From an uncultured Clostridia bacterium (GTDB lineage Bacteria; Bacillota; Clostridia; Monoglobales; Monoglobaceae), in contig CANQQJ010000015.1 in NCBI GenBank assembly GCA_947625905.1, forward strand, positions 1 to 64,000: DNA of 64,000 nt, given 5' to 3'. The translations under genes were made by a program, and so were the position numbers. This document shows, piece by piece, positions 1 to 64,000 of this stretch (its first letter is position 1; each line of letters begins with the position of its first letter). The notes below the pieces were generated by a model. It searched no databases. It was not told the DNA's origin and worked only from the letters and a program-made list of their open reading frames with translations.

Positions 1-3000
1 TGAGTTGAAACGAACAACATAGGTCGGCGAAAACGTTACGCTCATGTCACGCCTCGCAGAGGCGTGTGAGTTGAAACCGTGAATTTCACCGCTTTGTTAA
101 ATTCCAAGGCGGGTCACGCCTCGCAGAGGCGTGTGAGTTGAAACGAACAACATAGGTCGGCGAAAACGTTACGCTCATGTCACGCCTCGCAGAGGCGTGT
201 GAGTTGAAACAAATAACCGATCAGGACAAAGAATTTTTTAACGAGTCACGCCTCGCAGAGGCGTGTGAGTTGAAACTATCGAGGGCAGCGACTTCGATTG
301 TTTTTCCGAGATGGTCACGCCTCGCAGAGGCGTGTGAGTTGAAACAGCGCCGGGGGCGGAGGGGCCGGCGCAACCGGGCGGTCACGCCTCGCAGAGGCGT
401 GTGAGTTGAAACGAAATTATTAAAGAATTAATGCTTAAATATAACGGTCACGCCTCGCAGAGGCGTGTGAGTTGAAACATGAATTGTCTAAAGAAAAGAC
501 GGGCACAATGCGTCACGCCTCGCAGAGGCGTGTGAGTTGAAACTTTCCATTTAGGCATTAGTCTGTCCCTTCCGTTCCGTCACGCCTCGCAGAGGCGTGT
601 GAGTTGAAACTTGTATGCCGGTTCCGATGTCGCCGAGCTCCACGTCACGCCTCGCAGAGGCGTGTGAGTTGAAACTCAGAACATGATAAAAACGGCCAAG
701 ATAAAACCGGTCACGCCTCGCAGAGGCGTGTGAGTTGAAACGCCGATCGGGAACTTCCACAGGTCCGTAATCTGAGTCACGCCTCGCAGAGGCGTGTGAG
801 TTGAAACGACATTCCTTCCGTTTTCGTGCTATTCTGAATTTGTCACGCCTCGCAGAGGCGTGTGAGTTGAAACCTGACCCATTCTGTATATACGGTCCTC
901 GGCCTGTGTCACGCCTCGCAGAGGCGTGTGAGTTGAAACGTACCACGGAGCGCTACCGGGCACATACTTATGTGTCACGCCTCGCAGAGGCGTGTGAGTT
1001 GAAACAAACAGGCGTTATACGATTATCAAACGCCAATCGTGTCACGCCTCGCAGAGGCGTGTGAGTTGAAACGAATCCGCCTTCACCTGCCACGCCTTGC
1101 AAGTTCGTCACGCCTCGCAGAGGCGTGTGAGTTGAAACTGGCTTATGCTTTCGACACCGACAATGTCCATCGTCACGCCTCGCAGAGGCGTGTGAGTTGA
1201 AACGATGAAATAATGACCGTCTTTTTCGACCACGTTTTGTCACGCCTCGCAGAGGCGTGTGAGTTGAAACTATTTTTCGGCGATTCAATTAACGCGTCGA
1301 TGACGCGTCACGCCTCGCAGAGGCGTGTGAGTTGAAACGCTTCATATAAAACAGTAATGGGTCTGTTAAACGGGTCACGCCTCGCAGAGGCGTGTGAGTT
1401 GAAACGAAGTATACGGTAGTCCGTTTGACGATAAGCGCGAGTCACGCCTCGCAGAGGCGTGTGAGTTGAAACGGAACCCTATCACGGGGTGCTATCATGG
1501 GTGCGAGTCACGCCTCGCAGAGGCGTGTGAGTTGAAACACCATAGTTTAATCACCTTTGCCACCCTGTCATCGTCACGCCTCGCAGAGGCGTGTGAGTTG
1601 AAACGTTATATAAGTATATGGCAATTTAAAACGCATGTGTCACGCCTCGCAGAGGCGTGTGAGTTGAAACAAAGCTTTCTCCCGAAAGTTTCTGCATACG
1701 CGTCGTCACGCCTCGCAGAGGCGTGTGAGTTGAAACTTGTTACAAGGTCACTGCTTTTGACCCATTCTCGTCACGCCTCGCAGAGGCGTGTGAGTTGAAA
1801 CTTAATTGCCTTGCAAATGCTGAACGTTCTTTTTGTGTCACGCCTCGCAGAGGCGTGTGAGTTGAAACCTCCACGATAAGTCGATTTTCCATTATCAAAT
1901 TTGTCACGCCTCGCAGAGGCGTGTGAGTTGAAACAAAACAATGGGAAACAGATAAAGTTATGCCGAATGTCACGCCTCGCAGAGGCGTGTGAGTTGAAAC
2001 CGCCCGTCGGCTCCGCCTACCGCCTAATGCTTTCGTCACGCCTCGCAGAGGCGTGTGAGTTGAAACGGTTCTTTCGGTTCGGCACCGTCTTACCGTCTAA
2101 GTCACGCCTCGCAGAGGCGTGTGAGTTGAAACATTTTTCAGGGTATTTGGAGGCAAAAATCCGAGTCACGCCTCGCAGAGGCGTGTGAGTTGAAACAGGT
2201 TGTGCGCGCTCATCAGCGCGCACAACTTAAGTCACGCCTCGCAGAGGCGTGTGAGTTGAAACTCATCATAAGGATATCGTGTATAGAACTGTAGAGGTCA
2301 CGCCTCGCAGAGGCGTGTGAGTTGAAACCAGGGGAGTTATCCATGTTTTGCACATCATTATGTCACGCCTCGCAGAGGCGTGTGAGTTGAAACCTGGGGA
2401 AACATCGGGATTTCGGTGTGGAACGAAGTCACGCCTCGCAGAGGCGTGTGAGTTGAAACATCGTCAGGGAACCAATATAAAATATAACCCCACGTCACGC
2501 CTCGCAGAGGCGTGTGAGTTGAAACTATTCTCGTCGCTCTCAAACAAGAACGCGGTCTTGTCACGCCTCGCAGAGGCGTGTGAGTTGAAACTTTAACTTG
2601 ACGTCCTGCGGCGGATCTCAAGAGAGTCACGCCTCGCAGAGGCGTGTGAGTTGAAACCCGCCCGCCCGAATTTCACCATTGACCGCTGCGTCACGCCTCG
2701 CAGAGGCGTGTGAGTTGAAACCCGCATTTTTGGCAATATATTTTTACAAAAGCAAGTCACGCCTCGCAGAGGCGTGTGAGTTGAAACATCTATATCATGC
2801 GAATATCTGCCGTTATGCGCGTGTCACGCCTCGCAGAGGCGTGTGAGTTGAAACGCGTACCGTTTGTACATCGAGAGCCATATTTTCGGTCACGCCTCGC
2901 AGAGGCGTGTGAGTTGAAACTTGCTGATGATATCCGAATACTCGGCATATTTTAGTCACGCTTCGCAGAGGCGTGTGAGTTGAAACGTGCCTTAATGCCC

Positions 3001-3249
3001 AAGACTTCCCGCCGCCCCTGGTCACGCCTCGCAGAGGCGTGTGAGTTGAAACTTTGAGCGATACACATTACCAGCCAATGTGTTGGGTCACGCCTCGCAG
3101 AGGCGTGTGAGTTGAAACCGATTAATGAGCGGTTTTTGTGTAATAATTTATGTCACGCCTCGCAGAGGCGTGTGAGTTAAAACGATAATATAGAAACAAT
3201 TTATGCACTTTATTTCTGTCACGCCTCGCAGTGGCGCGTGAGTTAAAAC
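1..3249 (+). CRISPR. CRISPR array, type I-C-like repeat, leader-distal part
   Basis: There are 49 complete 32-bp repeats (first 46-77, last 3218-3249) plus the last 11 bp of another at 1-11, enclosing 49 spacers of 32-37 bp, mostly 34. The repeat begins GTCACGCC, contains the hairpin ACGCCTC-GCA-GAGGCGT and ends GAGTTGAAAC. The length and the TTGAAAC end resemble type I-C repeats. That end should give the crRNA 5' handle, so transcription runs left to right and the leader lies left of the window. The repeats at 2955, 3152 and 3218 carry substitutions, which fits the old, leader-distal end. The spacer at 12-45 recurs at 145-178, and the spacer at 2197-2230 is a perfect hairpin. No cas gene is visible, so the type call rests on the repeat alone. 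Confidence 0.98.
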
Positions 3250-3288
3250 GTGAAACATATCGACAAACATTGTGTCGGTTTCGGTCAC
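3250..3288 (-). pseudogene. Possible 5' stub of a phage capsid gene cut by the CRISPR array
   Basis: Right after the scaffold stop codon an AGGAGG ribosome binding site occurs on the minus strand (3288-3293). It is followed by an open frame with ATG at 3268-3270 (reading MFVDMFH) that runs straight into the last, degenerate CRISPR repeat at 3249. In phage head modules the major capsid gene usually follows the scaffold gene, so this may be its first few codons. The 17-bp gap between Shine-Dalgarno and ATG is long, and the peptide is too short to identify, so the call is weak. Confidence 0.25.
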
Positions 3289-3298
3289 CTCCTGAAAA

Positions 3299-3988
3299 TT
3301 ATTTGTAAAAATCAAGCACACTCTGAGCCCGCTTGTTGCGTTCGGCTGCCTGTTCACCGAGCTTTTTCGCCAGCGTGTTCTCGGGCTTTTCCTTGCCCGC
3401 GCCGCTGTCGCCGCTTCCGGGATTTCGACCGTGCAGTTTGAACGTCTCGTCAACTTCGGATTTGACCAGCGCCTTGACGAGTTTGGAGAGCGTGTTGACC
3501 CGCGCCGTCATATCTTCCTCGCTGTCCGCAACAACGAGATCGGCCAGTTCGAGGGCCTCAATGCCGCCCTTATCCAGTCCGACCTTCTTGATCTGCTCCA
3601 TCGCGAAGATTTTGTTTTCGCGGGCCTTGATCTCGCGCTCGCGCTCCGCCAATTTATTCTCGCGACGCTGATTTTCAATGTCGCGGATTTCCTCGGCGCT
3701 CTTGTTCTCACGATTCGCTTTGTCAAGTGCTTTCTGCAAGCTGCTCTTTTCCTTGTTAAGAGCAGCCGTAGCCTGAGCAACGCGCTCATTGATGTATTTG
3801 TCAAGCGCCTCTGTGGACATCGCCGCGCTCGGAATACCCGCTCCGTTTTGCGTAGCCTGTGCCGCGTTCTGGGTCTGAGCGTTACCTATGCCGGTGCCTG
3901 CGCCTGTCTGCGTATTCTGCGCACCCGGAGTGCCGCTTGTGGTCGTGCTTGTGGCGCCCGAACCTTCGCCGCCTGTGTTTTCAGCCAT
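3299..3988 (-). CDS. Phage capsid scaffolding protein (DUF4355-like)
   Basis: A 229-residue protein. Residues 1-55 are a Gly/Ala/Thr/Gln-rich disordered head. Residues 60-145 are a charged coiled coil rich in Lys, Glu and Arg. After a short helical segment comes a basic C-terminal tail. This layout is typical of the DUF4355/GP20 scaffold family of Firmicutes siphophages, whose members line the procapsid and leave before DNA packaging. GAGGTG stands 7 bp before the ATG. It is the last intact gene of the remnant; the capsid gene expected next is missing. The family call rests on composition, length and context, as there is no catalytic motif. Confidence 0.75.
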   Translation of the reverse strand: MAENTGGEGSGATSTTTSGTPGAQNTQTGAGTGIGNAQTQNAAQATQNGAGIPSAAMSTEALDKYINERVAQATAALNKEKSSLQKALDKANRENKSAEEIRDIENQRRENKLAEREREIKARENKIFAMEQIKKVGLDKGGIEALELADLVVADSEEDMTARVNTLSKLVKALVKSEVDETFKLHGRNPGSGDSGAGKEKPENTLAKKLGEQAAERNKRAQSVLDFYK

Positions 3989-4154
3989 TTCTTTTCACCT
4001 CGTTTTTATATAATTTATTTTATTTTTTTGCATAGAAAAAGGGCGGTTTATAGTCATGCCCGGGACTTTGCCCTTGTTTCTCACTCAAGAGCAGATCAAT
4101 TTTAAGAAAGGAGTTTTAAGTAACCTAACAGTTTAACGTCATGTTTAGGACATG

Positions 4155-4177
4155 AAAAAAGCCCCGAAAATCGGGGC
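4155..4177 (-). terminator. Rho-independent terminator after the YjcQ-like gene
   Basis: A GCCCCGA/TCGGGGC stem with a short A-rich loop (4161-4177) is followed on the minus strand by six T residues (4155-4160). It lies 20 bp past the YjcQ-like stop codon and separates that gene from the scaffold gene. Confidence 0.85.
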
Positions 4178-4197
4178 GTGTATTCAGTTGTATTTTA

Positions 4198-4515
4198 TCA
4201 ATCAGTAATGCCTTTTGCCTTATCGGCAGCGTTTTTCATTTGGGTATTTTCATCTAAAAATATTAAACCTCTCAAGGTTATGCGAATATTACCTGTATGT
4301 AACATTCTGTCGCCTTGTGCGCCGCGCTTTATCTCGATTCCCTCAATATAGCCGTCGTTTGCAAGCATTTCCATTATGCTAAGCCAACGATTTTCACTTA
4401 TTCCAAGCGCTTTGCTTGATATTTGCTCAATATCCGTTTCGTCATAATCCATAGCCGATTTTAGATATTTCAGCACTTTGTAAATCGCTCTAAAATCTTT
4501 ATCCATGTTAATCAC
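4198..4515 (-). CDS. YjcQ-like winged-helix phage protein
   Basis: About 105 residues, starting MINMDKDFRAIYKVLKYL or at the internal Met four codons in. It has the layout of the YjcQ family found in Firmicutes prophages: an N-terminal helix pair, a central segment reading NRWLSIMEMLANDGYI (a winged-helix recognition region) and a C-terminal strand with GLIFLDENTQMKNAA. The function of this family is not established; DNA or protein binding is inferred from the fold. It follows the 58-residue zinc-ribbon gene by 12 bp and precedes a terminator. Confidence 0.7.
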   Translation of the reverse strand: MINMDKDFRAIYKVLKYLKSAMDYDETDIEQISSKALGISENRWLSIMEMLANDGYIEGIEIKRGAQGDRMLHTGNIRITLRGLIFLDENTQMKNAADKAKGITD

Positions 4516-4527
4516 CCCGTTTAAATA

Positions 4528-4704
4528 TTATAAGCCTCTCGATATGACATGTATGCAATCCTTTGTCGGGCATTTTACTTCATACGAATTCCCGACAAAA
4601 TCATATAACAGTTCTTTGCCGCACCGTGGACAATAAACTTTTTCGTTCGGATTAAGAGCTTTTTGCTCTATAACTTTAAATTCATCCTTGGTTATCGTAG
4701 CCAT
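4528..4704 (-). CDS. Small zinc-ribbon protein (58 residues)
   Basis: A short ORF that begins ATG GCT ACG and ends GGC TTA TAA, with AGGAG 8 bp before the start. The product contains CPRCG and, 18 residues later, CPTKDC, a four-cysteine zinc-ribbon pattern, and ends in VISRGL. Its start overlaps the 3' end of the MuF-toxin gene by 23 bp, which suggests translational coupling. Function unknown. Immunity genes are often found directly after MuF-linked toxins, but a plain structural or regulatory phage role is equally possible. Confidence 0.65.
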   Translation of the reverse strand: MATITKDEFKVIEQKALNPNEKVYCPRCGKELLYDFVGNSYEVKCPTKDCIHVISRGL

Positions 4705-5473
4705 AAATCATTCTCCTAGCTCTTTCATTTTGTTTGACAATAACTCCTGCCTCTTCTGCTCTGTTAAAAGCATCTAACATAAGTAATCTTCTGTCGTCAT
4801 CACTTAAATTCGGTGTGTCAATTGCGGCTCTGTAACTCGCTCTGAATTCATCTTTCCAATCGCCTTTTGGTAATGTTGAAGGATGGTTCATATAGTGTCC
4901 ATAGTACTCATGTGCCAGAACAGCTTTTTCCGATAAAATATCTCTAGCATTTTTTGAATTATTGTCCGGGAAAATATCACCGCGCACATGGATTTTTTGA
5001 GTTCCGTCAACAAAACCTGTTTGAATACCATAATTAAATTCTAATATGCTACTTGGTATTTTTATTTCCTCGGCGCATTCAATAATCTGGTGTATTTCGT
5101 CATCATTCAAAATATACTGTGGACTTCTCCTAAGTCCGTTTGCCATATTACGGCTTGATATGTCCCTTGCCTTTATTATACCACTTTCGGCGGATTTGTC
5201 AACATTTTTATCGCCCTGTTTCTTCACCGCCGCGGCGTATTCCTCGGCAGTCAGCCAATCATGCTCAATAAAGCAGCGGCAGTTGATGTCATGCCCTGCA
5301 ACACCGCTCTGGCCCGGCGCCGTTGTTTTAACGCCGTCGCCCAGGTCGAACAGCTCATCGGTCTTTACAATCTTGCCTTCCATGCGCATATGGTTCGGCC
5401 CGCCATAGTTATAGGTTTTCCAGCCTTTTTTTGTTTTAACGCGCCGCTGCGGGCGGACACGCTCATCCTTCAT
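4682..5473 (-). pseudogene. 5'-truncated phage MuF head protein with toxin-like C-terminal domain
   Basis: The open frame can be read upstream to about 5533, where an in-frame TGA (5534-5536) stops it. The upstream part reads SSGLIGVKIWRT and joins MKDERVRP, the usual core of MuF minor head proteins, so most of the N-terminal MuF domain is missing. The MuF part ends with GHDINCRCF, the family's closing motif (around residue 65). The remaining 170 or so residues form a separate domain with HEYYGH (around residue 195) and DWKDEFRASY, as seen in toxin-like tails attached to MuF proteins. I saw no clear promoter or ribosome binding site at 5473, so the gene is probably silent. Confidence 0.7.
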
Positions 5474-5581
5474 CGTGCGCCATATTTTAACGCCGATAAG
5501 GCCGCTTGAGCCGTTCCGAACAGCCGCGTGAGCTCAGGCCTCATCGATATCTTTCGGAATGGAAAGGGTTTGATGTAAAAG

Positions 5582-5618
5582 AAAAACAGCCGAAGCTTTT
5601 CAGCTTTCGGCTGTTTTT
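5582..5618. terminator. Bidirectional terminator
   Basis: A 13-bp perfect stem (AAAAACAGCCGAA and its complement) encloses a 10-base loop, with A/T runs on both sides, so it can stop transcription in either direction. It lies 30 bp past the stop codon of the minus-strand carboxymuconolactone decarboxylase family gene and insulates the prophage remnant. Confidence 0.9.
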
Positions 5619-5649
5619 CTTTGCTGCCGCGATATTAGTTGTGGCAGAG

Positions 5650-6009
5650 TCAGTCTTTGTTTTCCGGGATCTCGGCGTTTTGATCTACGGGCCAAACTTC
5701 CTTCGCCATATTGAACACGGCCCACGCCTTGGGCCAGCCCACATAAAACGCGGCGTGGGTGACTATAGCCGCGATCTCGGCGCGGGTCACGCCGTGAGCC
5801 TTCGCGTTTTCAAGATGATATGTCAGCGACGAGTCGGTGATCCCCGACGACATCAGCGCGACTACCGTGATAATGCACCGCGTTTTCAGGTCAATATCCT
5901 CGTTGTTCCAGTTCTCTCCGAACAGAACATCGTCGTTAAAATGCGCGAACTCGGGCGCGAACTCTCCGAGCGACTTCCTTCCCGCTGTTTGAACTATTTT
6001 TTCACTCAT
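5650..6009 (-). CDS. Carboxymuconolactone decarboxylase family protein
   Basis: A 119-residue cytoplasmic all-helical protein starting MSEKIVQTAGRK. The start at 6009 is chosen because AGGAGG lies 7 bp upstream; the frame is open a further 21 bp. Family signs are the length, the conserved FNDDVLFGE segment, DLKTRCIITVVALMSSG, and LTYHLENAKAHGVTRAEI followed by VTHAAFYVGWPKAW. The CxxC pair of AhpD-type peroxidase partners is absent and an H occupies that region, so this belongs to the decarboxylase-like, non-AhpD branch. The substrate is unknown. It is monocistronic, with its own promoter and terminator, and has no evident link to the sugar genes. Confidence 0.85.
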   Translation of the reverse strand: MSEKIVQTAGRKSLGEFAPEFAHFNDDVLFGENWNNEDIDLKTRCIITVVALMSSGITDSSLTYHLENAKAHGVTRAEIAAIVTHAAFYVGWPKAWAVFNMAKEVWPVDQNAEIPENKD

Positions 6010-6072
6010 TGAAAAATCCTCCTGTCTCAATTTTAAAATATCAAATCGACTGCTCTGTCAAGCCGTACCCAT

Positions 6073-6101
6073 ATTATACACCATTTTCTCAATAATGTAA
6101 A
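6073..6101 (-). promoter_or_regulatory. Promoter of the carboxymuconolactone decarboxylase family gene
   Basis: On the minus strand TTTACA (6096-6101) and TATAAT (6073-6078) are separated by 17 bp, about 63 bp upstream of the start codon. Confidence 0.7.
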
Positions 6102-6144
6102 ATACTTATTTTTCATAATTATCCATACAAGATCCGCATTGATA

Positions 6145-6173
6145 AGCCCCGCCGGCTGTTTGCCGACGGGGCT
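6145..6173 (-). terminator. Hairpin after the GH106-like gene (probable operon end)
   Basis: The stem AGCCCCG/CGGGGCT, with an inner CGGC/GCCG and one mismatch, lies 12 bp past the stop codon of the last gene in the 28-kb run. The T-tract on the minus strand is weak (TTATC), so termination may be incomplete. Confidence 0.55.
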
Positions 6174-6184
6174 GAAAAAAATTT

Positions 6185-9100
6185 CTATTCCGAGGGATAA
6201 AGCCCGAATAACGGGCTGCTGATAATACCCATGCCGCGCGTGAGATACTCGTAGCACCACGAGCTTCCGGTCTTGCGCCACGCGCCGGGCCCGCCCGGCC
6301 AGCCGTCGTTAACATTCACGTTATGAAGCGCGCCGAACGAGTTAAAACGCGTGCCGTAGAGCGTCAGATCCACGCGGTGTTTTCCGGCCGTGATCGGAAC
6401 GCGCAGCTCATACGGATCATAAATGATCACGCCCGCGTCTTTTCCGTCGATTGCCGCGTGAATTACCGCGCCACGATAGTGCGGAACGCGGACCGCGAGA
6501 ACTCCGCCGCTTTCGGTCTCAATATCGGTGTGGTAGGTTATCGCGCCTCCGTAATACGGCAGGCCCTGTTCGGTCACCGTGGAGAAGCCGAGCTCCTTGG
6601 GCGCGGGTGCCAGCGTCCTTGTGCGGCCCGCCGTTTTCACGCCGAAATCGCCCAAAAGGTAGCACCATTCGGGGTTCGCGGTCCTGCCGTAAGGAAGAGT
6701 TATAACGAGCACGTTTGTTCCTATCTTCAGGCCGGGCAACGGAACTTTTTTTATACATTCGTCCGTGTACCACCCGTCAGTTTGGATTTGAACGCGCTCT
6801 CCATTCCATTCGATCTCCGCCTTTTCGGCGTCCTCCAACGCGATCCAGACACGGTCCCGCTCGATCTCGCTTTCAATTTTGAATCTCAGCGAAACAGTGT
6901 GTTCTATCGTCTCTTTTTCCTTCGTCCAGGGCTGGCTGTACGCACCGTTAAGGGGCGGCCAGCCAAACTCCGCGCGAAGAATATTGTCGAGCCTCAGGAT
7001 CTCCTCTGCGGGTCGGAAAGGCTCGCCGTCCGCCGCGTATTCCGCCTGATCGAGAAGCAGCACGTTCGGCTCGGACAAGCTGTAGGGCACGGTGGTTGGG
7101 ATATCCCACTCCCTGATCGGCTCGGGCGGGCGCTTTTCGCTCGGGCGCCGCTCGGCCTCTCCCTTTTCCAACCGCAGCAAAATGCTGTCATACGAATAAA
7201 GGTCGGCGTCGATAACGGTCCTGCCGTTCCGATAACGGCACGGTATGTCGGATATCGCTCCGCTCTGCGTGTCGTATAACGACGGCTTCCAAATTCCGCT
7301 TACGGAGATCGTGATCTCCTGCTTCCAAGATATATCTATGTTTTTGTATTTCACGCCGTGCGCGACAAACAGCCATCTCGCTCCGTTGTCCTCTCTCATC
7401 TGATAGATCAGATTATCGGTGCGCGTCATGTCGGCGTTGCGCAGCTCGACATCCCGCCACGGCTCCAAAGCGCCGAGGACGGCGGTATGTTCAAACGGAA
7501 CGACGATCGACTTGTCGTAAAGCTCTTTTATCTCATCGGACGGCAGCGCGTCAATGAGCTTCGGGCACTCGCCCGCAAAAATCAGCGCGCCGCCCCGCTC
7601 GGCGAATTTGCGCAGGATCTCAAATGTCGTTCTGCGCAGCGTGACGCACGCGGGAACGATCACGACGTCGTAGCGCATTTCGCCCACCGCGAGCGGAGCG
7701 CCGGGCTCCGCGCACTGCGAGGGCAGGTTCGACTCGCACAGAAAATCAAAGTCGATCCCGCCGAAAAGCAGCCATTTTATCACGGACTGCAATTGTTCTT
7801 CCCGGTGCTCGCGCGCGGCGGCGGAGGTTTGGTTCGGTCCCCAAACCAGCCAGAAGCTTTCCGCCGGGTGCACGACCGCCGCCCTGACGATCGGTTTGCC
7901 GCGGGTCAGCGCCGTGTTCAGCCGCGCGAAATGGTCCTCAACGTATGAATACTCCTTATACCAAGCCGACTGGTAGTTGATCGACGCGGGATAATCGCGC
8001 TTTGCCTCGCCTTTCATGGACACCCACGAAAGATGGGGCACGCGCACTGTCACTCCCAGAGCCGCCTGCCAATCGCCTTGGAACTTGTGTCCGCGGAAGT
8101 CAAAATCCCAGTCCGTCACGCCGTACAGCTCGCTGAGCATTCCCTCGCGTCCGTACTGATGCACCGCCGACTGCGTCTGTTTCGCGGTCAGCAGCTCAAC
8201 GCGGTCAACGAGCATATCGATTCCGGGCAGCTGAAAAGCGCGGTACGAGCGCATCGCGTCGCCGATCGAATGTGTTTGCGCGGCAAGAGAGCCTTCCTCC
8301 ATCAGATGGCCCGTCAGCATGATCCCGTTTTTTTCACACCAAGCGCCGCACCTGTCGGCATACGAGGACGCGAACCGCTCGGCCACGAGGTCGTGGAAAT
8401 GGTAGCGGACCTGCGAGAACCGTCCGTCGGGCAGGTCAAAAAACAGCTCCGGCAGCCGCTCAATTAGGTCGCAGCCGTACTTTTCGCCAAAGATGAGCGG
8501 CAGCTCGGGGGTCCAGGCCATGACCGCCTCGGGCGTCGTTCCGTCCCGAGCGGGCTCCGCACTGTCTAACGTGACCTCGGCATAAAACTGAGGCTCGTCC
8601 GTGAATATCGCGGGCACTGAGCCTCCGAAACGCTCGCCCACTTCTCTCTTGTAAAACTCATAAGTCACGTCTATAAACTTATCTATCGCGTCGGGGTTGA
8701 GGGTGTCAACGTATGTTTGATCGTTAAACCTCGGTGAGTTCTTCCTCGTATGCATAACGGCGTACCAACGCGTTCCATCGGCCGCTTCGGAGCAGTCCGA
8801 GACTTTTTTGTAACCCGAGAGAAATCCCCGCTCGTCGATGCACACATCATACGCACCGATAAGATGGTCCCGCCCGTTTTGCACCGCGTCATCGAAATCG
8901 ACCGTCTCCCGCGGCGGTTCCGTTCCGAATGAAATAAATCTCTGACGAAAACGCGCCTCTTTTGTCACGAATCCTCCGCCATAGCCCGACGGCCACCTAT
9001 CCTCGTCATAGAGCCAGGTCAGCATATCCTCGCTTTCCGCCTTGTCGGCGCAGGCGCGTATCAGCTCGCCGAACTCCTTGCCGAGATAAGGCGTGGAAAG

Positions 9101-9286
9101 TCCGCTGCGCGCGTGGATATGGAACCCGCCGAAACCCATCTGCTTGAAATACTCGATCTGCTTTTTCAGCATTTCGGGGTCGAGCTCGCAGTTCCACGCC
9201 CAAAACGGGGCGGCGCGGTACTCGGAAGTAGGAGCTTTAAACAGTTCGCGGCTCAGTTCTTTCTCCTGATTTTTAGGGTATAACAT
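6185..9286 (-). CDS. GH106-like alpha-L-rhamnosidase
   Basis: A 1033-residue protein without a signal peptide, so probably cytoplasmic. The N-terminus has the GH106 family signature: YRAAPFWAWN around residue 25, then LKKQIEYFKQMGFGGFHIHARSGLSTPYLG around 42-72 and WLYDEDRWPSGYGGG around 92. A TIM-barrel-like catalytic region with TDEPQFYAE around residue 230 is followed by a Rossmann-like section and beta-rich domains that resemble GH2 sandwiches. GH106 enzymes release alpha-linked L-rhamnose from rhamnogalacturonan side structures. It is the last gene of a long minus-strand run that starts with an ABC importer, and has AAGGAG 8 bp before its ATG. Exact linkage specificity cannot be read from the sequence. 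Confidence 0.8.
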   Translation of the reverse strand: MLYPKNQEKELSRELFKAPTSEYRAAPFWAWNCELDPEMLKKQIEYFKQMGFGGFHIHARSGLSTPYLGKEFGELIRACADKAESEDMLTWLYDEDRWPSGYGGGFVTKEARFRQRFISFGTEPPRETVDFDDAVQNGRDHLIGAYDVCIDERGFLSGYKKVSDCSEAADGTRWYAVMHTRKNSPRFNDQTYVDTLNPDAIDKFIDVTYEFYKREVGERFGGSVPAIFTDEPQFYAEVTLDSAEPARDGTTPEAVMAWTPELPLIFGEKYGCDLIERLPELFFDLPDGRFSQVRYHFHDLVAERFASSYADRCGAWCEKNGIMLTGHLMEEGSLAAQTHSIGDAMRSYRAFQLPGIDMLVDRVELLTAKQTQSAVHQYGREGMLSELYGVTDWDFDFRGHKFQGDWQAALGVTVRVPHLSWVSMKGEAKRDYPASINYQSAWYKEYSYVEDHFARLNTALTRGKPIVRAAVVHPAESFWLVWGPNQTSAAAREHREEQLQSVIKWLLFGGIDFDFLCESNLPSQCAEPGAPLAVGEMRYDVVIVPACVTLRRTTFEILRKFAERGGALIFAGECPKLIDALPSDEIKELYDKSIVVPFEHTAVLGALEPWRDVELRNADMTRTDNLIYQMREDNGARWLFVAHGVKYKNIDISWKQEITISVSGIWKPSLYDTQSGAISDIPCRYRNGRTVIDADLYSYDSILLRLEKGEAERRPSEKRPPEPIREWDIPTTVPYSLSEPNVLLLDQAEYAADGEPFRPAEEILRLDNILRAEFGWPPLNGAYSQPWTKEKETIEHTVSLRFKIESEIERDRVWIALEDAEKAEIEWNGERVQIQTDGWYTDECIKKVPLPGLKIGTNVLVITLPYGRTANPEWCYLLGDFGVKTAGRTRTLAPAPKELGFSTVTEQGLPYYGGAITYHTDIETESGGVLAVRVPHYRGAVIHAAIDGKDAGVIIYDPYELRVPITAGKHRVDLTLYGTRFNSFGALHNVNVNDGWPGGPGAWRKTGSSWCYEYLTRGMGIISSPLFGLYPSE

Positions 9287-9325
9287 AAAACTTCTCCTTT
9301 TTGCGCTTTAAAAATTATAAAATTT

Positions 9326-9349
9326 GCGGACCGCCGAATGACGGCCCGC
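9326..9349 (-). terminator. Hairpin between SLH protein and GH106-like genes
   Basis: GCGGGCCG pairs with CGGTCCGC (one G-T pair) around a short loop on the minus strand and is followed by AAATTTTATAATTTTT. It lies just past the stop codon of the 1044-residue SLH protein gene, so it could lower expression of the GH106-like gene. Confidence 0.55.
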
Positions 9350-9364
9350 ATAATTTATTTTATA

Positions 9365-12300
9365 TCAATCCAGTATCCGCGTTCTTGACATTATCGCCGC
9401 CGCTTCAGCGCGGGTCGCCGAAGACTTCGGCATGAAGTATCCGTTGTCTCCCGTAAGTATTCCCGCCTGCGTCAGCGCTGAAACATACGGCAGCGCGTAC
9501 GGCTCGATCTCGGCCGCGTCCGTGTAGCTCAGCGGAGCATCCGAGCTCATGCCCAAATACCTTCCGACGATGGCGGCTATCTGTTCGCGCGAGATATACT
9601 CGTCCGGCGAGAACGTCGTCTCGCTTGTGCCGTTTATGATTGCGGCTGCCTGAGCCGCCGCGATATAGGGCGCGTACCACTCATCCGCGGGCACATCGGC
9701 AAACGTCGATGTTCCGTCGGGCGTGAGGCCGAACATCAGAACGGCGATCTTTGTGAACTCGGCGCGCGTTATGCCGTCGTCCGGAACGAACAGCGTCGGC
9801 GTCTCGCCGTTTATGATACCCGCGTTGTACAGAGACATGATGTAGCTGTATGCCCAGTGATCGGCGGGCACATCCTCAAATACCTGAGCTTCGCCGCTGA
9901 TCGGGGTATCGCCTCCCGGAGCCGCGGTAGCAGCGGGTCCGTCCGCCGAATCCGGCTTTGCGGTCGCGCTCGGCGCGGGTGTGGCATTTGTGCCGAAGCC
10001 GAGATCATACCTTCTTCCGCCTCCGCCGGAGCCGCCGCCTCCGCCGCCTCCGCTTATGCTCGGCTTGCGGGTCGGGGTCGGTGCCGGCGTTGGGGTCGCG
10101 GGCTCAAACGTGTTGGAAACCTCGATATTCACCGAATATGAATTGCTTGCGGTTCCGTCCGAAGTCTCGATAACTATTTCGTGCTCGCCGTTCGGCAGAG
10201 ATTCAAGGAACTCGGGCGTGAACGTGATAACGCCGTTCTCGATCTTGTAGTACTCCTTGGGAACCGGATTGCCGTTGAGCGTGACTCCGGTAACGGCCGC
10301 TCCCGTATTGGGCAGCGTTACGACAACATCCTTAGGCGCGTCTCCGTCAAAATTCTGAGGAGGCAAAGGCTGAGGCGTCGCTGTCGGAACACTTCCTCCG
10401 GGCGTCGCTGTCGGAGTGCCCGGTCCCGGCGTTGCCGTAGGTGTGCCCGGTCCCGGCGTCGCCGTCGGAGTGCCCGGTCCCGGTGTCGCTGTAGGCGTAT
10501 CGGCTCCCGGCGTCGCCGTCGGTGTGCCCGGTCCCGGCGTCGCCGTCGGTGTGCCCGGTCCCGGCGTCGCTGTAGGAACCGCCGCGAACTCGCTCACAAC
10601 GAACGACTTCGCGTCGGCCGTGCCCGCTCCTCCGACTCTAACTATCATGATATGGTCCTTATGCGAGGCGTCGATCATAAACTCAAAGACCGCCCCGTCC
10701 GCCATGTCTTCGGTGACATCCATCTGGTCGAATATCACTATGTTTCCGGCCTTGTCGGTGTCGAATTTCCATGTGCTCTCGTTGTTTTTGTCAACGCCTT
10801 CGACATCCGTGATGTCGTATACGAACAAGGTTACCCGATCGGGCATCGGCTTAGCGTTTATTTTAAACGAGACTTTGACATTATAGTCATTCGAGGGAAC
10901 CTTGGTCACATTGATATCTGTGATCTCAAAGTCGTCGCTCTCCTTGTCTATACCCGGATCGGACGTGTTCTGAGGCTCCGCGGTCGGCGGAGGCGCCGTG
11001 GGCGTCGTCACGCTCGAAGTCGGCGTCGGCGCGCTTGTGGGCGGTCCCGTAGGCGCGTTCGTGGGCGCCTCGGAAGGCTCGCTTGTCGGCGATTCGGAAG
11101 GCTCGCTCGTCGGCGATTCCGAAGGCTCGCTTGTGGGCGCATCCGAAGGCTCGGTTGTCGGCGACTCGGAAGGCTCGGTCGGCGGAGTCTCGGGCTCGCT
11201 CACAATGAACGATTTCGCGTCGGCCGTGCCGACTCCTCCGACTCTAACTATCATGATATGGTCCTTAAGCGAGCGGTCGATCATAAACTCAAAGCTCGCC
11301 CCGCCGCGCATTTCTTCGGTGACATCTGTCTGATCGAATATCACTATGCTGCCGACGCTGTCGGTGTCGAATTTCCAAGTGTCCTCGTCGTCTTTGTCAA
11401 CGCCGCCGACATCCGTGATGTCATAAACGAACAGGGAGACCCGGTCGGGCATTTGCTCGGCGTTTATTTTATACGATACCTTGACCTTATAATCGCCCGC
11501 GGGGTCCTTTGTGACATTGATGTCGGTGATCTCAAAATCGCCGCTTTCCTTGTCTATCTCCGGGTCGGACGTGGTTTGAGGCGTCGAAGGCTTGGCCGTC
11601 GGAGCATCCGTCGGGGGCGCCGAAGGCTCATCCGTCGGGGGTGCCGTCGGAGCATCCGTCGGGGGCGCCGAAGGCTCATCCGTCGGGGGCGCCGAAGGCT
11701 CATCTTTCGGAGGCGTCGAAGGCTCATCCGTCGGGGGCGCCGAAGGCTCATCTTTCGGAGGCGCAGAAGGCTCATCCGTCGGGGGTGCGGACGGCTCATC
11801 CGTCGGGGGCGCCGAAGGCTCATCCGTCGGAGGCGCGGAAGGCTCATCCGTCGGCGTGGGCGTCGGTTCCTCTGTCGGCGTGGGCGTAGGCGTCGCTATC
11901 GCCGCCGATTTTGCGTCGAATGTTGCCGCTTGGACCGCCTCGGCCGCGGCTATATTGGCGCCGCCGATCTTTGCGACCATAATATGGTCCGCGAGAGCTT
12001 TGTCGATCATAAACTCAAATTTCAGCGTGTCGCCCGCGTCGGCCGCCACTTCCATCTGGTCAAAGATGATCAACTTGTCGGCGTTTTCGCTGAACGTCCA
12101 TTTGTATGTATCTTCTGATTCTTTATCAACGTTTGCATAATCCGTGATATCATAGACAAACAGCGTGACCTGATCGGGCTTGTTTTCGGCCTTCGTTATG
12201 CTGAACGAGACCGTCGCCTTGTAATCGCCCGACTCGACTGTTTCTATCTTGATATCGGATATATTGAGGTCGGCGCTTGTTTTGTCGATACCGGGATCGG

Positions 12301-12499
12301 CTTCCAAAGCCGCGGCTTCGACAAGCTCCTCGACCTCACGCGGCACGGCTGCGCCGCCGCTTCCTATAACGAATGCGGCCGCTTCCCGAGCTTGCTCGTC
12401 GGGCTCATCGGCATATGCGATACCGGCGCCGGCGGCTGTCGAGAAAAGCATCAGCACAGCGGTGATAACCGCGCTGAATTTAATAAAACACTTTTTCAT
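9365..12499 (-). CDS. Modular SLH surface protein with three repeated unknown modules
   Basis: A 1044-residue secreted protein. A signal peptide (residues 1-31) is followed by three copies of one module of about 115 residues (around 75-195, 315-435 and 515-635) with the shared landmarks LFVYDITD, IVIFDQ and FEFMID..DHIM. The modules are joined by three different low-complexity linkers: TDEPSAPP units, SEPSESPT units and GPGTPTATP units. Then come a CBM_X2-like Ig module (about 715-800), a Gly-rich hinge, and three SLH domains (about 870-1044) that should hold it on pyruvylated cell-wall polymer. The function of the triplicated module is unknown to me; glycan binding is a guess from context. 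The linkers are tandem DNA repeats and likely vary in length between strains. Confidence 0.85.
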   Translation of the reverse strand: MKKCFIKFSAVITAVLMLFSTAAGAGIAYADEPDEQAREAAAFVIGSGGAAVPREVEELVEAAALEADPGIDKTSADLNISDIKIETVESGDYKATVSFSITKAENKPDQVTLFVYDITDYANVDKESEDTYKWTFSENADKLIIFDQMEVAADAGDTLKFEFMIDKALADHIMVAKIGGANIAAAEAVQAATFDAKSAAIATPTPTPTEEPTPTPTDEPSAPPTDEPSAPPTDEPSAPPTDEPSAPPKDEPSAPPTDEPSTPPKDEPSAPPTDEPSAPPTDAPTAPPTDEPSAPPTDAPTAKPSTPQTTSDPEIDKESGDFEITDINVTKDPAGDYKVKVSYKINAEQMPDRVSLFVYDITDVGGVDKDDEDTWKFDTDSVGSIVIFDQTDVTEEMRGGASFEFMIDRSLKDHIMIVRVGGVGTADAKSFIVSEPETPPTEPSESPTTEPSDAPTSEPSESPTSEPSESPTSEPSEAPTNAPTGPPTSAPTPTSSVTTPTAPPPTAEPQNTSDPGIDKESDDFEITDINVTKVPSNDYNVKVSFKINAKPMPDRVTLFVYDITDVEGVDKNNESTWKFDTDKAGNIVIFDQMDVTEDMADGAVFEFMIDASHKDHIMIVRVGGAGTADAKSFVVSEFAAVPTATPGPGTPTATPGPGTPTATPGADTPTATPGPGTPTATPGPGTPTATPGPGTPTATPGGSVPTATPQPLPPQNFDGDAPKDVVVTLPNTGAAVTGVTLNGNPVPKEYYKIENGVITFTPEFLESLPNGEHEIVIETSDGTASNSYSVNIEVSNTFEPATPTPAPTPTRKPSISGGGGGGGSGGGGRRYDLGFGTNATPAPSATAKPDSADGPAATAAPGGDTPISGEAQVFEDVPADHWAYSYIMSLYNAGIINGETPTLFVPDDGITRAEFTKIAVLMFGLTPDGTSTFADVPADEWYAPYIAAAQAAAIINGTSETTFSPDEYISREQIAAIVGRYLGMSSDAPLSYTDAAEIEPYALPYVSALTQAGILTGDNGYFMPKSSATRAEAAAIMSRTRILD

Positions 12500-12529
12500 T
12501 TATCATTTCCTCCTACCAATCTTACGCGT

Positions 12530-15163
12530 TTACCGATATACCAATACGCGCGACATCGCTCCTTGATAGGTTTGAACAAGGAGTTTGGACGATTCTCCGC
12601 CCGAACGGTATGTCAATATATCATCCATTGTACCGCTGTATACCTTGTCTTTTTCGGAATCATACACAATTATCGGCGTGCTCGCGCTGAGATTGAACAT
12701 CTCGTCGAAATCCGCGCCGTTGTCCCAGCCGACCTTCAGGGCGTAGCCGAGCTTGTCGTTGGCGTAGCATGATATGGTCCTTGTCTGGTACGGATTGAGA
12801 CGCAGATCCTTGTTGACCACGGCGTCGCTGCCCGCGCGGTCGGCTATAGTCACGAACTCCACCTTGTTGTTGTTCGCGGTGGTTACGCCGATCCTGATGG
12901 CGTCGCCGCGCTTTAAGTTATATTGATCAAGGTCCGCGTACTTGTCAACCTCCCACTCGGTGAACGACGTTCCGCTGCTGCACACAAGGAATTTGACCGG
13001 ATTGCCGTCCTCGTCTATTCCTTCGCGGAACTCGTCGAACATACGCAGCTCGTGGTTCTGCGCCGTTGAGCCGTAGCTGATCTGAGTGTTCACTATGTAT
13101 TGCTCGTAGAACGGGTCGTCCTGAGTCGTGCGGTAGCTCACCGCGCCGCGGTAGTCCTCCCACTCGCGGAGGGGGCCGACCTTGCATCTCTCATAATCGG
13201 TGCCGAAATTCGCCGGGATAAAGAACACCTTTGTGTCCGAGTTGGTCAGCATTTTTGTTCCGATCTTCTGCTGCGCCGCGACATACATGGCCTGGTCGAA
13301 GCTCGCCAGATCCTTCTCTATCTCTCTGGTTTTTATCAGAGGATGAGGGGCGCCGTCGTCGGGCTTGGCGAGGTCGATGCGCGACAGCTTGCCGCTGCCG
13401 TTCAGCGTGCAGAGCATTATCTGCGGCTTGAAAATGCCGTTTTCGCACATCACGTTGTAGGCCTCGGAAAGGTTTGTGTATACCACGTCGTCGATAACGA
13501 GCCTCGGGGCCGCGTCGTAGTCCGCCTGCGTGCCGTCCTCGCGGAGCAGCTTCATGTATAAATAGCTGCCGAGCGAGTCGCTTCCGCCGTCCGCCGCTAT
13601 AGCGACCGCCACAAACTTGCCCTCGGAGCCCGAATTTGTGGTGACCGCCGCGATATATCCCAGGAAGTCGAGATAGCAGATAACCACGGAGCCCGGCATA
13701 AGGCTGCTGCGCAGCGACTCGGAATACAGCTTGTAGACCGCGCCGCCTATCGTCACATAATTGTCCGAGCTGACGTTTTCGACATTTCCCTGAGCCGTCG
13801 CCGCGGAAACTATGACCTTAACATATGTTCCGTCCTCCGACTCGAAAACGCTGAGAACGTTGTTTTTTTGGATATCCGTTCTGGGTATCTCGCCGCCCTC
13901 GGTGTTTTCTATCCTCAGGACCTCGTAGTCGTTTTCGTTCAGAGAAACGCCGGTGTCCGAGGTCTTGTCGTAATACGTCATGCTTGTGTTGTCGATATTG
14001 CCCACGACGATGTTGTAATAGCTTTCTATAAGCACTATGTCGTAAAGCGCGCTGTTTCCGCTCGCTGACAGCGTGACCAGCGTGCGGGGCTTGTTTAACG
14101 CTTCCTCAAGACTGATATCCGATATCCTGCCGTTGTATATCACCGCCGCGTTTGAGCCGATGCGCGCGCTGCGCTCGCTCGCGTCCTCGTAGTAGGTCAA
14201 TATGCCCTTTTGGGCCTCATAGCGCGAGTTCTCGTCGAGCACCAGCGTCAGCGTCCTGCCGAGGCTGTATTCCGACGCCCAGACGATCGTGTTTGACGCG
14301 CCTTCCTCGTATATGAACTCAACGTACTTTCCGAGGAACTCCGCGAAATCCCTTGAGCCCGCGTCGTATGTCTTTCCGTCTATCACAACGACGTTTTTGG
14401 CGATCGGGCCGCCGTAGATATCCACTCCGCCCGCGGCTGTCATGAGCTTGTTTGCCTCATAGCGCATATTGCGCGTGGCGTACAGCAGTGAATCTCCCTC
14501 TTTTTGATAATAATGGCTCATACCGTCGCTGATGGCGCCGAGGTAATAATAGTCGGCCTGCAGAGCGTTGTACATCATCATTATCATTTCATAGAACGTG
14601 AGGTTTGTCTCGGTCGAAGCCGCCACGTTGAGGTTCGCGTCGTTCACGGCGCGGCGGATGAACGCCTCGTCGGCGTAGCCGCTGCTTATGAACGGAGCGA
14701 GGCCCAGGGTCTTGAGCAGCGTCGTTTGCGCGTCTCTGACCAGGATGGGCTCGTCGGGCTCAAAGCGGTTGCCGCCCGTGCCGTTGAAATACCCCTCCGC
14801 GGTGAGCATATTTATCGCCTCATACGCGAAGTGCGTCGTGGGAACGTCGGTGTAATAGACCTTTTGGGCCTTGCCGCCGCTCAGATTCAGCAGCCGCGCG
14901 GTGTAGTCCGCGAACTCTCCGCGGGAGACCGCGGCGTTTTGGTCTATATCCTCGGCGCTAAGTCCGGAATCGAGTATCCCGAGACGCGTCATCAGTCCGA
15001 AAACGACCTCGTATTGTTTATCCGAATACGGCTGCCGCTGCTGCGCCGCGGGTGCGGCGTCCGCTGCGGGCTGCTCCTCCGCCAGGACCGCGGGAGCCGA
15101 AAACGCGATCATCGCGGCGGCGGTAAGCAGACACAGCCATCTGTAAATTCTGTTTTTCATCAT
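12530..15163 (-). CDS. SLH-domain surface protein with N-terminal anchor
   Basis: An 877-residue secreted protein. The signal peptide (residues 1-28, ending VLAEE) is followed by SLH-type repeats at the N-terminus (about 45-165, with ISRGEF-like VSRGEFADYTARLL and a DVPTTHFAYEAINML segment). The remaining 700 residues are beta-rich and show no motif I recognise. Long SLH proteins with an N-terminal anchor and a uniform C-terminal body often serve as S-layer or surface scaffold proteins. It starts 12 bp after the stop codon of the 565-residue SLH protein gene, so the two are probably translated from one message. Confidence 0.75.
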   Translation of the reverse strand: MMKNRIYRWLCLLTAAAMIAFSAPAVLAEEQPAADAAPAAQQRQPYSDKQYEVVFGLMTRLGILDSGLSAEDIDQNAAVSRGEFADYTARLLNLSGGKAQKVYYTDVPTTHFAYEAINMLTAEGYFNGTGGNRFEPDEPILVRDAQTTLLKTLGLAPFISSGYADEAFIRRAVNDANLNVAASTETNLTFYEMIMMMYNALQADYYYLGAISDGMSHYYQKEGDSLLYATRNMRYEANKLMTAAGGVDIYGGPIAKNVVVIDGKTYDAGSRDFAEFLGKYVEFIYEEGASNTIVWASEYSLGRTLTLVLDENSRYEAQKGILTYYEDASERSARIGSNAAVIYNGRISDISLEEALNKPRTLVTLSASGNSALYDIVLIESYYNIVVGNIDNTSMTYYDKTSDTGVSLNENDYEVLRIENTEGGEIPRTDIQKNNVLSVFESEDGTYVKVIVSAATAQGNVENVSSDNYVTIGGAVYKLYSESLRSSLMPGSVVICYLDFLGYIAAVTTNSGSEGKFVAVAIAADGGSDSLGSYLYMKLLREDGTQADYDAAPRLVIDDVVYTNLSEAYNVMCENGIFKPQIMLCTLNGSGKLSRIDLAKPDDGAPHPLIKTREIEKDLASFDQAMYVAAQQKIGTKMLTNSDTKVFFIPANFGTDYERCKVGPLREWEDYRGAVSYRTTQDDPFYEQYIVNTQISYGSTAQNHELRMFDEFREGIDEDGNPVKFLVCSSGTSFTEWEVDKYADLDQYNLKRGDAIRIGVTTANNNKVEFVTIADRAGSDAVVNKDLRLNPYQTRTISCYANDKLGYALKVGWDNGADFDEMFNLSASTPIIVYDSEKDKVYSGTMDDILTYRSGGESSKLLVQTYQGAMSRVLVYR

Positions 15164-15174
15164 TCGTCCTCCTG

Positions 15175-16872
15175 TCAGGAAATATAATCAAGCGCGTTGA
15201 AAACGATCTGCGCCGCCTCGGCTCGGCTCGCGTTTCCGGAGGGGTCAAACATGTTGTCTCCCACTCCGTTGACTATGCCGCCCGCGCTGAGATCGGCGAC
15301 CGCGTTTTTGGCGTAGATGTCGATTTGGTCCGCGTCATCAAATCCGAGCTCGCCTCGGGGGAGGGTCACGTTGTTTCGGATTATGGCGCGGTATATCAGA
15401 ACCGCCATATCCTGCCGCGTGATCAGCTCTCCCACGCCGAAGCGGTCCTCCGCCACGCCGTTGACAAGTCCGTTTTCCGCCGCGATCGAAACGTATTTCT
15501 CATACCATGCTCCCGACTCGACATCCGCGAATTTTCCGGGCGTGTATGAGAGGGAGCCGCGTCCGGTCGCCTCGACCAGTATCTTGACAAATTCCTCGCG
15601 CGTGACATTGTCGAGCGGGGCGAAAATATTATCGCCTTTTCCGTTGATTATTCCCATGTTCGCGAGGGTGGTTATCGCCTCATACGCCCAATCCGCCATG
15701 CCCAGATCGCTGAACACGACCCCAAGGGGCTCGGTTTGGTTCGGCGTGCCCGGCGCGTCCTGGCTGTCATACGAGAGCGTGTTTCCGCCGCCCGCTCCGT
15801 AGCCGAAGGTGCCGCCGTAGCTGCCGCCTCCGCCGTAGCTGCCGCCGCCTCCGCCGCCGATACCGCCGCCGGTCGTTGAACCGCTCGTTCTCTTGGCGTT
15901 TTCATAGGCACTCAGCAGGCTGCTCAGGTCGGAATATCTGCCCGCTATCTTCTGATAGACCATGGTCTCGCCGCTTTGCTTGATATTGGTTATCTCGCTG
16001 AAGTCGCTCAGGACCTCTCCTATATTGTTAAGTCCGCCGTGGTACTCCGTGACGGTGAGGATAAGCGCCTCGCCGAGTCGGCTTTGCATATCGCCGAGCG
16101 TCTTGAAGCCTCTGCCCTTGATAAGCTCGTTGAGCCTCGCCGCGCCGTTTTCGCCGGTTTGCTCAAACACAAAGTCCGTCCATTTTCCGACGTTTTCGGG
16201 GAAGTAGTTAAGCTCCGCGCCGCAAAGGGCCTCCGTGAGGCTGCCGTTCGCGTTCAGCAGAGCGGCGAGCGCCGCCGCGCGCCATATCCGAACCGCCGCG
16301 ACTCTGTCGGAGGCGCTTAAGCCGCCGTCCTTTATCGTTTGATAAACGATCTCGAGCGCGCTGTCGTCCGACGCGCCCTCGGGAACGCTCTCGTCCATGC
16401 CCAGACAGAGCCTGCGCTCGGGCGTGCACGCCGCCTTGAAGCTCTCGAGCGAGCCGAGCGAGGCGTTCACTGCCGCCGCGGCGTCGGCGTAATCCGAGGC
16501 CGCGACATAGGTCAGGTCAAAGTCCCGGTCCTCTGCTCCGAACTCGGTGAGCCGCGCGTGTCTGACGCCCGTATCGCCTTGGGGCAGCGCGAGCTCCGCC
16601 GTGAAATCCTTTTGTCCCGCGGGCACGTTTATCTGCTCCAAAAGCTCGGTCATCGCCAGATCGTCCTCGGCCTTGTCGGTGAGCTCCGAAAGCTCCGCGC
16701 CGCTCTTTAAAACGCGCAGACCCAGGTATGAGGTCTCATCGGAGGCGTCTGTCCTGCCGCTCAGGACGACGCTGCCGTCCGTTCCGCACTCGGCGTCGAT
16801 TCGCGCGGCCGCCGCGTATGCCGACATCTGCACCATTCCGACGGCCAAAAGTAACGCAATAAGTTTTTTCAT
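15175..16872 (-). CDS. SLH-domain surface protein with C-terminal anchor
   Basis: A 565-residue secreted protein. The signal peptide covers residues 1-21. Residues 22-330 are of unknown fold and largely helical. A Gly/Ser/Tyr hinge follows (about 335-375, with GGGGG and YGGG runs), then three SLH domains (about 385-565, with DLGMADWAYEAITTLANMGI, FADVESGAWYEKYVSIAA and SRAEAAQIVFNAL). SLH domains bind the pyruvylated secondary polymer of Gram-positive walls. AAAGGAGAC stands before the ATG. It is the first of three adjacent SLH genes in the direction of transcription, directly after the LamG-like protein genes. Confidence 0.8.
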   Translation of the reverse strand: MKKLIALLLAVGMVQMSAYAAAARIDAECGTDGSVVLSGRTDASDETSYLGLRVLKSGAELSELTDKAEDDLAMTELLEQINVPAGQKDFTAELALPQGDTGVRHARLTEFGAEDRDFDLTYVAASDYADAAAAVNASLGSLESFKAACTPERRLCLGMDESVPEGASDDSALEIVYQTIKDGGLSASDRVAAVRIWRAAALAALLNANGSLTEALCGAELNYFPENVGKWTDFVFEQTGENGAARLNELIKGRGFKTLGDMQSRLGEALILTVTEYHGGLNNIGEVLSDFSEITNIKQSGETMVYQKIAGRYSDLSSLLSAYENAKRTSGSTTGGGIGGGGGGSYGGGGSYGGTFGYGAGGGNTLSYDSQDAPGTPNQTEPLGVVFSDLGMADWAYEAITTLANMGIINGKGDNIFAPLDNVTREEFVKILVEATGRGSLSYTPGKFADVESGAWYEKYVSIAAENGLVNGVAEDRFGVGELITRQDMAVLIYRAIIRNNVTLPRGELGFDDADQIDIYAKNAVADLSAGGIVNGVGDNMFDPSGNASRAEAAQIVFNALDYIS

Positions 16873-16905
16873 ATGTGTCTCCTTTCTGCCGGATCGACCG
16901 TCGAA

Positions 16906-18960
16906 TTATTTGCTGATCTCCGCTTTTTTGGAGAGCGGGATAATATTGTCGGTATCCTGCCAGATGACCGCCTTGGCCTTGGCCGCGTCTCCTTCCCAAG
17001 CGCCCGACTGCTTGAGCACGGCCGCCTGGCCCTCTCCGAGCTCGGCCTGCTTGAGGTATGCCTTTTTCAAAATTCCGGTTTCGCCCAGCTGCTCGAGCAG
17101 CAGAGTGTTCTTTCCGGTATTGTGGGCCACGGCCTTTGCCTCAAAGCCGCTGTCGCTCTTTGTAAGGCTCAGATCCGTAGAATAGGATATATCGATATCG
17201 TCAATATGGATCAAACCGTTCATTACCATAAAGTCATTCATTTCCGTGACAAACGGCCAATAAGTCCATTTATTGGTTTTATCCTCAGCATCTCTGGTCA
17301 TTGGCGTACTGCTGTAAGTATAGGTCCGGGATTCGCTGTCGCTGTTGCCTTTTCCTGTGACCTTAGCCTCAAATGTGCGTTTGTCCATGTCTATCAAAGC
17401 CTCGTAGTCGTACCATTCACCGTCTTTAACGGTAAGCGCCGTTTCGCCGTTCTTTAACTTTCTGTCATCAGCGACGCTGTTGCTGAGCACGCCGGCTTCT
17501 TTACTGGTATTGTTTATAGTCAAAAGCGTTACAACATGAAGTATACTGCCGCTGCGCTCTCTGCCTATTGTTATAAAAGGGTCTCCGGTCGCGCCGGCGG
17601 GCCGCATAAACTTAAATTTCACTTTTACAAGTCCTCTGTTCGCGCCTTGGTTATTGATCGGTAATCCCACGCGTTTATATCCGTAGGGGGTTCCGTTGAA
17701 AACGCCGACGCCGTCTTTAGCCTCGAACCAACCTTCATCTGCGTCTTGCTCTGTTCCGCCGGTAAAATTCTTGGCCTTCAGGCTCGCGTCCGAAAAGTCC
17801 TGATGATAGACGCTCTGCTTCCATTCATCCACGTTGAATTTAAGCTCCGCTGTGTCGTCACCGATATATTTATCGTCTTCGGTCGTGATCTTGGACTTAT
17901 CTACCTTGATCGTGTATTCCTTACCCGAGATCAGCGTTTCCTTTTCGGGAATATCAAAGGTGCAGCTCATTCCGTCTTCCGCAGGCCTTACGCCCGTGAC
18001 CGGAGTACTTCCAAAAGTTATCGCTCCGTCTTGTACCTCGGTTACCTTCTGAGCGAAATTCAGCGTCACGGTGTCCGAGTAAATGCTGCAGGTGCCGTAG
18101 CTTACATCGCTTGACTTTGCCCCGAAAGTCGGTTGTATAGGCGTGTATAATATCTTTATGTTGTCCACATCCAGCATTTCCGTGATAGAGATGGCGTTTA
18201 ACGTAAGTTCGGCCGTGGGCCAGTTGGTCCAGCGGCTTTCACCCGAGCTCAAGGCTCCTCCTCCCGCCGGTATACTGTTTGTCGAATATTTTGCCTCACC
18301 TTTGGCAGATTTTTCTTGCGTGTCAAGCGGAGTGACCGTGAACGAATACGCGTGGGTATCAAGATCAACGGTTCCGTCGTAGTGGTACCACTTATCATTT
18401 GTTATAGTATAGTCGGGACTTACCTTTGTGGCCTTACTCCACAAACCCAAAGTGTATAATCCTCGCGTTATATTCTCCTCGGAATCGTTCGCCTCTATAT
18501 TTCCGCCTGCTATTCTTTTTCCAATAACATTTATCAACGAAAGTGTCTCATGATTTACGTCGGTTTGACCCAATCCGACAACGCCAATGGCGTTGCTGCC
18601 GTTATAAGCGCTCGTCGGCTGAGATGAACTGAAATCAAACACAATATGCACTTTTCCGTGCTTAATGCCCTGGTACTTCGTGTCTAAGTTCCATCCGATC
18701 TTGTGCCAGTTCCCATACTTGAACGAACCGTAGTTTCCCTGGTCATCCATTCCGGCATGGTTCTTGCCGTCATGTGTTTCAACACTATAATTCTGAGCAG
18801 CGCCATTATTTTCCAAATCTTTAGGGGTCTCATTATGTGTATCAAAATCTTCCTCGAAAATTACGATCTCGCCGCTCGGCTCGGCCGCGAAACTTATTAT
18901 CGGAAAAGCGGCGATCATCATCGAGAAAACGAGCAGCAGTGCCAATAACTTTGTTTTCAT
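16906..18960 (-). CDS. Secreted LamG-like two-module protein (paralogue 1)
   Basis: A 684-residue secreted protein. A signal peptide (1-26) is followed by a jelly-roll/LamG-like module (about 30-275, landmarks KHGKVHIVFDFSSSQPTS, VGLGQTDVNHETLSLIN and DNIKILY). Then come an Ig-like SbsA/Big_5-type domain (about 285-385, with FGSTPVTG and GKEYTIKVD), a second LamG-like module (about 390-610) and a short beta tail. I see no catalytic motif. Such concanavalin-like folds commonly bind polysaccharide, so a role as a substrate-binding surface protein is plausible but unproven. It has no SLH or LPXTG anchor. It is the last of four neighbouring genes that share the first module. Confidence 0.75.
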   Translation of the reverse strand: MKTKLLALLLVFSMMIAAFPIISFAAEPSGEIVIFEEDFDTHNETPKDLENNGAAQNYSVETHDGKNHAGMDDQGNYGSFKYGNWHKIGWNLDTKYQGIKHGKVHIVFDFSSSQPTSAYNGSNAIGVVGLGQTDVNHETLSLINVIGKRIAGGNIEANDSEENITRGLYTLGLWSKATKVSPDYTITNDKWYHYDGTVDLDTHAYSFTVTPLDTQEKSAKGEAKYSTNSIPAGGGALSSGESRWTNWPTAELTLNAISITEMLDVDNIKILYTPIQPTFGAKSSDVSYGTCSIYSDTVTLNFAQKVTEVQDGAITFGSTPVTGVRPAEDGMSCTFDIPEKETLISGKEYTIKVDKSKITTEDDKYIGDDTAELKFNVDEWKQSVYHQDFSDASLKAKNFTGGTEQDADEGWFEAKDGVGVFNGTPYGYKRVGLPINNQGANRGLVKVKFKFMRPAGATGDPFITIGRERSGSILHVVTLLTINNTSKEAGVLSNSVADDRKLKNGETALTVKDGEWYDYEALIDMDKRTFEAKVTGKGNSDSESRTYTYSSTPMTRDAEDKTNKWTYWPFVTEMNDFMVMNGLIHIDDIDISYSTDLSLTKSDSGFEAKAVAHNTGKNTLLLEQLGETGILKKAYLKQAELGEGQAAVLKQSGAWEGDAAKAKAVIWQDTDNIIPLSKKAEISK

Positions 18961-19044
18961 ATAAAAAATCTCCTTTCAAAAACTGTTTGATCGTTTATAT
19001 AATAAATTTATAATTTTCTTGTAATCGTTCGGCTGCCGGGGCTC

Positions 19045-21147
19045 TTATTCGGGAGCGCTCAAGGTCAGCTCGGACACGGGGCACAGAGGCGACAGATTTT
19101 CGCTCCAGACAAAGCCCTTTGCCGAAGCCGCGCCCTCGGCGGCCGCCGCCGAGCTTTTGAGCACCGCGGCCCGGCCCGGCTCCAGTGTTATGTCTTTTAT
19201 ATCCACGCTCGCCGCCGCTCCGTTTTGGTCAAACTGACCGATCAGCAGCGAGGTCTTTCCCGCGCTGTGCGCGACCGCCTTGGCCTCGATGCCGCTCTCG
19301 GTCTGCGCAAGTATCGGATCGTCGGCGTAGGATATATCAAGATCGTCTATGCAGAACGCGCCGTTCATTACCATAAAATACTTCATGTCGGTGACATTCG
19401 GCCAATAGCCCCAGTTGGCGCCGCCCGACGACGGGGTCGGAGTCATATTCGACGCGCTGTATGTATATACTTTCTTTTCGGTGTCGTTCTTTCCGACTCC
19501 CTCGACCTTCGCCTCAAACGAGCGCGTGTCCATATCTATCAAAGCCTCGTAGTCGTACCATTCATCGCGTTTTATCTCAAGCTGTGCGCCGTCGTTTGCC
19601 AGCTCGCGGTTCGCGGCATTGCCGTTTTGGCTGAGCACACCCGCGTGATCGTCCGCCTGATCGGCGTCAGAGCCTATCGCCAAAAGCGATATAACGTCCA
19701 TATGCGCGTTATCGTTGTTTGAGCCTATCGCCACAAACGGGTGCTTATCCGAGACTGTCGGACGCATAAACCTGAATTTTACTTTTACAACTCCTCTGTT
19801 CGGATGCTTGCCGCCGAGCGAAAATCCCATACGATTATATTCCAAATTTCCGCCGAAAACACCGTGGCCGTCTTCAACCTTGAACGAAGCTTCGGTAAGC
19901 TCTTCATATCTTCCGTTGCTGCAATTATACGCCTTAAGGCCCGCGTCCGAAAAGTCCTGACTGTAGATACTCTGCTCCCAGCCGTCAACGGTGAACTTGA
20001 TCTCGTCTGTTCCCTCGCCTATCAGCTTTTCAAGCTCGGTGTCTATCTTTGAGTTGTCCACCTTGACCGTGTATTCCGTGCCCGAGATGATCGTCTCGTT
20101 TTCGGGAATATCAAAGATATAGCTCTGCCGGTCCTCCGACAGGGTTCCGCCCGTTATCGGAGTTTCCCCAAAGGTCACCGCACCGTCCGCGACGCTCGCG
20201 ATCGACTGTCCGAAGGTCAGCGCCGCGGTGTCGGAATAAATGCTGCATGTGCCGCCTCCGTCGAAGCTCAGCGTGGTCGGCGGAACTGCGGACGGCTGTA
20301 TATACGACACCTTTATGTTGTCCACATCAAGCATTTCGGTGATCGAGAAGGAGTTTAACGCAAACTCGGCCGAAGGCCAATTGGACCAGCGCTTCTGACC
20401 CGAACTCAAAGCTCCGCCTCCCGCCGGTATGCTGTCTGTCGAATACGACGCCTCGCCTTTTTCGGTTTTTTCGGCCTCGTCAAGCGGCGTTACCGTGAAC
20501 GAGTACGCGTGAGTGTCGAGGTCAACTGTTCCGTCGTAGCGGTACCACTTGTCCTTGGTCACGCTGTAATCGGGGCTTATCTTCGTGACCGAGGCTTGGT
20601 TCCAAAGACCCAGCGTGTATATCTCGCGCTTTATCTCATCCTCGGGGTCGTTCTTCGCAACCACTCCGCCGTTTTTTGCTCCCATAATATTTATCAAAGA
20701 GAGCGTCTCATGATTAACGTCGGTTTGGCCCAGTCCGACCAGACCCGTCGCGTTGCTGTCGCAGTAAACGCTCGTAGGCTGAGATGAGCTGAAATCAAAC
20801 GCGACATGCACCTTTCCGTGCTTGATGCCTTGGTACTTCTCATCTAAGTTCCATCCGATCTTGTGCCAGTTCCCATACTTGAACGAGCCGTAGCTTCCCT
20901 GACCCGACATCTCGGAGTGGTTTTCTCCATGTTGTAAAACTTGATAATTTGAATCAGCTTGACCATTTTCCAGGTCTATGGGCGCCCCGTTTGTCTTGTC
21001 GTCAAAGTTCTCCTCGAATATCACTTCTTCATCGCCCGCCGCGGCCGCGGCCCGATCGTCCTTCGGCCCGGCCGCAAAGCCGAGCATCGGGAACGCCGCG
21101 AGCAGCACAGAAGCCGCGAGCAGCAGTGATAACAGCTTTGTTTTCAT
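19045..21147 (-). CDS. Secreted LamG-like two-module protein (paralogue 2)
   Basis: A 700-residue secreted protein with the same plan as the 684-residue neighbour: signal peptide (1-26), LamG-like module A (about 35-295), Ig-like SbsA/Big_5-type domain, LamG-like module B and a tail ending SELTLSAPE. At the DNA level its 5' kilobase is nearly identical to the 5' end of the large glycosidase gene at 23845-27828 (compare 20700-21020 with 27385-27705), closer than to its direct neighbours. This suggests a recent duplication or gene conversion. Function is unknown; polysaccharide binding is inferred from fold and context. Confidence 0.75.
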   Translation of the reverse strand: MKTKLLSLLLAASVLLAAFPMLGFAAGPKDDRAAAAAGDEEVIFEENFDDKTNGAPIDLENGQADSNYQVLQHGENHSEMSGQGSYGSFKYGNWHKIGWNLDEKYQGIKHGKVHVAFDFSSSQPTSVYCDSNATGLVGLGQTDVNHETLSLINIMGAKNGGVVAKNDPEDEIKREIYTLGLWNQASVTKISPDYSVTKDKWYRYDGTVDLDTHAYSFTVTPLDEAEKTEKGEASYSTDSIPAGGGALSSGQKRWSNWPSAEFALNSFSITEMLDVDNIKVSYIQPSAVPPTTLSFDGGGTCSIYSDTAALTFGQSIASVADGAVTFGETPITGGTLSEDRQSYIFDIPENETIISGTEYTVKVDNSKIDTELEKLIGEGTDEIKFTVDGWEQSIYSQDFSDAGLKAYNCSNGRYEELTEASFKVEDGHGVFGGNLEYNRMGFSLGGKHPNRGVVKVKFRFMRPTVSDKHPFVAIGSNNDNAHMDVISLLAIGSDADQADDHAGVLSQNGNAANRELANDGAQLEIKRDEWYDYEALIDMDTRSFEAKVEGVGKNDTEKKVYTYSASNMTPTPSSGGANWGYWPNVTDMKYFMVMNGAFCIDDLDISYADDPILAQTESGIEAKAVAHSAGKTSLLIGQFDQNGAAASVDIKDITLEPGRAAVLKSSAAAAEGAASAKGFVWSENLSPLCPVSELTLSAPE

Positions 21148-21208
21148 GTAAAAGTCTCCTTTCAGACTTGTTATTAAAAACTTTTTTCATTTCCGTCTTT
21201 TTTGTTTG

Positions 21209-23770
21209 TCACTTTATATATATCGGTTCCGCGAGAGGCGCGCCGCCGCTCCACAGGAACAGCTTGGCCGAAACAGCGCCCTCGGGCTTGTTTATATCAA
21301 ACTCCGAAACGTTTGCCGCGGAGGAGTGTGCTTTGACCTCAAAGCTCCGAACCTCAATACTTAGCGGTCTGCCGCTCTCGTCGGAATAGATAAGATAAAC
21401 TGCCGCCTCGATATCCTTGTCGCCGATGTTTGACACCGCCGCGCGGACCGACGCTTTGCCGCTCAACTGTTCAAAGCTTTCGACCGGATTCCCGCCTGCC
21501 GTAAGCTCTGACAGCGAAGCCGCGAACCTGCCCTCGCGGGTGGTGAGCTCGGTCTCAAAGTCGTTGTACAGCAGGCCGCCGTCCACGTTCGCCGCGTCGC
21601 CCGATACATAAAGGCGGTAGGTCGTTTCGGGCGCGAGACCCGAAAAGCTCAATGTGTACACGCGTCCCGTCGCCTCATCGAGCGCTCCCGTATAGCTCAC
21701 CTCGCTGCCGTTTTGGGTGTTTATAAGCCTTACACTGTCGGGCGTGAGGGTGGTTTGGTCCATGCGCTCGCCGAAGTCAATCGAAAGGGAGCCTGAGGCG
21801 GGGTCCACCGCCGAGAGGTCCAGCTGCTCCGTTCCGTCAACGGCGCGCACGGTTATCTTTTTTACCTCGGGTTTTTCGTAATAGCGCGAGATCCTTATGT
21901 CGTCGATGTTGGTGGAGCGCCAGAAGCTCAGACTGTCGATATTGGTCACGATAGGCCAATCCTTATACATATAATTGGCGCCCGAGTCTCCCTCGGGAAC
22001 GCTTCTGAGCGGGATCTCGGCGTATATGTTTTTTTCGCCCTCGTCGGTCTCGACCTTGAGCTTTATGGTGTGCTCGTCAAGGTCCAGAAGCGCCTCGTAG
22101 TTGTACCAGCGCTTTGCCGACACTCTGCCGATGCGCCTTGTCGTGTCGGCTTGGGTTCCCGCAGCGTAAAACACTTCGTCGTTCATGCGCACAAGCACCG
22201 AGAGCGGGTCTTTTTTGTACTGCTCCTCGGAGCCGTACACGTGTCCGAGACAAACCACGGCGGAATTGTATATCGGCGGTTCGATCAATCGCGAAACATG
22301 GTCGTACATAAATCTGAACCGAAGCATCAGCTTTCCGCTCGTGACAGCTTGGAAATTGTAGCCGCCCTTGCCGCCGATGCCCAGGACGCGGGCAAAGCGG
22401 TTGCCGTCCTCCTGCGCCACCTCGTATTGGAAATTGGCGTTGCCGAGATCGACAAACGGAGCCGTTGACGAGGCTTCGAAATCCTCCTCAAACACCGTTC
22501 TGTAATCGCCGACCTTGATAGTGAAGCTGTGCGCCTCGCCGGGCAGTATCGACGGGTCCTCGGCCAGCACACCCGCCGCGACATCCAAAGCGTGAGTCTC
22601 GCCGTAGTTCCACGCGTCCGCTATCGGTATCTCGTATGTCATTTGATCCGAAAGCAGCGTTCCGCTTATGCTCCTGCCGTCCAGAGTGAATTTTCCGTCG
22701 AGCGTCGACGCGTCCACGGGGCTGCCGAACTCAAGTCTTACCGCGGTCGTCTTGACGCTGGCTTTTTCCTGCTCCTCGCCGTTTGTGTCAACATAGGCGA
22801 TCTTTTTGATAACGAGCGGCGCGGCCGCGTATGATACCTTGATATTGTCGATGTCCAGCATCTCTGTGATCGAGATGGCGTTCAGCGCAAGTCCGTCAGA
22901 CGGCCAGTTGGCCCAGCGCGCCTGACCCGCCGCCGCCGTGCCCATTAGCACGCTCTCGGTCGAATATGACGCCGTTCCTTTTTCGGCCTTTTCCGCCTCG
23001 TCAAGAGGCGTCACCGTGAACGAGTACTCGCGGGTCTCGATGTCTATAGTTCCGTCGTAGCGGTACCACTTGTCCTTCGTCACGCTGTAGGCGGGGTTTA
23101 TCTTCGGGACCGAGCCGTAGCTCCACAAGCCCAGCGTGTAGATCTCGCGCTTTACTTGGTCCTCGGGATCGCCGTCGGCTACAGTGCCGCCGTTTTTGGT
23201 TCCCATGATGTTTATCAGGGAAAGCGTCTGCTTGTTTTGCGCGGTCTGGCCCAGTCCCACAACTCCCGTCGCGTTGCTGTCTTTATAGGCGCTCGTGGGC
23301 TGCGATGAGCTGAAATCAAACACAATATGCACCTTTCCGTGCTTGACGTTTTGGTACCTTGAGTCAAAATTCCAACCTACCTTGTGCCAGTTCGCGTAGT
23401 AGAACGAGCCGTAGTTTCCCTGACCCGCCATCTCGGCGTGGTTGTTGTCGGCGTGCGACAAAACCTGATAGTAGGTATTGACACTGCCGTCCAGGTCCGC
23501 GGGCGCCGCGTTGTGAGTGTCGAAATCCTGCTCGAAGATCACGACCTCGCCGCTGTCGTCCGCGGACTCGGCCATGCCGCCGAGGGCTTCATAAGCGGCG
23601 GCGGCCGCCTCTTCCGCTGTCGGTTCCGAAAAACTCTCGGAGCCTAAGGCCTCAACGGGAGGAGGCTCTTCCTCCGGCGGGCCCGCCCACGCGGACGGGC
23701 CGAGCGTGAATGTCACTGTCATTGCCGTGAGCAAAAGCAGTGACAACAGTTTTTGCTTCATTAACCTCAT
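21209..23770 (-). CDS. Secreted LamG-like protein with Ig-like domains (paralogue 3)
   Basis: An 853-residue secreted protein. Residues 1-29 are a signal peptide, followed by an acidic Pro/Glu/Ala-rich stretch to about 70. Then come the shared LamG-like module A (about 72-320), an Ig-like domain, a divergent second LamG-like module (about 425-650), a Big_5/SbsA-type domain (about 655-760, with SIDFGERMDQTTLTPDSVRL) and a C-terminal beta domain. It is the largest of the three non-catalytic paralogues and the most diverged in its middle. No enzyme motif or wall anchor is visible. Confidence 0.75.
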   Translation of the reverse strand: MRLMKQKLLSLLLLTAMTVTFTLGPSAWAGPPEEEPPPVEALGSESFSEPTAEEAAAAAYEALGGMAESADDSGEVVIFEQDFDTHNAAPADLDGSVNTYYQVLSHADNNHAEMAGQGNYGSFYYANWHKVGWNFDSRYQNVKHGKVHIVFDFSSSQPTSAYKDSNATGVVGLGQTAQNKQTLSLINIMGTKNGGTVADGDPEDQVKREIYTLGLWSYGSVPKINPAYSVTKDKWYRYDGTIDIETREYSFTVTPLDEAEKAEKGTASYSTESVLMGTAAAGQARWANWPSDGLALNAISITEMLDIDNIKVSYAAAPLVIKKIAYVDTNGEEQEKASVKTTAVRLEFGSPVDASTLDGKFTLDGRSISGTLLSDQMTYEIPIADAWNYGETHALDVAAGVLAEDPSILPGEAHSFTIKVGDYRTVFEEDFEASSTAPFVDLGNANFQYEVAQEDGNRFARVLGIGGKGGYNFQAVTSGKLMLRFRFMYDHVSRLIEPPIYNSAVVCLGHVYGSEEQYKKDPLSVLVRMNDEVFYAAGTQADTTRRIGRVSAKRWYNYEALLDLDEHTIKLKVETDEGEKNIYAEIPLRSVPEGDSGANYMYKDWPIVTNIDSLSFWRSTNIDDIRISRYYEKPEVKKITVRAVDGTEQLDLSAVDPASGSLSIDFGERMDQTTLTPDSVRLINTQNGSEVSYTGALDEATGRVYTLSFSGLAPETTYRLYVSGDAANVDGGLLYNDFETELTTREGRFAASLSELTAGGNPVESFEQLSGKASVRAAVSNIGDKDIEAAVYLIYSDESGRPLSIEVRSFEVKAHSSAANVSEFDINKPEGAVSAKLFLWSGGAPLAEPIYIK

Positions 23771-23844
23771 CCTTTCACTTTTTTATATATTTAATTATTA
23801 TTTTCCTATTTAATATTATTATTTTTCTGTTTAATATAGGCTTA

Positions 23845-26800
23845 TCACTGCGCGGCGCTGAGCGTCAGCTCCGAAAAGTCGCCGACCAGATATCGGGGCA
23901 GCGGCGAGCCTTCGACCTTGAAGGTACCGTCCGACGCCGACACGCTTCCCTCGGAATTGGAATACATGTCGTACATCTCAGCGGTCTCGGCTCCCAGACC
24001 TATCGAAAGATTTATCGCGTCCTTTTCTGACCAGTATACCAAGACGTCCTTTCCGTCCGTTTCGCGCTCGAACATGTACGCGTAGCAGTAACCCGACGCC
24101 GATTTGTAAAGGCTCTTGTTCAGCGTGCCGACGGCGTTGCCCACCAGCTTGTTATACGCGGCCGTGGCTATCGCTCCGGGATGGGCCGAATACGGCACGA
24201 GCTCGTTGTGGTGGTTCACAAGGCCCCAGCGCTGCTCCTGCGTTCCGTCCGCCCAGTGGAGCTCCGGGCCCGTGTTCACATACTGGAAGATATATACCGC
24301 CTCTGCCAGCTGCTCGGCCTGAGACGCGGCGTACATCTGCACCATCTGCGCCCCGGCGTGCAGCTCATCGGGCCACAGCCCGCTCTCGGGCCATGCGCTG
24401 ACGCCCATCTCGGTGAACAGGAACGGCATATCGGGATAGCCGCATTGGGTGTATATTCGGCGCACCGTGCTTATGGTGTTCTTGTATCTCGCCAGGCTGA
24501 AATCGCTGTTAAACACGTACGGATGGAAGCTTGCCACATCCATATAGTCGCCCGCTCCCGCGTTGAGCGCGGCTCGGGTAAAGTCGGCGCCCGTGTTGGC
24601 TATCGCCATGCCGACGACTTTCGCGTCGGGGTCGTTTTGCTTGATTATCGGATAAACCTTTTTGAGCAGAGCCGCGTACTGCTCGGGCGAAGCTTTCAGA
24701 TAGTTGAAGTTCTCGCCGTTGGGCTCGTTCCATACCTCGTAGTACTTGACCTTGCCCTTGAACTTTTTGGTTATCCAGTCCACGTAGTCGAGGAACCTTT
24801 CCTCGTATCCCGGGAACAGGCTGTTGTCGGGCAGTATCTTTTCGGTGTTGTATCCGGGCGTATATATCGAATTGCCGTAGCACAGTATCATCAGCATATC
24901 CATGCCGTTGTCTGTTATCGGAGAGACTATGTCGCCCATGGACGGCAGGCCGAAGACGCCCTCGGTCTTCTCAACGTTCTTCCAGCGGTACTCGTCGCGG
25001 TCGCCCGTGAGGCCCGCCTCCTTAAAGAGTCCGGCCTCGAGCGCCGCGTCTCCCTGCGGCCTGCCCAGCTGGTCAAAGTCTCCGTGATGAGAGTTGGTCT
25101 TGAGGAAGCGATTGCCTTCCTCGCCGTCCTTAAATTTGTTCATCACCGAGAAATCGTAGCTCACCTCGCCGGTGTCGGTCTCTATCTCCATGCCTCTGTA
25201 TTTTCCCCGCGTTTTGAACCGCGTCTCAAGACGGTACAGACCGTAGCGGCTCACATCGACGGCGATCTCGTTTTTCACGGTCTCGCCCGCCGCCACAGAG
25301 AAACTCAGCGTGTTTTCGTCGCTAAGCGGATTGCCGTCATAGTCAAGCACCCGATACGACAGCTCGCACTCGGCTTGGTCCTCCAGCGTGTTTTTCGCGT
25401 TAAGCGAGAACGTCTTGGGGTCGTCTCCGCCGAATATATTGCCCGTATGGCCCGACGCGACCTCAAGCTCCACAGGCTCGCGGGGCGCGACCTCCTCTAT
25501 CCTTATCCACTGTATGTACACTGCCTCGGGCGTGAGCGCCATCATGTTATACAGCCAGCCCGCGAGCATGAGGTCGCTGTTTCTCGCGCTCTTGTTTTCA
25601 AAAGTAATATCATCCAAATAGAAGGTGTGTTCCTTCCACTCGCGCGTGTCGGTCATGTCGCAGCGGGGTGTCTCGTCGACGGTGTTGTATCTGAAGCCGA
25701 ACCAGCCGTGTCCCTCGTCGTAATACCGAACCGTGATCGCGAAATGCTTCACCTCGCCGGGCGGGAAAAGCCCGTCCGTCACGTTGATCGCCATGTAGTT
25801 GGGGCCGCCGCCGTTTTGGCCGAGCTTGAGCACCCGCACTCCGTCGCGGGTCTCGTACACATCGCTTCCCTCGACCGGCGTCAAGGCGGTAATGTTAACG
25901 TTCGGCGTTCCGTCGAACGACACCTGCGCGTAGAGCGCGTCCGCGAAATCGGCTTCGGCGCCGCCGTCGGGCAGTCCGCTTTCCGTCTCCCATCCGACCG
26001 CCGTATTCCAGCCGCTCTCGGTCTTTTTGATCAAAACGGGCGACTTGAGCGGCTCGAGGGTTTCCATATCCAGAACCATCGCCTTTATCCGCGCCGCCTC
26101 GGGTTCGGGGGCTATCACCGCCCGCACACGCGCCGCAGCCGCGCCCGAACTCTGCTCCTTTTCGGCTATGTCGTAACCGAGCAGGACCGAGCCGTCCTCG
26201 TTATACTGCGCCACCGCCAAGCGGACGCCGTCTCCGGAGCCGCTCGGGACGTTGGACACAAATTCAAGGCTCGCGTCCGCGCCCGTTGACGCGAGCTCGA
26301 TCGCGTCGCAAGTGCTTATCGACAGATCGTCCATGTCCATCGGCCGCAGCACAGCTATCTCCCGAAAATCGTTTACGACGGGCCAATCGACAAACTGAGT
26401 GTCCGCCGAGCGCGAGGCCGTGGGGATCTCCGCCGTGCAGCTGCCCACCGCGGCGCCCGACTCGTCCGTGACGCGCGCCGTTATGCGTCTCGCGTCAAGA
26501 TTCAGGACCGCGTCGTATGTGTACCATGTCTCCGCGCTGATCCGGGCGGTATTGCCCGCGGGGTCCTTCATCAAAAATCTGTCGTCGCCGCTGTGTCCGC
26601 CCATCAGCAGGCTGCCGTCCGCGTCGGTATCCAGCACGGACAGCCATCTGTCCCATGTGACCTCGCTGCCCATGGTTACCCTGACGGTCGAACCCGAGCG
26701 CCCGCGGAACTTGAAGTGTACCCTGAGCAGTCCGCCCGTGACGGGCGACCCCTCCGCGAACGAGTATCCGTACCGACGGGAGTTGGTGGCGATGTCGGAA

Positions 26801-27828
26801 TGGAAATTTCCGTACAGCCTGCCGTTTTCGGACATAACTCTGTATTTTCCTATATCGTTTGGGGGAATTATTTCATAGTCCCCCGCCAAATTCGTAAATT
26901 CCTTAAGCTCGTTGCGGCCGTCGCAGTCGAACTTTTCAACAAAATCAACATAAGAGTCGCGCGTCGCCTTGTCAAGATCCGGAACGCTTACACGAATATT
27001 GTCAATATCCAGCATTTCCGTGACCGAGAAGGAGTTTAGCACAAACTCGGCCGAGGGCCAGCCGGCCCAGCGCTTCTGACCCGAATTTGCGGCTCCGCCC
27101 CCTGCGGGCACGCTGCTTATCGAGTATCTCGCCTCGCCTTTTTGGGTTTTTTCGGTCTCGTCGAGCGGCGCCACCGTGAACGAGTACGCGCGCGTGTCAA
27201 GGTCAACTGTTCCGTCGTAGCGGTACCACTTGTCCTTGGTCACGCTGTAATCGGGCTTGACCTTCGGGGTCGAGGCGTAGCTCCACACGCCCAGCGTGTA
27301 TATCTCGCGCTTTATCTCATCCTCGGGGTCGTTCTTCACAACCGCTCCGCCGTTTTTTGTTCCCATGATATTTATCAAGGACAGCGTCTCATGGTTAACG
27401 TCGGTCTGACCCAGGCCGACCAGACCCGTCGCGTTGCTGTCGCAGTAAACGCTCGTCGGCTGCGATGAGCTGAAATCAAACGTGATATGCACCTTTCCGT
27501 GCTTGATGCCTTGGTACTTCTCGTTTATGTTCCATCCGATCTTGTGCCAGTTCCCATACTTGAACGAGCCGTAGCTTCCCTGACCCGACATCTCGGTGTG
27601 GTTTTCTCCATGTTGTAAAACTTTATAATTTGAATCAACTTGACCATTTTCCAGGTCTATGGGCGCCCCGTTTGTCTTGTCGTCAAAGTTCTCCTCGAAT
27701 ATCACGATTTCATCATCCGCCGAGGCCGCGGCACGGCCGTCGTTCGGCTCAGCCGCGGCGCCGACGATCGGGATCGAAGCAAGCGTCACCGCGAAAGCGA
27801 GCAGCAGTGATAACAGTTTTGTTTTCAT
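23845..27828 (-). CDS. Large secreted clan GH-A glycoside hydrolase with LamG-like modules
   Basis: A 1327-residue secreted enzyme. After a signal peptide it carries LamG-like module A (about 35-290, shared with the three following genes), a second LamG-like module (about 295-520), a linker domain, a CBM-like jelly roll (about 645-795, YYDEGHGWFGFRYN), an Ig-like domain (about 800-895) and a TIM-barrel domain (about 900-1240). The barrel has the clan GH-A pair: WNEPNG (acid/base Glu near 1034) and FTEMG (nucleophile Glu near 1139). The family is not certain; GH39- or GH5-like are candidates. The barrel and its two preceding domains are closely similar to the neighbouring 1147-residue enzyme, so this gene looks like a fusion of two local modules. 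Confidence 0.8.
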   Translation of the reverse strand: MKTKLLSLLLAFAVTLASIPIVGAAAEPNDGRAAASADDEIVIFEENFDDKTNGAPIDLENGQVDSNYKVLQHGENHTEMSGQGSYGSFKYGNWHKIGWNINEKYQGIKHGKVHITFDFSSSQPTSVYCDSNATGLVGLGQTDVNHETLSLINIMGTKNGGAVVKNDPEDEIKREIYTLGVWSYASTPKVKPDYSVTKDKWYRYDGTVDLDTRAYSFTVAPLDETEKTQKGEARYSISSVPAGGGAANSGQKRWAGWPSAEFVLNSFSVTEMLDIDNIRVSVPDLDKATRDSYVDFVEKFDCDGRNELKEFTNLAGDYEIIPPNDIGKYRVMSENGRLYGNFHSDIATNSRRYGYSFAEGSPVTGGLLRVHFKFRGRSGSTVRVTMGSEVTWDRWLSVLDTDADGSLLMGGHSGDDRFLMKDPAGNTARISAETWYTYDAVLNLDARRITARVTDESGAAVGSCTAEIPTASRSADTQFVDWPVVNDFREIAVLRPMDMDDLSISTCDAIELASTGADASLEFVSNVPSGSGDGVRLAVAQYNEDGSVLLGYDIAEKEQSSGAAAARVRAVIAPEPEAARIKAMVLDMETLEPLKSPVLIKKTESGWNTAVGWETESGLPDGGAEADFADALYAQVSFDGTPNVNITALTPVEGSDVYETRDGVRVLKLGQNGGGPNYMAINVTDGLFPPGEVKHFAITVRYYDEGHGWFGFRYNTVDETPRCDMTDTREWKEHTFYLDDITFENKSARNSDLMLAGWLYNMMALTPEAVYIQWIRIEEVAPREPVELEVASGHTGNIFGGDDPKTFSLNAKNTLEDQAECELSYRVLDYDGNPLSDENTLSFSVAAGETVKNEIAVDVSRYGLYRLETRFKTRGKYRGMEIETDTGEVSYDFSVMNKFKDGEEGNRFLKTNSHHGDFDQLGRPQGDAALEAGLFKEAGLTGDRDEYRWKNVEKTEGVFGLPSMGDIVSPITDNGMDMLMILCYGNSIYTPGYNTEKILPDNSLFPGYEERFLDYVDWITKKFKGKVKYYEVWNEPNGENFNYLKASPEQYAALLKKVYPIIKQNDPDAKVVGMAIANTGADFTRAALNAGAGDYMDVASFHPYVFNSDFSLARYKNTISTVRRIYTQCGYPDMPFLFTEMGVSAWPESGLWPDELHAGAQMVQMYAASQAEQLAEAVYIFQYVNTGPELHWADGTQEQRWGLVNHHNELVPYSAHPGAIATAAYNKLVGNAVGTLNKSLYKSASGYCYAYMFERETDGKDVLVYWSEKDAINLSIGLGAETAEMYDMYSNSEGSVSASDGTFKVEGSPLPRYLVGDFSELTLSAAQ

Positions 27829-27874
27829 AATTGATTGTCTCCCTTCTCGGGTCTCGGTCCGGCTGTTATTCGGT

Positions 27875-30800
27875 CTATTTGCCGACCAGCGTCATTGTGC
27901 TGAATTTTTCCGGAGATTTGTTGTGCGCGATTCCCTCGCAGAACCTCATAAAGCTTCTGCCCTGTCCGTCGTTGTCGTTGAGCAACATTCCCAGGTGCAT
28001 CACGTCGCCCGATTTTACCGAGCGTATTTCTCCCAGGATCTCCGACCACGGGATCGCCGCGCGATATATCCATTTTCCGTCGATCTGCTCGATATTCACG
28101 TCGCCCTTTGCCTCGCCGACCGGCAGATCTTCAAACTGGCTCACATTGCGGTACAGATTTCCCGAACCGTCCGCCCCGCGATAGATCGCGAGCTCGGTAA
28201 ATGTGAGAACATTGTTGTTGCCCTCGACCAGTTTGCTTGAGTCGGTATCGTTTCTGATGCCGAACTGTATTCCGTCTCCCTGCCAGCTGTTCACGCCCTC
28301 ATACGGGTTATAGAACACGTCGTCGGTGACCTCCGCCAACAGATAGAGATTTTTCTCGTCCCAGAGCATCGTCGCTTCCATCGACGCTTCCTCGGGGCCG
28401 CTCCAGCCGCTGTATTCACTCGCGGCGTAGGCGTCCTTGGCTCCGACCCAATCGCTGCCCGTCCAATCCTTGCGGCTGTATTCGCCGCGTATCGGCGGCG
28501 GGGTGCTCGTGTAGGCGCAGTTGAAGTCGGGCGTTACCAGAACGTTCTCGGTGCCCGGGCCCGTGCTTTCGAAATCATACCGCACATCAAGCTCCATAAC
28601 GCTCTTGCTGTGCGAGACCGGCAGATTGTATTTCAGCTGCACCGTGTCTCCGGACTTGAGCCCGATGACCGACGCGGACTGCTTGGTGCCGCCTATGTCG
28701 GTGAAATCGACTGTGACGCTTCCGTTCAGCTCGTATCCCAGCGTGGCGTTTAAAACGTTGAGCGTCAGCACGTCTCTGCCCGTTACCTTGGCGCTGTGCT
28801 GCGTGACGCTCGCACTGAGCTTTATGGGGCGTTCCGTTTCTATCACATGGTTTAATCCGTAATATACCATCTTGCCTCCGTCAAACAGTTTCACCGCCAC
28901 GCGTTCCTCCTGATTGAACTCGTCGCCTATCTTAAAGTTTACCGTCGTTTTGCCGGGCTCGGACGCTCCGGTGCCGGTCGGCTCCACGTTCTTGTCGGAG
29001 TCGGTCTCCGCGCTGAGGGTCCTGCCCGCAGCGTCGCTGTATTGAAGCGACAGGTCCTCGCCCTTCATGGCGGAAACGCGTCCGCCGTTGCTCGTGATAA
29101 CTTCATCGGTGAATTCAAGCTCCGAAAAATCTCCCACAAGATAGACCGGCTCAAACGACGACGTCACCGAAAATACGCCGTTGTCGGCATGGAGCGTTCC
29201 CTCTGAGTTTGAGAACATGTCGTAGACCTCCGCTGTGTCCGCGCCCAATTTGAGGCCGATATTATCGCCCCCGAGCTCGGTCCAGAAAATCAGAACGTCC
29301 TTTCCGTCCTTTTCGCGCTTGAACTGATAGGCATAGGTGCGTTTTCCGCTGTCGCTCAGACGCGTCTTGTAAGTCACGGGCTGCGCGTTGCCGATCAGCT
29401 TGTTGTACGCGGCCGTGGCGATCGCTCCGGGATGCGCCGAGTAGGGCACGCGCTCGTTGTAGTGGTTCACAAGGCCCCAGCGCTGCTCCTGTGTTCCCTC
29501 CGCCCAGTGGACCCCGACGCCCTCGTTTACATACTGGAATATGTAAAACGCTTCCGCCAGAGACTCGCCCTGGGTAATGGTATACATCTGCGTGATCTGC
29601 GCAGCCGCGGCATAGTCGTTGGGCCACAGCCCGCTTTCGGGCCACGCGCAGATACCCACCTCGGTGAGCAGGAACGGCATATCGGGATAGCCGCATTCGG
29701 TATATACGTCGCGGACAGAGCCTATGATGCCCTTATAGCGGTCCCCGTTGAAATCCATATTAAACACGTACGGGTGGAAGCTGGCCATATCCATATAGTC
29801 GCCCGCTCCCGCCTTAAGCGCGGCGCGGGTAAACTCAACGCCCGCGATCGCTATCGACATACCTACCACAATGGCGTCAGGGTCGTTTTTCTTGACCACC
29901 GGATACACCTTTTTGAGCATTGCAGCGTACTGCTCGGGCGACGCGCCCAAATAGTTGAAGTTGGGTATGCCGTTGGGCTCGTTCCAAAATTCGTAGTACT
30001 TGACCTTGCCTTTAAATTTCTTGGTGATCCAGTCCACGTAGTCGAGAAATCTTTCCTCATATCCCGGGAACAGACTGTTGTCCGGGAATATTTTCTCGGT
30101 ATTGTATCCGGGCGTGTACTGCGTGTTTCCGTAGCACAGTATCATCAACATATCCATGTCGCTGTCAACTATCGGAGAAACAATATCGCCCATGGCGGGC
30201 ACATTAAGACTGCCCTTGCTCAGCTCCACGTTGTTCCAGCGGTACTCATCGCGGTCGCCCGTGAGACCCGCCTCCTTAAAGAGGCTCGCTTCAAGGGCCG
30301 TGTCGCCGCGCGGATTGCCGAACGTGTCAAAGTCTCCGTGATGAGAGTTGGTCTTGAGGAAGCGATTGCCTTCCTCGCCGTCCTTAAATTTGTTCATCAC
30401 CGAGAAATCGTAGCACACCTCGCCGGTGTCGGTCTCTATATCCCTGCCTTTATATTTTCCGCGGGTCTTGAGCCGCGTCTTCAGCCGATACAGCCCGTAG
30501 CGGCTCACATCGGCGGTGATCTCGTTCTTCACGGTCTCGCCCGCCGCCGCCGAAAAGCTTATTGATTTTTCATCGCTCATCACCTTGCCGTCATAATCCA
30601 GCACCTGATAAGAAAGCTCGCACTCCGCTTTATCCTCAAGCGTGTTTTTCGCGTTTAATATCAGGGTCTTGGGATCGTCGCCGCCGAATATGTTGCCCGT
30701 GTGGGCCGACGTCACGTCAAGCTGCACCGGGTCCTGAGGATAGCTCTCCTCGATCTTTATCCACTGTATATACACAGCCTCGGGCGTGAGCGCCATCATG

Positions 30801-31318
30801 TTATAGAGCCAGCCCGCAAGCATGATATCGCTGTTTCGCGCGCTCTTGTTTTCAAAAGTAATGTTGTCGATATAGAAGGTGTGCTCCTTCCAGGTGCGCG
30901 TGTCCGTCATAGCCCAGCTCGGCGTCTCGGTGACGGTTTGGTTATAGCGGAAGCCGAACCATCCGTGTCCCTCGTCGTAATACCGAACCGTGACCGCGAA
31001 ATATTTCGTCGTGTCGGGCGGGAAAAGCCCGTCCTCAACATCGATCGCCATGTAGTTGGGGCCGCCTCCGTTTTGGCCGAGCTTGAGCACCCGCACTCCG
31101 TCGCGTATCTCATACACATCGTTTCCCTCGACCGGCGTCAAGCCGCTGATATGGACATTTTTGCCGCCGTCGAACGAAACCAAAGCATAGCCGCTCTGCT
31201 CGTCCTGTTCCGCGGCATAGGCCATACACGGGAAAACCGCCGCTATCATACACAAAGCCGAAAGAAAGCTTATTATTCTTTTTATTGATCTGTATTTTAT
31301 TGATCTGTATTTTATCAT
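27875..31318 (-). CDS. Large secreted clan GH-A glycoside hydrolase with CBM9-like C-terminus
   Basis: A 1147-residue secreted enzyme. The N-terminus contains a short duplicated segment (IKYRS twice) before the signal peptide, so the second in-frame Met region is unclear. It carries a CBM-like jelly roll (about 43-195), an Ig-like domain (about 200-310), and a TIM barrel (about 320-650) with WNEPNG (Glu near 447) and LLTEVG (Glu near 551), the acid/base and nucleophile of clan GH-A. Two Ig-like regions follow, then a CBM9/DOMON-like module (about 950-1147, with WDEKNLYLLAEVTDD). It sits 6 bp after the permease gene, so it is probably co-transcribed with the importer. Substrate unknown; pectic or hemicellulosic glycan is likely from context. 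Confidence 0.8.
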   Translation of the reverse strand: MIKYRSIKYRSIKRIISFLSALCMIAAVFPCMAYAAEQDEQSGYALVSFDGGKNVHISGLTPVEGNDVYEIRDGVRVLKLGQNGGGPNYMAIDVEDGLFPPDTTKYFAVTVRYYDEGHGWFGFRYNQTVTETPSWAMTDTRTWKEHTFYIDNITFENKSARNSDIMLAGWLYNMMALTPEAVYIQWIKIEESYPQDPVQLDVTSAHTGNIFGGDDPKTLILNAKNTLEDKAECELSYQVLDYDGKVMSDEKSISFSAAAGETVKNEITADVSRYGLYRLKTRLKTRGKYKGRDIETDTGEVCYDFSVMNKFKDGEEGNRFLKTNSHHGDFDTFGNPRGDTALEASLFKEAGLTGDRDEYRWNNVELSKGSLNVPAMGDIVSPIVDSDMDMLMILCYGNTQYTPGYNTEKIFPDNSLFPGYEERFLDYVDWITKKFKGKVKYYEFWNEPNGIPNFNYLGASPEQYAAMLKKVYPVVKKNDPDAIVVGMSIAIAGVEFTRAALKAGAGDYMDMASFHPYVFNMDFNGDRYKGIIGSVRDVYTECGYPDMPFLLTEVGICAWPESGLWPNDYAAAAQITQMYTITQGESLAEAFYIFQYVNEGVGVHWAEGTQEQRWGLVNHYNERVPYSAHPGAIATAAYNKLIGNAQPVTYKTRLSDSGKRTYAYQFKREKDGKDVLIFWTELGGDNIGLKLGADTAEVYDMFSNSEGTLHADNGVFSVTSSFEPVYLVGDFSELEFTDEVITSNGGRVSAMKGEDLSLQYSDAAGRTLSAETDSDKNVEPTGTGASEPGKTTVNFKIGDEFNQEERVAVKLFDGGKMVYYGLNHVIETERPIKLSASVTQHSAKVTGRDVLTLNVLNATLGYELNGSVTVDFTDIGGTKQSASVIGLKSGDTVQLKYNLPVSHSKSVMELDVRYDFESTGPGTENVLVTPDFNCAYTSTPPPIRGEYSRKDWTGSDWVGAKDAYAASEYSGWSGPEEASMEATMLWDEKNLYLLAEVTDDVFYNPYEGVNSWQGDGIQFGIRNDTDSSKLVEGNNNVLTFTELAIYRGADGSGNLYRNVSQFEDLPVGEAKGDVNIEQIDGKWIYRAAIPWSEILGEIRSVKSGDVMHLGMLLNDNDGQGRSFMRFCEGIAHNKSPEKFSTMTLVGK

Positions 31319-31324
31319 TGTTTA

Positions 31325-32218
31325 TCACCCCTTGATTCCGCTCATACTTACGCCGCCCATGATCTGACGCGAGAAAATGCAGTAGAACAATCCCGGCGGT
31401 ATCACGGTCAGCATAATAACCAGCATTGCGTCAAGCTCCGTCAAAGGAAGCGAGCCCGACGATATATGATAGAGCAGAATAGAAATCGTTTCCTTTTCGG
31501 TGGAGCCGAGGATCAGGTAAGGCCACATAAAATCCTTCCACATGCCCATTACGCAAAAGATGGCTTCCACCACAATAATGGGCTTTGAAAGCGGGAGTAT
31601 TATCTTGAAAAATATTCCCAGCGTGGAGCAGCCGTCCATTCTGGCCGACTCGATATAGTCCATGGGTATGCCGTTAAAGAAGTTGCGGAACAGCATAACG
31701 GTAAAGGCTTTGCAGCCGACCAGCATCCACAGCGGCAAATACGAGCCGGTCAAATTCACATGTATCAACGGCATATCCACAAACGTCATATACAGCGGGA
31801 CCATGCTTATGCCGGGCAGCAGCATGGTGCCGAATATAAGCGTTTCGAGCAATTTCGAGCCGAGAGGCTTCACCCTCGAGAGGACATATCCGCATAATCC
31901 GTTGATAACGATATCAAACACCAATCCTCCCAGTATCAAAAAGACCGTGCTTTTAAAATATCTGAAAAAATTCAGTTTGCTCCATATGTTCGCGATCTTT
32001 TTAAAATCAAATTCCGCCGGGAGCAGTGTCGGCGGCACGCTGTAAAACTCCGCCTGCGTTTTGAAACCGGAAACAGCCACCCAGATGATCGGCAGCACAC
32101 ACACGAGGCTCAGCAAGATAAGCAGTCCCGCCATTATGCCGTAGATCAGCTTGTATCTGCCGTAGCGCAGATCCATAAAGTTCAGCAGTCCGTTTGTTTT
32201 ATTTGAGATCTTCTTCAT
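31325..32218 (-). CDS. ABC sugar transporter permease, MalG-like (CUT1)
   Basis: A 297-residue inner-membrane protein with six predicted membrane helices. The cytoplasmic EAA loop reads ESARMDGCSTLGIFFKIILP, the docking site for the ATPase, and it ends in the family tail RQIMGGVSMSGIKG. It forms the translocation pore with the permease encoded 15 bp upstream (32234-33145) and takes substrate from the lipoprotein at 33193-34578. The arrangement resembles the YtcP/YteP/YtcQ-type rhamnogalacturonan importers of Bacillus. No ATPase gene is in the window; such importers usually borrow a shared MsmX-type ATPase encoded elsewhere. Confidence 0.93.
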   Translation of the reverse strand: MKKISNKTNGLLNFMDLRYGRYKLIYGIMAGLLILLSLVCVLPIIWVAVSGFKTQAEFYSVPPTLLPAEFDFKKIANIWSKLNFFRYFKSTVFLILGGLVFDIVINGLCGYVLSRVKPLGSKLLETLIFGTMLLPGISMVPLYMTFVDMPLIHVNLTGSYLPLWMLVGCKAFTVMLFRNFFNGIPMDYIESARMDGCSTLGIFFKIILPLSKPIIVVEAIFCVMGMWKDFMWPYLILGSTEKETISILLYHISSGSLPLTELDAMLVIMLTVIPPGLFYCIFSRQIMGGVSMSGIKG

Positions 32219-32233
32219 GTCATGCCCTCCCCG

Positions 32234-33145
32234 CTAATCATTTATCTTTTTATCCAGTTTGAAATACAAAAACGTGAGCGGGATCAGGATCAAAAACATC
32301 AGCACGCCGAGCGCCATTGACTTGTCAAACTGTCCGTATTTAAACGCGTAGAAGTAGTTGGTCAGACCGAGAGAGAGCGACGCTCCGTCGGGACCGCCGC
32401 CGGTCATTACCAGCGGCTGTTCCGTGATCTGGAATATGCCTATGATCTGCTGTATTCCCAGAAGCAGCAATATGCCGCGCATATGCGGGAACAATATGTG
32501 CCACAGCCTGGACCAAAATCCCGAGCCGTCGATCCTCGACGCCTCGTAAAGGCTTTGATCCACGCCCTGCAGCGCCGCCAGGTACATGATCACGCTCGTG
32601 CCGAAGCTCTGCCATGTCATGGCTATGATGATCAGCGGTATCGTGAGCGACGGATTGCTGAGCCATTGCTTCGGGTCTATTCCGACATAATAGAGTATCG
32701 TGTTGAGCAAACCGCCCGAGCCGTCCAGATACATCATTTTCCAAATCAGGCAGGTAGCCACCGTCGGCACGATAACGGGCAGATACGTCGTGATCTTAAA
32801 ACAGCTCTGAGCGTGTATCATCTCATTTATCATGATAGCCGTGAAAAACGGCAGCGGAAGGCCGATCACCAAAGACCAAAGCACATACTGCACGGTATTT
32901 ATCAGCGTTTTCAGAAATGCCGAATCGGTCAGCACGTCTTTAAAATTTTTCAGCCCGATAAATTGCGTCGCTTCCATTCCCTGCAGTCTGAAAAACGCGC
33001 CGTAAAACGCCACGCACACGGGTCTCCAAACCACCAGCACAAACAACAGCAGAGACGGCAGCAGCAAGAGCCATCCGGAAAAGTTCTTTGATATTATTCG
33101 ATTGACTCTTGATTTTCTTTTATTCTCTTTGCTTAACGCTTTCAT
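32234..33145 (-). CDS. ABC sugar transporter permease, MalF/LplB-like (CUT1)
   Basis: A 303-residue inner-membrane protein with six predicted helices and the EAA loop YEASRIDGSGFWSRLWHILFP around residue 195. It has the short periplasmic loop of LplB/UgpA-type permeases rather than the large MalF P2 domain. It is translated between the binding-protein gene and the second permease gene (gaps 47 and 15 bp). Together these should import oligosaccharides released by the surface enzymes. Confidence 0.93.
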   Translation of the reverse strand: MKALSKENKRKSRVNRIISKNFSGWLLLLPSLLLFVLVVWRPVCVAFYGAFFRLQGMEATQFIGLKNFKDVLTDSAFLKTLINTVQYVLWSLVIGLPLPFFTAIMINEMIHAQSCFKITTYLPVIVPTVATCLIWKMMYLDGSGGLLNTILYYVGIDPKQWLSNPSLTIPLIIIAMTWQSFGTSVIMYLAALQGVDQSLYEASRIDGSGFWSRLWHILFPHMRGILLLLGIQQIIGIFQITEQPLVMTGGGPDGASLSLGLTNYFYAFKYGQFDKSMALGVLMFLILIPLTFLYFKLDKKIND

Positions 33146-33192
33146 AAACCGCTCCTTTCAAATGTCTCCGGATAATTTGTGAACAACGAAAT

Positions 33193-34578
33193 TTAATCCA
33201 TTTTATCCAGGAAATTTGCCTGGAAGTCTTCCTGAGCTTTTTTGCTTATTTCCTCAAGATTCACGTTCTGATCCGTCAATATCCGCTGCACAACGCCGTC
33301 AAGCACGCTGTAAAGCTGCTGCGCGCAAGCCTCGGGCTCCGTTCTGAGCTCAATGCCGTCGCGGTTGTATTCCTCAAAGTCCTTTATATTCATATTTACA
33401 TAAGGCGCCGACGCCTCCTCAACGATCGCCGCGCGCTCCGGGCTTATCCACGGGGTGAACAGCTCTCGGGGGAATACGCAGTATCCCGACTCGTTAAACG
33501 ACTGACACTGCTTGGCGTAGCCTTCCTTGTCAACATCCGCGGTAAACTGCTCGCTGAGCGCGATCCAATCGAGGGCGAGATCCTTTTGCTCCTCGGAGAG
33601 TCCCTGCGCGAACATAAACAGCGAACCGCCCAGCATAGCGTATCTTCCTCCGTCGCCGGCGGGCATCTTGGCCATCGCAATGTTGTCTTTTGCCATGCCG
33701 CAGGTCGTTACCTGCTTGTTGCACCAATCACTGTTGCCGATGACCATCGCGGCTCTGTCGGAGCCGAGCTGCATCTGCATCTCGGTGGCGTCAACTACCG
33801 TGTTGTCCTGCAGAACGTTTTTGTTCCATTTCATATCATAGAGCCATTCGAGCGTCTTATGGAATTCCGGAGTGTCAAACGTTGCCGTCCAGCTTCCGTC
33901 ATCATTCTGCTTTTCAAATTCCACGCCGAAATTGTACGCGATGCATGTGAGTATCCAGCCTCCGACATTATTCGTGCTCGGCATACAAAAGCCCGCGGCG
34001 CCTGTTTTTTCTTTAATGATCTGCGCGTATTCGGTCAGCTGCTCAAAATTCTCGGGGAATTTCACCGTTCCGTCCTCATTTACCAGACCCGCTTGAGCAA
34101 ACAGCTTTTTGTTGACCATAAGTCCCATCATATAAGCCACCCTCGGCAGGCAATACACATTGCCGTCTTCATCGGAGCACATCGCCATCATCTCGGGATC
34201 CAGCGCGTCAAGCAGGCCTTTGCGCTTGGCGGCCTCGGTCATATCCGAGGCGTAACCGTTCCTGATAACCGTCTTCACTTCGGTATAGGGAAGATTGTAA
34301 ATAATGTCGGGCAGCTGTTTTGCCGCCGCCTTGGCCGCGAACGTCTTTACGTCAAACGCGTAATTGTCCGTCTTCATCTCAAGCTCAGGATGCTCCTGCT
34401 CAAACTGCTGCTTGAATTCGGTCTTGACCTGAAGCTCTCTTTCCTGCGCCTCGGTCGGCCAGTTTCCGACGGTGAGGCTCACCTTTCCGCTGTCTTTTTG
34501 TCCGCCGCAGCCCGCAAGCATGGCCGTCAACAAAAACAACGCCGTTACCAATGCTGTGATTTTTACTCTTTTTTTCAT
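33193..34578 (-). CDS. ABC transporter sugar-binding lipoprotein
   Basis: A 461-residue extracellular solute-binding protein of family 1. The leader ends in a lipobox, LAGC, with the lipidated Cys at residue 24. The mature part has the usual two-lobe pattern, with DIIYNLPYTEV, LPRVAYMMGLMVNKKLF and a C-terminal SALxxG-like region. It hands oligosaccharide to the two permeases that follow. It is the first gene of the 28-kb minus-strand run and has a long 5' leader (about 235 bases) behind the box-and-promoter at 34817-34880. Confidence 0.92.
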   Translation of the reverse strand: MKKRVKITALVTALFLLTAMLAGCGGQKDSGKVSLTVGNWPTEAQERELQVKTEFKQQFEQEHPELEMKTDNYAFDVKTFAAKAAAKQLPDIIYNLPYTEVKTVIRNGYASDMTEAAKRKGLLDALDPEMMAMCSDEDGNVYCLPRVAYMMGLMVNKKLFAQAGLVNEDGTVKFPENFEQLTEYAQIIKEKTGAAGFCMPSTNNVGGWILTCIAYNFGVEFEKQNDDGSWTATFDTPEFHKTLEWLYDMKWNKNVLQDNTVVDATEMQMQLGSDRAAMVIGNSDWCNKQVTTCGMAKDNIAMAKMPAGDGGRYAMLGGSLFMFAQGLSEEQKDLALDWIALSEQFTADVDKEGYAKQCQSFNESGYCVFPRELFTPWISPERAAIVEEASAPYVNMNIKDFEEYNRDGIELRTEPEACAQQLYSVLDGVVQRILTDQNVNLEEISKKAQEDFQANFLDKMD

Positions 34579-34816
34579 TTTTGACCCTCTTTTCTTTTAA
34601 GATATATTTCAAAATATTTATTTTATCGTGATCGTGCGCGGAGCATTTCCGCATTTACCTATTGTTGATATCCGTTATATCGCGTACCGTATCCGGTTCG
34701 GCTTGACACAAATTTGTTTAAAATGATTTTTATATTTTTATAGTGTTAATTTTATCTTTATATTTTCGGTTATTTTCCACATTTTGCCTTCAAAAAATGC
34801 TCCTTCTCTATGTTAT

Positions 34817-34880
34817 ATTATACATATTCCAACGTGGTTTACAAGAACCATTTGTCCTCAAAAATTATATTTTCTTCCTG
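34817..34880 (-). promoter_or_regulatory. Activator box and promoter of the importer/surface-protein run
   Basis: On the minus strand a box starting AGGAA (first base 34879), with core ATATAATTTTT and then GACAAAT, ends just before a -35 TTGTAA (34839-34844). A 16-bp spacer and -10 TATAAT (34817-34822) follow. From box start to -35 is 35 bp, the same as at four other sites in the window. Confidence 0.75.
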
Positions 34881-34958
34881 AAAAAAATCCGATTTTTCCA
34901 TCTCGTTTACCGCGCCTTCCGGGCGCCCGCAAATCGGCGGGATCTAAATTTTGAAACA

Positions 34959-35022
34959 AGGAAAAAAATATAATTTTTAGTGACAAATGTAGATTACAAA
35001 AAATATTTTTTCCTGATATAAT
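34959..35022 (+). promoter_or_regulatory. Activator box and promoter of the SGNH/EamA genes
   Basis: The box starts AGGAA at 34959, has core ATATAATTTTT and GACAAAT, and is followed by -35 TTACAA (34994-34999), 17 bp, and -10 TATAAT (35017-35022). It is a mirror copy of the box at 34848-34880. Confidence 0.75.
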
Positions 35023-35105
35023 CTAAAATACCGAAAACGAATCGGTCTGTGAGTGCTTGAGGAATTTATCGCGCGGGAAAACAAACCGTCTGAGAGGTGA
35101 TTTTT

Positions 35106-36236
35106 ATGAACAGCTCCGCGGAACAAAATAAAAAACCAAAATACATTGATGAAAATTTCAGAAAAAAATATGTTGATCTGACAGACGTTTCATTCAGGGA
35201 ATGTTTCGGCGAGCCGTTTTGTCTGCACGGACTTTTTAAGCCGCAAAGCCTTAAAGAATTCCGACGCATGCCTCGGGAATTTGAGACCTGCGCGCAGCTG
35301 AACGAGGCCGCCCGCCTGCTGATACGGCAGACAGCCGGCGCCCGTCTGCGGTTTTGCACCGATTCGCCGCAAATCGCCGTATCTGTTATTTTAAGCGGCG
35401 GCGATCCCGTGTTCCCGCATATACCTGCGACGGGCAGCCACGGTTTTGATATGTACTCAAGACCCGCGGGCTCGCGTCTCGCGCCCGTTTACGCGGCTTG
35501 CTTTATTCCGCATTTTGAGGACGACGGGGTGAGCTACAGCGGCGCGCACGTTTTCCCGACCTCGGCCATGCGAGAGATAACGATCCACTTTCCTCTGTTC
35601 GCGGAAGTGAAAGAACTGTACATCGGCTTAAACGATAAAGCGGCGGTCCTGCCGCCCTCACCCTACGCGGTCGAAAAGCCCGTCGTGTTTTACGGCTCAT
35701 CCATCACGCAGGGCGGGTGCGCGTCGCGGCCGGGCAACTGCTACAGCGCGGTTCTGTCGCGGCGCCTTGACTTTGATTATATAAATCTCGGATTTTCGGG
35801 CAGCGCCCGCGGCGATCGGGCGGCCGCGGAATATATATCAGAGCTGCCCATGAGCGCTTTTGTGCTCGATTACGACCACAACGCCGTGACCGACGATATG
35901 CTGCGCGAGACGCACCACGCGTTTTACAAAGCCGTGCGCGAAAAAAATCCGTCTTTGCCCATAATCATGATGAGCGCGCCCGTTCCTTCTCCCGCGCGGA
36001 TCGTATACAAACCCGACAGAAGCATGGAAAACTCGCGGCGGATCATAATCGAAAGCTTCCTCAAGGGAAAACAAAGCGGCGACAAAAATCTGTACTTCAT
36101 TGACGGAGAGTCGCTGCTCGGCGCGGCCGAAGCGGAGGATTGCCTTGTCGACCACGTTCATCCCACGGACCTGGGTTTTCGGCACATGGCAGACCGGATC
36201 GAGCCGGTGCTCAAAAAAGTTCTTTATGAAATATGA
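35106..36236 (+). CDS. SGNH/GDSL hydrolase with N-terminal beta domain (carbohydrate esterase-like)
   Basis: A 376-residue cytoplasmic protein. The ATG at 35106 is preferred over the in-frame GTG at 35097, because GAGAGGTG forms the ribosome binding site. Residues 1-165 are a beta-rich N-terminal domain of the SsfX3-like type. The catalytic SGNH domain follows: block I VVFYGSSITQGG (Ser nucleophile), block II NLGFSGSARGD (Gly), block III DYDHNA (Asn) and block V DHVHPTDLGF (Asp and His). Such enzymes often deacetylate sugars. Since there is no signal peptide, it should act on imported oligosaccharides. The box at its promoter places it in the rhamnose regulon. Confidence 0.85.
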   Translation: MNSSAEQNKKPKYIDENFRKKYVDLTDVSFRECFGEPFCLHGLFKPQSLKEFRRMPREFETCAQLNEAARLLIRQTAGARLRFCTDSPQIAVSVILSGGDPVFPHIPATGSHGFDMYSRPAGSRLAPVYAACFIPHFEDDGVSYSGAHVFPTSAMREITIHFPLFAEVKELYIGLNDKAAVLPPSPYAVEKPVVFYGSSITQGGCASRPGNCYSAVLSRRLDFDYINLGFSGSARGDRAAAEYISELPMSAFVLDYDHNAVTDDMLRETHHAFYKAVREKNPSLPIIMMSAPVPSPARIVYKPDRSMENSRRIIIESFLKGKQSGDKNLYFIDGESLLGAAEAEDCLVDHVHPTDLGFRHMADRIEPVLKKVLYEI

Positions 36237-36322
36237 AATATGAAATATAAAAATATAACTCGAAAATAACCGTTGTCAATATATCAGCATCGATCAAACT
36301 CTTGCTGTTTGGAGGGAAAACA

Positions 36323-37174
36323 TTGAATACTATTTTGCTGTTGATAATAATTCTGGGCATGGCGGCGCAAAACGTGCTGAAAAAGGCCTATGACGTGCGG
36401 ACCAACCAAAAAGGCGTGTTCGTATTCAACGCCGCGACTATCCTTGCCGCCACGCTCTTTTTCGTTGTGACAAACGGAGCGCATTTTGACTTTGAGGTCG
36501 GCGTTCTGCCCTACGCCGCGGGTTTTGCCGCCTCGTACGCGCTGAACGGAATATGCTTCGTTTACGCCATAGGCTGCGGATCGCTTTCGCTCACCTCGCT
36601 TGTGACCTCATATTCGCTGATGGTCCCCACTCTCTACGGACTGATCTTCCTGCACGAAAAAGCCGGGATATACTTTTATATCGGTCTGGCGATGCTCGCC
36701 GTATCGCTTATGCTGATCAATTATTCCAAATACGACACGAAAATTTCCGCAAAATGGCTTATACTGAGTTTTTTGTCCTTTTTGGGCAACGGCCTTTGCT
36801 GCACGATTCAAAAAGCGGAGCAGCTCGCCTTTAACGGCGGATACAAAAACGAGTTTATGATCCTCGCGCTTTTGATCGCGTTTATCGCGACGGGGCTCGT
36901 CGCCTGCGCGAAGGAACGCGGGGAATTTAAGCTTTCAATTAAAAAAGGCGCCCTTCTCGCGCTGGTCTGCGGCGCGGCAAACGGCCTCGTGAACCTTTTG
37001 GTCATGATCCTGTCCGCCGCCATGTCGGTCTCGGTAATGTTCCCGTTGATCTCGGCGGGCGGCATAGTGGTAACCTTTCTTATATCGTTCTTTATTTATC
37101 GCGAAAATCTTTCAAAAAAGCAATACGCGGGGCTTGCCGTCGGCATTTTGGCGATTTTGTTCTTAAGCATTTGA
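36323..37174 (+). CDS. EamA/DMT-family transporter
   Basis: About 283 residues with ten predicted membrane helices, matching the drug/metabolite transporter family of small exporters. A TTG at 36323 is taken as start because GGAGG lies 7-8 bp before it; the frame is open 21 bp further. It follows the SGNH hydrolase gene by 86 bp in the same direction and could share its promoter. The substrate is unknown; export of a sugar by-product is one possibility given the neighbourhood. Confidence 0.8.
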   Translation: MNTILLLIIILGMAAQNVLKKAYDVRTNQKGVFVFNAATILAATLFFVVTNGAHFDFEVGVLPYAAGFAASYALNGICFVYAIGCGSLSLTSLVTSYSLMVPTLYGLIFLHEKAGIYFYIGLAMLAVSLMLINYSKYDTKISAKWLILSFLSFLGNGLCCTIQKAEQLAFNGGYKNEFMILALLIAFIATGLVACAKERGEFKLSIKKGALLALVCGAANGLVNLLVMILSAAMSVSVMFPLISAGGIVVTFLISFFIYRENLSKKQYAGLAVGILAILFLSI

Positions 37175-37193
37175 CCCCGCCGCTCATATATTT

Positions 37194-38021
37194 TTACTCG
37201 AGCGCGTTTTCCTTGCGGTATTTGAGCGGCGTGACCCCCGTCTTGATCTTGAACAGTCTGCAAAAATACGGATAATTCCAGTTGCTCACCGTCTCGCACA
37301 CCTGCGATACAGTCATGTCCTTGTCGCTGAGCATACGCTTGGCCTCGTTGATGCGCGTGTTGGTGATATACTCGTTCACGCTGCAGTGAAAGCTGTTGTG
37401 GAACAGTTTGTAAAGCACGTTTTTGGAGACGCACAGCTCTTTGCAGAGGCTGTCCACCGACAGGTCGCTGCTCAGATTTTCCATCAAATATTTTTTGACC
37501 TGCAATTCAAAAAAATTCTGCTCGAGATAAACCATATCGCGGCTTATGATATAATTTACAAGCATGGCCGCGAGGTTAGCCACGCTCTGTATCTGTTCGT
37601 CGTTGTAAAAAGCAAGCCTGTTCCAATGCTTTTTCAGCGTCGACTTTTTTATGTCGGTCGACTTAATGCGCGCATAGACCTTTTCAAAATCCATGCTGCT
37701 GCGTATTCTGCCCATAATTATGTAGCCCACGATGTTTTCGCCGTACACGATCGGGAACGCGTAATCCACAAGTCCGGCATGACATATGTGCCTCTGAGCG
37801 CACTTATCCTTCTCGCAGCGGCGCAGTATCTCCTCGTCCGAGCACAGGCAGTCCTCTTGGCACCCGTTTTGCTGGATGTAACTGCAAAAATTGACTTCGG
37901 ATTCGACATATCTGGCGACAAAATTGAACTCTGTGTCAAGCACGCCGAGCTGTATTTTTGTGATGTTGTAAAAATCTCGGACTATGTTGTTAAGCTGTTC
38001 TTTTCTGTATAATATTTCCAT
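37194..38021 (-). CDS. AraC-family regulator with PocR sensor domain
   Basis: A 275-residue transcription factor. Residues 5-160 form a PocR-type ligand-binding domain (a PAS-like fold rich in Cys: FCSYIQQNGCQEDC and CEKDKCAQRHICHAGLVDYAFPI). The C-terminal 100 residues are an AraC DNA-binding domain with two helix-turn-helix motifs (LSDKDMTVSQVCETVSNWN and the closing GVTPLKYRK). PocR domains sense small metabolites, often linked to propanediol or sugar breakdown. It is transcribed away from an unassigned glycosidase whose promoter carries the shared box, making it the prime candidate for the regulator binding that box. Confidence 0.9.
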   Translation of the reverse strand: MEILYRKEQLNNIVRDFYNITKIQLGVLDTEFNFVARYVESEVNFCSYIQQNGCQEDCLCSDEEILRRCEKDKCAQRHICHAGLVDYAFPIVYGENIVGYIIMGRIRSSMDFEKVYARIKSTDIKKSTLKKHWNRLAFYNDEQIQSVANLAAMLVNYIISRDMVYLEQNFFELQVKKYLMENLSSDLSVDSLCKELCVSKNVLYKLFHNSFHCSVNEYITNTRINEAKRMLSDKDMTVSQVCETVSNWNYPYFCRLFKIKTGVTPLKYRKENALE

Positions 38022-38041
38022 GAGCTCATCCCCTCGATTTT

Positions 38042-38070
38042 ATTCTAATAAAATTCTGTAAAAATGTCAA
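38042..38070 (-). promoter_or_regulatory. Promoter of the PocR-AraC regulator
   Basis: On the minus strand TTGACA (38065-38070) and TAGAAT (38042-38047) are 17 bp apart, about 20 bp before the start codon, so the leader is very short. The shared box begins 16 bp away at 38086, so one bound regulator could affect both directions. Confidence 0.7.
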
Positions 38071-38085
38071 TATGTATTTTAAACA

Positions 38086-38148
38086 AGGAAAATTTTATAA
38101 TTTTTTATTACGATATGGACTTGAATATTATCCGGGCAAGTGTATAAT
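38086..38148 (+). promoter_or_regulatory. Activator box and promoter of the unassigned glycosidase
   Basis: A more diverged copy of the box (starts AGGAAAA at 38086, core TATAATTTTTT) is followed after the same 35 bp by -35 TTGAAT (38121-38126), 16 bp, and -10 TATAAT (38143-38148). Confidence 0.65.
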
Positions 38149-38194
38149 ATGAGCAGACGGATCAAAACAACTGTGAAAACTACGGAGGACTGTC

Positions 38195-40066
38195 ATGTAT
38201 AAAATAAACGTACCGATCAGCATTGACACATATCTGCGCTCGGACAAAGACGAGCTTTTGAAGAGACTGCGCGAAACAGACGCGGAAAGGGTCTTTGTGA
38301 CCATCGCCAAGCCCGGCGAACGCTCCGAGAAATTCGCCGTATTTAAAGAGATCATCGACTTTCTGCACGGCAGCGGATACGAGGTCGGCGCCTGGCTGTG
38401 GTCGTTCGAAGCCACGGACGAGAAGCCCTACACTCATACAATGCGCTGGGCAAACGGCGATACCGCTCCGTCTGTCATATGTCCGTCGGACGACGCGTAC
38501 CGCGCCTGGCTCGGCGAGTATCTGCGGGAACTGGCGGAGCTCGGACCCGACTTGATAATGCTCGACGACGACCTGCGCTACGGCTTTGTGAGGAACAAAT
38601 TCGGCTGTCTGTGCGAAAATCATTTGGATAAAATTTCCGAGATCCTCGGCGAACGCGTCACCGCCGAACAGATGAGGGAAAAGCTTCTTCGCGGGGGTCG
38701 AAACCGCTATCGCGACGCTTTTATCGCCGCGAACGGCTACTGGCTGGAGCGGTTCGTCCGCGAGATGCGCGAAGCGATAGACAAGGCGGACCCGAACGTC
38801 CGTTTCGGTCAATGCAGCTGCATGACCTCATGGGATATCGACGGCACGACGCCCGACCGCATAAGCCGCATTATGGCGGGCGGCACCAAACCGTTTTACC
38901 GCTTGATAGGCGCGCCGTACTGGGCGGCGCTGTCGCACCTGTGGGGGCAGCGGCTCCAGGACGTGATCGAGCTGAGCCGTATGGAAAAAAGCCGAAACCT
39001 CGATCCGGAGATAGAAATTTTCTGCGAGGGAGACGTTTATCCCCGCCCCAGATGGCACGTGCCCGCGGCGTATCTTGAAGGCTTTGACACGGCTGTGCGC
39101 GCCGCGAACTGCACGGACGGCATTTTGAAATACATGTTTGACTATACCTCGGGCGTCGGCTATGAACCCGGGTATATGCGGCGGCACCGAGGCAGCAAAG
39201 AGCTTTACTCCCTGCTGGACAAATATTTCGCGCCGAAAACATCCCGCGGCGTGCGCGTCTACGAATCGCAGCAAAAATACGCTACGCAGGAGATCTACGA
39301 GCGCATGGAGTATGACTGCGCGATCGAGAACATATTTTTCTCGCCCGCGGCGCAGATGCTCGCCTGCAGCGCGATACCCACGGTATATGAGGGCACGGGG
39401 ATATGCGGCATAGTGTTCGGCGAAAGCGCGCGCAGTCTGCCTCTTTCCGCCGCCGATAACGGCCTTATATTGGACATCGAAGCGGCAGAGCTTCTGCATC
39501 GGCGCGGTATAGACACGGGCATAGCCGACATCGGAGACGAGATCAGCGTCACCGAGGAGCACTTTTTCGCGGAGGACGAATACGTTTCTCTGTACGGCGG
39601 CGCAAAAGCGCGGCGCATCACGTTAAAAGACGGGGCCGAGCCTCAAAGCGAGTTTATCTCAAGCGGCGGCACCGAGACGGCGTCGTATTTCTACGAAAAC
39701 AAAAACGGTCAGCGCTTTTTGGTTTTCGCGTTTGAGGGATATTTTTCAGCGGAAAGCCTCAGGCGGCAATACACCAGAGCGCGTCAGTTAGCGGGCGCGG
39801 TCCGATACCTTTCGGGTAAAGATCTGCCCGCCGCCGCCAAAGTTGACGCCCCCGACCTTTATATGCAGTGCAAGGAAAAAGACGGCGAGCTCGCCGTGGG
39901 CTTATGGAACTTCTGCGTGGACAGCGTTCTCTCGCCCGAGATCCGTCTGACGGAACAGTATTCCGACATAACATTTATAAACTGCGGCGGCAATATGTCG
40001 GGCAACAGGGTCACTCTTTCCGATATACCCCCGTTCGGCTTCGCCGGCTTTAATGTGAAAATATAA
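38195..40066 (+). CDS. Putative TIM-barrel glycoside hydrolase of unassigned family
   Basis: A 623-residue cytoplasmic protein. The N-terminal 330 residues look like a (beta/alpha)8 barrel: strand ends GYEVGAWLWSFE (around 65), DLIMLDDDLRYG (around 130), VRFGQCSCMTSWDIDG and EIFCEGDVYPRPRW (around 280). The last resembles the nucleophile strand of GH42-like enzymes, so Glu near residue 281 and an acid in the DDD cluster are candidate catalytic residues. A Rossmann-like middle part and a beta C-terminal domain follow. I cannot assign a known GH family. It is preceded by the shared regulatory box and the divergent PocR-AraC gene, so it is probably part of the same sugar pathway. Confidence 0.6.
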   Translation: MYKINVPISIDTYLRSDKDELLKRLRETDAERVFVTIAKPGERSEKFAVFKEIIDFLHGSGYEVGAWLWSFEATDEKPYTHTMRWANGDTAPSVICPSDDAYRAWLGEYLRELAELGPDLIMLDDDLRYGFVRNKFGCLCENHLDKISEILGERVTAEQMREKLLRGGRNRYRDAFIAANGYWLERFVREMREAIDKADPNVRFGQCSCMTSWDIDGTTPDRISRIMAGGTKPFYRLIGAPYWAALSHLWGQRLQDVIELSRMEKSRNLDPEIEIFCEGDVYPRPRWHVPAAYLEGFDTAVRAANCTDGILKYMFDYTSGVGYEPGYMRRHRGSKELYSLLDKYFAPKTSRGVRVYESQQKYATQEIYERMEYDCAIENIFFSPAAQMLACSAIPTVYEGTGICGIVFGESARSLPLSAADNGLILDIEAAELLHRRGIDTGIADIGDEISVTEEHFFAEDEYVSLYGGAKARRITLKDGAEPQSEFISSGGTETASYFYENKNGQRFLVFAFEGYFSAESLRRQYTRARQLAGAVRYLSGKDLPAAAKVDAPDLYMQCKEKDGELAVGLWNFCVDSVLSPEIRLTEQYSDITFINCGGNMSGNRVTLSDIPPFGFAGFNVKI

Positions 40067-40107
40067 ATTTTAAGAAAAAAACTCATTAACATGTAACCCC
40101 CCTTAAA

Positions 40108-40147
40108 GCAAAAGACGCAGATCCCAAGATCCGCGCCTTTTGTTTTT
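40108..40147. terminator. Bidirectional terminator between convergent genes
   Basis: A long hairpin (CAAAAG..CGC..GATC pairing with G-T pairs around a CCAA loop) is followed by TTTTT on the plus strand. It lies between the unassigned glycosidase and the convergent CE7 esterase. Confidence 0.85.
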
Positions 40148-40154
40148 GCATGAT

Positions 40155-41120
40155 TTATATAAGCTCCGCAATAAACCGCAAGGTCATATCCTCAAAATCG
40201 GGAAGGTTCCCATGTCCGCAGTCGGGATAAATAAATATCTGTTTTTCCGACACTATCTTGTTATAAGCCGCAAAAACGGATGACGGCGGGCAAATGTTGT
40301 CCATCAGCCCGGTGCCGAACAAGACGTCTCCGCGTATCCGATCCGCAAAATTCTGAATGTCTATGTAGCCCAGCTTGGTAAACGTTTCCTCCTCACGCTC
40401 ATGTCTGGGGTCAAATAAAAGGAAGTATTCCTTAAGCTCCGAATAAGCCGGCATTGTTATATTCAAATCCCAAACGCGCTTATAGTCGCTGAGGAACGGG
40501 CACAGCACCGAAGCTTTTTTAATAATATTGGGCGCGAGCGCGGCGCACGCCATGGCAAGGCCGCCTCCTTGAGAGCCGCCGTAAGCCGCCACGCGGTCTT
40601 CGTCCACGTCCTCCATATCGGCCACTATCTTGGCGAGCAGTGCTGTGTCCAGAAATACATTGCGAAAATACAAATTATGCGGGTCGGGCTCGTCTATACC
40701 GCGGATTATCAAACCGTGATGGGTGTTTCCTCTCACCGGGTTTTTATCATCGGATCTTCCTCCCTGGCCGCGGCAGTCCATCGCGGCGACAACGAATCCC
40801 ATGCTCACATAACTCAGATAAGCGCCCCAGTCGCCGCTTTTTTCGCCGTATCCGTGAAATCTCAGCAGCGCGGGCGCTTTGCCCTTGATCACGGCGGGTT
40901 TCAGCAGCTTGACATAAACGCTTCCGCCGCGCGTGCCGGTAAAGCGCATATCATAGCAGACCGAATTCGGCACCTGAAACTCGCTCTTTTTGATCTCGAC
41001 CCGCGGGTCAAGACCGTTCATTTCCTCAAGCGCCGTTTTCCAGTATTCGTCAAAGTCCTTGGGGCACGGGTTGGTTCCCTTATACTCCCGCAGTTTTTCT
41101 ATCGGCATATCTATCGGCAT
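40155..41120 (-). CDS. Acetyl esterase, CE7 family (acetylxylan esterase / cephalosporin-C deacetylase type)
   Basis: A 321-residue cytoplasmic alpha/beta hydrolase of the usual CE7 length. Family signs are FHGYGEKSGDW, the CRGQGG motif, GGSQGGG with the Ser nucleophile (around residue 183), GLMDNICPPS with the Asp (around 268) and DCGHG with the His (around 300). CE7 enzymes remove acetyl groups from short xylo- or other oligosaccharides inside the cell. It has its own consensus promoter and is monocistronic. The substrate here may be acetylated pectic oligosaccharide. Confidence 0.9.
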   Translation of the reverse strand: MPIDMPIEKLREYKGTNPCPKDFDEYWKTALEEMNGLDPRVEIKKSEFQVPNSVCYDMRFTGTRGGSVYVKLLKPAVIKGKAPALLRFHGYGEKSGDWGAYLSYVSMGFVVAAMDCRGQGGRSDDKNPVRGNTHHGLIIRGIDEPDPHNLYFRNVFLDTALLAKIVADMEDVDEDRVAAYGGSQGGGLAMACAALAPNIIKKASVLCPFLSDYKRVWDLNITMPAYSELKEYFLLFDPRHEREEETFTKLGYIDIQNFADRIRGDVLFGTGLMDNICPPSSVFAAYNKIVSEKQIFIYPDCGHGNLPDFEDMTLRFIAELI

Positions 41121-41161
41121 ACAATAAACCTCCTAAAACAAAAAAATCAAATTTTACACAC

Positions 41162-41190
41162 ATTATATTCTCTGCAAAAACCGATGTCAA
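41162..41190 (-). promoter_or_regulatory. Consensus promoter of the CE7 esterase
   Basis: On the minus strand TTGACA (41185-41190), 17 bp, TATAAT (41162-41167): a perfect sigma-A type promoter about 42 bp before the start codon. I see no copy of the shared box. Confidence 0.85.
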
Positions 41191-41277
41191 TAAACTTTTC
41201 GACTTGATTTTTATATTATCGTCACTTTATATTGTCCGCGCCGAACATGCCGCGGCGGCCGCCCTGAGTTTTTAACG

Positions 41278-42009
41278 CTATAATCCGTACATGCTTCGGA
41301 ACCTTGAGGGAGGTATTCCCTTGTGTTTTTTAAAAACGTTGCAAAAATAATAAGCGTTGTCAAAGCCGCATTCCTGCGCGATCATCGCGATGCTGAGTTC
41401 GGTGCGGCAAAGCAGCGCCTCCGCCTTTTTTATCCGCATATTGTTGAGGTACCGCATGGGCGGCATCCCGACGGTTTTTTTAAAATGCAGGGTCAGCCCC
41501 GCGACCGAAACGCCGGCCGCTCCCGCGGCGTCGCGGAGGCTGATTTTTTCCTTGATGTGCTCCTCAAAAAATTTCTCCGCGCGCTCCGTTGTGCCGTCGG
41601 ACCGCTTTCCTCCCGCGAGGGCGTCCATCTCGATCTGCGCAAAAATATCGTTCAAAAAATGCCGCTTGTGCCTGTCGTTTCCTATTTCGCAGGCCTTGAC
41701 CAGATATTCAAAGCTTGAAATTATCCTCGTTTTATTCTCGATATATATTTTTCCGAAAGGCAGCTCCGCGCGGCCGGGGTTTTCAAAGCGAAGATAATAA
41801 AACGTCAGCGGCTTCGGCATTTCCCTTTCGAAATATATGTTATCGGGAAAGCATACAAGCTCGTTTTCGCCCGCCTTTTCGTTTTTATCTTTCATTTTAA
41901 AGCTTATCTCGCCCTTTAATATAAAAAACAGAGAGTTTTTGGGCTGAAATCCGCGGTTCATTATAAATTCGCTTTTTGAAACGAGTCTGCAGTCTATGAC
42001 CTCAAGCAT
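41278..42009 (-). CDS. AraC-family transcriptional regulator
   Basis: A 243-residue protein. The N-terminal 130 residues are a cupin-like sensor (FILKGEISFKMKD and ELVCFPDNIYFE). The C-terminal 100 residues hold two helix-turn-helix motifs: ISLRDAAGAAGVSVAGLTLHFKKTVGMPPMRYL and ELSIAMIAQECGFDNAYYFCNVFKKHKGIPPSRF. It is transcribed away from the FAD oxidoreductase/GH78-like operon and most likely controls that operon and itself from the shared promoter region. Confidence 0.92.
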   Translation of the reverse strand: MLEVIDCRLVSKSEFIMNRGFQPKNSLFFILKGEISFKMKDKNEKAGENELVCFPDNIYFEREMPKPLTFYYLRFENPGRAELPFGKIYIENKTRIISSFEYLVKACEIGNDRHKRHFLNDIFAQIEMDALAGGKRSDGTTERAEKFFEEHIKEKISLRDAAGAAGVSVAGLTLHFKKTVGMPPMRYLNNMRIKKAEALLCRTELSIAMIAQECGFDNAYYFCNVFKKHKGIPPSRFRSMYGL

Positions 42010-42042
42010 AATAACTCCTATTTTGTAATATTTTATATTTTA

Positions 42043-42087
42043 ATTATAATATATCGCATTGATATTGTCAATTATTTTTGATATTAT
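42043..42087. promoter_or_regulatory. Overlapping divergent promoters
   Basis: Minus strand: TTGACA (42066-42071), 17 bp, TATAAT (42043-42048), driving the AraC gene. Plus strand: TTGATA (42059-42064), 17 bp, TATTAT (42082-42087), driving the oxidoreductase operon. The two -35 regions lie within 13 bp of each other, so polymerase probably cannot occupy both at once. Confidence 0.75.
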
Positions 42088-42118
42088 TATAAAAAAATAT
42101 ATTTGTGAGGTTTTTTAA

Positions 42119-43456
42119 ATGAGCAGCATTACCCTTCCGATAACAAAAACATTCGACTGCGACGTGCTCGTGCTCGGCGGCGGCTGCGCGGGCTTTTCGG
42201 CAGCCGTATGCGCCGCGAGGCACGGAGCGAAAGTCATCCTGACAGATATAAACGGATTTCTCGGCGGCACCGCGACCGCGGGCCTTGTGGGGCCGTTTAT
42301 GACCTCGTACGACGCGGACGGAACGACTCAGCTTATCCGCGGTTTTTTTGACGAGTTTGTGAAAAGAATGGAAAGCGAGGGCGGAGCTGTTCATCCGTCA
42401 AAAATGGACTTCGGCAATTCCTACACGGCGTACAGAACGGCGGGGCATCGCAATTGCTCGGTTTTTGACAGCGAAGCGTTTAAGACGGCGGCCGAGGACA
42501 TATGCCTTGAGAGCGGCGTCGGGCTGATGTACCACATGATGTTTTTAACGGCCAATGTTAAGGACGGCGCCGTAACCGCCGCGTATTTCGGCACAAAAGA
42601 CGGCATATACAAAATAACGGCGAAAAACTTTATCGACTGCTCGGGCGACGCCGATATGGCGCACGCCTGCGGAGTTCCCATGCAGAGCGCCGACGAGGTC
42701 CAGGCCGCTTCTCTGTTTTTCACGGTCAGAGGCGTAGACAAGGCCGCCATGGATAAACATATGCGCGAAGCATCAAATATGGAAGAAAAATTTTACATGA
42801 ACGAGATCAAAGCCGAACGCGCGCGCGGCGGCTTTCCGCTGTCGAGGGCAAAGATCGCGCTTTATGAAAGCTTCGACGGCCTGTGGCGGGTGAATATGTC
42901 GCAGCTTGACGATACGGACGCCACCAAGCCGCGGCAGGTGACCGCCGCCGAGATCGAGGGCAGAAAACAAATCAAATACATAATGGACTTTCTGAAAAAA
43001 CACGCCGCGGGCTGCGAGAACATTTCTCTTGTCCAAAGCGCGGCGAGCCTGGGGGTGAGGGAATCGCGAAGAATAGTCGGAGAATATATTCTCACGCTTG
43101 ACGACATATCCGTCGGCAGGAAGTTCGACGACTCCGTGTTCTGCTGCTCCAATTCAATAGACATGCATAAAAAAGGCGGGGTCGATTACGTAGCCTCAAA
43201 GCTGAAGGGCGCCTATTATGTTCCGTATCGCTCGCTGCTCGCTAAGGGCGTTGACAATCTCCTTGTCGCCGGACGCTGCATCTCCGCGGAAAGGACCGTT
43301 ATGGCAGCGATACGAGTAATGCCTCCGTGCTTCGCGATGGGACAGGCGGCGGGCACCGCCGCCGCGATATCGCTTGCCGGCGGCGCGGCGCCCAAAAACA
43401 TAAATGTTCCGCGGCTTATAAAAACCCTGACCGCCGACGGCGTATATTTGGCGTAA
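42119..43456 (+). CDS. FAD-dependent oxidoreductase (FAD_oxidored family)
   Basis: A 445-residue protein with an N-terminal Rossmann dinucleotide site, VLGGGCAGFSAAVCAARHG (residues 15-33), and FLGGTATAGLVGPF. A CSGDADMAHACGVP segment follows (around 175), and the C-terminal FAD-closing part NLLVAGRCISAERTVMAAIRVMPPCFAMGQAAGTAA. Members of this family often sit beside glycoside hydrolases in Clostridia and Bacteroidetes, but their substrate is usually unknown; oxidation of a sugar or polyol is plausible. It is the first gene of a plus-strand operon with the GH78-like and isomerase-like genes. Confidence 0.85.
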   Translation: MSSITLPITKTFDCDVLVLGGGCAGFSAAVCAARHGAKVILTDINGFLGGTATAGLVGPFMTSYDADGTTQLIRGFFDEFVKRMESEGGAVHPSKMDFGNSYTAYRTAGHRNCSVFDSEAFKTAAEDICLESGVGLMYHMMFLTANVKDGAVTAAYFGTKDGIYKITAKNFIDCSGDADMAHACGVPMQSADEVQAASLFFTVRGVDKAAMDKHMREASNMEEKFYMNEIKAERARGGFPLSRAKIALYESFDGLWRVNMSQLDDTDATKPRQVTAAEIEGRKQIKYIMDFLKKHAAGCENISLVQSAASLGVRESRRIVGEYILTLDDISVGRKFDDSVFCCSNSIDMHKKGGVDYVASKLKGAYYVPYRSLLAKGVDNLLVAGRCISAERTVMAAIRVMPPCFAMGQAAGTAAAISLAGGAAPKNINVPRLIKTLTADGVYLA

Positions 43457-43487
43457 ATAATATAAAATAAAAAAGAGTGTGAGAAAA

Positions 43488-45560
43488 ATGAGCGTATTTA
43501 AAACCGCGGCGCCGATATGGATAAAGGGCCGGGAAAAAGAGATGAATGTCTGCGCGGAGCTTTTGTGCTCCGTTCCGCGCGGACGCGGCGGCGTTCTGCG
43601 TGTCTGCGGAGCGAGCTTTTACAACGTTTTTTTCGACGGCGTGCAGGTTCATTTCGGTCCGGCACGAAAGGCGCGCGGCAGCTGCGCCGCGGACGAGATA
43701 AAAGTGCCGCGCGGCACAAGCGAGATAACCATCCGCGTTATCGGATACAACTGTCCGTCGTTTAACGGAGTCGCCGCTCCGTCCTTCATAATCGCCGAGC
43801 TCGAAACGGACGGCGGTATCGCCGCGGCCACGGGGCGCGGCGGCTTCAAATGCTTTGAGAATAAGCGGCACGTCCAAAAAACCGTCAGGTACTCGTTTCA
43901 GCGGCAGTTCACCGAAAGCTGGGACATGACAAAGGAGCTTGCCGAAGCCGAGTTTGCGAGAGCAGAGCCGAACGCGGACTTCATAATGCGTGACGTGCCT
44001 TACGCGGACATTGCCGAATACCGAGCGGAGCCCATGCCTCTTGAGGGGAAATGGCGCATGGAGAACAAAAACAGATATCCTCTCAGAAAATACATAGCAA
44101 ACCCGGAAAACACCGCGCACTTCCCGATGTCCGAGCTTAAGTCTCGCGCGTATGAGGAATGGCTGAAGATCAAAACCGATTACCGCGCGGCAAAAAGCCC
44201 CGAAAAGCTTTTCGTCGGAGACTGCGGGCTTTGGGACATGGGTTTGGTAACAGCGGGATTCTTTCGGATAAGGCTGCGGACGAAAGCAAACACCCGCATA
44301 ATACTCTCGTTTTCCGAGCAGGCGGACGAGGAATACAGCCTGTATGTCGCCGAGTTCAACACCGTGAACCTTATAGAATGGACGCTCCCCGAGGGCGAAT
44401 GGGACCTGACGAGCTTTGAGCCGTATTCCGCGCGATATATCGAGATGATAGTTATGGAAGGCGAAGCGAAACCCGAATATGTCGGAATGAATGAGTTTGC
44501 CTTCCCGCAATCGCTGATAGTGTCAAGCGCGCCCGAAGACGCTGAGCTCGCCGAGATATACAACGCGGCGGTCCGCACATTCCGCCACAACGTTATAGAC
44601 ATATATATGGACTGCCCGTCGCGCGAGCGCGCGGGCTGGCTGTTCGACAGCTTTTACACGGGCAGGGCGGAAAAATTTTTCACGGGCGGCTCGGTCGTTG
44701 AAAAAGCGTTTTTGGATAATTACGCCAAAGGCGGCAGCAGAGAAGAGACCCCCGGCATGGTGAATATGATCTATCCCGGCGAAGTCACCCACGGCAAGTT
44801 CATTCCGCAGTGGGGAATGTGGTACGCGCTTGAAATATGCGAATACATAACCGAGCGCGGCGGCGGAGCCGACAAGCCTAAGTTTAAGGCACAGCTCGAG
44901 GCTCTTGTCAAATATTTCGTGGGCTTTGAAAATGAATTCGGGCTGCTTGAGAGACTTGACAATTTTAATTTTGTCGAGTGGTCGGCCTTAAACGACAGAG
45001 TGTATGACGTGAGCTGGCCCACAAATATGCTTTACGCGAAAATGCTCTCAAGTCTCGGCGAGGTATACGGGCGCGATGACCTGAAAAAGCGCGCGAGCAG
45101 CTTAAACCGTGCGATCCGAAACATGGCGTTTGACGGCGGGCTCTTCTGCGACCGCGCGGTGCGGAACGCCGAGGGACTCCTCGAAAACACCGACGAGCGC
45201 TCCGAGACGACGCAGTATTACGCGCTGTTTTTGGGCACGTCGACGGCGGACGACAGCACATACGAGCCGCTGCGCAAAATGCTCGCAGATGTGTTCACGG
45301 AGCCCGCGCGAGAGAACTATCCCGACATTTTGAAATCGGAAATGTTTATGGGAGTGTATTTAAAGATAGATGTTCTGCTTGATATGAACATGCCCGACAA
45401 GGCGCTCAAAGAGATAAAATCAACTTTTCTGCCGATGGCGAGAGAAAGCGGAACGCTCTGGGAGCATCTTTCGGGCTATAAGAGCCGCGACCACGGCTTT
45501 GCCTCTTACGCGGCCGCGGCGATAGACAAGGCGCTGCGCTTGAAAAAAGAAAGGAGCTGA
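43488..45560 (+). CDS. GH78-like family protein (alpha-L-rhamnosidase fold)
   Basis: A 690-residue cytoplasmic protein. ATG 43488 is used; a GTG nine bases earlier is in frame. Residues 1-330 are beta-sandwich domains, and residues 340-690 form an (alpha/alpha)6 barrel. The barrel entry reads YMDCPSRERAGWLFDSF, matching the DCPQRDERMGW landmark of GH78 alpha-L-rhamnosidases with the general-acid region kept. A late TLWEHLSGYKSRDHGFASYAAA segment stands where GH78 has its second acid and His. The N-terminal domains differ from the classical enzyme at 48532-51096, so specificity may differ. It follows the oxidoreductase gene by 31 bp. Confidence 0.75.
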   Translation: MSVFKTAAPIWIKGREKEMNVCAELLCSVPRGRGGVLRVCGASFYNVFFDGVQVHFGPARKARGSCAADEIKVPRGTSEITIRVIGYNCPSFNGVAAPSFIIAELETDGGIAAATGRGGFKCFENKRHVQKTVRYSFQRQFTESWDMTKELAEAEFARAEPNADFIMRDVPYADIAEYRAEPMPLEGKWRMENKNRYPLRKYIANPENTAHFPMSELKSRAYEEWLKIKTDYRAAKSPEKLFVGDCGLWDMGLVTAGFFRIRLRTKANTRIILSFSEQADEEYSLYVAEFNTVNLIEWTLPEGEWDLTSFEPYSARYIEMIVMEGEAKPEYVGMNEFAFPQSLIVSSAPEDAELAEIYNAAVRTFRHNVIDIYMDCPSRERAGWLFDSFYTGRAEKFFTGGSVVEKAFLDNYAKGGSREETPGMVNMIYPGEVTHGKFIPQWGMWYALEICEYITERGGGADKPKFKAQLEALVKYFVGFENEFGLLERLDNFNFVEWSALNDRVYDVSWPTNMLYAKMLSSLGEVYGRDDLKKRASSLNRAIRNMAFDGGLFCDRAVRNAEGLLENTDERSETTQYYALFLGTSTADDSTYEPLRKMLADVFTEPARENYPDILKSEMFMGVYLKIDVLLDMNMPDKALKEIKSTFLPMARESGTLWEHLSGYKSRDHGFASYAAAAIDKALRLKKERS

Positions 45561-45562
45561 TT

Positions 45563-46432
45563 TTGGTGAGGACGGGTATCTCGTTTAATATGTACGGAGA
45601 AGGATACAATCTCTACGGCCCCGACTGTTACAAAAAAATAAGGGAGCACGGCTATTCATGCGTGGACTTCGCGCTGGGCAACACCGACACGCCCGTGTAT
45701 AATTCGCCGCATAGCGAGGCGAAGTCGATACTTTTGCGCGAAAAGGCGCGCGCCGACGCGGAAGGAATAGAAATTTGGCAGGTGCACGGGCCGTGGCGCT
45801 GGCCGCCGCGGGATCTCGCTTCGGAGGACAGAGCCGAGCGCATGGAAAAAATGAAAAGGTCCATTGAGTTCTGCGGCATCCTCGGATGCAAAAACTGGGT
45901 GATACATCCCATAATGCCGCACGGGATCGAAGATATCGGCACGGGCAGAGAACGATCGACCCGAGACATGAATCTGGAATTTATGAGCGGGCTTTTAAAA
46001 ACGGCAAAGGACAACGACGTTACGATCTGTTTTGAAAATATGCCGATGCCCGAGTTTTCGCTCGCGTCGCCAAAAGATGTGCTGGAGTTTGTAAGGACCG
46101 TGGAAGACGACAATTTTAAGATATGTCTGGACACGGGCCACGTCTCCGTTTTTGACGGAGCGGACCCGGCGCAGAGCGTGAGAGAGCTGGCGGATGAAAT
46201 AAGCGTTCTGCATGTTCATGATAACAAAGCGGGAAAAGACCTGCATTTAATGCCCTATCTCGGATTTATAGACTGGGCGGAATTTTCAAAAGCGTTAAAG
46301 GACGTCGGTTTCGGCGGCGTGCTGTCGCTTGAAACGTGTTATCCGCCGATGCCGAGTATGGAGCTTTTTGATGAGCTTTGCGCTGTCCAGGGAAAAATAG
46401 CCCGAAAGATCGCGGATTCGGCGTCGGGTTAA
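45563..46432 (+). CDS. Sugar phosphate isomerase/epimerase (xylose-isomerase-like TIM barrel)
   Basis: A 289-residue protein starting at TTG 45563 (GTG 45566 is also possible); AGGAG is 6 bp before. It has the AP_endonuc_2 fold: YSCVDFALGN, the WQVHGPW metal region, NWVIHPIMPHG, ICFENMPM with Glu, CLDTGHVSVFDGAD, VLHVHDN and LSLETCYPP, which supply the divalent-metal Glu/Asp/His set. Such proteins isomerise or epimerise keto-sugars. It starts 2 bp after the GH78-like stop codon, so it is translationally coupled. The substrate is unknown. Confidence 0.88.
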   Translation: MVRTGISFNMYGEGYNLYGPDCYKKIREHGYSCVDFALGNTDTPVYNSPHSEAKSILLREKARADAEGIEIWQVHGPWRWPPRDLASEDRAERMEKMKRSIEFCGILGCKNWVIHPIMPHGIEDIGTGRERSTRDMNLEFMSGLLKTAKDNDVTICFENMPMPEFSLASPKDVLEFVRTVEDDNFKICLDTGHVSVFDGADPAQSVRELADEISVLHVHDNKAGKDLHLMPYLGFIDWAEFSKALKDVGFGGVLSLETCYPPMPSMELFDELCAVQGKIARKIADSASG

Positions 46433-46435
46433 AAC

Positions 46436-46464
46436 AAACAGGGCTAAATTAATTAGCCCTGTTT
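46436..46464. terminator. Bidirectional terminator
   Basis: A near-perfect palindrome, AAACAGGGCTAA with its complement, flanked by A and T runs. It lies between the convergent isomerase-like and HAD genes and serves both. Confidence 0.9.
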
Positions 46465-46467
46465 ATT

Positions 46468-47196
46468 TTATTCATCCTCTTTCAGAAGCTTCTCCGCCGC
46501 CTCTGGGAAGCGTCGGTAATCGTCAATTCGTATAAACCGAAAATCAGACAGATAAACACATTCGTCGTTTCCGCCTTGGCCGTAGTCGTCTCCGAAATAC
46601 ACGACATTCTCGCGCGGGATATTATTTTCGCGGCAGTAGCTTGTCAAGGCATAGAGCTTGTCGTAGGGCTTCGGCGCCATATCGAACGAGGAGGAGCCTC
46701 CCACAAACACGTTGTATTCCGGGAACGCGGCCGCGACCTCCCGATATATGCGCCGCCTCTTTTTCCTGTCGGGATCGTATGACAGCTTATCTTTCGGATC
46801 GGCCGCGGTCCCCAAAATCGGGAATGTAACGCAGCCCGAGGGATGGTATTCCACGGGATCGCCTCTGAAATCCGTCAGGCCGTATCTCTCGCGAAGGGCC
46901 GCGGCCCTTTTTTCGATCTCCGCCCGATCGCACGGAACGCTTATGTCCGAGATCGGCTCAAGCTCGCCCGTCTCCCGCCGATAAACCGCGTACTGCATGC
47001 CGTAGTTTCCGATAATATCTATCGGGTACCGTCCCAATTGCTTCCATATGCGCATACACTGTCCGGCGCCCGCCATCAACAGCTTATACCGCTCCGACAA
47101 AGCGTCCAGCGCTTTTATCACGGCTTTCTCGGGAGGGGTCTTATGCTGAGTTAAAGTTCCGTCCAGGTCCATTGCCACAAGTTGTATTTTGCTCAT
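46468..47196 (-). CDS. HAD-superfamily phosphatase (phosphomannomutase-like cap)
   Basis: A 242-residue cytoplasmic protein. Motif I is AMDLDGTLTQ, with Asp10 as nucleophile and Asp12 as acid; motif IV is YFGDDYGQGGNDE near the C-terminus. The cap region, with IIGNYGMQYAVYRRETGEL, is like that of IIB-type (Cof/PMM) phosphatases acting on sugar or polyol phosphates. It starts 18 bp after the AraM stop codon in the same minus-strand operon as the GH78 rhamnosidase. The pairing suggests it could act on the glycerol-1-phosphate made by AraM, but this is inference. Confidence 0.8.
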   Translation of the reverse strand: MSKIQLVAMDLDGTLTQHKTPPEKAVIKALDALSERYKLLMAGAGQCMRIWKQLGRYPIDIIGNYGMQYAVYRRETGELEPISDISVPCDRAEIEKRAAALRERYGLTDFRGDPVEYHPSGCVTFPILGTAADPKDKLSYDPDRKKRRRIYREVAAAFPEYNVFVGGSSSFDMAPKPYDKLYALTSYCRENNIPRENVVYFGDDYGQGGNDECVYLSDFRFIRIDDYRRFPEAAEKLLKEDE

Positions 47197-47214
47197 TTAT
47201 GTTTCACCTCGCGT

Positions 47215-48480
47215 TTATTCTCTGAAAAACAGCGCGTAATGCAGCCAAAGCACCGAATAGCGGTTCCTCAGGTCCTTGGCGTACCAAACCGCGTTTTGCA
47301 GCTTTTCTTTTCCGTATTCCGCCTCGAAATCTTCGATCCGCATTCCCACCGTGCTCAAATAGGCGCTCATCTCTTCCGCGGACGGAGTCTCGGACAGGAC
47401 CTTTTTGATCTCGGGCCATTTTTCACGATATATCTTTATATAATCCTTCTGATATGTTCCCGCGTCTTTTTGCAGGGTAATGACCTCTTCGGCTGCCGCG
47501 CCGTATATTTCTCTGATTTTTTTCTCCCACGCCGCCTCGTTGAATTCCGAAGCCTGCGCCGGGCTGTCTGTCTTTAAAAGCTTTTCACGCAGCTTCTGGA
47601 TATACAGCGCCGAGTATGCCACATCCACGCCGTGGGTAAAATACGGCTCGCGGTTCATGATCCCCAAAACCTCAAAAAAATGCGACATATGATGCTCGCT
47701 ACCGCTGGCGGGACGGGAATTTCCCGCGAACGCCATGGCGATGCCGACTCCGACCAGCGCCTCCGTCAGGGTGCGGACCGCCTCCTCGTCGCGCGCAAGC
47801 AGCTTTTCGCCGAGGTCCTTGGTCTTATCCAGCATTTCTCGGGTCATTCCGTACACGTATTCGCATAAATATTCACCGTTGACCAGGGCGCTCAGCTTCC
47901 AGTCGTTCAGAGACGAAAACTTGCCCAGAATATCCCCGTATCCCGAAACGATCATTTCCATAGGGGCGTTTTTCAGCACATCAACGTCTCCCAAAATCAC
48001 CTTCGGGACATGGGTCTCATAGCTGACCTTCACGTTGTTGAATATCATAGCGGCGACCGTCGACGCGTAGCCGTCCATCGACGGCGCCGTGGCCGCGATA
48101 AAATACGGCAGACCCGATATAAAGCTGACATATTTGCACAGGTCCTGTATTACTCCCGAGCCGACGCCGACGATCAGATCGGTATTTTCGGTAATAAGGG
48201 AGCGCATCTTTTCGACAGCCTCCTCGTTTGGGATAAGCACTCCGCCGCCCGTTTCATACACCAGCAAGTTTTCAAGCCGGCCGCCGAGCTGCCGCTCCGC
48301 GGCTACGCCGCATACCGGATAGGTATTATTATCCGCGGCAAGCAAAATGCAGCGGTACCCCTCCGCCAGCTTTCCAAGCTCCGATATCGCGCCCTTTCTT
48401 ATGACCACCCTTTCAACGGGGCAGGTGTGCGTTCTCCCGCAGCCGCATTCCTTCGGCCGAAGCAGCGATTCAAAATCCAT
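47215..48480 (-). CDS. araM: sn-Glycerol-1-phosphate dehydrogenase (AraM/EgsA family)
   Basis: A 421-residue member of the iron-containing alcohol dehydrogenase superfamily. Family signs are VGVGSGVIQDLCKYVS (nucleotide binding), AATAPSMDGYAS, a DVLKNAPMEMIVSGYGDILGKFSSL metal segment (Asp) and SGSEHHMSHFFE with the two metal His residues. AraM of Bacillus reduces dihydroxyacetone phosphate to sn-glycerol-1-phosphate with NADH. It is preceded by AAAGGAGATATACA. Lying between a rhamnosidase and a phosphatase gene, it could use the dihydroxyacetone phosphate from rhamnose breakdown. The symbol follows family naming, not proven activity here. Confidence 0.88.
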   Translation of the reverse strand: MDFESLLRPKECGCGRTHTCPVERVVIRKGAISELGKLAEGYRCILLAADNNTYPVCGVAAERQLGGRLENLLVYETGGGVLIPNEEAVEKMRSLITENTDLIVGVGSGVIQDLCKYVSFISGLPYFIAATAPSMDGYASTVAAMIFNNVKVSYETHVPKVILGDVDVLKNAPMEMIVSGYGDILGKFSSLNDWKLSALVNGEYLCEYVYGMTREMLDKTKDLGEKLLARDEEAVRTLTEALVGVGIAMAFAGNSRPASGSEHHMSHFFEVLGIMNREPYFTHGVDVAYSALYIQKLREKLLKTDSPAQASEFNEAAWEKKIREIYGAAAEEVITLQKDAGTYQKDYIKIYREKWPEIKKVLSETPSAEEMSAYLSTVGMRIEDFEAEYGKEKLQNAVWYAKDLRNRYSVLWLHYALFFRE

Positions 48481-48531
48481 ATTGTATATCTCCTTTATAA
48501 ATTTATATTTTTATCCGTATTTTCTTTATTT

Positions 48532-51096
48532 TTAAATAAATATCCAGTTATCGCTTTCTTTTTTCGCTCGGTGCAGTCCCGCGCGCAGCGTGTATTTCGC
48601 GCCGTCAAGCTCGAGCTCGATCTCCGTTCCGAACGGCGCGTTGACCATGATATACTCATTGCCGAATTTTCTCTCATATTTTAAGTACAGACCGCCGCAG
48701 AGCAGCGGAAACAAGATCTCATAATACGGCAGCTCTTTAGGCAGCTTGGGCCTGAGCCCGTATTTTTTGGCCGGTTCCGCGATCGCAAAGCCCGCCAGGC
48801 TCCTGCACAAAAACGCAGCCGACGCGCCGTGCATGGGATGGTTGTGGGAGTTCATTCCCTCGTCTTTTTTGAGCTCGTATCTCTCCCATATGGTCGTGGC
48901 GCCGTTTTCGATCATATAACCCAGCGAGGGATATTCGCGCCGAGTGAACAACTCCCACGCGAGATCGGTATAGCCGTATCCGATCAACACGTCAAACAGC
49001 ATGGGCGTGGTGATATTTCCGGTTTGCAGGCGCCCGCTCCGCCGAACCGAGCCGGCCAGGATCTCCGCCGCTTCCGCTCTGTCGCGCTCGGGCAGGATAT
49101 CCAGAAACAGAGCGAGAGCCTGACAGCCCTGCGCGCCCTGATAAACCCTGCCGCCCGAGACCCATTTTTTCAAAAACGCCGCCCGCACCCGCTCGGCTTC
49201 ACGCCCGAACCGCGCCGCGTCCTCGGTTTTGCGCAGACGCTCGGCAAAACGCTCCAAAAGGCGGTACTGCATGTAATGAACAGCTGTCGATATCATCTCG
49301 CCGGGCAGATACCGCGAATGAGCCGCTCCCGGCTCGTATCCCTCCAGGACCTCGGTGCCGCCGTCGCCTATCGTTTTGACCACGCTGCAGGCATCCTCGG
49401 GTCCCGCCCAGTCTCCGTAGTAAGAATAAGAAACGATCCCGTCCTTCTCGCGCGATTTTAAATATTCGCTCCACCGCGCAAGTCTGTCATAGTGAGCGGC
49501 GATCAAATCGGCCGAACCCGTCGCGCGGAAGTGCTCCTCCACCGCTATAAAGTACGCGGCGCAGACGGGATCCGCGGGCCGCTCGCCGAAAATAAACGGA
49601 GCGGTGCAGGTGATGCGTCCGAGCTCGTCCTGCTCGTTGGCAATATCGGCCGCGATCTTTTCAAAAAACTTAGGTATATTAAACATATACGGCATTGCCA
49701 TAAAGCGCACGACAGCGTCGTTCATCCAGCCCATTCGCTCGTCTCTCTGAGGACAGTCGCTCGCTATCGTATGAAGATTGCAGCGCTCGGTGCGGACTGC
49801 CGCGCGGTAAATTTCATTCGCCAACGCGCTGCCGCAGCGGAAAAAGGCGTCCGTGTCCAGATCGGTATAAAACTGCAGCGCGGCGACCGAGATATCGCCT
49901 TCCCATTCGCCGTCCACCGTCAGCTCCGCGTACCGAAAGCCGTGGTACGTAAACTCGGGCGCGTAGTCGATATGGCAGCTCCCGCCGCGGCAGATATATT
50001 GGTCGGCCGCTTTTGCGCCGCGCAGAGGTGCGGTGAACAGCCCGCCCTTCTCATCCAGAAGCTCCGCGTGCCGCAAAATCATTCGGCATCCCGCCCCTGC
50101 CGTTCCGTCCGCGGTCAGGCGGACCACGCCCGCCAGGTTTTCGCCGAAATCATATATGCGTTTTTCTCCGATTCGAAACGAGTTGATCGGGCGTATGACC
50201 CGCTTGACGCGGACGGGCTCCATCGTCTCCGCGGTAAATCGCTCGGGCGCGAAGTCGGCAAATTCCGCGCGGGCGGTTCGCGCTTCCGCTGTCTCGTCAT
50301 AGGTTTCGCCGTCAAACAGGTGCGCGCGCGTGATCGGCCCGAGCGACGCCGTCCAGCTGTCGTCCGTCGCGATAATTTTCTCGCTTCCGTCCGAAAAATA
50401 CAGCGCAAGCTGCGCGTTCAGGTACATATTGCCCATGAACTCGATCGGGCGGACCTCGGACAAATTGTCAAGATATTTTCCGTAATTTTTGCGCCAGCCG
50501 CCGCACACGATTATGTCCAGCCTGTTCTCTCCCACGCGGAACAAGGACGGCTCCGCGATGTCGATAACATATCTGCATTCCTTTTGATACGCCGTAAACG
50601 CCGGCGTCAAGCGGTACTCGCTGAGAGGCGCGCGGTTGACGTACGCCTTATCAAGCCCGATCCCGCAGTGATACAGCACCGCCCTTTCGGGCAGCGCGGA
50701 CAAATAAAAGGTTTTGGAAAAATACTGTGCCTCGTGCGCCGTTTCAAGCGGAGAACGTATCCATCCGCCGAGCTGTTTCTCATAGCATGCGGTCTTGAAC
50801 CACGATGCCGCGCTTCGGCTCGCGCGGCCCGAATCGTCAACGAGCTCCACGCTCCAATCAACCCTCGCGCCCGAGGGCAGCGGAGCGCCGTCATACACCG
50901 CCGTCTGCCGATCGCTTTTGACAAGGCCGCTGTCCCAAAGCGTCTCGCCGCGGTGCCGAACCGTGATACGATACCCGCTTTGCATCGCTCCGGCGCTTCC
51001 CTCGGCGCCCCAGCTGAAGCGCGGCGTTCCGCTTGCGTCCGCGGCGTACGGCTGTTTGCAATAATTCACTCTCAAGTTAACCGGTCTGAACTTCAA
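48532..51096 (-). CDS. Alpha-L-rhamnosidase, GH78
   Basis: 854 residues counted from TTG 51096. An earlier in-frame TTG at 51180 lies only 5 bp past the -10 box, so it cannot be translated; AAGGGGG stands 8 bp before 51096. Domains in order: a concanavalin-like N-terminal domain (VNYCKQPYAADASGTPRFSW), a beta-sandwich with FSKTFYLSALPERAVLYHCGIG, a second sandwich with YDFGENLAGVVRL, and an (alpha/alpha)6 catalytic barrel with DCPQRDERMGW (around residue 450) and TTIWERYE (around 736), the residues that bind rhamnose and supply the acids. A C-terminal beta domain closes it. It cleaves terminal alpha-L-rhamnose. It has no signal peptide, so it works on imported oligosaccharides, and it is the first gene of the operon with araM and the HAD gene. 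Confidence 0.93.
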   Translation of the reverse strand: MKFRPVNLRVNYCKQPYAADASGTPRFSWGAEGSAGAMQSGYRITVRHRGETLWDSGLVKSDRQTAVYDGAPLPSGARVDWSVELVDDSGRASRSAASWFKTACYEKQLGGWIRSPLETAHEAQYFSKTFYLSALPERAVLYHCGIGLDKAYVNRAPLSEYRLTPAFTAYQKECRYVIDIAEPSLFRVGENRLDIIVCGGWRKNYGKYLDNLSEVRPIEFMGNMYLNAQLALYFSDGSEKIIATDDSWTASLGPITRAHLFDGETYDETAEARTARAEFADFAPERFTAETMEPVRVKRVIRPINSFRIGEKRIYDFGENLAGVVRLTADGTAGAGCRMILRHAELLDEKGGLFTAPLRGAKAADQYICRGGSCHIDYAPEFTYHGFRYAELTVDGEWEGDISVAALQFYTDLDTDAFFRCGSALANEIYRAAVRTERCNLHTIASDCPQRDERMGWMNDAVVRFMAMPYMFNIPKFFEKIAADIANEQDELGRITCTAPFIFGERPADPVCAAYFIAVEEHFRATGSADLIAAHYDRLARWSEYLKSREKDGIVSYSYYGDWAGPEDACSVVKTIGDGGTEVLEGYEPGAAHSRYLPGEMISTAVHYMQYRLLERFAERLRKTEDAARFGREAERVRAAFLKKWVSGGRVYQGAQGCQALALFLDILPERDRAEAAEILAGSVRRSGRLQTGNITTPMLFDVLIGYGYTDLAWELFTRREYPSLGYMIENGATTIWERYELKKDEGMNSHNHPMHGASAAFLCRSLAGFAIAEPAKKYGLRPKLPKELPYYEILFPLLCGGLYLKYERKFGNEYIMVNAPFGTEIELELDGAKYTLRAGLHRAKKESDNWIFI

Positions 51097-51184
51097 ATTC
51101 TCCGCCCCCTTCGTTCGGACATCGGCCGCGCCTGAAATTTTATTTTGGCCGCGGCAAAAATCCGTTTTATTCCGTTTCAATAAA

Positions 51185-51249
51185 ATTATACACGTTTTTC
51201 TGTATGATTTACAAGGGCCATTTGTCCTTAAAAATTATATTTTATTCCT
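51185..51249 (-). promoter_or_regulatory. Activator box and promoter of the GH78/araM/HAD operon
   Basis: On the minus strand the box starts AGGAA (first base 51249), with core ATATAATTTTT and GACAAAT. After 35 bp comes -35 TTGTAA (51209-51214), then 18 bp and -10 TATAAT (51185-51190). Confidence 0.75.
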
Positions 51250-51315
51250 GAGCGCCCGTCGATCCGCCTTATTCTAAGGCGCCGTTCCGACGCCGCGCCG
51301 AAAGCATTTTACAAA

Positions 51316-51379
51316 AGGAAAAAAATATAATTTTTAGTGACAAATATTGATTACAAAAAACTGTTTTTTCCTGTATAAT
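51316..51379 (+). promoter_or_regulatory. Activator box and promoter of the SGNH/rha operon
   Basis: The box starts AGGAA at 51316 and is identical to the one at 34959 over its first 30 bases. It is followed by -35 TTACAA (51351-51356), 17 bp, and -10 TATAAT (51374-51379). About 230 bases of leader follow before the first start codon; I see no clear structure in it. Confidence 0.78.
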
Positions 51380-51612
51380 TTTTGTAAAGTTATTATTATT
51401 ATTTGTAAAATTGTTATTATAACCGGTTGACAAAACCGAATCAAAATGATATTTTTTTGTTGTAACGACTTATGCGCAAAAAACGATCCGCCGGCAGCGA
51501 AGTCCGAATAACGCGGCAAAGCGAAAATGCCGCGGACCGAGGCGCCGTTCCGCTTACCGCAAGCGGTTCGCAAAAGGCGCATGAGATATTAAATGAATTG
51601 GGAGTAAAACAA

Positions 51613-52671
51613 ATGGAAACAGAAAAAACAACTTTTGAAAATACCGAGCGGCTGCTGAAACCGTTCTGGGAAGGCGGCAGCGTTTGGGAAGAGACAGTGC
51701 TTCTTCTTTCGGAAAACGGAGAGGCTCCCCGCGCCCGACTGTTTTTCCGCCCGGATAAGATAATTGAGGTAAAAGCCGCCTGCGGAGGAAAAATTTACAG
51801 CGAGGGAACGGACTGGACAGCGGACGCGGACGGAAATATCACCGCCGCGGCGGGCTCGGATATGCCTTTTATGACGCGCGGCGAACTGGTCTTTCCCGAT
51901 TACCGCGAGGGCAAATGCTTTGAAGCCAAGGCGGGCGGAGGATATGTGCTCTTCCGCACCGAAGGCTATTTTCACAAGCGCCAGCTGACGGTCACATACA
52001 CACATTCGGACAGCTGGACGCCGGATCTCGGATTGATGGGCGGAGATCGGCTCGCTCGATTCAAAAAAATGCTGGCCGAAAAATCCTCCGCGCGGCTGTG
52101 CTTCTACGGAGACAGCATCACAACAGGATGCGACAGCAGCAAAATGCACGGACTTCCGCCCTTTATGCCCGGCTGGCCCGATTTGGTGCATCGTGAGCTT
52201 GAACGCCGGTATGAAACGCATATCGAAAAGGTGAACACGGCGGTCGGCGGCATGAATTCGGATTGGGGAGTTGAAAACGCGTGGGAGCGGCTGGGGAGCC
52301 GCCGCCCCGATCTGGCGGTGATCGCATTCGGCATGAACGACGGGACCCAAAAAATGTCTCCCGAAAAATTTAAAGCCAACATTACGGAGATCAAAAAGCA
52401 GGCCTTAAACGCGAATCCGAACGCGGAATTCCTGCTGGTCTCCACCACGACAGCCAATCCCGAGACCCGCTTTGACGGACTGCAGAGAGAATACTATTCG
52501 GTGCTTCTCGAGTGCGCGGGCCCCGGCGACGCCGTGGTGAATATGACCGCGCTCCACGATACCCTGCTGAGCCGCAAGTCGTTTCAGGATATGACCGGGA
52601 ACAATATCAACCACCCCAACGATTTTTTGATTCGGCTGTACGCGCAGGCCATATTGGAGGCTTTTAAATAA
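51613..52671 (+). CDS. SGNH/GDSL hydrolase (carbohydrate esterase-like)
   Basis: 352 residues from ATG 51613, chosen because GGGAG lies 8-9 bp before it and the 47 codons upstream look non-coding. The N-terminal 150 residues are beta-rich. The SGNH domain has FYGDSITTGCDSS (Ser), NTAVGGMNSDWG (Gly), AFGMNDGTQ (Asn) and NNINHPNDFLIRLYAQAI (His). There is no signal peptide. It opens the rhamnose catabolic operon, so the likely role is removal of acetyl groups from imported rhamnose-containing oligosaccharides. It is only distantly similar to the SGNH enzyme at 35106-36236 although both have the same box. Confidence 0.87.
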   Translation: METEKTTFENTERLLKPFWEGGSVWEETVLLLSENGEAPRARLFFRPDKIIEVKAACGGKIYSEGTDWTADADGNITAAAGSDMPFMTRGELVFPDYREGKCFEAKAGGGYVLFRTEGYFHKRQLTVTYTHSDSWTPDLGLMGGDRLARFKKMLAEKSSARLCFYGDSITTGCDSSKMHGLPPFMPGWPDLVHRELERRYETHIEKVNTAVGGMNSDWGVENAWERLGSRRPDLAVIAFGMNDGTQKMSPEKFKANITEIKKQALNANPNAEFLLVSTTTANPETRFDGLQREYYSVLLECAGPGDAVVNMTALHDTLLSRKSFQDMTGNNINHPNDFLIRLYAQAILEAFK

Positions 52672-52712
52672 AATCGCTCAATAACTGAATTTAAATAAAG
52701 AAGGTGTGAACT

Positions 52713-54170
52713 ATGCGTGTGCTTGCATATGATTTCGGAGCGTCGAGCGGACGCGCCATACTCGGCGAATACACAAACGGGCGGCTTGAGCTTAAAGAGA
52801 TACACCGCTTTGACAACGAGCCCGTGGAAATGAACGGCGGATTTTACTGGGACCTGCCGAGGCTGTTCCGCGAGATAAAAGAAGGGCTCGTGAAGGCCGA
52901 GCCTTACGGATACGAGAGCATCGGCGCAGACACGTGGGGAGTGGACTACGGTCTGCTGACCCCGGACGGGCTTTTGCTGGGAAATCCGTATCACTACCGC
53001 GACAGCCGCACGGGCAAACTGTTTAAAGAAGTAAACGCTCGGATAGGCGCCGGGCGCCTTTACCGAATGAGCGGAATACAGGCTCTTGATTTCAACACCA
53101 TGTATCAGCTGCTTGAAACCAAACAGAACCACGGCGGTTTTTACGATTTGGCGGACAAAATTCTCCTGATGCCCGACCTTTTCGGGTACCTGCTCACGGG
53201 CAAAATGTGGGCCGAGCGCAGCATAGCCTCCACAACGCAGCTGCTCGAGCCGCGCACCCGCGAATGGAACACGGAGCTTATGGAGCTGCTGGGCCTAAAC
53301 AAAGATTTGTTCCCGCAGCTGGTCGACGCGGGCACCGTGGTCGGGGAGCTGTCGCCCGAGTTATGCGCCGAGCTTGCAATAACCCCGAAAAAGATGATAG
53401 CGGTCGCGGAGCACGACACGGCGAGCGCCGTCGCGGCGGTCCCCGCTAAGGATAAAGATTTTGTCTATATTTCCTGCGGAACATGGAGCCTTTTCGGAGC
53501 GGAGCTCAAAGAGCCGTGCATAACCGAAGTATCCGAAAAAATGAACATCACGAACGAAAGCGGATACGGACGCAGCGTCCGCTTCCTCAAAAACATCATA
53601 GGGCTGTGGATGATACAGGAGACAAGACGTCAGTTCAAACGCCGCGGCAAGGATTACAGCTATTCCGACATGGAGCGTCTGGCGAGAGCCGCGGAACCCT
53701 TCAAATGCTTTATCGACCCGGACGATCCGCGTTTCGCGCCGCCGGGCGACCAGATAACAAGGATACGTGATTACTGCCGCGAGACGGGACAGTATGTGCC
53801 GAGCAGCGACGGCGAGGTCATACGCTGCATATACGAGAGCCTGGCGATGAAGTATAAGCATACGTTCGAGCAGCTCAAAGAATGTCTGGGCAAAGATTTC
53901 ACCTCGATACATATGGTGGGCGGGGGAACCAAAGACGGATTTTTGTGCGGCATGACGGCTGACGCGGTGGGCGTGCCCGTAACGGCGGGTCCCATTGAGG
54001 CGACGGCCATAGGAAACATAGCCGTTCAGCTCATCACGCTGGGCGAGATCAAGGACCTGGCCGAAGCGCGCGAAATAATAGCCCGCTCGTTCAGCCCCGA
54101 ATATTATTATCCGAAAGACAGCGGGTTTGACGAAAAATATTCGGGATTTAAAAAGCTCGTTCGGGGATGA
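52713..54170 (+). CDS. rhaB: Rhamnulokinase
   Basis: A 485-residue FGGY-family kinase. It starts RVLAYDFGASSGRAILGE (phosphate-binding loop of the actin-like N-terminal domain) and has ADTWGVDYGLL with the catalytic Asp, the YRDSRT substrate motif, VAEHDTASAVAAVP and CGTWSLFGAE typical of RhaB, and a C-terminal MVGGGTKDGFLCGMTADAVGVPV nucleotide site. It phosphorylates L-rhamnulose to L-rhamnulose-1-phosphate with ATP in the cytoplasm. The gene starts 41 bp after the SGNH hydrolase gene, and AAGGTG precedes the ATG. Confidence 0.96.
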   Translation: MRVLAYDFGASSGRAILGEYTNGRLELKEIHRFDNEPVEMNGGFYWDLPRLFREIKEGLVKAEPYGYESIGADTWGVDYGLLTPDGLLLGNPYHYRDSRTGKLFKEVNARIGAGRLYRMSGIQALDFNTMYQLLETKQNHGGFYDLADKILLMPDLFGYLLTGKMWAERSIASTTQLLEPRTREWNTELMELLGLNKDLFPQLVDAGTVVGELSPELCAELAITPKKMIAVAEHDTASAVAAVPAKDKDFVYISCGTWSLFGAELKEPCITEVSEKMNITNESGYGRSVRFLKNIIGLWMIQETRRQFKRRGKDYSYSDMERLARAAEPFKCFIDPDDPRFAPPGDQITRIRDYCRETGQYVPSSDGEVIRCIYESLAMKYKHTFEQLKECLGKDFTSIHMVGGGTKDGFLCGMTADAVGVPVTAGPIEATAIGNIAVQLITLGEIKDLAEAREIIARSFSPEYYYPKDSGFDEKYSGFKKLVRG

Positions 54171-54262
54171 GCCCCGCGGGAAAAAATTAAAAAGCAATAA
54201 CCGTCAAAAATCTATATTGGGGTTATTGAACATATTTAAAATATTTAAAGGAGGATGCGGAA

Positions 54263-54835
54263 ATGAAAAAAATCAAAGACAAAGAGTTGTTGGTTGGCGC
54301 GGATTTCGCGGGCTTCCCGCTGAAAGAGGCTGTTTGCGAACACCTGCGCAAAAAAGGCTGGAAGATCACCGATGTGGGAGTGCGCACGGATTCTGATCCC
54401 GACGACACCGATCTGATGTTCCACAGAGTGGGACTGCGGGTCGGCTCGATGATAGCGGAAGGCGAATTTGAGCGCGCGCTCGTATTCTGCGGCACGGGCA
54501 TGGGCATACACATCGCGGCGAGCAAGTGCCCCCACGTCCACGCGGGCGTGGTCGAGAGCGTTCCCGCCGCGCTCCGCGCCATCACGGGCAACGGAGTAAA
54601 CGTGCTGGCTATGGGCGCTTTTTATGTCGCTCCGCAAATGGGCTGCGACATCGCGGACGCCTACTTGGGCGCGTCGCTCGGCTCGGGTTACGAGTGGTGG
54701 AAAAACTTCTACGAATTTCACAAGCTCGCCATCGACGAGCTCGAGGAGTTTGACTATCAGGAATACAAGAAAAACGGCTTCAAGGTGAACAAGCTGGGTG
54801 ATTATCCCTTGGAGCTTGAGACGAAGCCCGATTAA
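54263..54835 (+). CDS. RpiB/LacA/LacB-family sugar-phosphate isomerase
   Basis: 190 residues, longer than the usual 150 of RpiB. It keeps the family core: GADFAGFPLKEAVCEHLRKKGW at the start, FCGTGMGIHIAASK with the catalytic Cys around residue 75, and NVLAMGAFYVAPQMGCDIADAYLGA. The extra C-terminal 40 residues (from about 150) are acidic and unusual. Family members interconvert aldose and ketose phosphates. It sits between rhaB and rhaA, although the classical rhamnose route does not need it. It may isomerise another sugar released from the same polysaccharide. AAAGGAGG precedes the ATG. Confidence 0.85.
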   Translation: MKKIKDKELLVGADFAGFPLKEAVCEHLRKKGWKITDVGVRTDSDPDDTDLMFHRVGLRVGSMIAEGEFERALVFCGTGMGIHIAASKCPHVHAGVVESVPAALRAITGNGVNVLAMGAFYVAPQMGCDIADAYLGASLGSGYEWWKNFYEFHKLAIDELEEFDYQEYKKNGFKVNKLGDYPLELETKPD

Positions 54836-54856
54836 TAATAAACGGAGGCGGTTAAA

Positions 54857-56113
54857 TTGAATTATAGCGAAAGATACAACGAGGCAAAGGAAATTTATCG
54901 CTCCGTCGGAGTGGACACCGACGCGGCAATAGAAAAGCTGAAGCAGATAAAGATCTCTCTGCACTGCTGGCAGGGAGACGACGTGAACGGATTTGATAAC
55001 GACGGCCCGCTGACAGGCGGAATATCGGTTACCGGAAACTATCCCGGAAAAGCGAGAACGCCCGAGGAGCTTATGGCCGACATAGATAAGGCGCTCAGCC
55101 TTATACCCGGAAAGCACAAAATAAATCTGCACGCCAGCTACGCCATAGGCGAGCCGGGAGAGGTCATCGAGAGAGACAGCGTAAAGCCCGCACATTTCAA
55201 GAAGTGGGTCGAGTTCGCCAAACAGCGCGGACTGGGACTTGATTTTAATCCCACCTTCTTCTCGCACCCGATGGTAAAGGACAATCTGACTCTCTCAAGC
55301 CCCGACGAAGACGTTCGCAAATACTGGGTAAGGCACGGACAGGCGTGCATAAGGATCGCCGATTATTTCGCGAGTGAACTGAACAGTCCGTGCCTTATGA
55401 ACATCTGGATACCCGACGGGTATAAAGACATACCGGCGGACAGATTTTCGCCGAGGGCGCGTTTCAAGAAATCCCTTGACGAGATACTTGAAACGCCCTA
55501 TGACAAAGAAAAAGTGATAATCAGCCTTGAATCAAAGGTATGGGGCATGGGACTTGAATCGTACACGGTGGGCTCGGCGGAATTTGTTATGGGCTACGCG
55601 GCTCACAGCGATGTGATACCGCTGCTCGACAACGGACATTACCACCCGACCGAGACCGTATCGGACAAGATACCTACCATGCTGCTGTTTTATGACCGCG
55701 CGGCGCTGCATGTGACGCGCCCCGTGAGATGGGATTCCGACCATGTGGTAAGGCTCGACGACGAGACAAAAGAGATCGCGAAGGAACTGGTTCGGTGCGA
55801 TGCTCTCGAGCGCGTGCCGATAGGACTGGATTTCTTTGACGGAAGCATAAACCGAATAGCCGCGTGGGTGATAGGGACCCGAAATTTCCAAAAAGCGCTG
55901 CTCGAGGCGCTGCTGGCCCCCCACGAAAAAATGGCGGCTATGCAGCGGGAAAACGACTTTACCCGCCTGATGATGCTTCAGGAGGAGCTTAAGACCTACC
56001 CCATAGGCGCCGTTTGGGACTTCTTCTGCGCGGAAAACGGAGTGCCCGTGCGCGAGGAATGGTACGACAGCGTTGAGGAATACGAGCAAACAGTGCTGAA
56101 AAACAGGAGGTAA
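54857..56113 (+). CDS. rhaA: L-rhamnose isomerase
   Basis: A 418-residue protein starting at TTG 54857 with GGAGG 8 bp before. It has the conserved HCWQGDDVNGFDNDGPLTGGISVTGNYPG opening and metal-site segments LHASYAIG, GLDFNPTFFSHPM, IWIPDGYKD, SLESKVWGMGLESYTVGSAEF and LLDNGHYHPTETVSDK, supplying the Glu, Asp and His ligands. It converts L-rhamnose to L-rhamnulose in the cytoplasm with Mn2+ or a similar metal. It lies 21 bp after the RpiB-like gene and 5 bp before rhaD. Confidence 0.97.
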   Translation: MNYSERYNEAKEIYRSVGVDTDAAIEKLKQIKISLHCWQGDDVNGFDNDGPLTGGISVTGNYPGKARTPEELMADIDKALSLIPGKHKINLHASYAIGEPGEVIERDSVKPAHFKKWVEFAKQRGLGLDFNPTFFSHPMVKDNLTLSSPDEDVRKYWVRHGQACIRIADYFASELNSPCLMNIWIPDGYKDIPADRFSPRARFKKSLDEILETPYDKEKVIISLESKVWGMGLESYTVGSAEFVMGYAAHSDVIPLLDNGHYHPTETVSDKIPTMLLFYDRAALHVTRPVRWDSDHVVRLDDETKEIAKELVRCDALERVPIGLDFFDGSINRIAAWVIGTRNFQKALLEALLAPHEKMAAMQRENDFTRLMMLQEELKTYPIGAVWDFFCAENGVPVREEWYDSVEEYEQTVLKNRR

Positions 56114-56118
56114 AATAA

Positions 56119-56955
56119 TTGAAAGACATATTAAACGCGGATTTCGTAAAGGGCTTTGTCCGTTTGTGCGACAACGGCTGGAAACAGGGCTGGCACGAGC
56201 GCAACGGGGGAAACCTCAGCTACAGAGTAAAAAGCTCCGAGATTGAGCCGCTTAAGGGCATGCTCGATCACAGCGGAGAGTGGCGGGATATAGGCACCGA
56301 GGTCCCGGACCTGGCGGGAGAATATTTCCTTGTCACGGGAAGCGGACGCTTCATGCAGAACACCGCGCTCGACCCCGAGGCGAACATCGCGCTGATAGAG
56401 CTTGATGAAGCGGGCAAAAATTACCGCGTATGCTGGGGCCTGAGGGGCGGCGGCGTCCCGACCAGCGAGCTTCCGACGCACCTTATGAACCATCAGGTAA
56501 AAAAAGCCGCCACGAACGGCAAATACCGCGTGATCTATCACGCGCACCCGGCGAATATAATCGCGCTGACGTTTGTGCTCCCGCTTAAAGACGAAGTGTT
56601 CACGCGAGAGCTGTGGGAAATGATGACCGAGTGTCCGATAGTGTTCCCGCAGGGAGTCGGCGTGGTCGAATGGATGGTTCCCGGCGGCCGCGAAATAGCG
56701 GTCGAGAGCAGCAAGCTTATGAAAAAATTTGACGTTATAGTCTGGGCGCATCACGGGCTGTTCTGCTCGGGCGAAGACTTTGACCTGACCTTCGGACTGA
56801 TGCACACGGTTGAAAAAGCGGCCAAGATCTTGGTCAAGGTACGGTCGATGGCCCCCGCCAAGCTCCAATCTATGACCTCGCAAAACTTCCGCGATCTCGC
56901 CCTCGCCTACAACGTGGACCTCGACGAAAGGTTCCTTGACGGAGCCGACTCGTGA
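56119..56955 (+). CDS. rhaD: Rhamnulose-1-phosphate aldolase
   Basis: A 278-residue class II aldolase starting at TTG 56119 with AGGAGG 8 bp before. It has the active-site segment HERNGGNLSYR, FLVTGSGRFMQN, IYHAHPANIIALTF with two zinc-binding His residues and WAHHGLFCSGEDFD with the third, plus a catalytic Glu in the ECP/GVGVVEW region. It splits L-rhamnulose-1-phosphate into dihydroxyacetone phosphate and L-lactaldehyde. It is the last gene of the operon and ends before a strong terminator. No lactaldehyde reductase or dehydrogenase gene follows. Confidence 0.96.
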   Translation: MKDILNADFVKGFVRLCDNGWKQGWHERNGGNLSYRVKSSEIEPLKGMLDHSGEWRDIGTEVPDLAGEYFLVTGSGRFMQNTALDPEANIALIELDEAGKNYRVCWGLRGGGVPTSELPTHLMNHQVKKAATNGKYRVIYHAHPANIIALTFVLPLKDEVFTRELWEMMTECPIVFPQGVGVVEWMVPGGREIAVESSKLMKKFDVIVWAHHGLFCSGEDFDLTFGLMHTVEKAAKILVKVRSMAPAKLQSMTSQNFRDLALAYNVDLDERFLDGADS

Positions 56956-56976
56956 TCAAGCTCCTGCAATATACAT

Positions 56977-57012
56977 AAAACCGCCGCCCATGCAAGCATG
57001 GGCGGCGGTTTT
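56977..57012. terminator. Strong bidirectional terminator
   Basis: A perfect 16-bp stem (AAAACCGCCGCCCATG and its complement) has a CAAG loop, with A and T runs at the two ends. It serves the rha operon and the convergent GH127-like gene. Confidence 0.95.
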
Positions 57013-57050
57013 AAACATCGCGGACCAAAAGCCGCGCCGCCGAGTAAGCG

Positions 57051-59003
57051 TCAATTGCCCGGTTTGGCTTTCGGAAAATAGGTTATGCGCAGATTTGTGC
57101 AGCCGTACGGCTCCAATGTCAGCGGCAGCTTATCGGTCACGTATTGATAATCCTCATACGGTTCGAAGGTCCTGGACTGGTACATAGCGCACAGGTACGG
57201 CGCTTTATAACAATGCGTGTGCAGCTTGATCATGGGATTGCTCCAAACATAGCCGTTTTCGGGCAATTCCTCTATTTGTATATCCTCCGGCTTCAGATTT
57301 TCGTCCAGCGCGATATTCCACGAAAAACGCTCTCTTCTCATTCCTATATTGATGGAATAATCGGCTTCGTCAGGCTCGTCGTATTTAGGGGTCACATCAT
57401 ACCAGCTCCAGCCGTCGGGAAGCTTTGTCATCGGATTGCCTTCGATAGGCGTCCAATTTTCGGGTATATGATACGCGAAAAGCAGCGCTCCGTATTTTAC
57501 GGCTAACGGGTATTTTTTCGCGCAGTCGGAATCATCCACCTTTATAACCTCTATTTCCGCCGAGAATGAAATCTCCGCGGTATCTCCGCTCGTCCATTCC
57601 CTCGACACTTTGATATATCCGTTTTTATCGACCGCGCAGCCGCGTTCTTCTCCGTTTATTTTCAAAACGCATTTTTTGCTCCAGCACGGCACTTTTAAAT
57701 TCAACGCGAATTTTTTATCGCAGTTTATTTCAAAGGTTACGCTGTTTCTAAACGGATAATATGTCTTTTCGCTGATCGAAATATCCTTGTGATTCAAACT
57801 GCACGGGCCGTACGCGACAACGTAAACATTATCGTCGTCATCGCGCAGCATGGTTCCCCTTACAAACTCCGGAATAACCGCAACGGCGTTTACCGGACAG
57901 CACGAAACGGGATAACACGGAGCGTATACCTGCATCGCTCCCGCGGCGGCGGACGACGCGGAGGTGGCATAGATCTGATTCGGCGCGTTCAGATACGCTA
58001 TCGCCTTTTCATCCTTCTTCCTCGCCCCCTGCGCGCCGTTATAGAACATTTGCTCCATATAATCTCCGTATTTCGGGTTCCCGGTGATATAACTCAAATA
58101 AGAATACGACGCATTGAAAAAAGCGTAGCTGCAATATTCGGTTTCGGTCGTCGACCCCACCGGCCCCAGATATTCGGACATTGACACGGGGCTGCCCGAC
58201 AAATGGACGGATTTTTTCATCACGTCCGCTATTCTTTTTTCCGAAGCTTTGAGGTAATCGGCGTTTCCCGTCGCTGTGTAAACCAACGCGGGCATGCGCA
58301 CGTTTGCCCCTTCTCCGGCGGTATGGTTCGCATTGTAATGATATTCGCCGCCGAGCATGGATTTATATGAAGTATTATACAGATCATGCTCGCATAAATA
58401 TTCAAGATATTCGACGCAAAAATCGATCAGCCGGGTGTCGCCGGTGTGGTAATACGTAAACACCATCGGCTCTATGATAAACTGACCGGAGTAAGGCGTT
58501 TTTTTGTCGCCCGCCCACGCGCCGCAAAACCAGAGCATACAGCGGTGCACCGCGTCCAGCACGTCCGCGCGCCGGGTCGCCTCGTAAAACGCGAGAAGTC
58601 CTCTCATGGCGCACGCCGTTCCCCAGGCGTTGTAATCCTCGTATATATTGGAGTCTTCCCTGTCGTATGTTCCCAAATATCCGTCCTCTCGCTGATGCTT
58701 CATCATGGTGTCTACCCAATCGGTCGCTGTTTCTATCATTTCCTTATCGTTCAGCGTGAAGGCGTATTCAATATATCCCGTCCAATAGTTTCCCGATATT
58801 TCCGCGCCCCAGCCGTCCTGCAGCTCATCACCCCACGCGGACACGTGCCTTTTTTTCACAAACGGATCGTTGATCATTTTAGGCTCAAGCTCATGCAGAT
58901 GAGCGCAAATTCCGTCTTTTCCTATCTCCATCTGATGCTTTAAAAAACCTTCGGCCCGAATGGCGCCCAAAGGAAAACGGTTCAGTTTTTGGTATAATTT
59001 CAT
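57051..59003 (-). CDS. GH127-like beta-L-arabinofuranosidase family protein
   Basis: 650 residues from ATG 59003, chosen for GGAGAG 6-7 bp before. It has the DUF1680/GH127 layout: an (alpha/alpha)6 barrel of about 420 residues (with NYWTGYIEYAFTLND, HQREDGYLGTY and GTTETEYCSYAF-like TTETEYCSYAFFNASY), then beta domains. The catalytic Cys and zinc-binding region of GH127 should lie in TETEYCSY and YPVSCCPVNAV, where CC pairs are visible. Members remove beta-L-arabinofuranose from arabinans or extensin-type glycans. There is no signal peptide. It is monocistronic and faces an AraC gene. Substrate specificity across this family varies. Confidence 0.83.
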   Translation of the reverse strand: MKLYQKLNRFPLGAIRAEGFLKHQMEIGKDGICAHLHELEPKMINDPFVKKRHVSAWGDELQDGWGAEISGNYWTGYIEYAFTLNDKEMIETATDWVDTMMKHQREDGYLGTYDREDSNIYEDYNAWGTACAMRGLLAFYEATRRADVLDAVHRCMLWFCGAWAGDKKTPYSGQFIIEPMVFTYYHTGDTRLIDFCVEYLEYLCEHDLYNTSYKSMLGGEYHYNANHTAGEGANVRMPALVYTATGNADYLKASEKRIADVMKKSVHLSGSPVSMSEYLGPVGSTTETEYCSYAFFNASYSYLSYITGNPKYGDYMEQMFYNGAQGARKKDEKAIAYLNAPNQIYATSASSAAAGAMQVYAPCYPVSCCPVNAVAVIPEFVRGTMLRDDDDNVYVVAYGPCSLNHKDISISEKTYYPFRNSVTFEINCDKKFALNLKVPCWSKKCVLKINGEERGCAVDKNGYIKVSREWTSGDTAEISFSAEIEVIKVDDSDCAKKYPLAVKYGALLFAYHIPENWTPIEGNPMTKLPDGWSWYDVTPKYDEPDEADYSINIGMRRERFSWNIALDENLKPEDIQIEELPENGYVWSNPMIKLHTHCYKAPYLCAMYQSRTFEPYEDYQYVTDKLPLTLEPYGCTNLRITYFPKAKPGN

Positions 59004-59101
59004 GATTTTCTCTCCTTCCGTCAATATTCAATGCCGCTCGGAACCCAAACGGCGCGGCGCAAAACGCGTATGCCTCCGCTTTCCGGTCATGCACCGCCTT
59101 A

Positions 59102-59130
59102 ATTCTACGGCAATCCCGTTAAAATGTAAA
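59102..59130 (-). promoter_or_regulatory. Promoter of the GH127-like gene
   Basis: On the minus strand TTTACA (59125-59130), 17 bp, TAGAAT (59102-59107). The leader to the start codon is about 95 bases. Confidence 0.6.
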
Positions 59131-59149
59131 TAGATTATGCTGATATATA

Positions 59150-59178
59150 TGGACAAAACTGATATAATATGTTATAAT
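59150..59178 (+). promoter_or_regulatory. Promoter of the AraC-family regulator
   Basis: TGGACA (59150-59155), 17 bp, TATAAT (59173-59178), 58 bp before the start codon and back to back with the GH127 promoter. Confidence 0.7.
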
Positions 59179-59235
59179 TACCTCAATGCAAACTGTGTAA
59201 CTATCGGATAGACCTATGAAGCAAAGGAGTAAAAT

Positions 59236-60162
59236 ATGATTTTTTATGAAATAAAAATGATGTCTGTTCCTAAACTCATTTTTGCGTGCAGCGTCAATTT
59301 GGAAAAATATAAAAACGAATTTATACACAGAAAGGATTTCCTCGAACTTTCAATATGCGAGGAAGGCCGGATATTATTCGAGCACGAAAACGGGGAAAAA
59401 GAAATAACCTATCCCGGAACGGTGTTGACCACGGCAAGCGATCTGTCTTGCCGGACATCATCGTATAAAAACGACAGACAGCGCCACACGACCGTCGGCG
59501 TCAATATGAAATACGCGCTTAAAAGGTATGATTCCGAATCCGAATGTGATGTTTTGAAGCTGAAAGAGAGAATTCGCGGCGGCTGCACGGCGCTGGTACC
59601 GTATCGTTGCGACGCGGGAACGAATTACAATAAAATTATCGAATTGATCAAAAAAATAATTGTTCTCAACTCATCCGAAAATCCGAGCGATCGAATAAAC
59701 GCGGTCTCCGAATGGTACGCGCTGATCGGATTTATGACCGATTTGGTTTTGACAAAATTGGAGCTGAAACGATCCGAAGCGCCTCCCTCGGAGCTTATCT
59801 ACGCGAAAAAAGCGGCACAATATATTTCCGAAAATTATATGAACAGATTGACCGCGGATGAAATTTCCAAGAGGCTGGGAATATCCTCGGGCTATCTTCA
59901 CCGAATATTCAAAAGAGTAAACGGAATAACCGTTCTGGAATACATAAACCGCCTCCGCGTCGCCAACGCGATAAGTCTGATGATCAACAAAAACGCGTCG
60001 CTGAAGCAAGCGGCTTTTTGCGTCGGCATCGAAGATCCGGCATATATGAGCAGACTTTTTAAAAAAACGACGGGCCTTTGCTGCCGCGAATATTTGCGCG
60101 CCCGCCGCGATAGGCACGGCGAAACAGATGAAGCTTTGGCAAGCAGCTTTAACTTACAATAA
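59236..60162 (+). CDS. AraC-family transcriptional regulator
   Basis: A 308-residue protein with AAGGAG 7 bp before the ATG. The N-terminal 130 residues are a cupin-like ligand-binding domain (KDFLELSICEEGRILFEHENG). The C-terminal 100 residues form the DNA-binding domain: MNRLTADEISKRLGISSGYLHRIFKRVNGITVLEYINRLRV and ASLKQAAFCVGIEDPAYMSRLFKKTTGLCCREYL. It most likely controls the divergent GH127-like gene. It is the last clearly chromosomal gene before the mobile element. Confidence 0.92.
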   Translation: MIFYEIKMMSVPKLIFACSVNLEKYKNEFIHRKDFLELSICEEGRILFEHENGEKEITYPGTVLTTASDLSCRTSSYKNDRQRHTTVGVNMKYALKRYDSESECDVLKLKERIRGGCTALVPYRCDAGTNYNKIIELIKKIIVLNSSENPSDRINAVSEWYALIGFMTDLVLTKLELKRSEAPPSELIYAKKAAQYISENYMNRLTADEISKRLGISSGYLHRIFKRVNGITVLEYINRLRVANAISLMINKNASLKQAAFCVGIEDPAYMSRLFKKTTGLCCREYLRARRDRHGETDEALASSFNLQ

Positions 60163-60207
60163 CGCCAATACGTAAAAAATGTTGAGCAAACCGTTTTTCC
60201 GGCAAAC

Positions 60208-60242
60208 AAAAAGCCGCAAAACCTACGGTTTCACGGCTTTTT
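60208..60242 (+). terminator. Terminator after the AraC gene
   Basis: The AAAAAGCCG/CGGCTTTTT stem has an inner AAACC/GGTTT helix and a short loop, and ends in TTTTT, 46 bp past the AraC stop codon. Confidence 0.85.
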
Positions 60243-60470
60243 GGGTGGTACACCTTCGGGGATTCGAAAACTTCCAAAATCTTTTTGTAACATAGCGTAA
60301 TGTGGCGTAATCAACGCTATACCGTCATTTTCGACACTTTGCGACTACTGTAACTTATAGCTAAATAGTAATGTTTTTTGTATTAATAACGATCAAATAA
60401 CGACCAAAAAAGCAATAAAAATTCTTTTTCTTGGAGCTATCGTTAAAATTTAAAATTTGAAAATTCATAA

Positions 60471-60500
60471 AAAATCACGGTATTTTTCTGCCGTGATTTT
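60471..60500. terminator. Hairpin upstream of the element genes
   Basis: A perfect 10-bp stem, AAAATCACGG with its complement, around a 10-base loop, with T-rich flanks. It may insulate the element from upstream transcription. Confidence 0.65.
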
Positions 60501-60554
60501 ATATTTCACAACATATACATATCAAAAATTTTATGAGAAAGAAGGAGACGTAAA

Positions 60555-60728
60555 ATGAACAAAACTCACGAAAAGCGATTGTGCCCGGACTGCAGGACGG
60601 GTGAGATCGAGCGTATACTTGACAGCCGAATTAAGGAATGCCCCTACATCGACCTTTACAAAAATTCAAGCTGTCCCAAATATGTACCGATTGATAAATT
60701 TTTTTCAAGGAACGCCATTAAAAAATGA
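60555..60728 (+). CDS. Small Cys-rich protein (57 residues)
   Basis: A short ORF with AAGGAG 8 bp before its ATG. The product has CPDC near residue 10, ECP at 29-30 and SSCP at 40, a possible zinc-binding set. Its stop codon overlaps the frame before the DUF6017-type gene, whose ribosome binding site lies 28 bp further on, so the two are likely co-translated. Small genes like this often precede DUF6017 genes on integrative elements. Function unknown. Confidence 0.6.
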   Translation: MNKTHEKRLCPDCRTGEIERILDSRIKECPYIDLYKNSSCPKYVPIDKFFSRNAIKK

Positions 60729-60769
60729 CGTTCCTTTTTCTATGCCAAAATTTGAAAGGAGCAAAAGAT

Positions 60770-61690
60770 ATGGCAACGGAAGTGTTTAGAGTTGAGAAAA
60801 CCAGAGATTACACCATTATGTCAAATCATCATCTCAAAAACATCAGGTTAAGTTTAAAATCCAAAGGTTTGCTGACCATGATGCTCAGCCTGCCGGAAGA
60901 TTGGGACTATACGTTAAGAGGACTATCGCGGATTTGCAGAGAGGGCATTGACGCAATACGCACATCAATAAAAGAGCTTGTGTCGGAGGGATATATCGAA
61001 TGCAGCAGGGAACGCAACGCCAAAGGTCAGTTCATAAGCACGATATACATGATACATGAAAATCCCGTATTAAAAGAGTCCGAACCCGAAAACGCGGTCC
61101 GGAACGAGCCTGCATCGGCAAACCCTATATCGGACGAGCCAACATTGGAAAATCCAATGTTGGATAATCCAATGTTGGATAATCCTACATTGGAAAAACC
61201 TATGTTGGAAAATCCAACGCAATTAAATACTAATACATTAAAAACTAAAAAACTAAATACTAAAGCAATTAATAATCCATCTATCAATCATACGCGCGCG
61301 GAGACGAGCGGTGATGAAGGATGGATAGACAGATACGAGTGCGTGAAGTCGGAAGTCAGGGAGCAGATCGACTATGACACTCTTTCAAGATCAAACGACA
61401 AAGATTTTTTAGACGAGATCGTTAATGTTATGACCGAAGTGCTCTTGTTTGACACTCCCTCATACAAAATCAACGGCAATGACGTTCCCGCAGAGCTTGT
61501 AAAAATCTGCTACCGACAAATCACTTTCGAGGGTATTGAAACATTCCTGCACAATTTTAACCGGACATATCGCAGGATCAAGAACCCGCGGCAATATCTG
61601 ATTTCGGCTTTGTATAACACAACAACAAGCACCTCTGCCTCTTTGTCGAACAGGTTTAATTGTGACGCATACGGAGGTCGGAACGATTGA
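60770..61690 (+). CDS. DUF6017-type helix-turn-helix protein of integrative elements
   Basis: 306 residues from ATG 60770, with AAAGGAG 8 bp before. The N-terminal 100 residues are a winged helix of the replication-initiator type (SLKSKGLLTMMLSLPEDWDYTLRGLSRI and IDAIRTSIKELVSEGYIE). A linker of near-repeats, NPMLDNPMLDNPTLEKPMLE, runs from about 120 to 160. The C-terminal 110 residues (YDTLSRSNDKDFLDEIVNVMTEVL and RRIKNPRQYLISALYNT) are the DUF6017 domain. Such proteins are common next to relaxase and integrase genes on Tn916-like and other clostridial elements, and are thought to act in replication or control. The tandem repeat in the linker is also visible as repeated DNA (61140-61215). 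Confidence 0.8.
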   Translation: MATEVFRVEKTRDYTIMSNHHLKNIRLSLKSKGLLTMMLSLPEDWDYTLRGLSRICREGIDAIRTSIKELVSEGYIECSRERNAKGQFISTIYMIHENPVLKESEPENAVRNEPASANPISDEPTLENPMLDNPMLDNPTLEKPMLENPTQLNTNTLKTKKLNTKAINNPSINHTRAETSGDEGWIDRYECVKSEVREQIDYDTLSRSNDKDFLDEIVNVMTEVLLFDTPSYKINGNDVPAELVKICYRQITFEGIETFLHNFNRTYRRIKNPRQYLISALYNTTTSTSASLSNRFNCDAYGGRND

Positions 61691-61782
61691 CGAATAAACA
61701 CTATTTACGACGCTTAGTTGTTCCGCCTTAGCAAAAAAACACCGCTCAAAATAATCTAACTTTCACTTTCAGGAGGAAAAAT

Positions 61783-64000
61783 ATGTATTTCAAAAACAAA
61801 AAAATATCAAGAGTTATTTCACTCATTCTCTCGCTTGCTATGGCGCTCTCCCTCGTTTCCACAGCCGTTTTTGCGGCGCAGTCGAACGAGTATACCGACC
61901 CGGCGGATGTGTGGTTGGAGGCCAGCGGCAGGACGAATGAATTTGACGTTAACGCGACGATCACATACGAGACGCAGTTTTGTTTCGTGTGCATGATGGA
62001 AACGTCCATGATGAACTACCGCGTTCCCGAATACACCAAATCCGGCGAGACGGCATTAAATCACAACGTCATGTATTCGGACGGCACCTGCATTGACGGC
62101 GTATCTACCGGAAACATTGACGATGGCGACCCCGGCGTTGATTCTTTCTATACCGGCTATCATTGGACCAAGAGTATATGCCAAAACTGCGGCACGATAA
62201 ACAGCGTTGACCCCGCGGACAGATACGACCACGGCAAAAACGTATATATCCTGTACAGCTGCGACAGCAACTTCTTTCTCGACTTTGACAATACAACGTA
62301 TTCATACCATGATGACGAGACGCACACCACGGTTTTGAAAAAGGGCCAGTATTGTCAGTTCTGCAAAGGCACATACGCACGCGCTACAACACAGACCGAC
62401 CCGCATGATATGGACGAAAAGGTCGAGGCTCAGCTCGGCAATCAAAGGTTCCATGTAACGGGGATTTGCAGCGTGTGCGGTTACAACAAGGACAGTTATG
62501 TTCTGGCAAAATCCGTTGTTCGGAGCTACTACGGCAAAGTTGACGGACAGGCTCACTCGATCGTTCTCAATGACTTGTCCGAAAAAGGCGTAAACACAAG
62601 CATACGTTACGGCGAGAGCGCTGATAACTGCACTTTAACCTCTGCGCCGTCATATACCGATGAGGGCTACTATCCCGTATACTACGAGATAACATATACC
62701 TACGGCGGAACGCCAATGGTCGAGGACGGCGTATCTTATGTCTGGCTTATCGACACCGATAAAAAGAACGATACTCCCATGGCGACTTCCGCGGAAGTTC
62801 ATGTTCACGATTTCCGTTTTCTCGAAACTGTAAGGCCGACCTGTACCGAATTAGGCTACGACATATTTCAATGCAGCGGCTGCGGAGCGCTTAAAAACAC
62901 AAACTACACGCCCGCCGTCGGACATGATTATGAGAAAGTCGTAGTCAGAGAGCCGAGCTGCACTCAGGGCGGATTTGAGATTAACAGTTGTAAAAAGTGC
63001 GGAGCGTTCTATACCGAAAGCACCGCTATGACGGCGCACGAGTATGAGGAAAACACAATACCCGCGACCTGCACCACAAACGGATATACGGAACACCGCT
63101 GTACACATTGCGGCATTACATACAACACCGATCTGACGCCTCTCAAAAAGCATAACTACAACGCAAAGATCACAAATCCCACCTGCACGGCAAAGGGATT
63201 TACCACATACACCTGCGACGGCTGCGGCGAGAGCTATATCAGCGACTATACGGAGCCTCAGGGTCATAGCTGGAACAACGGACATCTCGTTACCTCCGCT
63301 ACCTGTGAGGGAGCGGGCATTATCGAATATGACTGTACACGCTGCGGCGAAACAATGATAGAGGCGGTCAATCCCAAAGGCCATACCCCGGGAGCGGCGG
63401 CGACCTGCACAACGCCTCAGACGTGTACCGTATGCGGAGCCGTTATCGCTCAGGCGACCGGTCACCACTACAACCAAAGAACGGTTACGCCGACCTGCAC
63501 AACGGACGGGTACACGGAATATACCTGTCGTGACTGCGGCGTGAGATATATAGACAACCACATAGCGCGGACAAATCATAATTACCGCACCGCGGTAACT
63601 CCCGCGACCTGTACATCGTTCGGATATACAACGTATACCTGTAACGACTGCGGCGAAACATTCAAGTCGGACTATACCGACAAAGCGCCGCACCATTATC
63701 ATGCCAAAGTAACGCCGCCCACCTGTACTGAGTTGGGCTATACGACATACACTTGCGCGAACTGCGGCGATGAATATATAAGTGACTATGTTGAAACCGT
63801 GCCGCACAATTACAGAAAGCAGACGGTTGAGCCGACTTGCACCGAGAACGGGTATACAGTCTACACCTGTCCCGACTGCGGAAAGGAATATATCGGCGAC
63901 TACAAGGACGCCAAACAGCATGATTTCAAGAAAGAAGTCACAAGGCCCGCTTGTACCGAAATGGGTTATACAACATACACCTGCGCCGACTGTGATTATT
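61783..64000 (+). CDS. Large secreted protein with tandem Cys/His repeats (incomplete, runs off the window)
   Basis: The ATG at 61783 has AGGAGG 6 bp before, and the frame stays open for 739 codons to the edge. A signal peptide (residues 1-33, ending VFAAQ) is followed by about 310 residues with scattered CxxC pairs. From about residue 345 come ten complete repeats of some 38 residues and the start of an eleventh. Each repeat opens with His, has one Cys in a PTCT-like motif and a CxxC pair (for example YTCANCG), so each could bind one metal ion with three Cys and one His. Similar repeats occur in large surface proteins of gut Clostridia; function unknown. The anchor, if any, lies beyond the window. 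Confidence 0.85.
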   Translation, partial: MYFKNKKISRVISLILSLAMALSLVSTAVFAAQSNEYTDPADVWLEASGRTNEFDVNATITYETQFCFVCMMETSMMNYRVPEYTKSGETALNHNVMYSDGTCIDGVSTGNIDDGDPGVDSFYTGYHWTKSICQNCGTINSVDPADRYDHGKNVYILYSCDSNFFLDFDNTTYSYHDDETHTTVLKKGQYCQFCKGTYARATTQTDPHDMDEKVEAQLGNQRFHVTGICSVCGYNKDSYVLAKSVVRSYYGKVDGQAHSIVLNDLSEKGVNTSIRYGESADNCTLTSAPSYTDEGYYPVYYEITYTYGGTPMVEDGVSYVWLIDTDKKNDTPMATSAEVHVHDFRFLETVRPTCTELGYDIFQCSGCGALKNTNYTPAVGHDYEKVVVREPSCTQGGFEINSCKKCGAFYTESTAMTAHEYEENTIPATCTTNGYTEHRCTHCGITYNTDLTPLKKHNYNAKITNPTCTAKGFTTYTCDGCGESYISDYTEPQGHSWNNGHLVTSATCEGAGIIEYDCTRCGETMIEAVNPKGHTPGAAATCTTPQTCTVCGAVIAQATGHHYNQRTVTPTCTTDGYTEYTCRDCGVRYIDNHIARTNHNYRTAVTPATCTSFGYTTYTCNDCGETFKSDYTDKAPHHYHAKVTPPTCTELGYTTYTCANCGDEYISDYVETVPHNYRKQTVEPTCTENGYTVYTCPDCGKEYIGDYKDAKQHDFKKEVTRPACTEMGYTTYTCADCDY

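What the first reader, a model, noticed from the sequence alone, without database searches (positions are those of the whole stretch)
34817..51379. Five copies of one promoter-proximal box define a candidate rhamnose regulon
A box of about 30 bp (starts AGGAA, core ATATAATTTTT, then GACAAAT in the four best copies) begins at 34879(-), 34959(+), 38086(+), 51249(-) and 51316(+). In all five the first base lies exactly 35 bp upstream of the first base of a -35 element, with a 16-18 bp spacer to TATAAT. Fixed spacing just upstream of -35 is the classical place for an AraC-type activator. The controlled units would be the importer plus surface-protein run, the SGNH/EamA genes, the unassigned glycosidase, GH78/araM/HAD, and SGNH/rhaB-rpiB-rhaA-rhaD. 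I found no copy at the CE7, FAD-oxidoreductase or GH127 promoters. I know of no described operator with this sequence.
Basis: partly seen in the sequence, partly recalled or inferred. Interest (0 to 1): 0.88.

Follow-up and report, generated by a model that had tools for sequence, protein, structure and literature searches.

The report
Operator of a PocR-type AraC activator
A short DNA element found before five promoters is the likely binding site of a neighbouring sugar-gene activator; related bacteria carry the same kind of site beside the same kind of regulator, but among the loci compared only this genome has it at rhamnose genes.

Summary
Four (34879-, 34959+, 51249-, 51316+) are near-identical and have no equal in the 2.96-Mb genome. 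The fifth (38086+) is degenerate.

The box is a direct repeat with a 21-bp period, (A/G)GGAA...(A/G)GGA(A/C) or GTGAC, ending at the -35: the layout of an AraC-family activator site.

Relatives decide it. Upstream of 34 PocR-AraC genes, 11 carry .GGAA-N17-GGA(A/C); shuffles give 0.38 and 42 other AraC genes give 0. A model from those 11 sites alone (box and -10) ranks the four strong boxes 1-4 in the window but misses 38086. At 38086 the gap to the regulator's own -35 is 15 bp, as in 9 of 18 operator-linked relatives, though in none of the window regulator's own clade.

So PocR-AraC (37194-38021) is very probably the regulator. The rhamnose link is not conserved: no convincing site at 20 rhaA loci of relatives. 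Recurrent targets there are an EamA transporter and the unassigned glycosidase, twice on another contig than the regulator. The effector is unknown; the arginine needed for 1,2-propanediol in Salmonella PocR is glutamine here.

The parts
34850..34879 (-). Box 1 (strong), AGGAAGAAAATATAATTTTTGAGGACAAAT; -35 TTGTAA 34844-34839, -10 TATAAT 34822-34817; before the importer operon (33193-34578 and on)
34959..34988 (+). Box 2 (strong), AGGAAAAAAATATAATTTTTAGTGACAAAT; -35 TTACAA 34994-34999, -10 TATAAT 35017-35022; before the SGNH/EamA genes
38086..38115 (+). Box 3 (degenerate), regulator-adjacent; -35 TTGAAT 38121-38126, -10 TATAAT 38143-38148; before the unassigned glycosidase
   Evidence: weak by sequence; position 15 bp from the regulator's own -35
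51220..51249 (-). Box 4 (strong), AGGAATAAAATATAATTTTTAAGGACAAAT; -35 TTGTAA 51214-51209, -10 TATAAT 51190-51185; before GH78/araM/HAD
51316..51345 (+). Box 5 (strong), AGGAAAAAAATATAATTTTTAGTGACAAAT; -35 TTACAA 51351-51356, -10 TATAAT 51374-51379; before SGNH-rhaB-rpiB-rhaA-rhaD
37194..38021 (-). PocR-AraC regulator (PocR sensor domain, AraC HTH), proposed reader of the boxes
   Evidence: Pfam PF10114 and PF12833; footprints, tree, helix
38042..38070 (-). Predicted promoter of the regulator, TTGACA-17-TAGAAT, 11 of 12 matches
31325..34578 (-). Importer: solute-binding protein and two permeases (unit of box 1)
35097..37174 (+). SGNH esterase and EamA-like transporter (unit of box 2)
   Evidence: EamA 25.9 bits, just under Pfam's cut-off of 28.2
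38195..40066 (+).
46468..51180 (-). GH78, araM-like and HAD genes (unit of box 4)
51472..56955 (+). SGNH, rhaB, rpiB-like, rhaA, rhaD (unit of box 5)

Best explanation
The box is the operator of the PocR-AraC activator encoded at 37194-38021. Two subunits would bind in tandem to half-sites (A/G)GGAA and (A/G)GGA(A/C) or GTGAC, 21 bp apart, the proximal one reaching the -35, so that the bound protein recruits RNA polymerase to promoters with poor -35 hexamers (class II activation, as AraC at araI; recalled). The 38086 site beside the regulator is the degenerate local copy and serves the glycosidase; the four strong sites in two divergent intergenic regions connect, in this genome, an importer, SGNH/EamA, GH78/araM/HAD and SGNH-rhaB-rpiB-rhaA-rhaD to the same regulator. 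Shown: sites, geometry, occurrence of such sites beside related regulators, uniqueness in the genome. Inferred: binding, activation, and that the inducer comes from rhamnose-containing glycans.
For: 21-bp direct repeat at fixed distance from the promoter. .GGAA-N17-GGA[AC] upstream of 11 of 34 PocR-AraC genes, shuffles mean 0.38 and maximum 3 of 34, other spacings 0-2; 0 of 42 other AraC genes. A model from the 11 ortholog sites ranks the four strong boxes 1-4 with the -10 term (box alone: 1, 2, 4, 5); clade-only models without window letters put the four strong boxes at ranks 1-4 (five sites) and all five among the first six (six sites); 299 of 300 column-permuted models put none in the top 8. 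15-bp gap to the regulator promoter, as in 9 of 18 operator-linked relatives. 'SK' recognition helix in 19 of 19 operator-linked regulators against 3 of 15 others. Operator with matching geometry before GHx-EamA operons on another contig than the regulator in two genomes.
Against: 23 of 34 PocR-AraC rows lack the strict pattern, the window's own upstream region among them. 38086 is missed by the ortholog model, and its rank falls to 65 or 242 with some clade models. The 15-bp gap is not found in the window regulator's own clade. Of 25 GHx homologs scored only 3 have a good site upstream. The exact-pattern search of 19 genomes gave 11 places against 9 for the reversed control, so outside the regulator-adjacent sites it shows nothing beyond chance. 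No binding or expression data.
Confidence: 0.8

Rival explanations
1. The boxes are read by another AraC-type regulator of the window (41278-42009 or 59236-60162) or of the genome, and the likeness to PocR-AraC sites reflects a common AraC layout.
For: The genome has 30 HTH_18 matches, and 21-bp tandem sites are usual for AraC-family proteins (PMC3870299).
Against: 0 of 42 other AraC genes carry the pattern upstream; the recognition helices of the two other window regulators differ from the SK type; the box models are built from PocR-AraC-linked sites only.
Confidence: 0.12
2. The boxes are a repressor site or an AT-rich promoter element (UP-like), and the fixed place reflects promoter duplication.
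For: The two right-hand promoters agree in 25 of 34 bases beyond the box and share TTTTTTCCT, inverse to the box start, before the -10; the spacers between paired boxes are somewhat alike (score 33 against 14.7 with s.d. 6.0 for shuffles).
Against: GGAA half-sites 21 bp apart recur beside related regulators in other families with different flanks; -35 hexamers there are poor, as at activated promoters; leaders after the promoters are not alike.
Confidence: 0.06
3. The set is a general pectin-glycan regulon and the rhamnose genes are included only because rhamnose is one of the sugars released.
For: Targets of related regulators include GH28, GH127, EamA and GHx; the window cluster also holds CE7, GH127 and SGNH genes.
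Against: The strong boxes here stand before rhaB-rpiB-rhaA-rhaD and GH78, and none stands before GH127 or CE7.
Confidence: 0.35

Closest known systems
AraC-family RhaR regulons of Bacillales, Bacteroides and Enterococcus (PMC3870299, passages read)
   Same: direct-repeat motif with 21-bp periodicity, rhamnose catabolic genes as targets
   Different: whether those regulators carry PocR domains was not seen; their logos and half-site sequences could not be viewed
PocR of Salmonella and PocR-like regulator of Lactobacillus reuteri (PMC11264322 sections 2.1 and 2.2 read; PMC3162504 passages)
   Same: PocR sensor domain plus AraC HTH, transcription activator; RNA-polymerase tyrosine kept
   Different: Salmonella Pcob has two boxes of 20 and 48 bp, 52 bp apart, box II 9 bp from the -35; R51 needed for 1,2-propanediol is Q50 here; targets differ
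AraC at araI (recalled)
   Same: tandem half-sites, proximal one reaching the -35, class II activation
   Different: sequence, sensor domain, effector

Membership tests
AraC/XylS-type tandem activator operator | two half-sites in direct repeat about 21 bp apart | tested here: met
   window boxes and ortholog spacing peak
AraC/XylS-type tandem activator operator | site next to the -35 of the target promoter | tested here: met
   first base 35 bp before the -35 in all five; -10 at +57 to +59 in 9 of 11 strict ortholog sites
AraC/XylS-type tandem activator operator | bound by an AraC-family protein and activating | not testable with these tools
   no experiment
PocR regulators | PocR domain with AraC HTH | tested here: met
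   PF10114 88.9 bits, PF12833 61.8 bits
PocR regulators of the Salmonella kind | NCBIfam equivalog cut-off | tested here: not met
   NF047788 95.6 bits against a cut-off of 500
PocR regulators of the Salmonella kind | 1,2-propanediol residues R51 and D64 | tested here: not met
   Q50 and D62
AraC-family rhamnose regulon | sites at the rhamnose catabolic genes of this genome | tested here: met
   51316+ before SGNH-rhaB-rpiB-rhaA-rhaD, 51249- before GH78
AraC-family rhamnose regulon | sites conserved at rhamnose genes of relatives | tested here: not met
   20 of the 35 rhaA-bearing genomes examined; best score 17.1 against 32.6-35.4 for the strong boxes; 7 bare-pattern matches with a loose -10, none just before rhaA
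AraC-family rhamnose regulon | response to rhamnose | not testable with these tools
   no expression data

The most novel reading that the evidence does not exclude
A PocR-AraC module that elsewhere in the class serves a glycosidase/EamA pair has been rewired in this lineage: copies of its operator, in two divergent promoter pairs, capture a whole rhamnose-glycan programme from import to rhaBAD, and its PocR domain, lacking the propanediol arginine, senses a new ligand from rhamnose-containing glycans.
Probability: 0.45. Interest if true: 0.6.

Novelty: new member of a known kind. Interest (0 to 1): 0.5.

Why it matters
It gives a sequence-defined operator and a named regulator for a group of PocR-AraC proteins in Clostridia; six searches of the paper library showed no description of it. 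It allows regulon prediction in such genomes, points to a glycosidase without a family and an EamA transporter as a recurrent unit, and offers a testable case of regulon expansion.

Tried and rejected
Own-genome pattern had one N too few (spacing 20); its 34 hits (reversed control 20) serve only as an off-register yardstick. The correct pattern gave 40 hits (reversed control 20): the two left-hand boxes are the only exact matches, the two right-hand boxes are two of five one-mismatch places. The other three are C33 (open frame of 478 codons over it), C49 (159 codons) and C35 (L184, intergenic before an ABC permease, box 26.9, no -10 at +56 to +60). Only 30 of the 40 places came with loci and were scored. 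L186 is intergenic and likewise lacks a -10.

59225+ beats 38086 with window-derived models but is a ribosome-binding site and start codon.

Pattern in 100 relatives at 2 mismatches: three other genomes with one hit each (two of the same genus, alike, without AGGAA); not followed.

Exact pattern in 19 regulator-bearing genomes: 11 places in 7 genomes, reversed control 9. Two are window boxes, four are the known regulator-adjacent sites, five (L235, L237, L238, L240, L242) have no -10 at the right distance.

GHx homologs: of 26 places, 25 had a usable upstream stretch; 3 score above 20 (L214, L221, L225; L214 is the same site as L137), 22 do not, the window's own among them. Some of the 25 may be inside operons or are partial genes.

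1,2-propanediol as effector: not supported by the residue comparison.

GHx identity: no PDB match by sequence, no Pfam, no NCBIfam.

Rows not taken: several full-length PocR matches at about 24-29% identity (L030-L033, L035, L036 among them) were not fetched for the footprint test; 34 rows (window, 33 others) were used. Near-identical pairs among them: L084/L140, L085/L146, L145/L147.

Full report
OBSERVATION. The five boxes are at the stated places, each with its first base 35 bp before a -35-like hexamer and a spacer of 16-18 bp to TATAAT. Four match AGGANNNNNNTATAATTTTTNNNGACAAAT exactly; the own genome (2.96 Mb in 68 contigs, 94% complete) has no other place within 2 mismatches and one at 3. 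A looser pattern finds the two left-hand boxes exactly and the two right-hand ones with 1 mismatch; three other places have 1 mismatch, none with a promoter at the right distance and a clear intergenic place. The fifth box, 38086, departs from the first pattern at 4 positions (counted by hand) and ranks only 6th in a leave-one-out scan.

ANATOMY. AGGAA at position 1 recurs as AGGAC (left-hand copies) or GTGAC (right-hand copies) at position 22, a direct repeat of 21-bp period; the -35 begins at position 36. Rodionov and co-workers report direct repeats of 21-bp periodicity for AraC-family rhamnose regulators of Bacillales, Bacteroides and Enterococcus (PMC3870299, passages read). The two right-hand promoters are alike beyond the box (25 of 34 bases) and share TTTTTTCCT, inverse to the box start, before the -10; leaders are not alike, while the spacers between the paired boxes are somewhat alike.

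CROSS-SPECIES TEST. I read 260 bp upstream of 34 PocR-AraC genes (window and 33 others; one row 240 bp), away from the gene. GGA-GGA pairs peak at spacing 21 with 15 pairs; every other spacing from 8 to 45 has 6 or fewer; on the opposite strand spacing 21 has 3. The stricter .GGAA-N17-GGA[AC] is in 11 of 34 rows; 300 dinucleotide shuffles give a mean of 0.38 and a maximum of 3; other spacings from 12 to 35 give 0-2; the opposite strand gives 1. Nine of the 11 also have a -10 at +57 to +59, shuffle mean 0.04. The 11 hold one near-identical pair (L084, L140), and the window's own upstream region is not among the 11.

BLIND SCAN OF THE WINDOW. A model of the 11 ortholog sites with a -10 term gives 51249-, 34879-, 51316+ and 34959+ as the four best places of both strands (23.2, 23.1, 18.3, 18.3; next 13.2); by the box alone they rank 1, 2, 4, 5; 38086 is not found. 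Models from the clade of the window's regulator, box only: with six sites ranks 1, 3, 4, 5 and, for 38086, 6 of 127,942 (rank 2 lies in the solute-binding protein gene). I had first noticed the L080 site by eye against the window, so I left it out: with five sites the strong boxes rank 1-4 and 38086 ranks 9. Leaving out one more, 38086 ranks 6 to 65 and the strong boxes 1 to 7; with three sites only, the right-hand boxes fall to 13-14 and 38086 to 242. Of 300 column-permuted models, 299 put no box in the top 8.

THE FIFTH BOX. The regulator has a strong predicted promoter, TTGACA-17-TAGAAT (38070 to 38042, minus). From its -35 to the first base of box 38086 is a gap of 15 bp. Among 18 orthologs to which I assigned an operator the gap is 15 in 9 (two near-identical pairs among them), 16 in two and different in seven; the seven include all five assigned members of the window regulator's own clade. 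With the -10 at +57 this makes 38086 the likely, decayed counterpart of the regulator-adjacent site, not more than likely.

REGULATOR. The window regulator falls in a supported clade of seven (98/92) with L080, L133, L083, L136, L141 and L143; operator-linked rows lie in two clades, most others in a third. All 19 operator-linked rows (window, 11 strict, 7 assigned by model score, of which L080, L085 and L146 are weakest) have 'SK' in the first recognition helix, against 3 of 15 others. The rows are related, so the Fisher value of 8e-7 is not a clean probability; with the 11 strict rows alone it is 0.003.

TARGETS. First genes beside the regulator in relatives: EamA-like (L080, L083, L085, L137, L143, in or leading the operon), GHx homologs (L080, L137), a DegT aminotransferase group (L082, L084, L134, L140, L142, L144; Pfam run on two of them), and single cases such as GH28, alpha-amylase, an S-layer protein; L083 also has a GH127 67% identical to the window's. 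In G362 and G127 an operator with the right geometry precedes a GHx-EamA operon on another contig than the regulator found (L221, L225). GHx homologs occur in 17 of 382 class genomes; 10 of these are among the 17 of 391 with a close regulator (hypergeometric 2e-11, phylogeny not corrected). But only 3 of 25 GHx upstream stretches hold a good site. rhaA is absent from the 11 same-genus genomes held and present in 35 of 100 relatives; in the 20 rhaA loci examined the best model score is 17.1, 4 kb from the rha genes, against 32.6-35.4 for the strong boxes and 18.0 for 38086. That model contains the window's strong boxes.

MECHANISM. Best reading: a tandem AraC-type activator site that reaches the -35, read by the neighbouring PocR-AraC protein; the regulator-adjacent copy is the old, weak one and the four strong copies connect an importer, SGNH/EamA, GH78/araM/HAD and SGNH-rhaB-rpiB-rhaA-rhaD. 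The close place of box 38086 to the regulator's own promoter also allows autoregulation (inference). The inducer is not known. Salmonella PocR residues R51 and D64, needed for 1,2-propanediol (PMC11264322, sections 2.1 and 2.2 read), align with Q50 and D62; the polymerase-contact tyrosine Y200 aligns with Y178.

NOVELTY. The layout is known. The operator sequence with this regulator family and target set did not turn up in six searches of the paper library; the logos of PMC3870299 and RegPrecise could not be viewed, so a similar motif may be recorded there. I file it as a new member of a known kind.

Noticed in passing
59225-59255 (+): Good match to the distal half of the box that is the Shine-Dalgarno and start codon of the AraC gene at 59236; a trap for motif scans.
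   Followed up: yes
35003-35015 and 51361-51373 (+), approximate: TTTTTTCCT, inverse to the box start, lies in the -35/-10 spacer of both right-hand promoters and not in the left-hand ones; perhaps a further half-site.
   Followed up: partly
L184 about 1500-1535 (own genome, contig C35): Box-like tandem repeat before a CUT1-type ABC permease gene without a -10 at the usual distance; perhaps a site of another AraC-type regulator.
   Followed up: partly
L095 (own genome, contig C5), 8893-9699 and 12084-13343: A second PocR-AraC gene (26% identical) lies near a second araM-like gene, 61% identical to the one in the window.
   Followed up: no
38195-40066 (+): The unassigned glycosidase has homologs in 17 of 382 class genomes, often with the regulator, yet matches no Pfam, NCBIfam or PDB sequence; a conserved FDDDFR-type motif suggests an enzyme.
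   Followed up: partly
57051-59024 (-): GH127 gene weakly like aceric acid hydrolase (76 bits, cut-off 950) and 67% identical to a GH127 beside the regulator in L083; hints at rhamnogalacturonan II.
   Followed up: no
48532-51180 (-): The listed TTG start at 51180 lies at or before the predicted transcription start of box 4; the in-frame TTG at 51096 after a purine-rich stretch is the likelier start.
   Followed up: no
41190-41225 (-): Poor box with TATAAT at +58 before the CE7 gene; not supported by the clade models.
   Followed up: partly
3299-3988 (-) and 60725-61690 (+): A capsid-scaffold-like protein (DUF4355) and a DUF6017 protein flank the sugar cluster; possible traces of mobile elements.
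   Followed up: no
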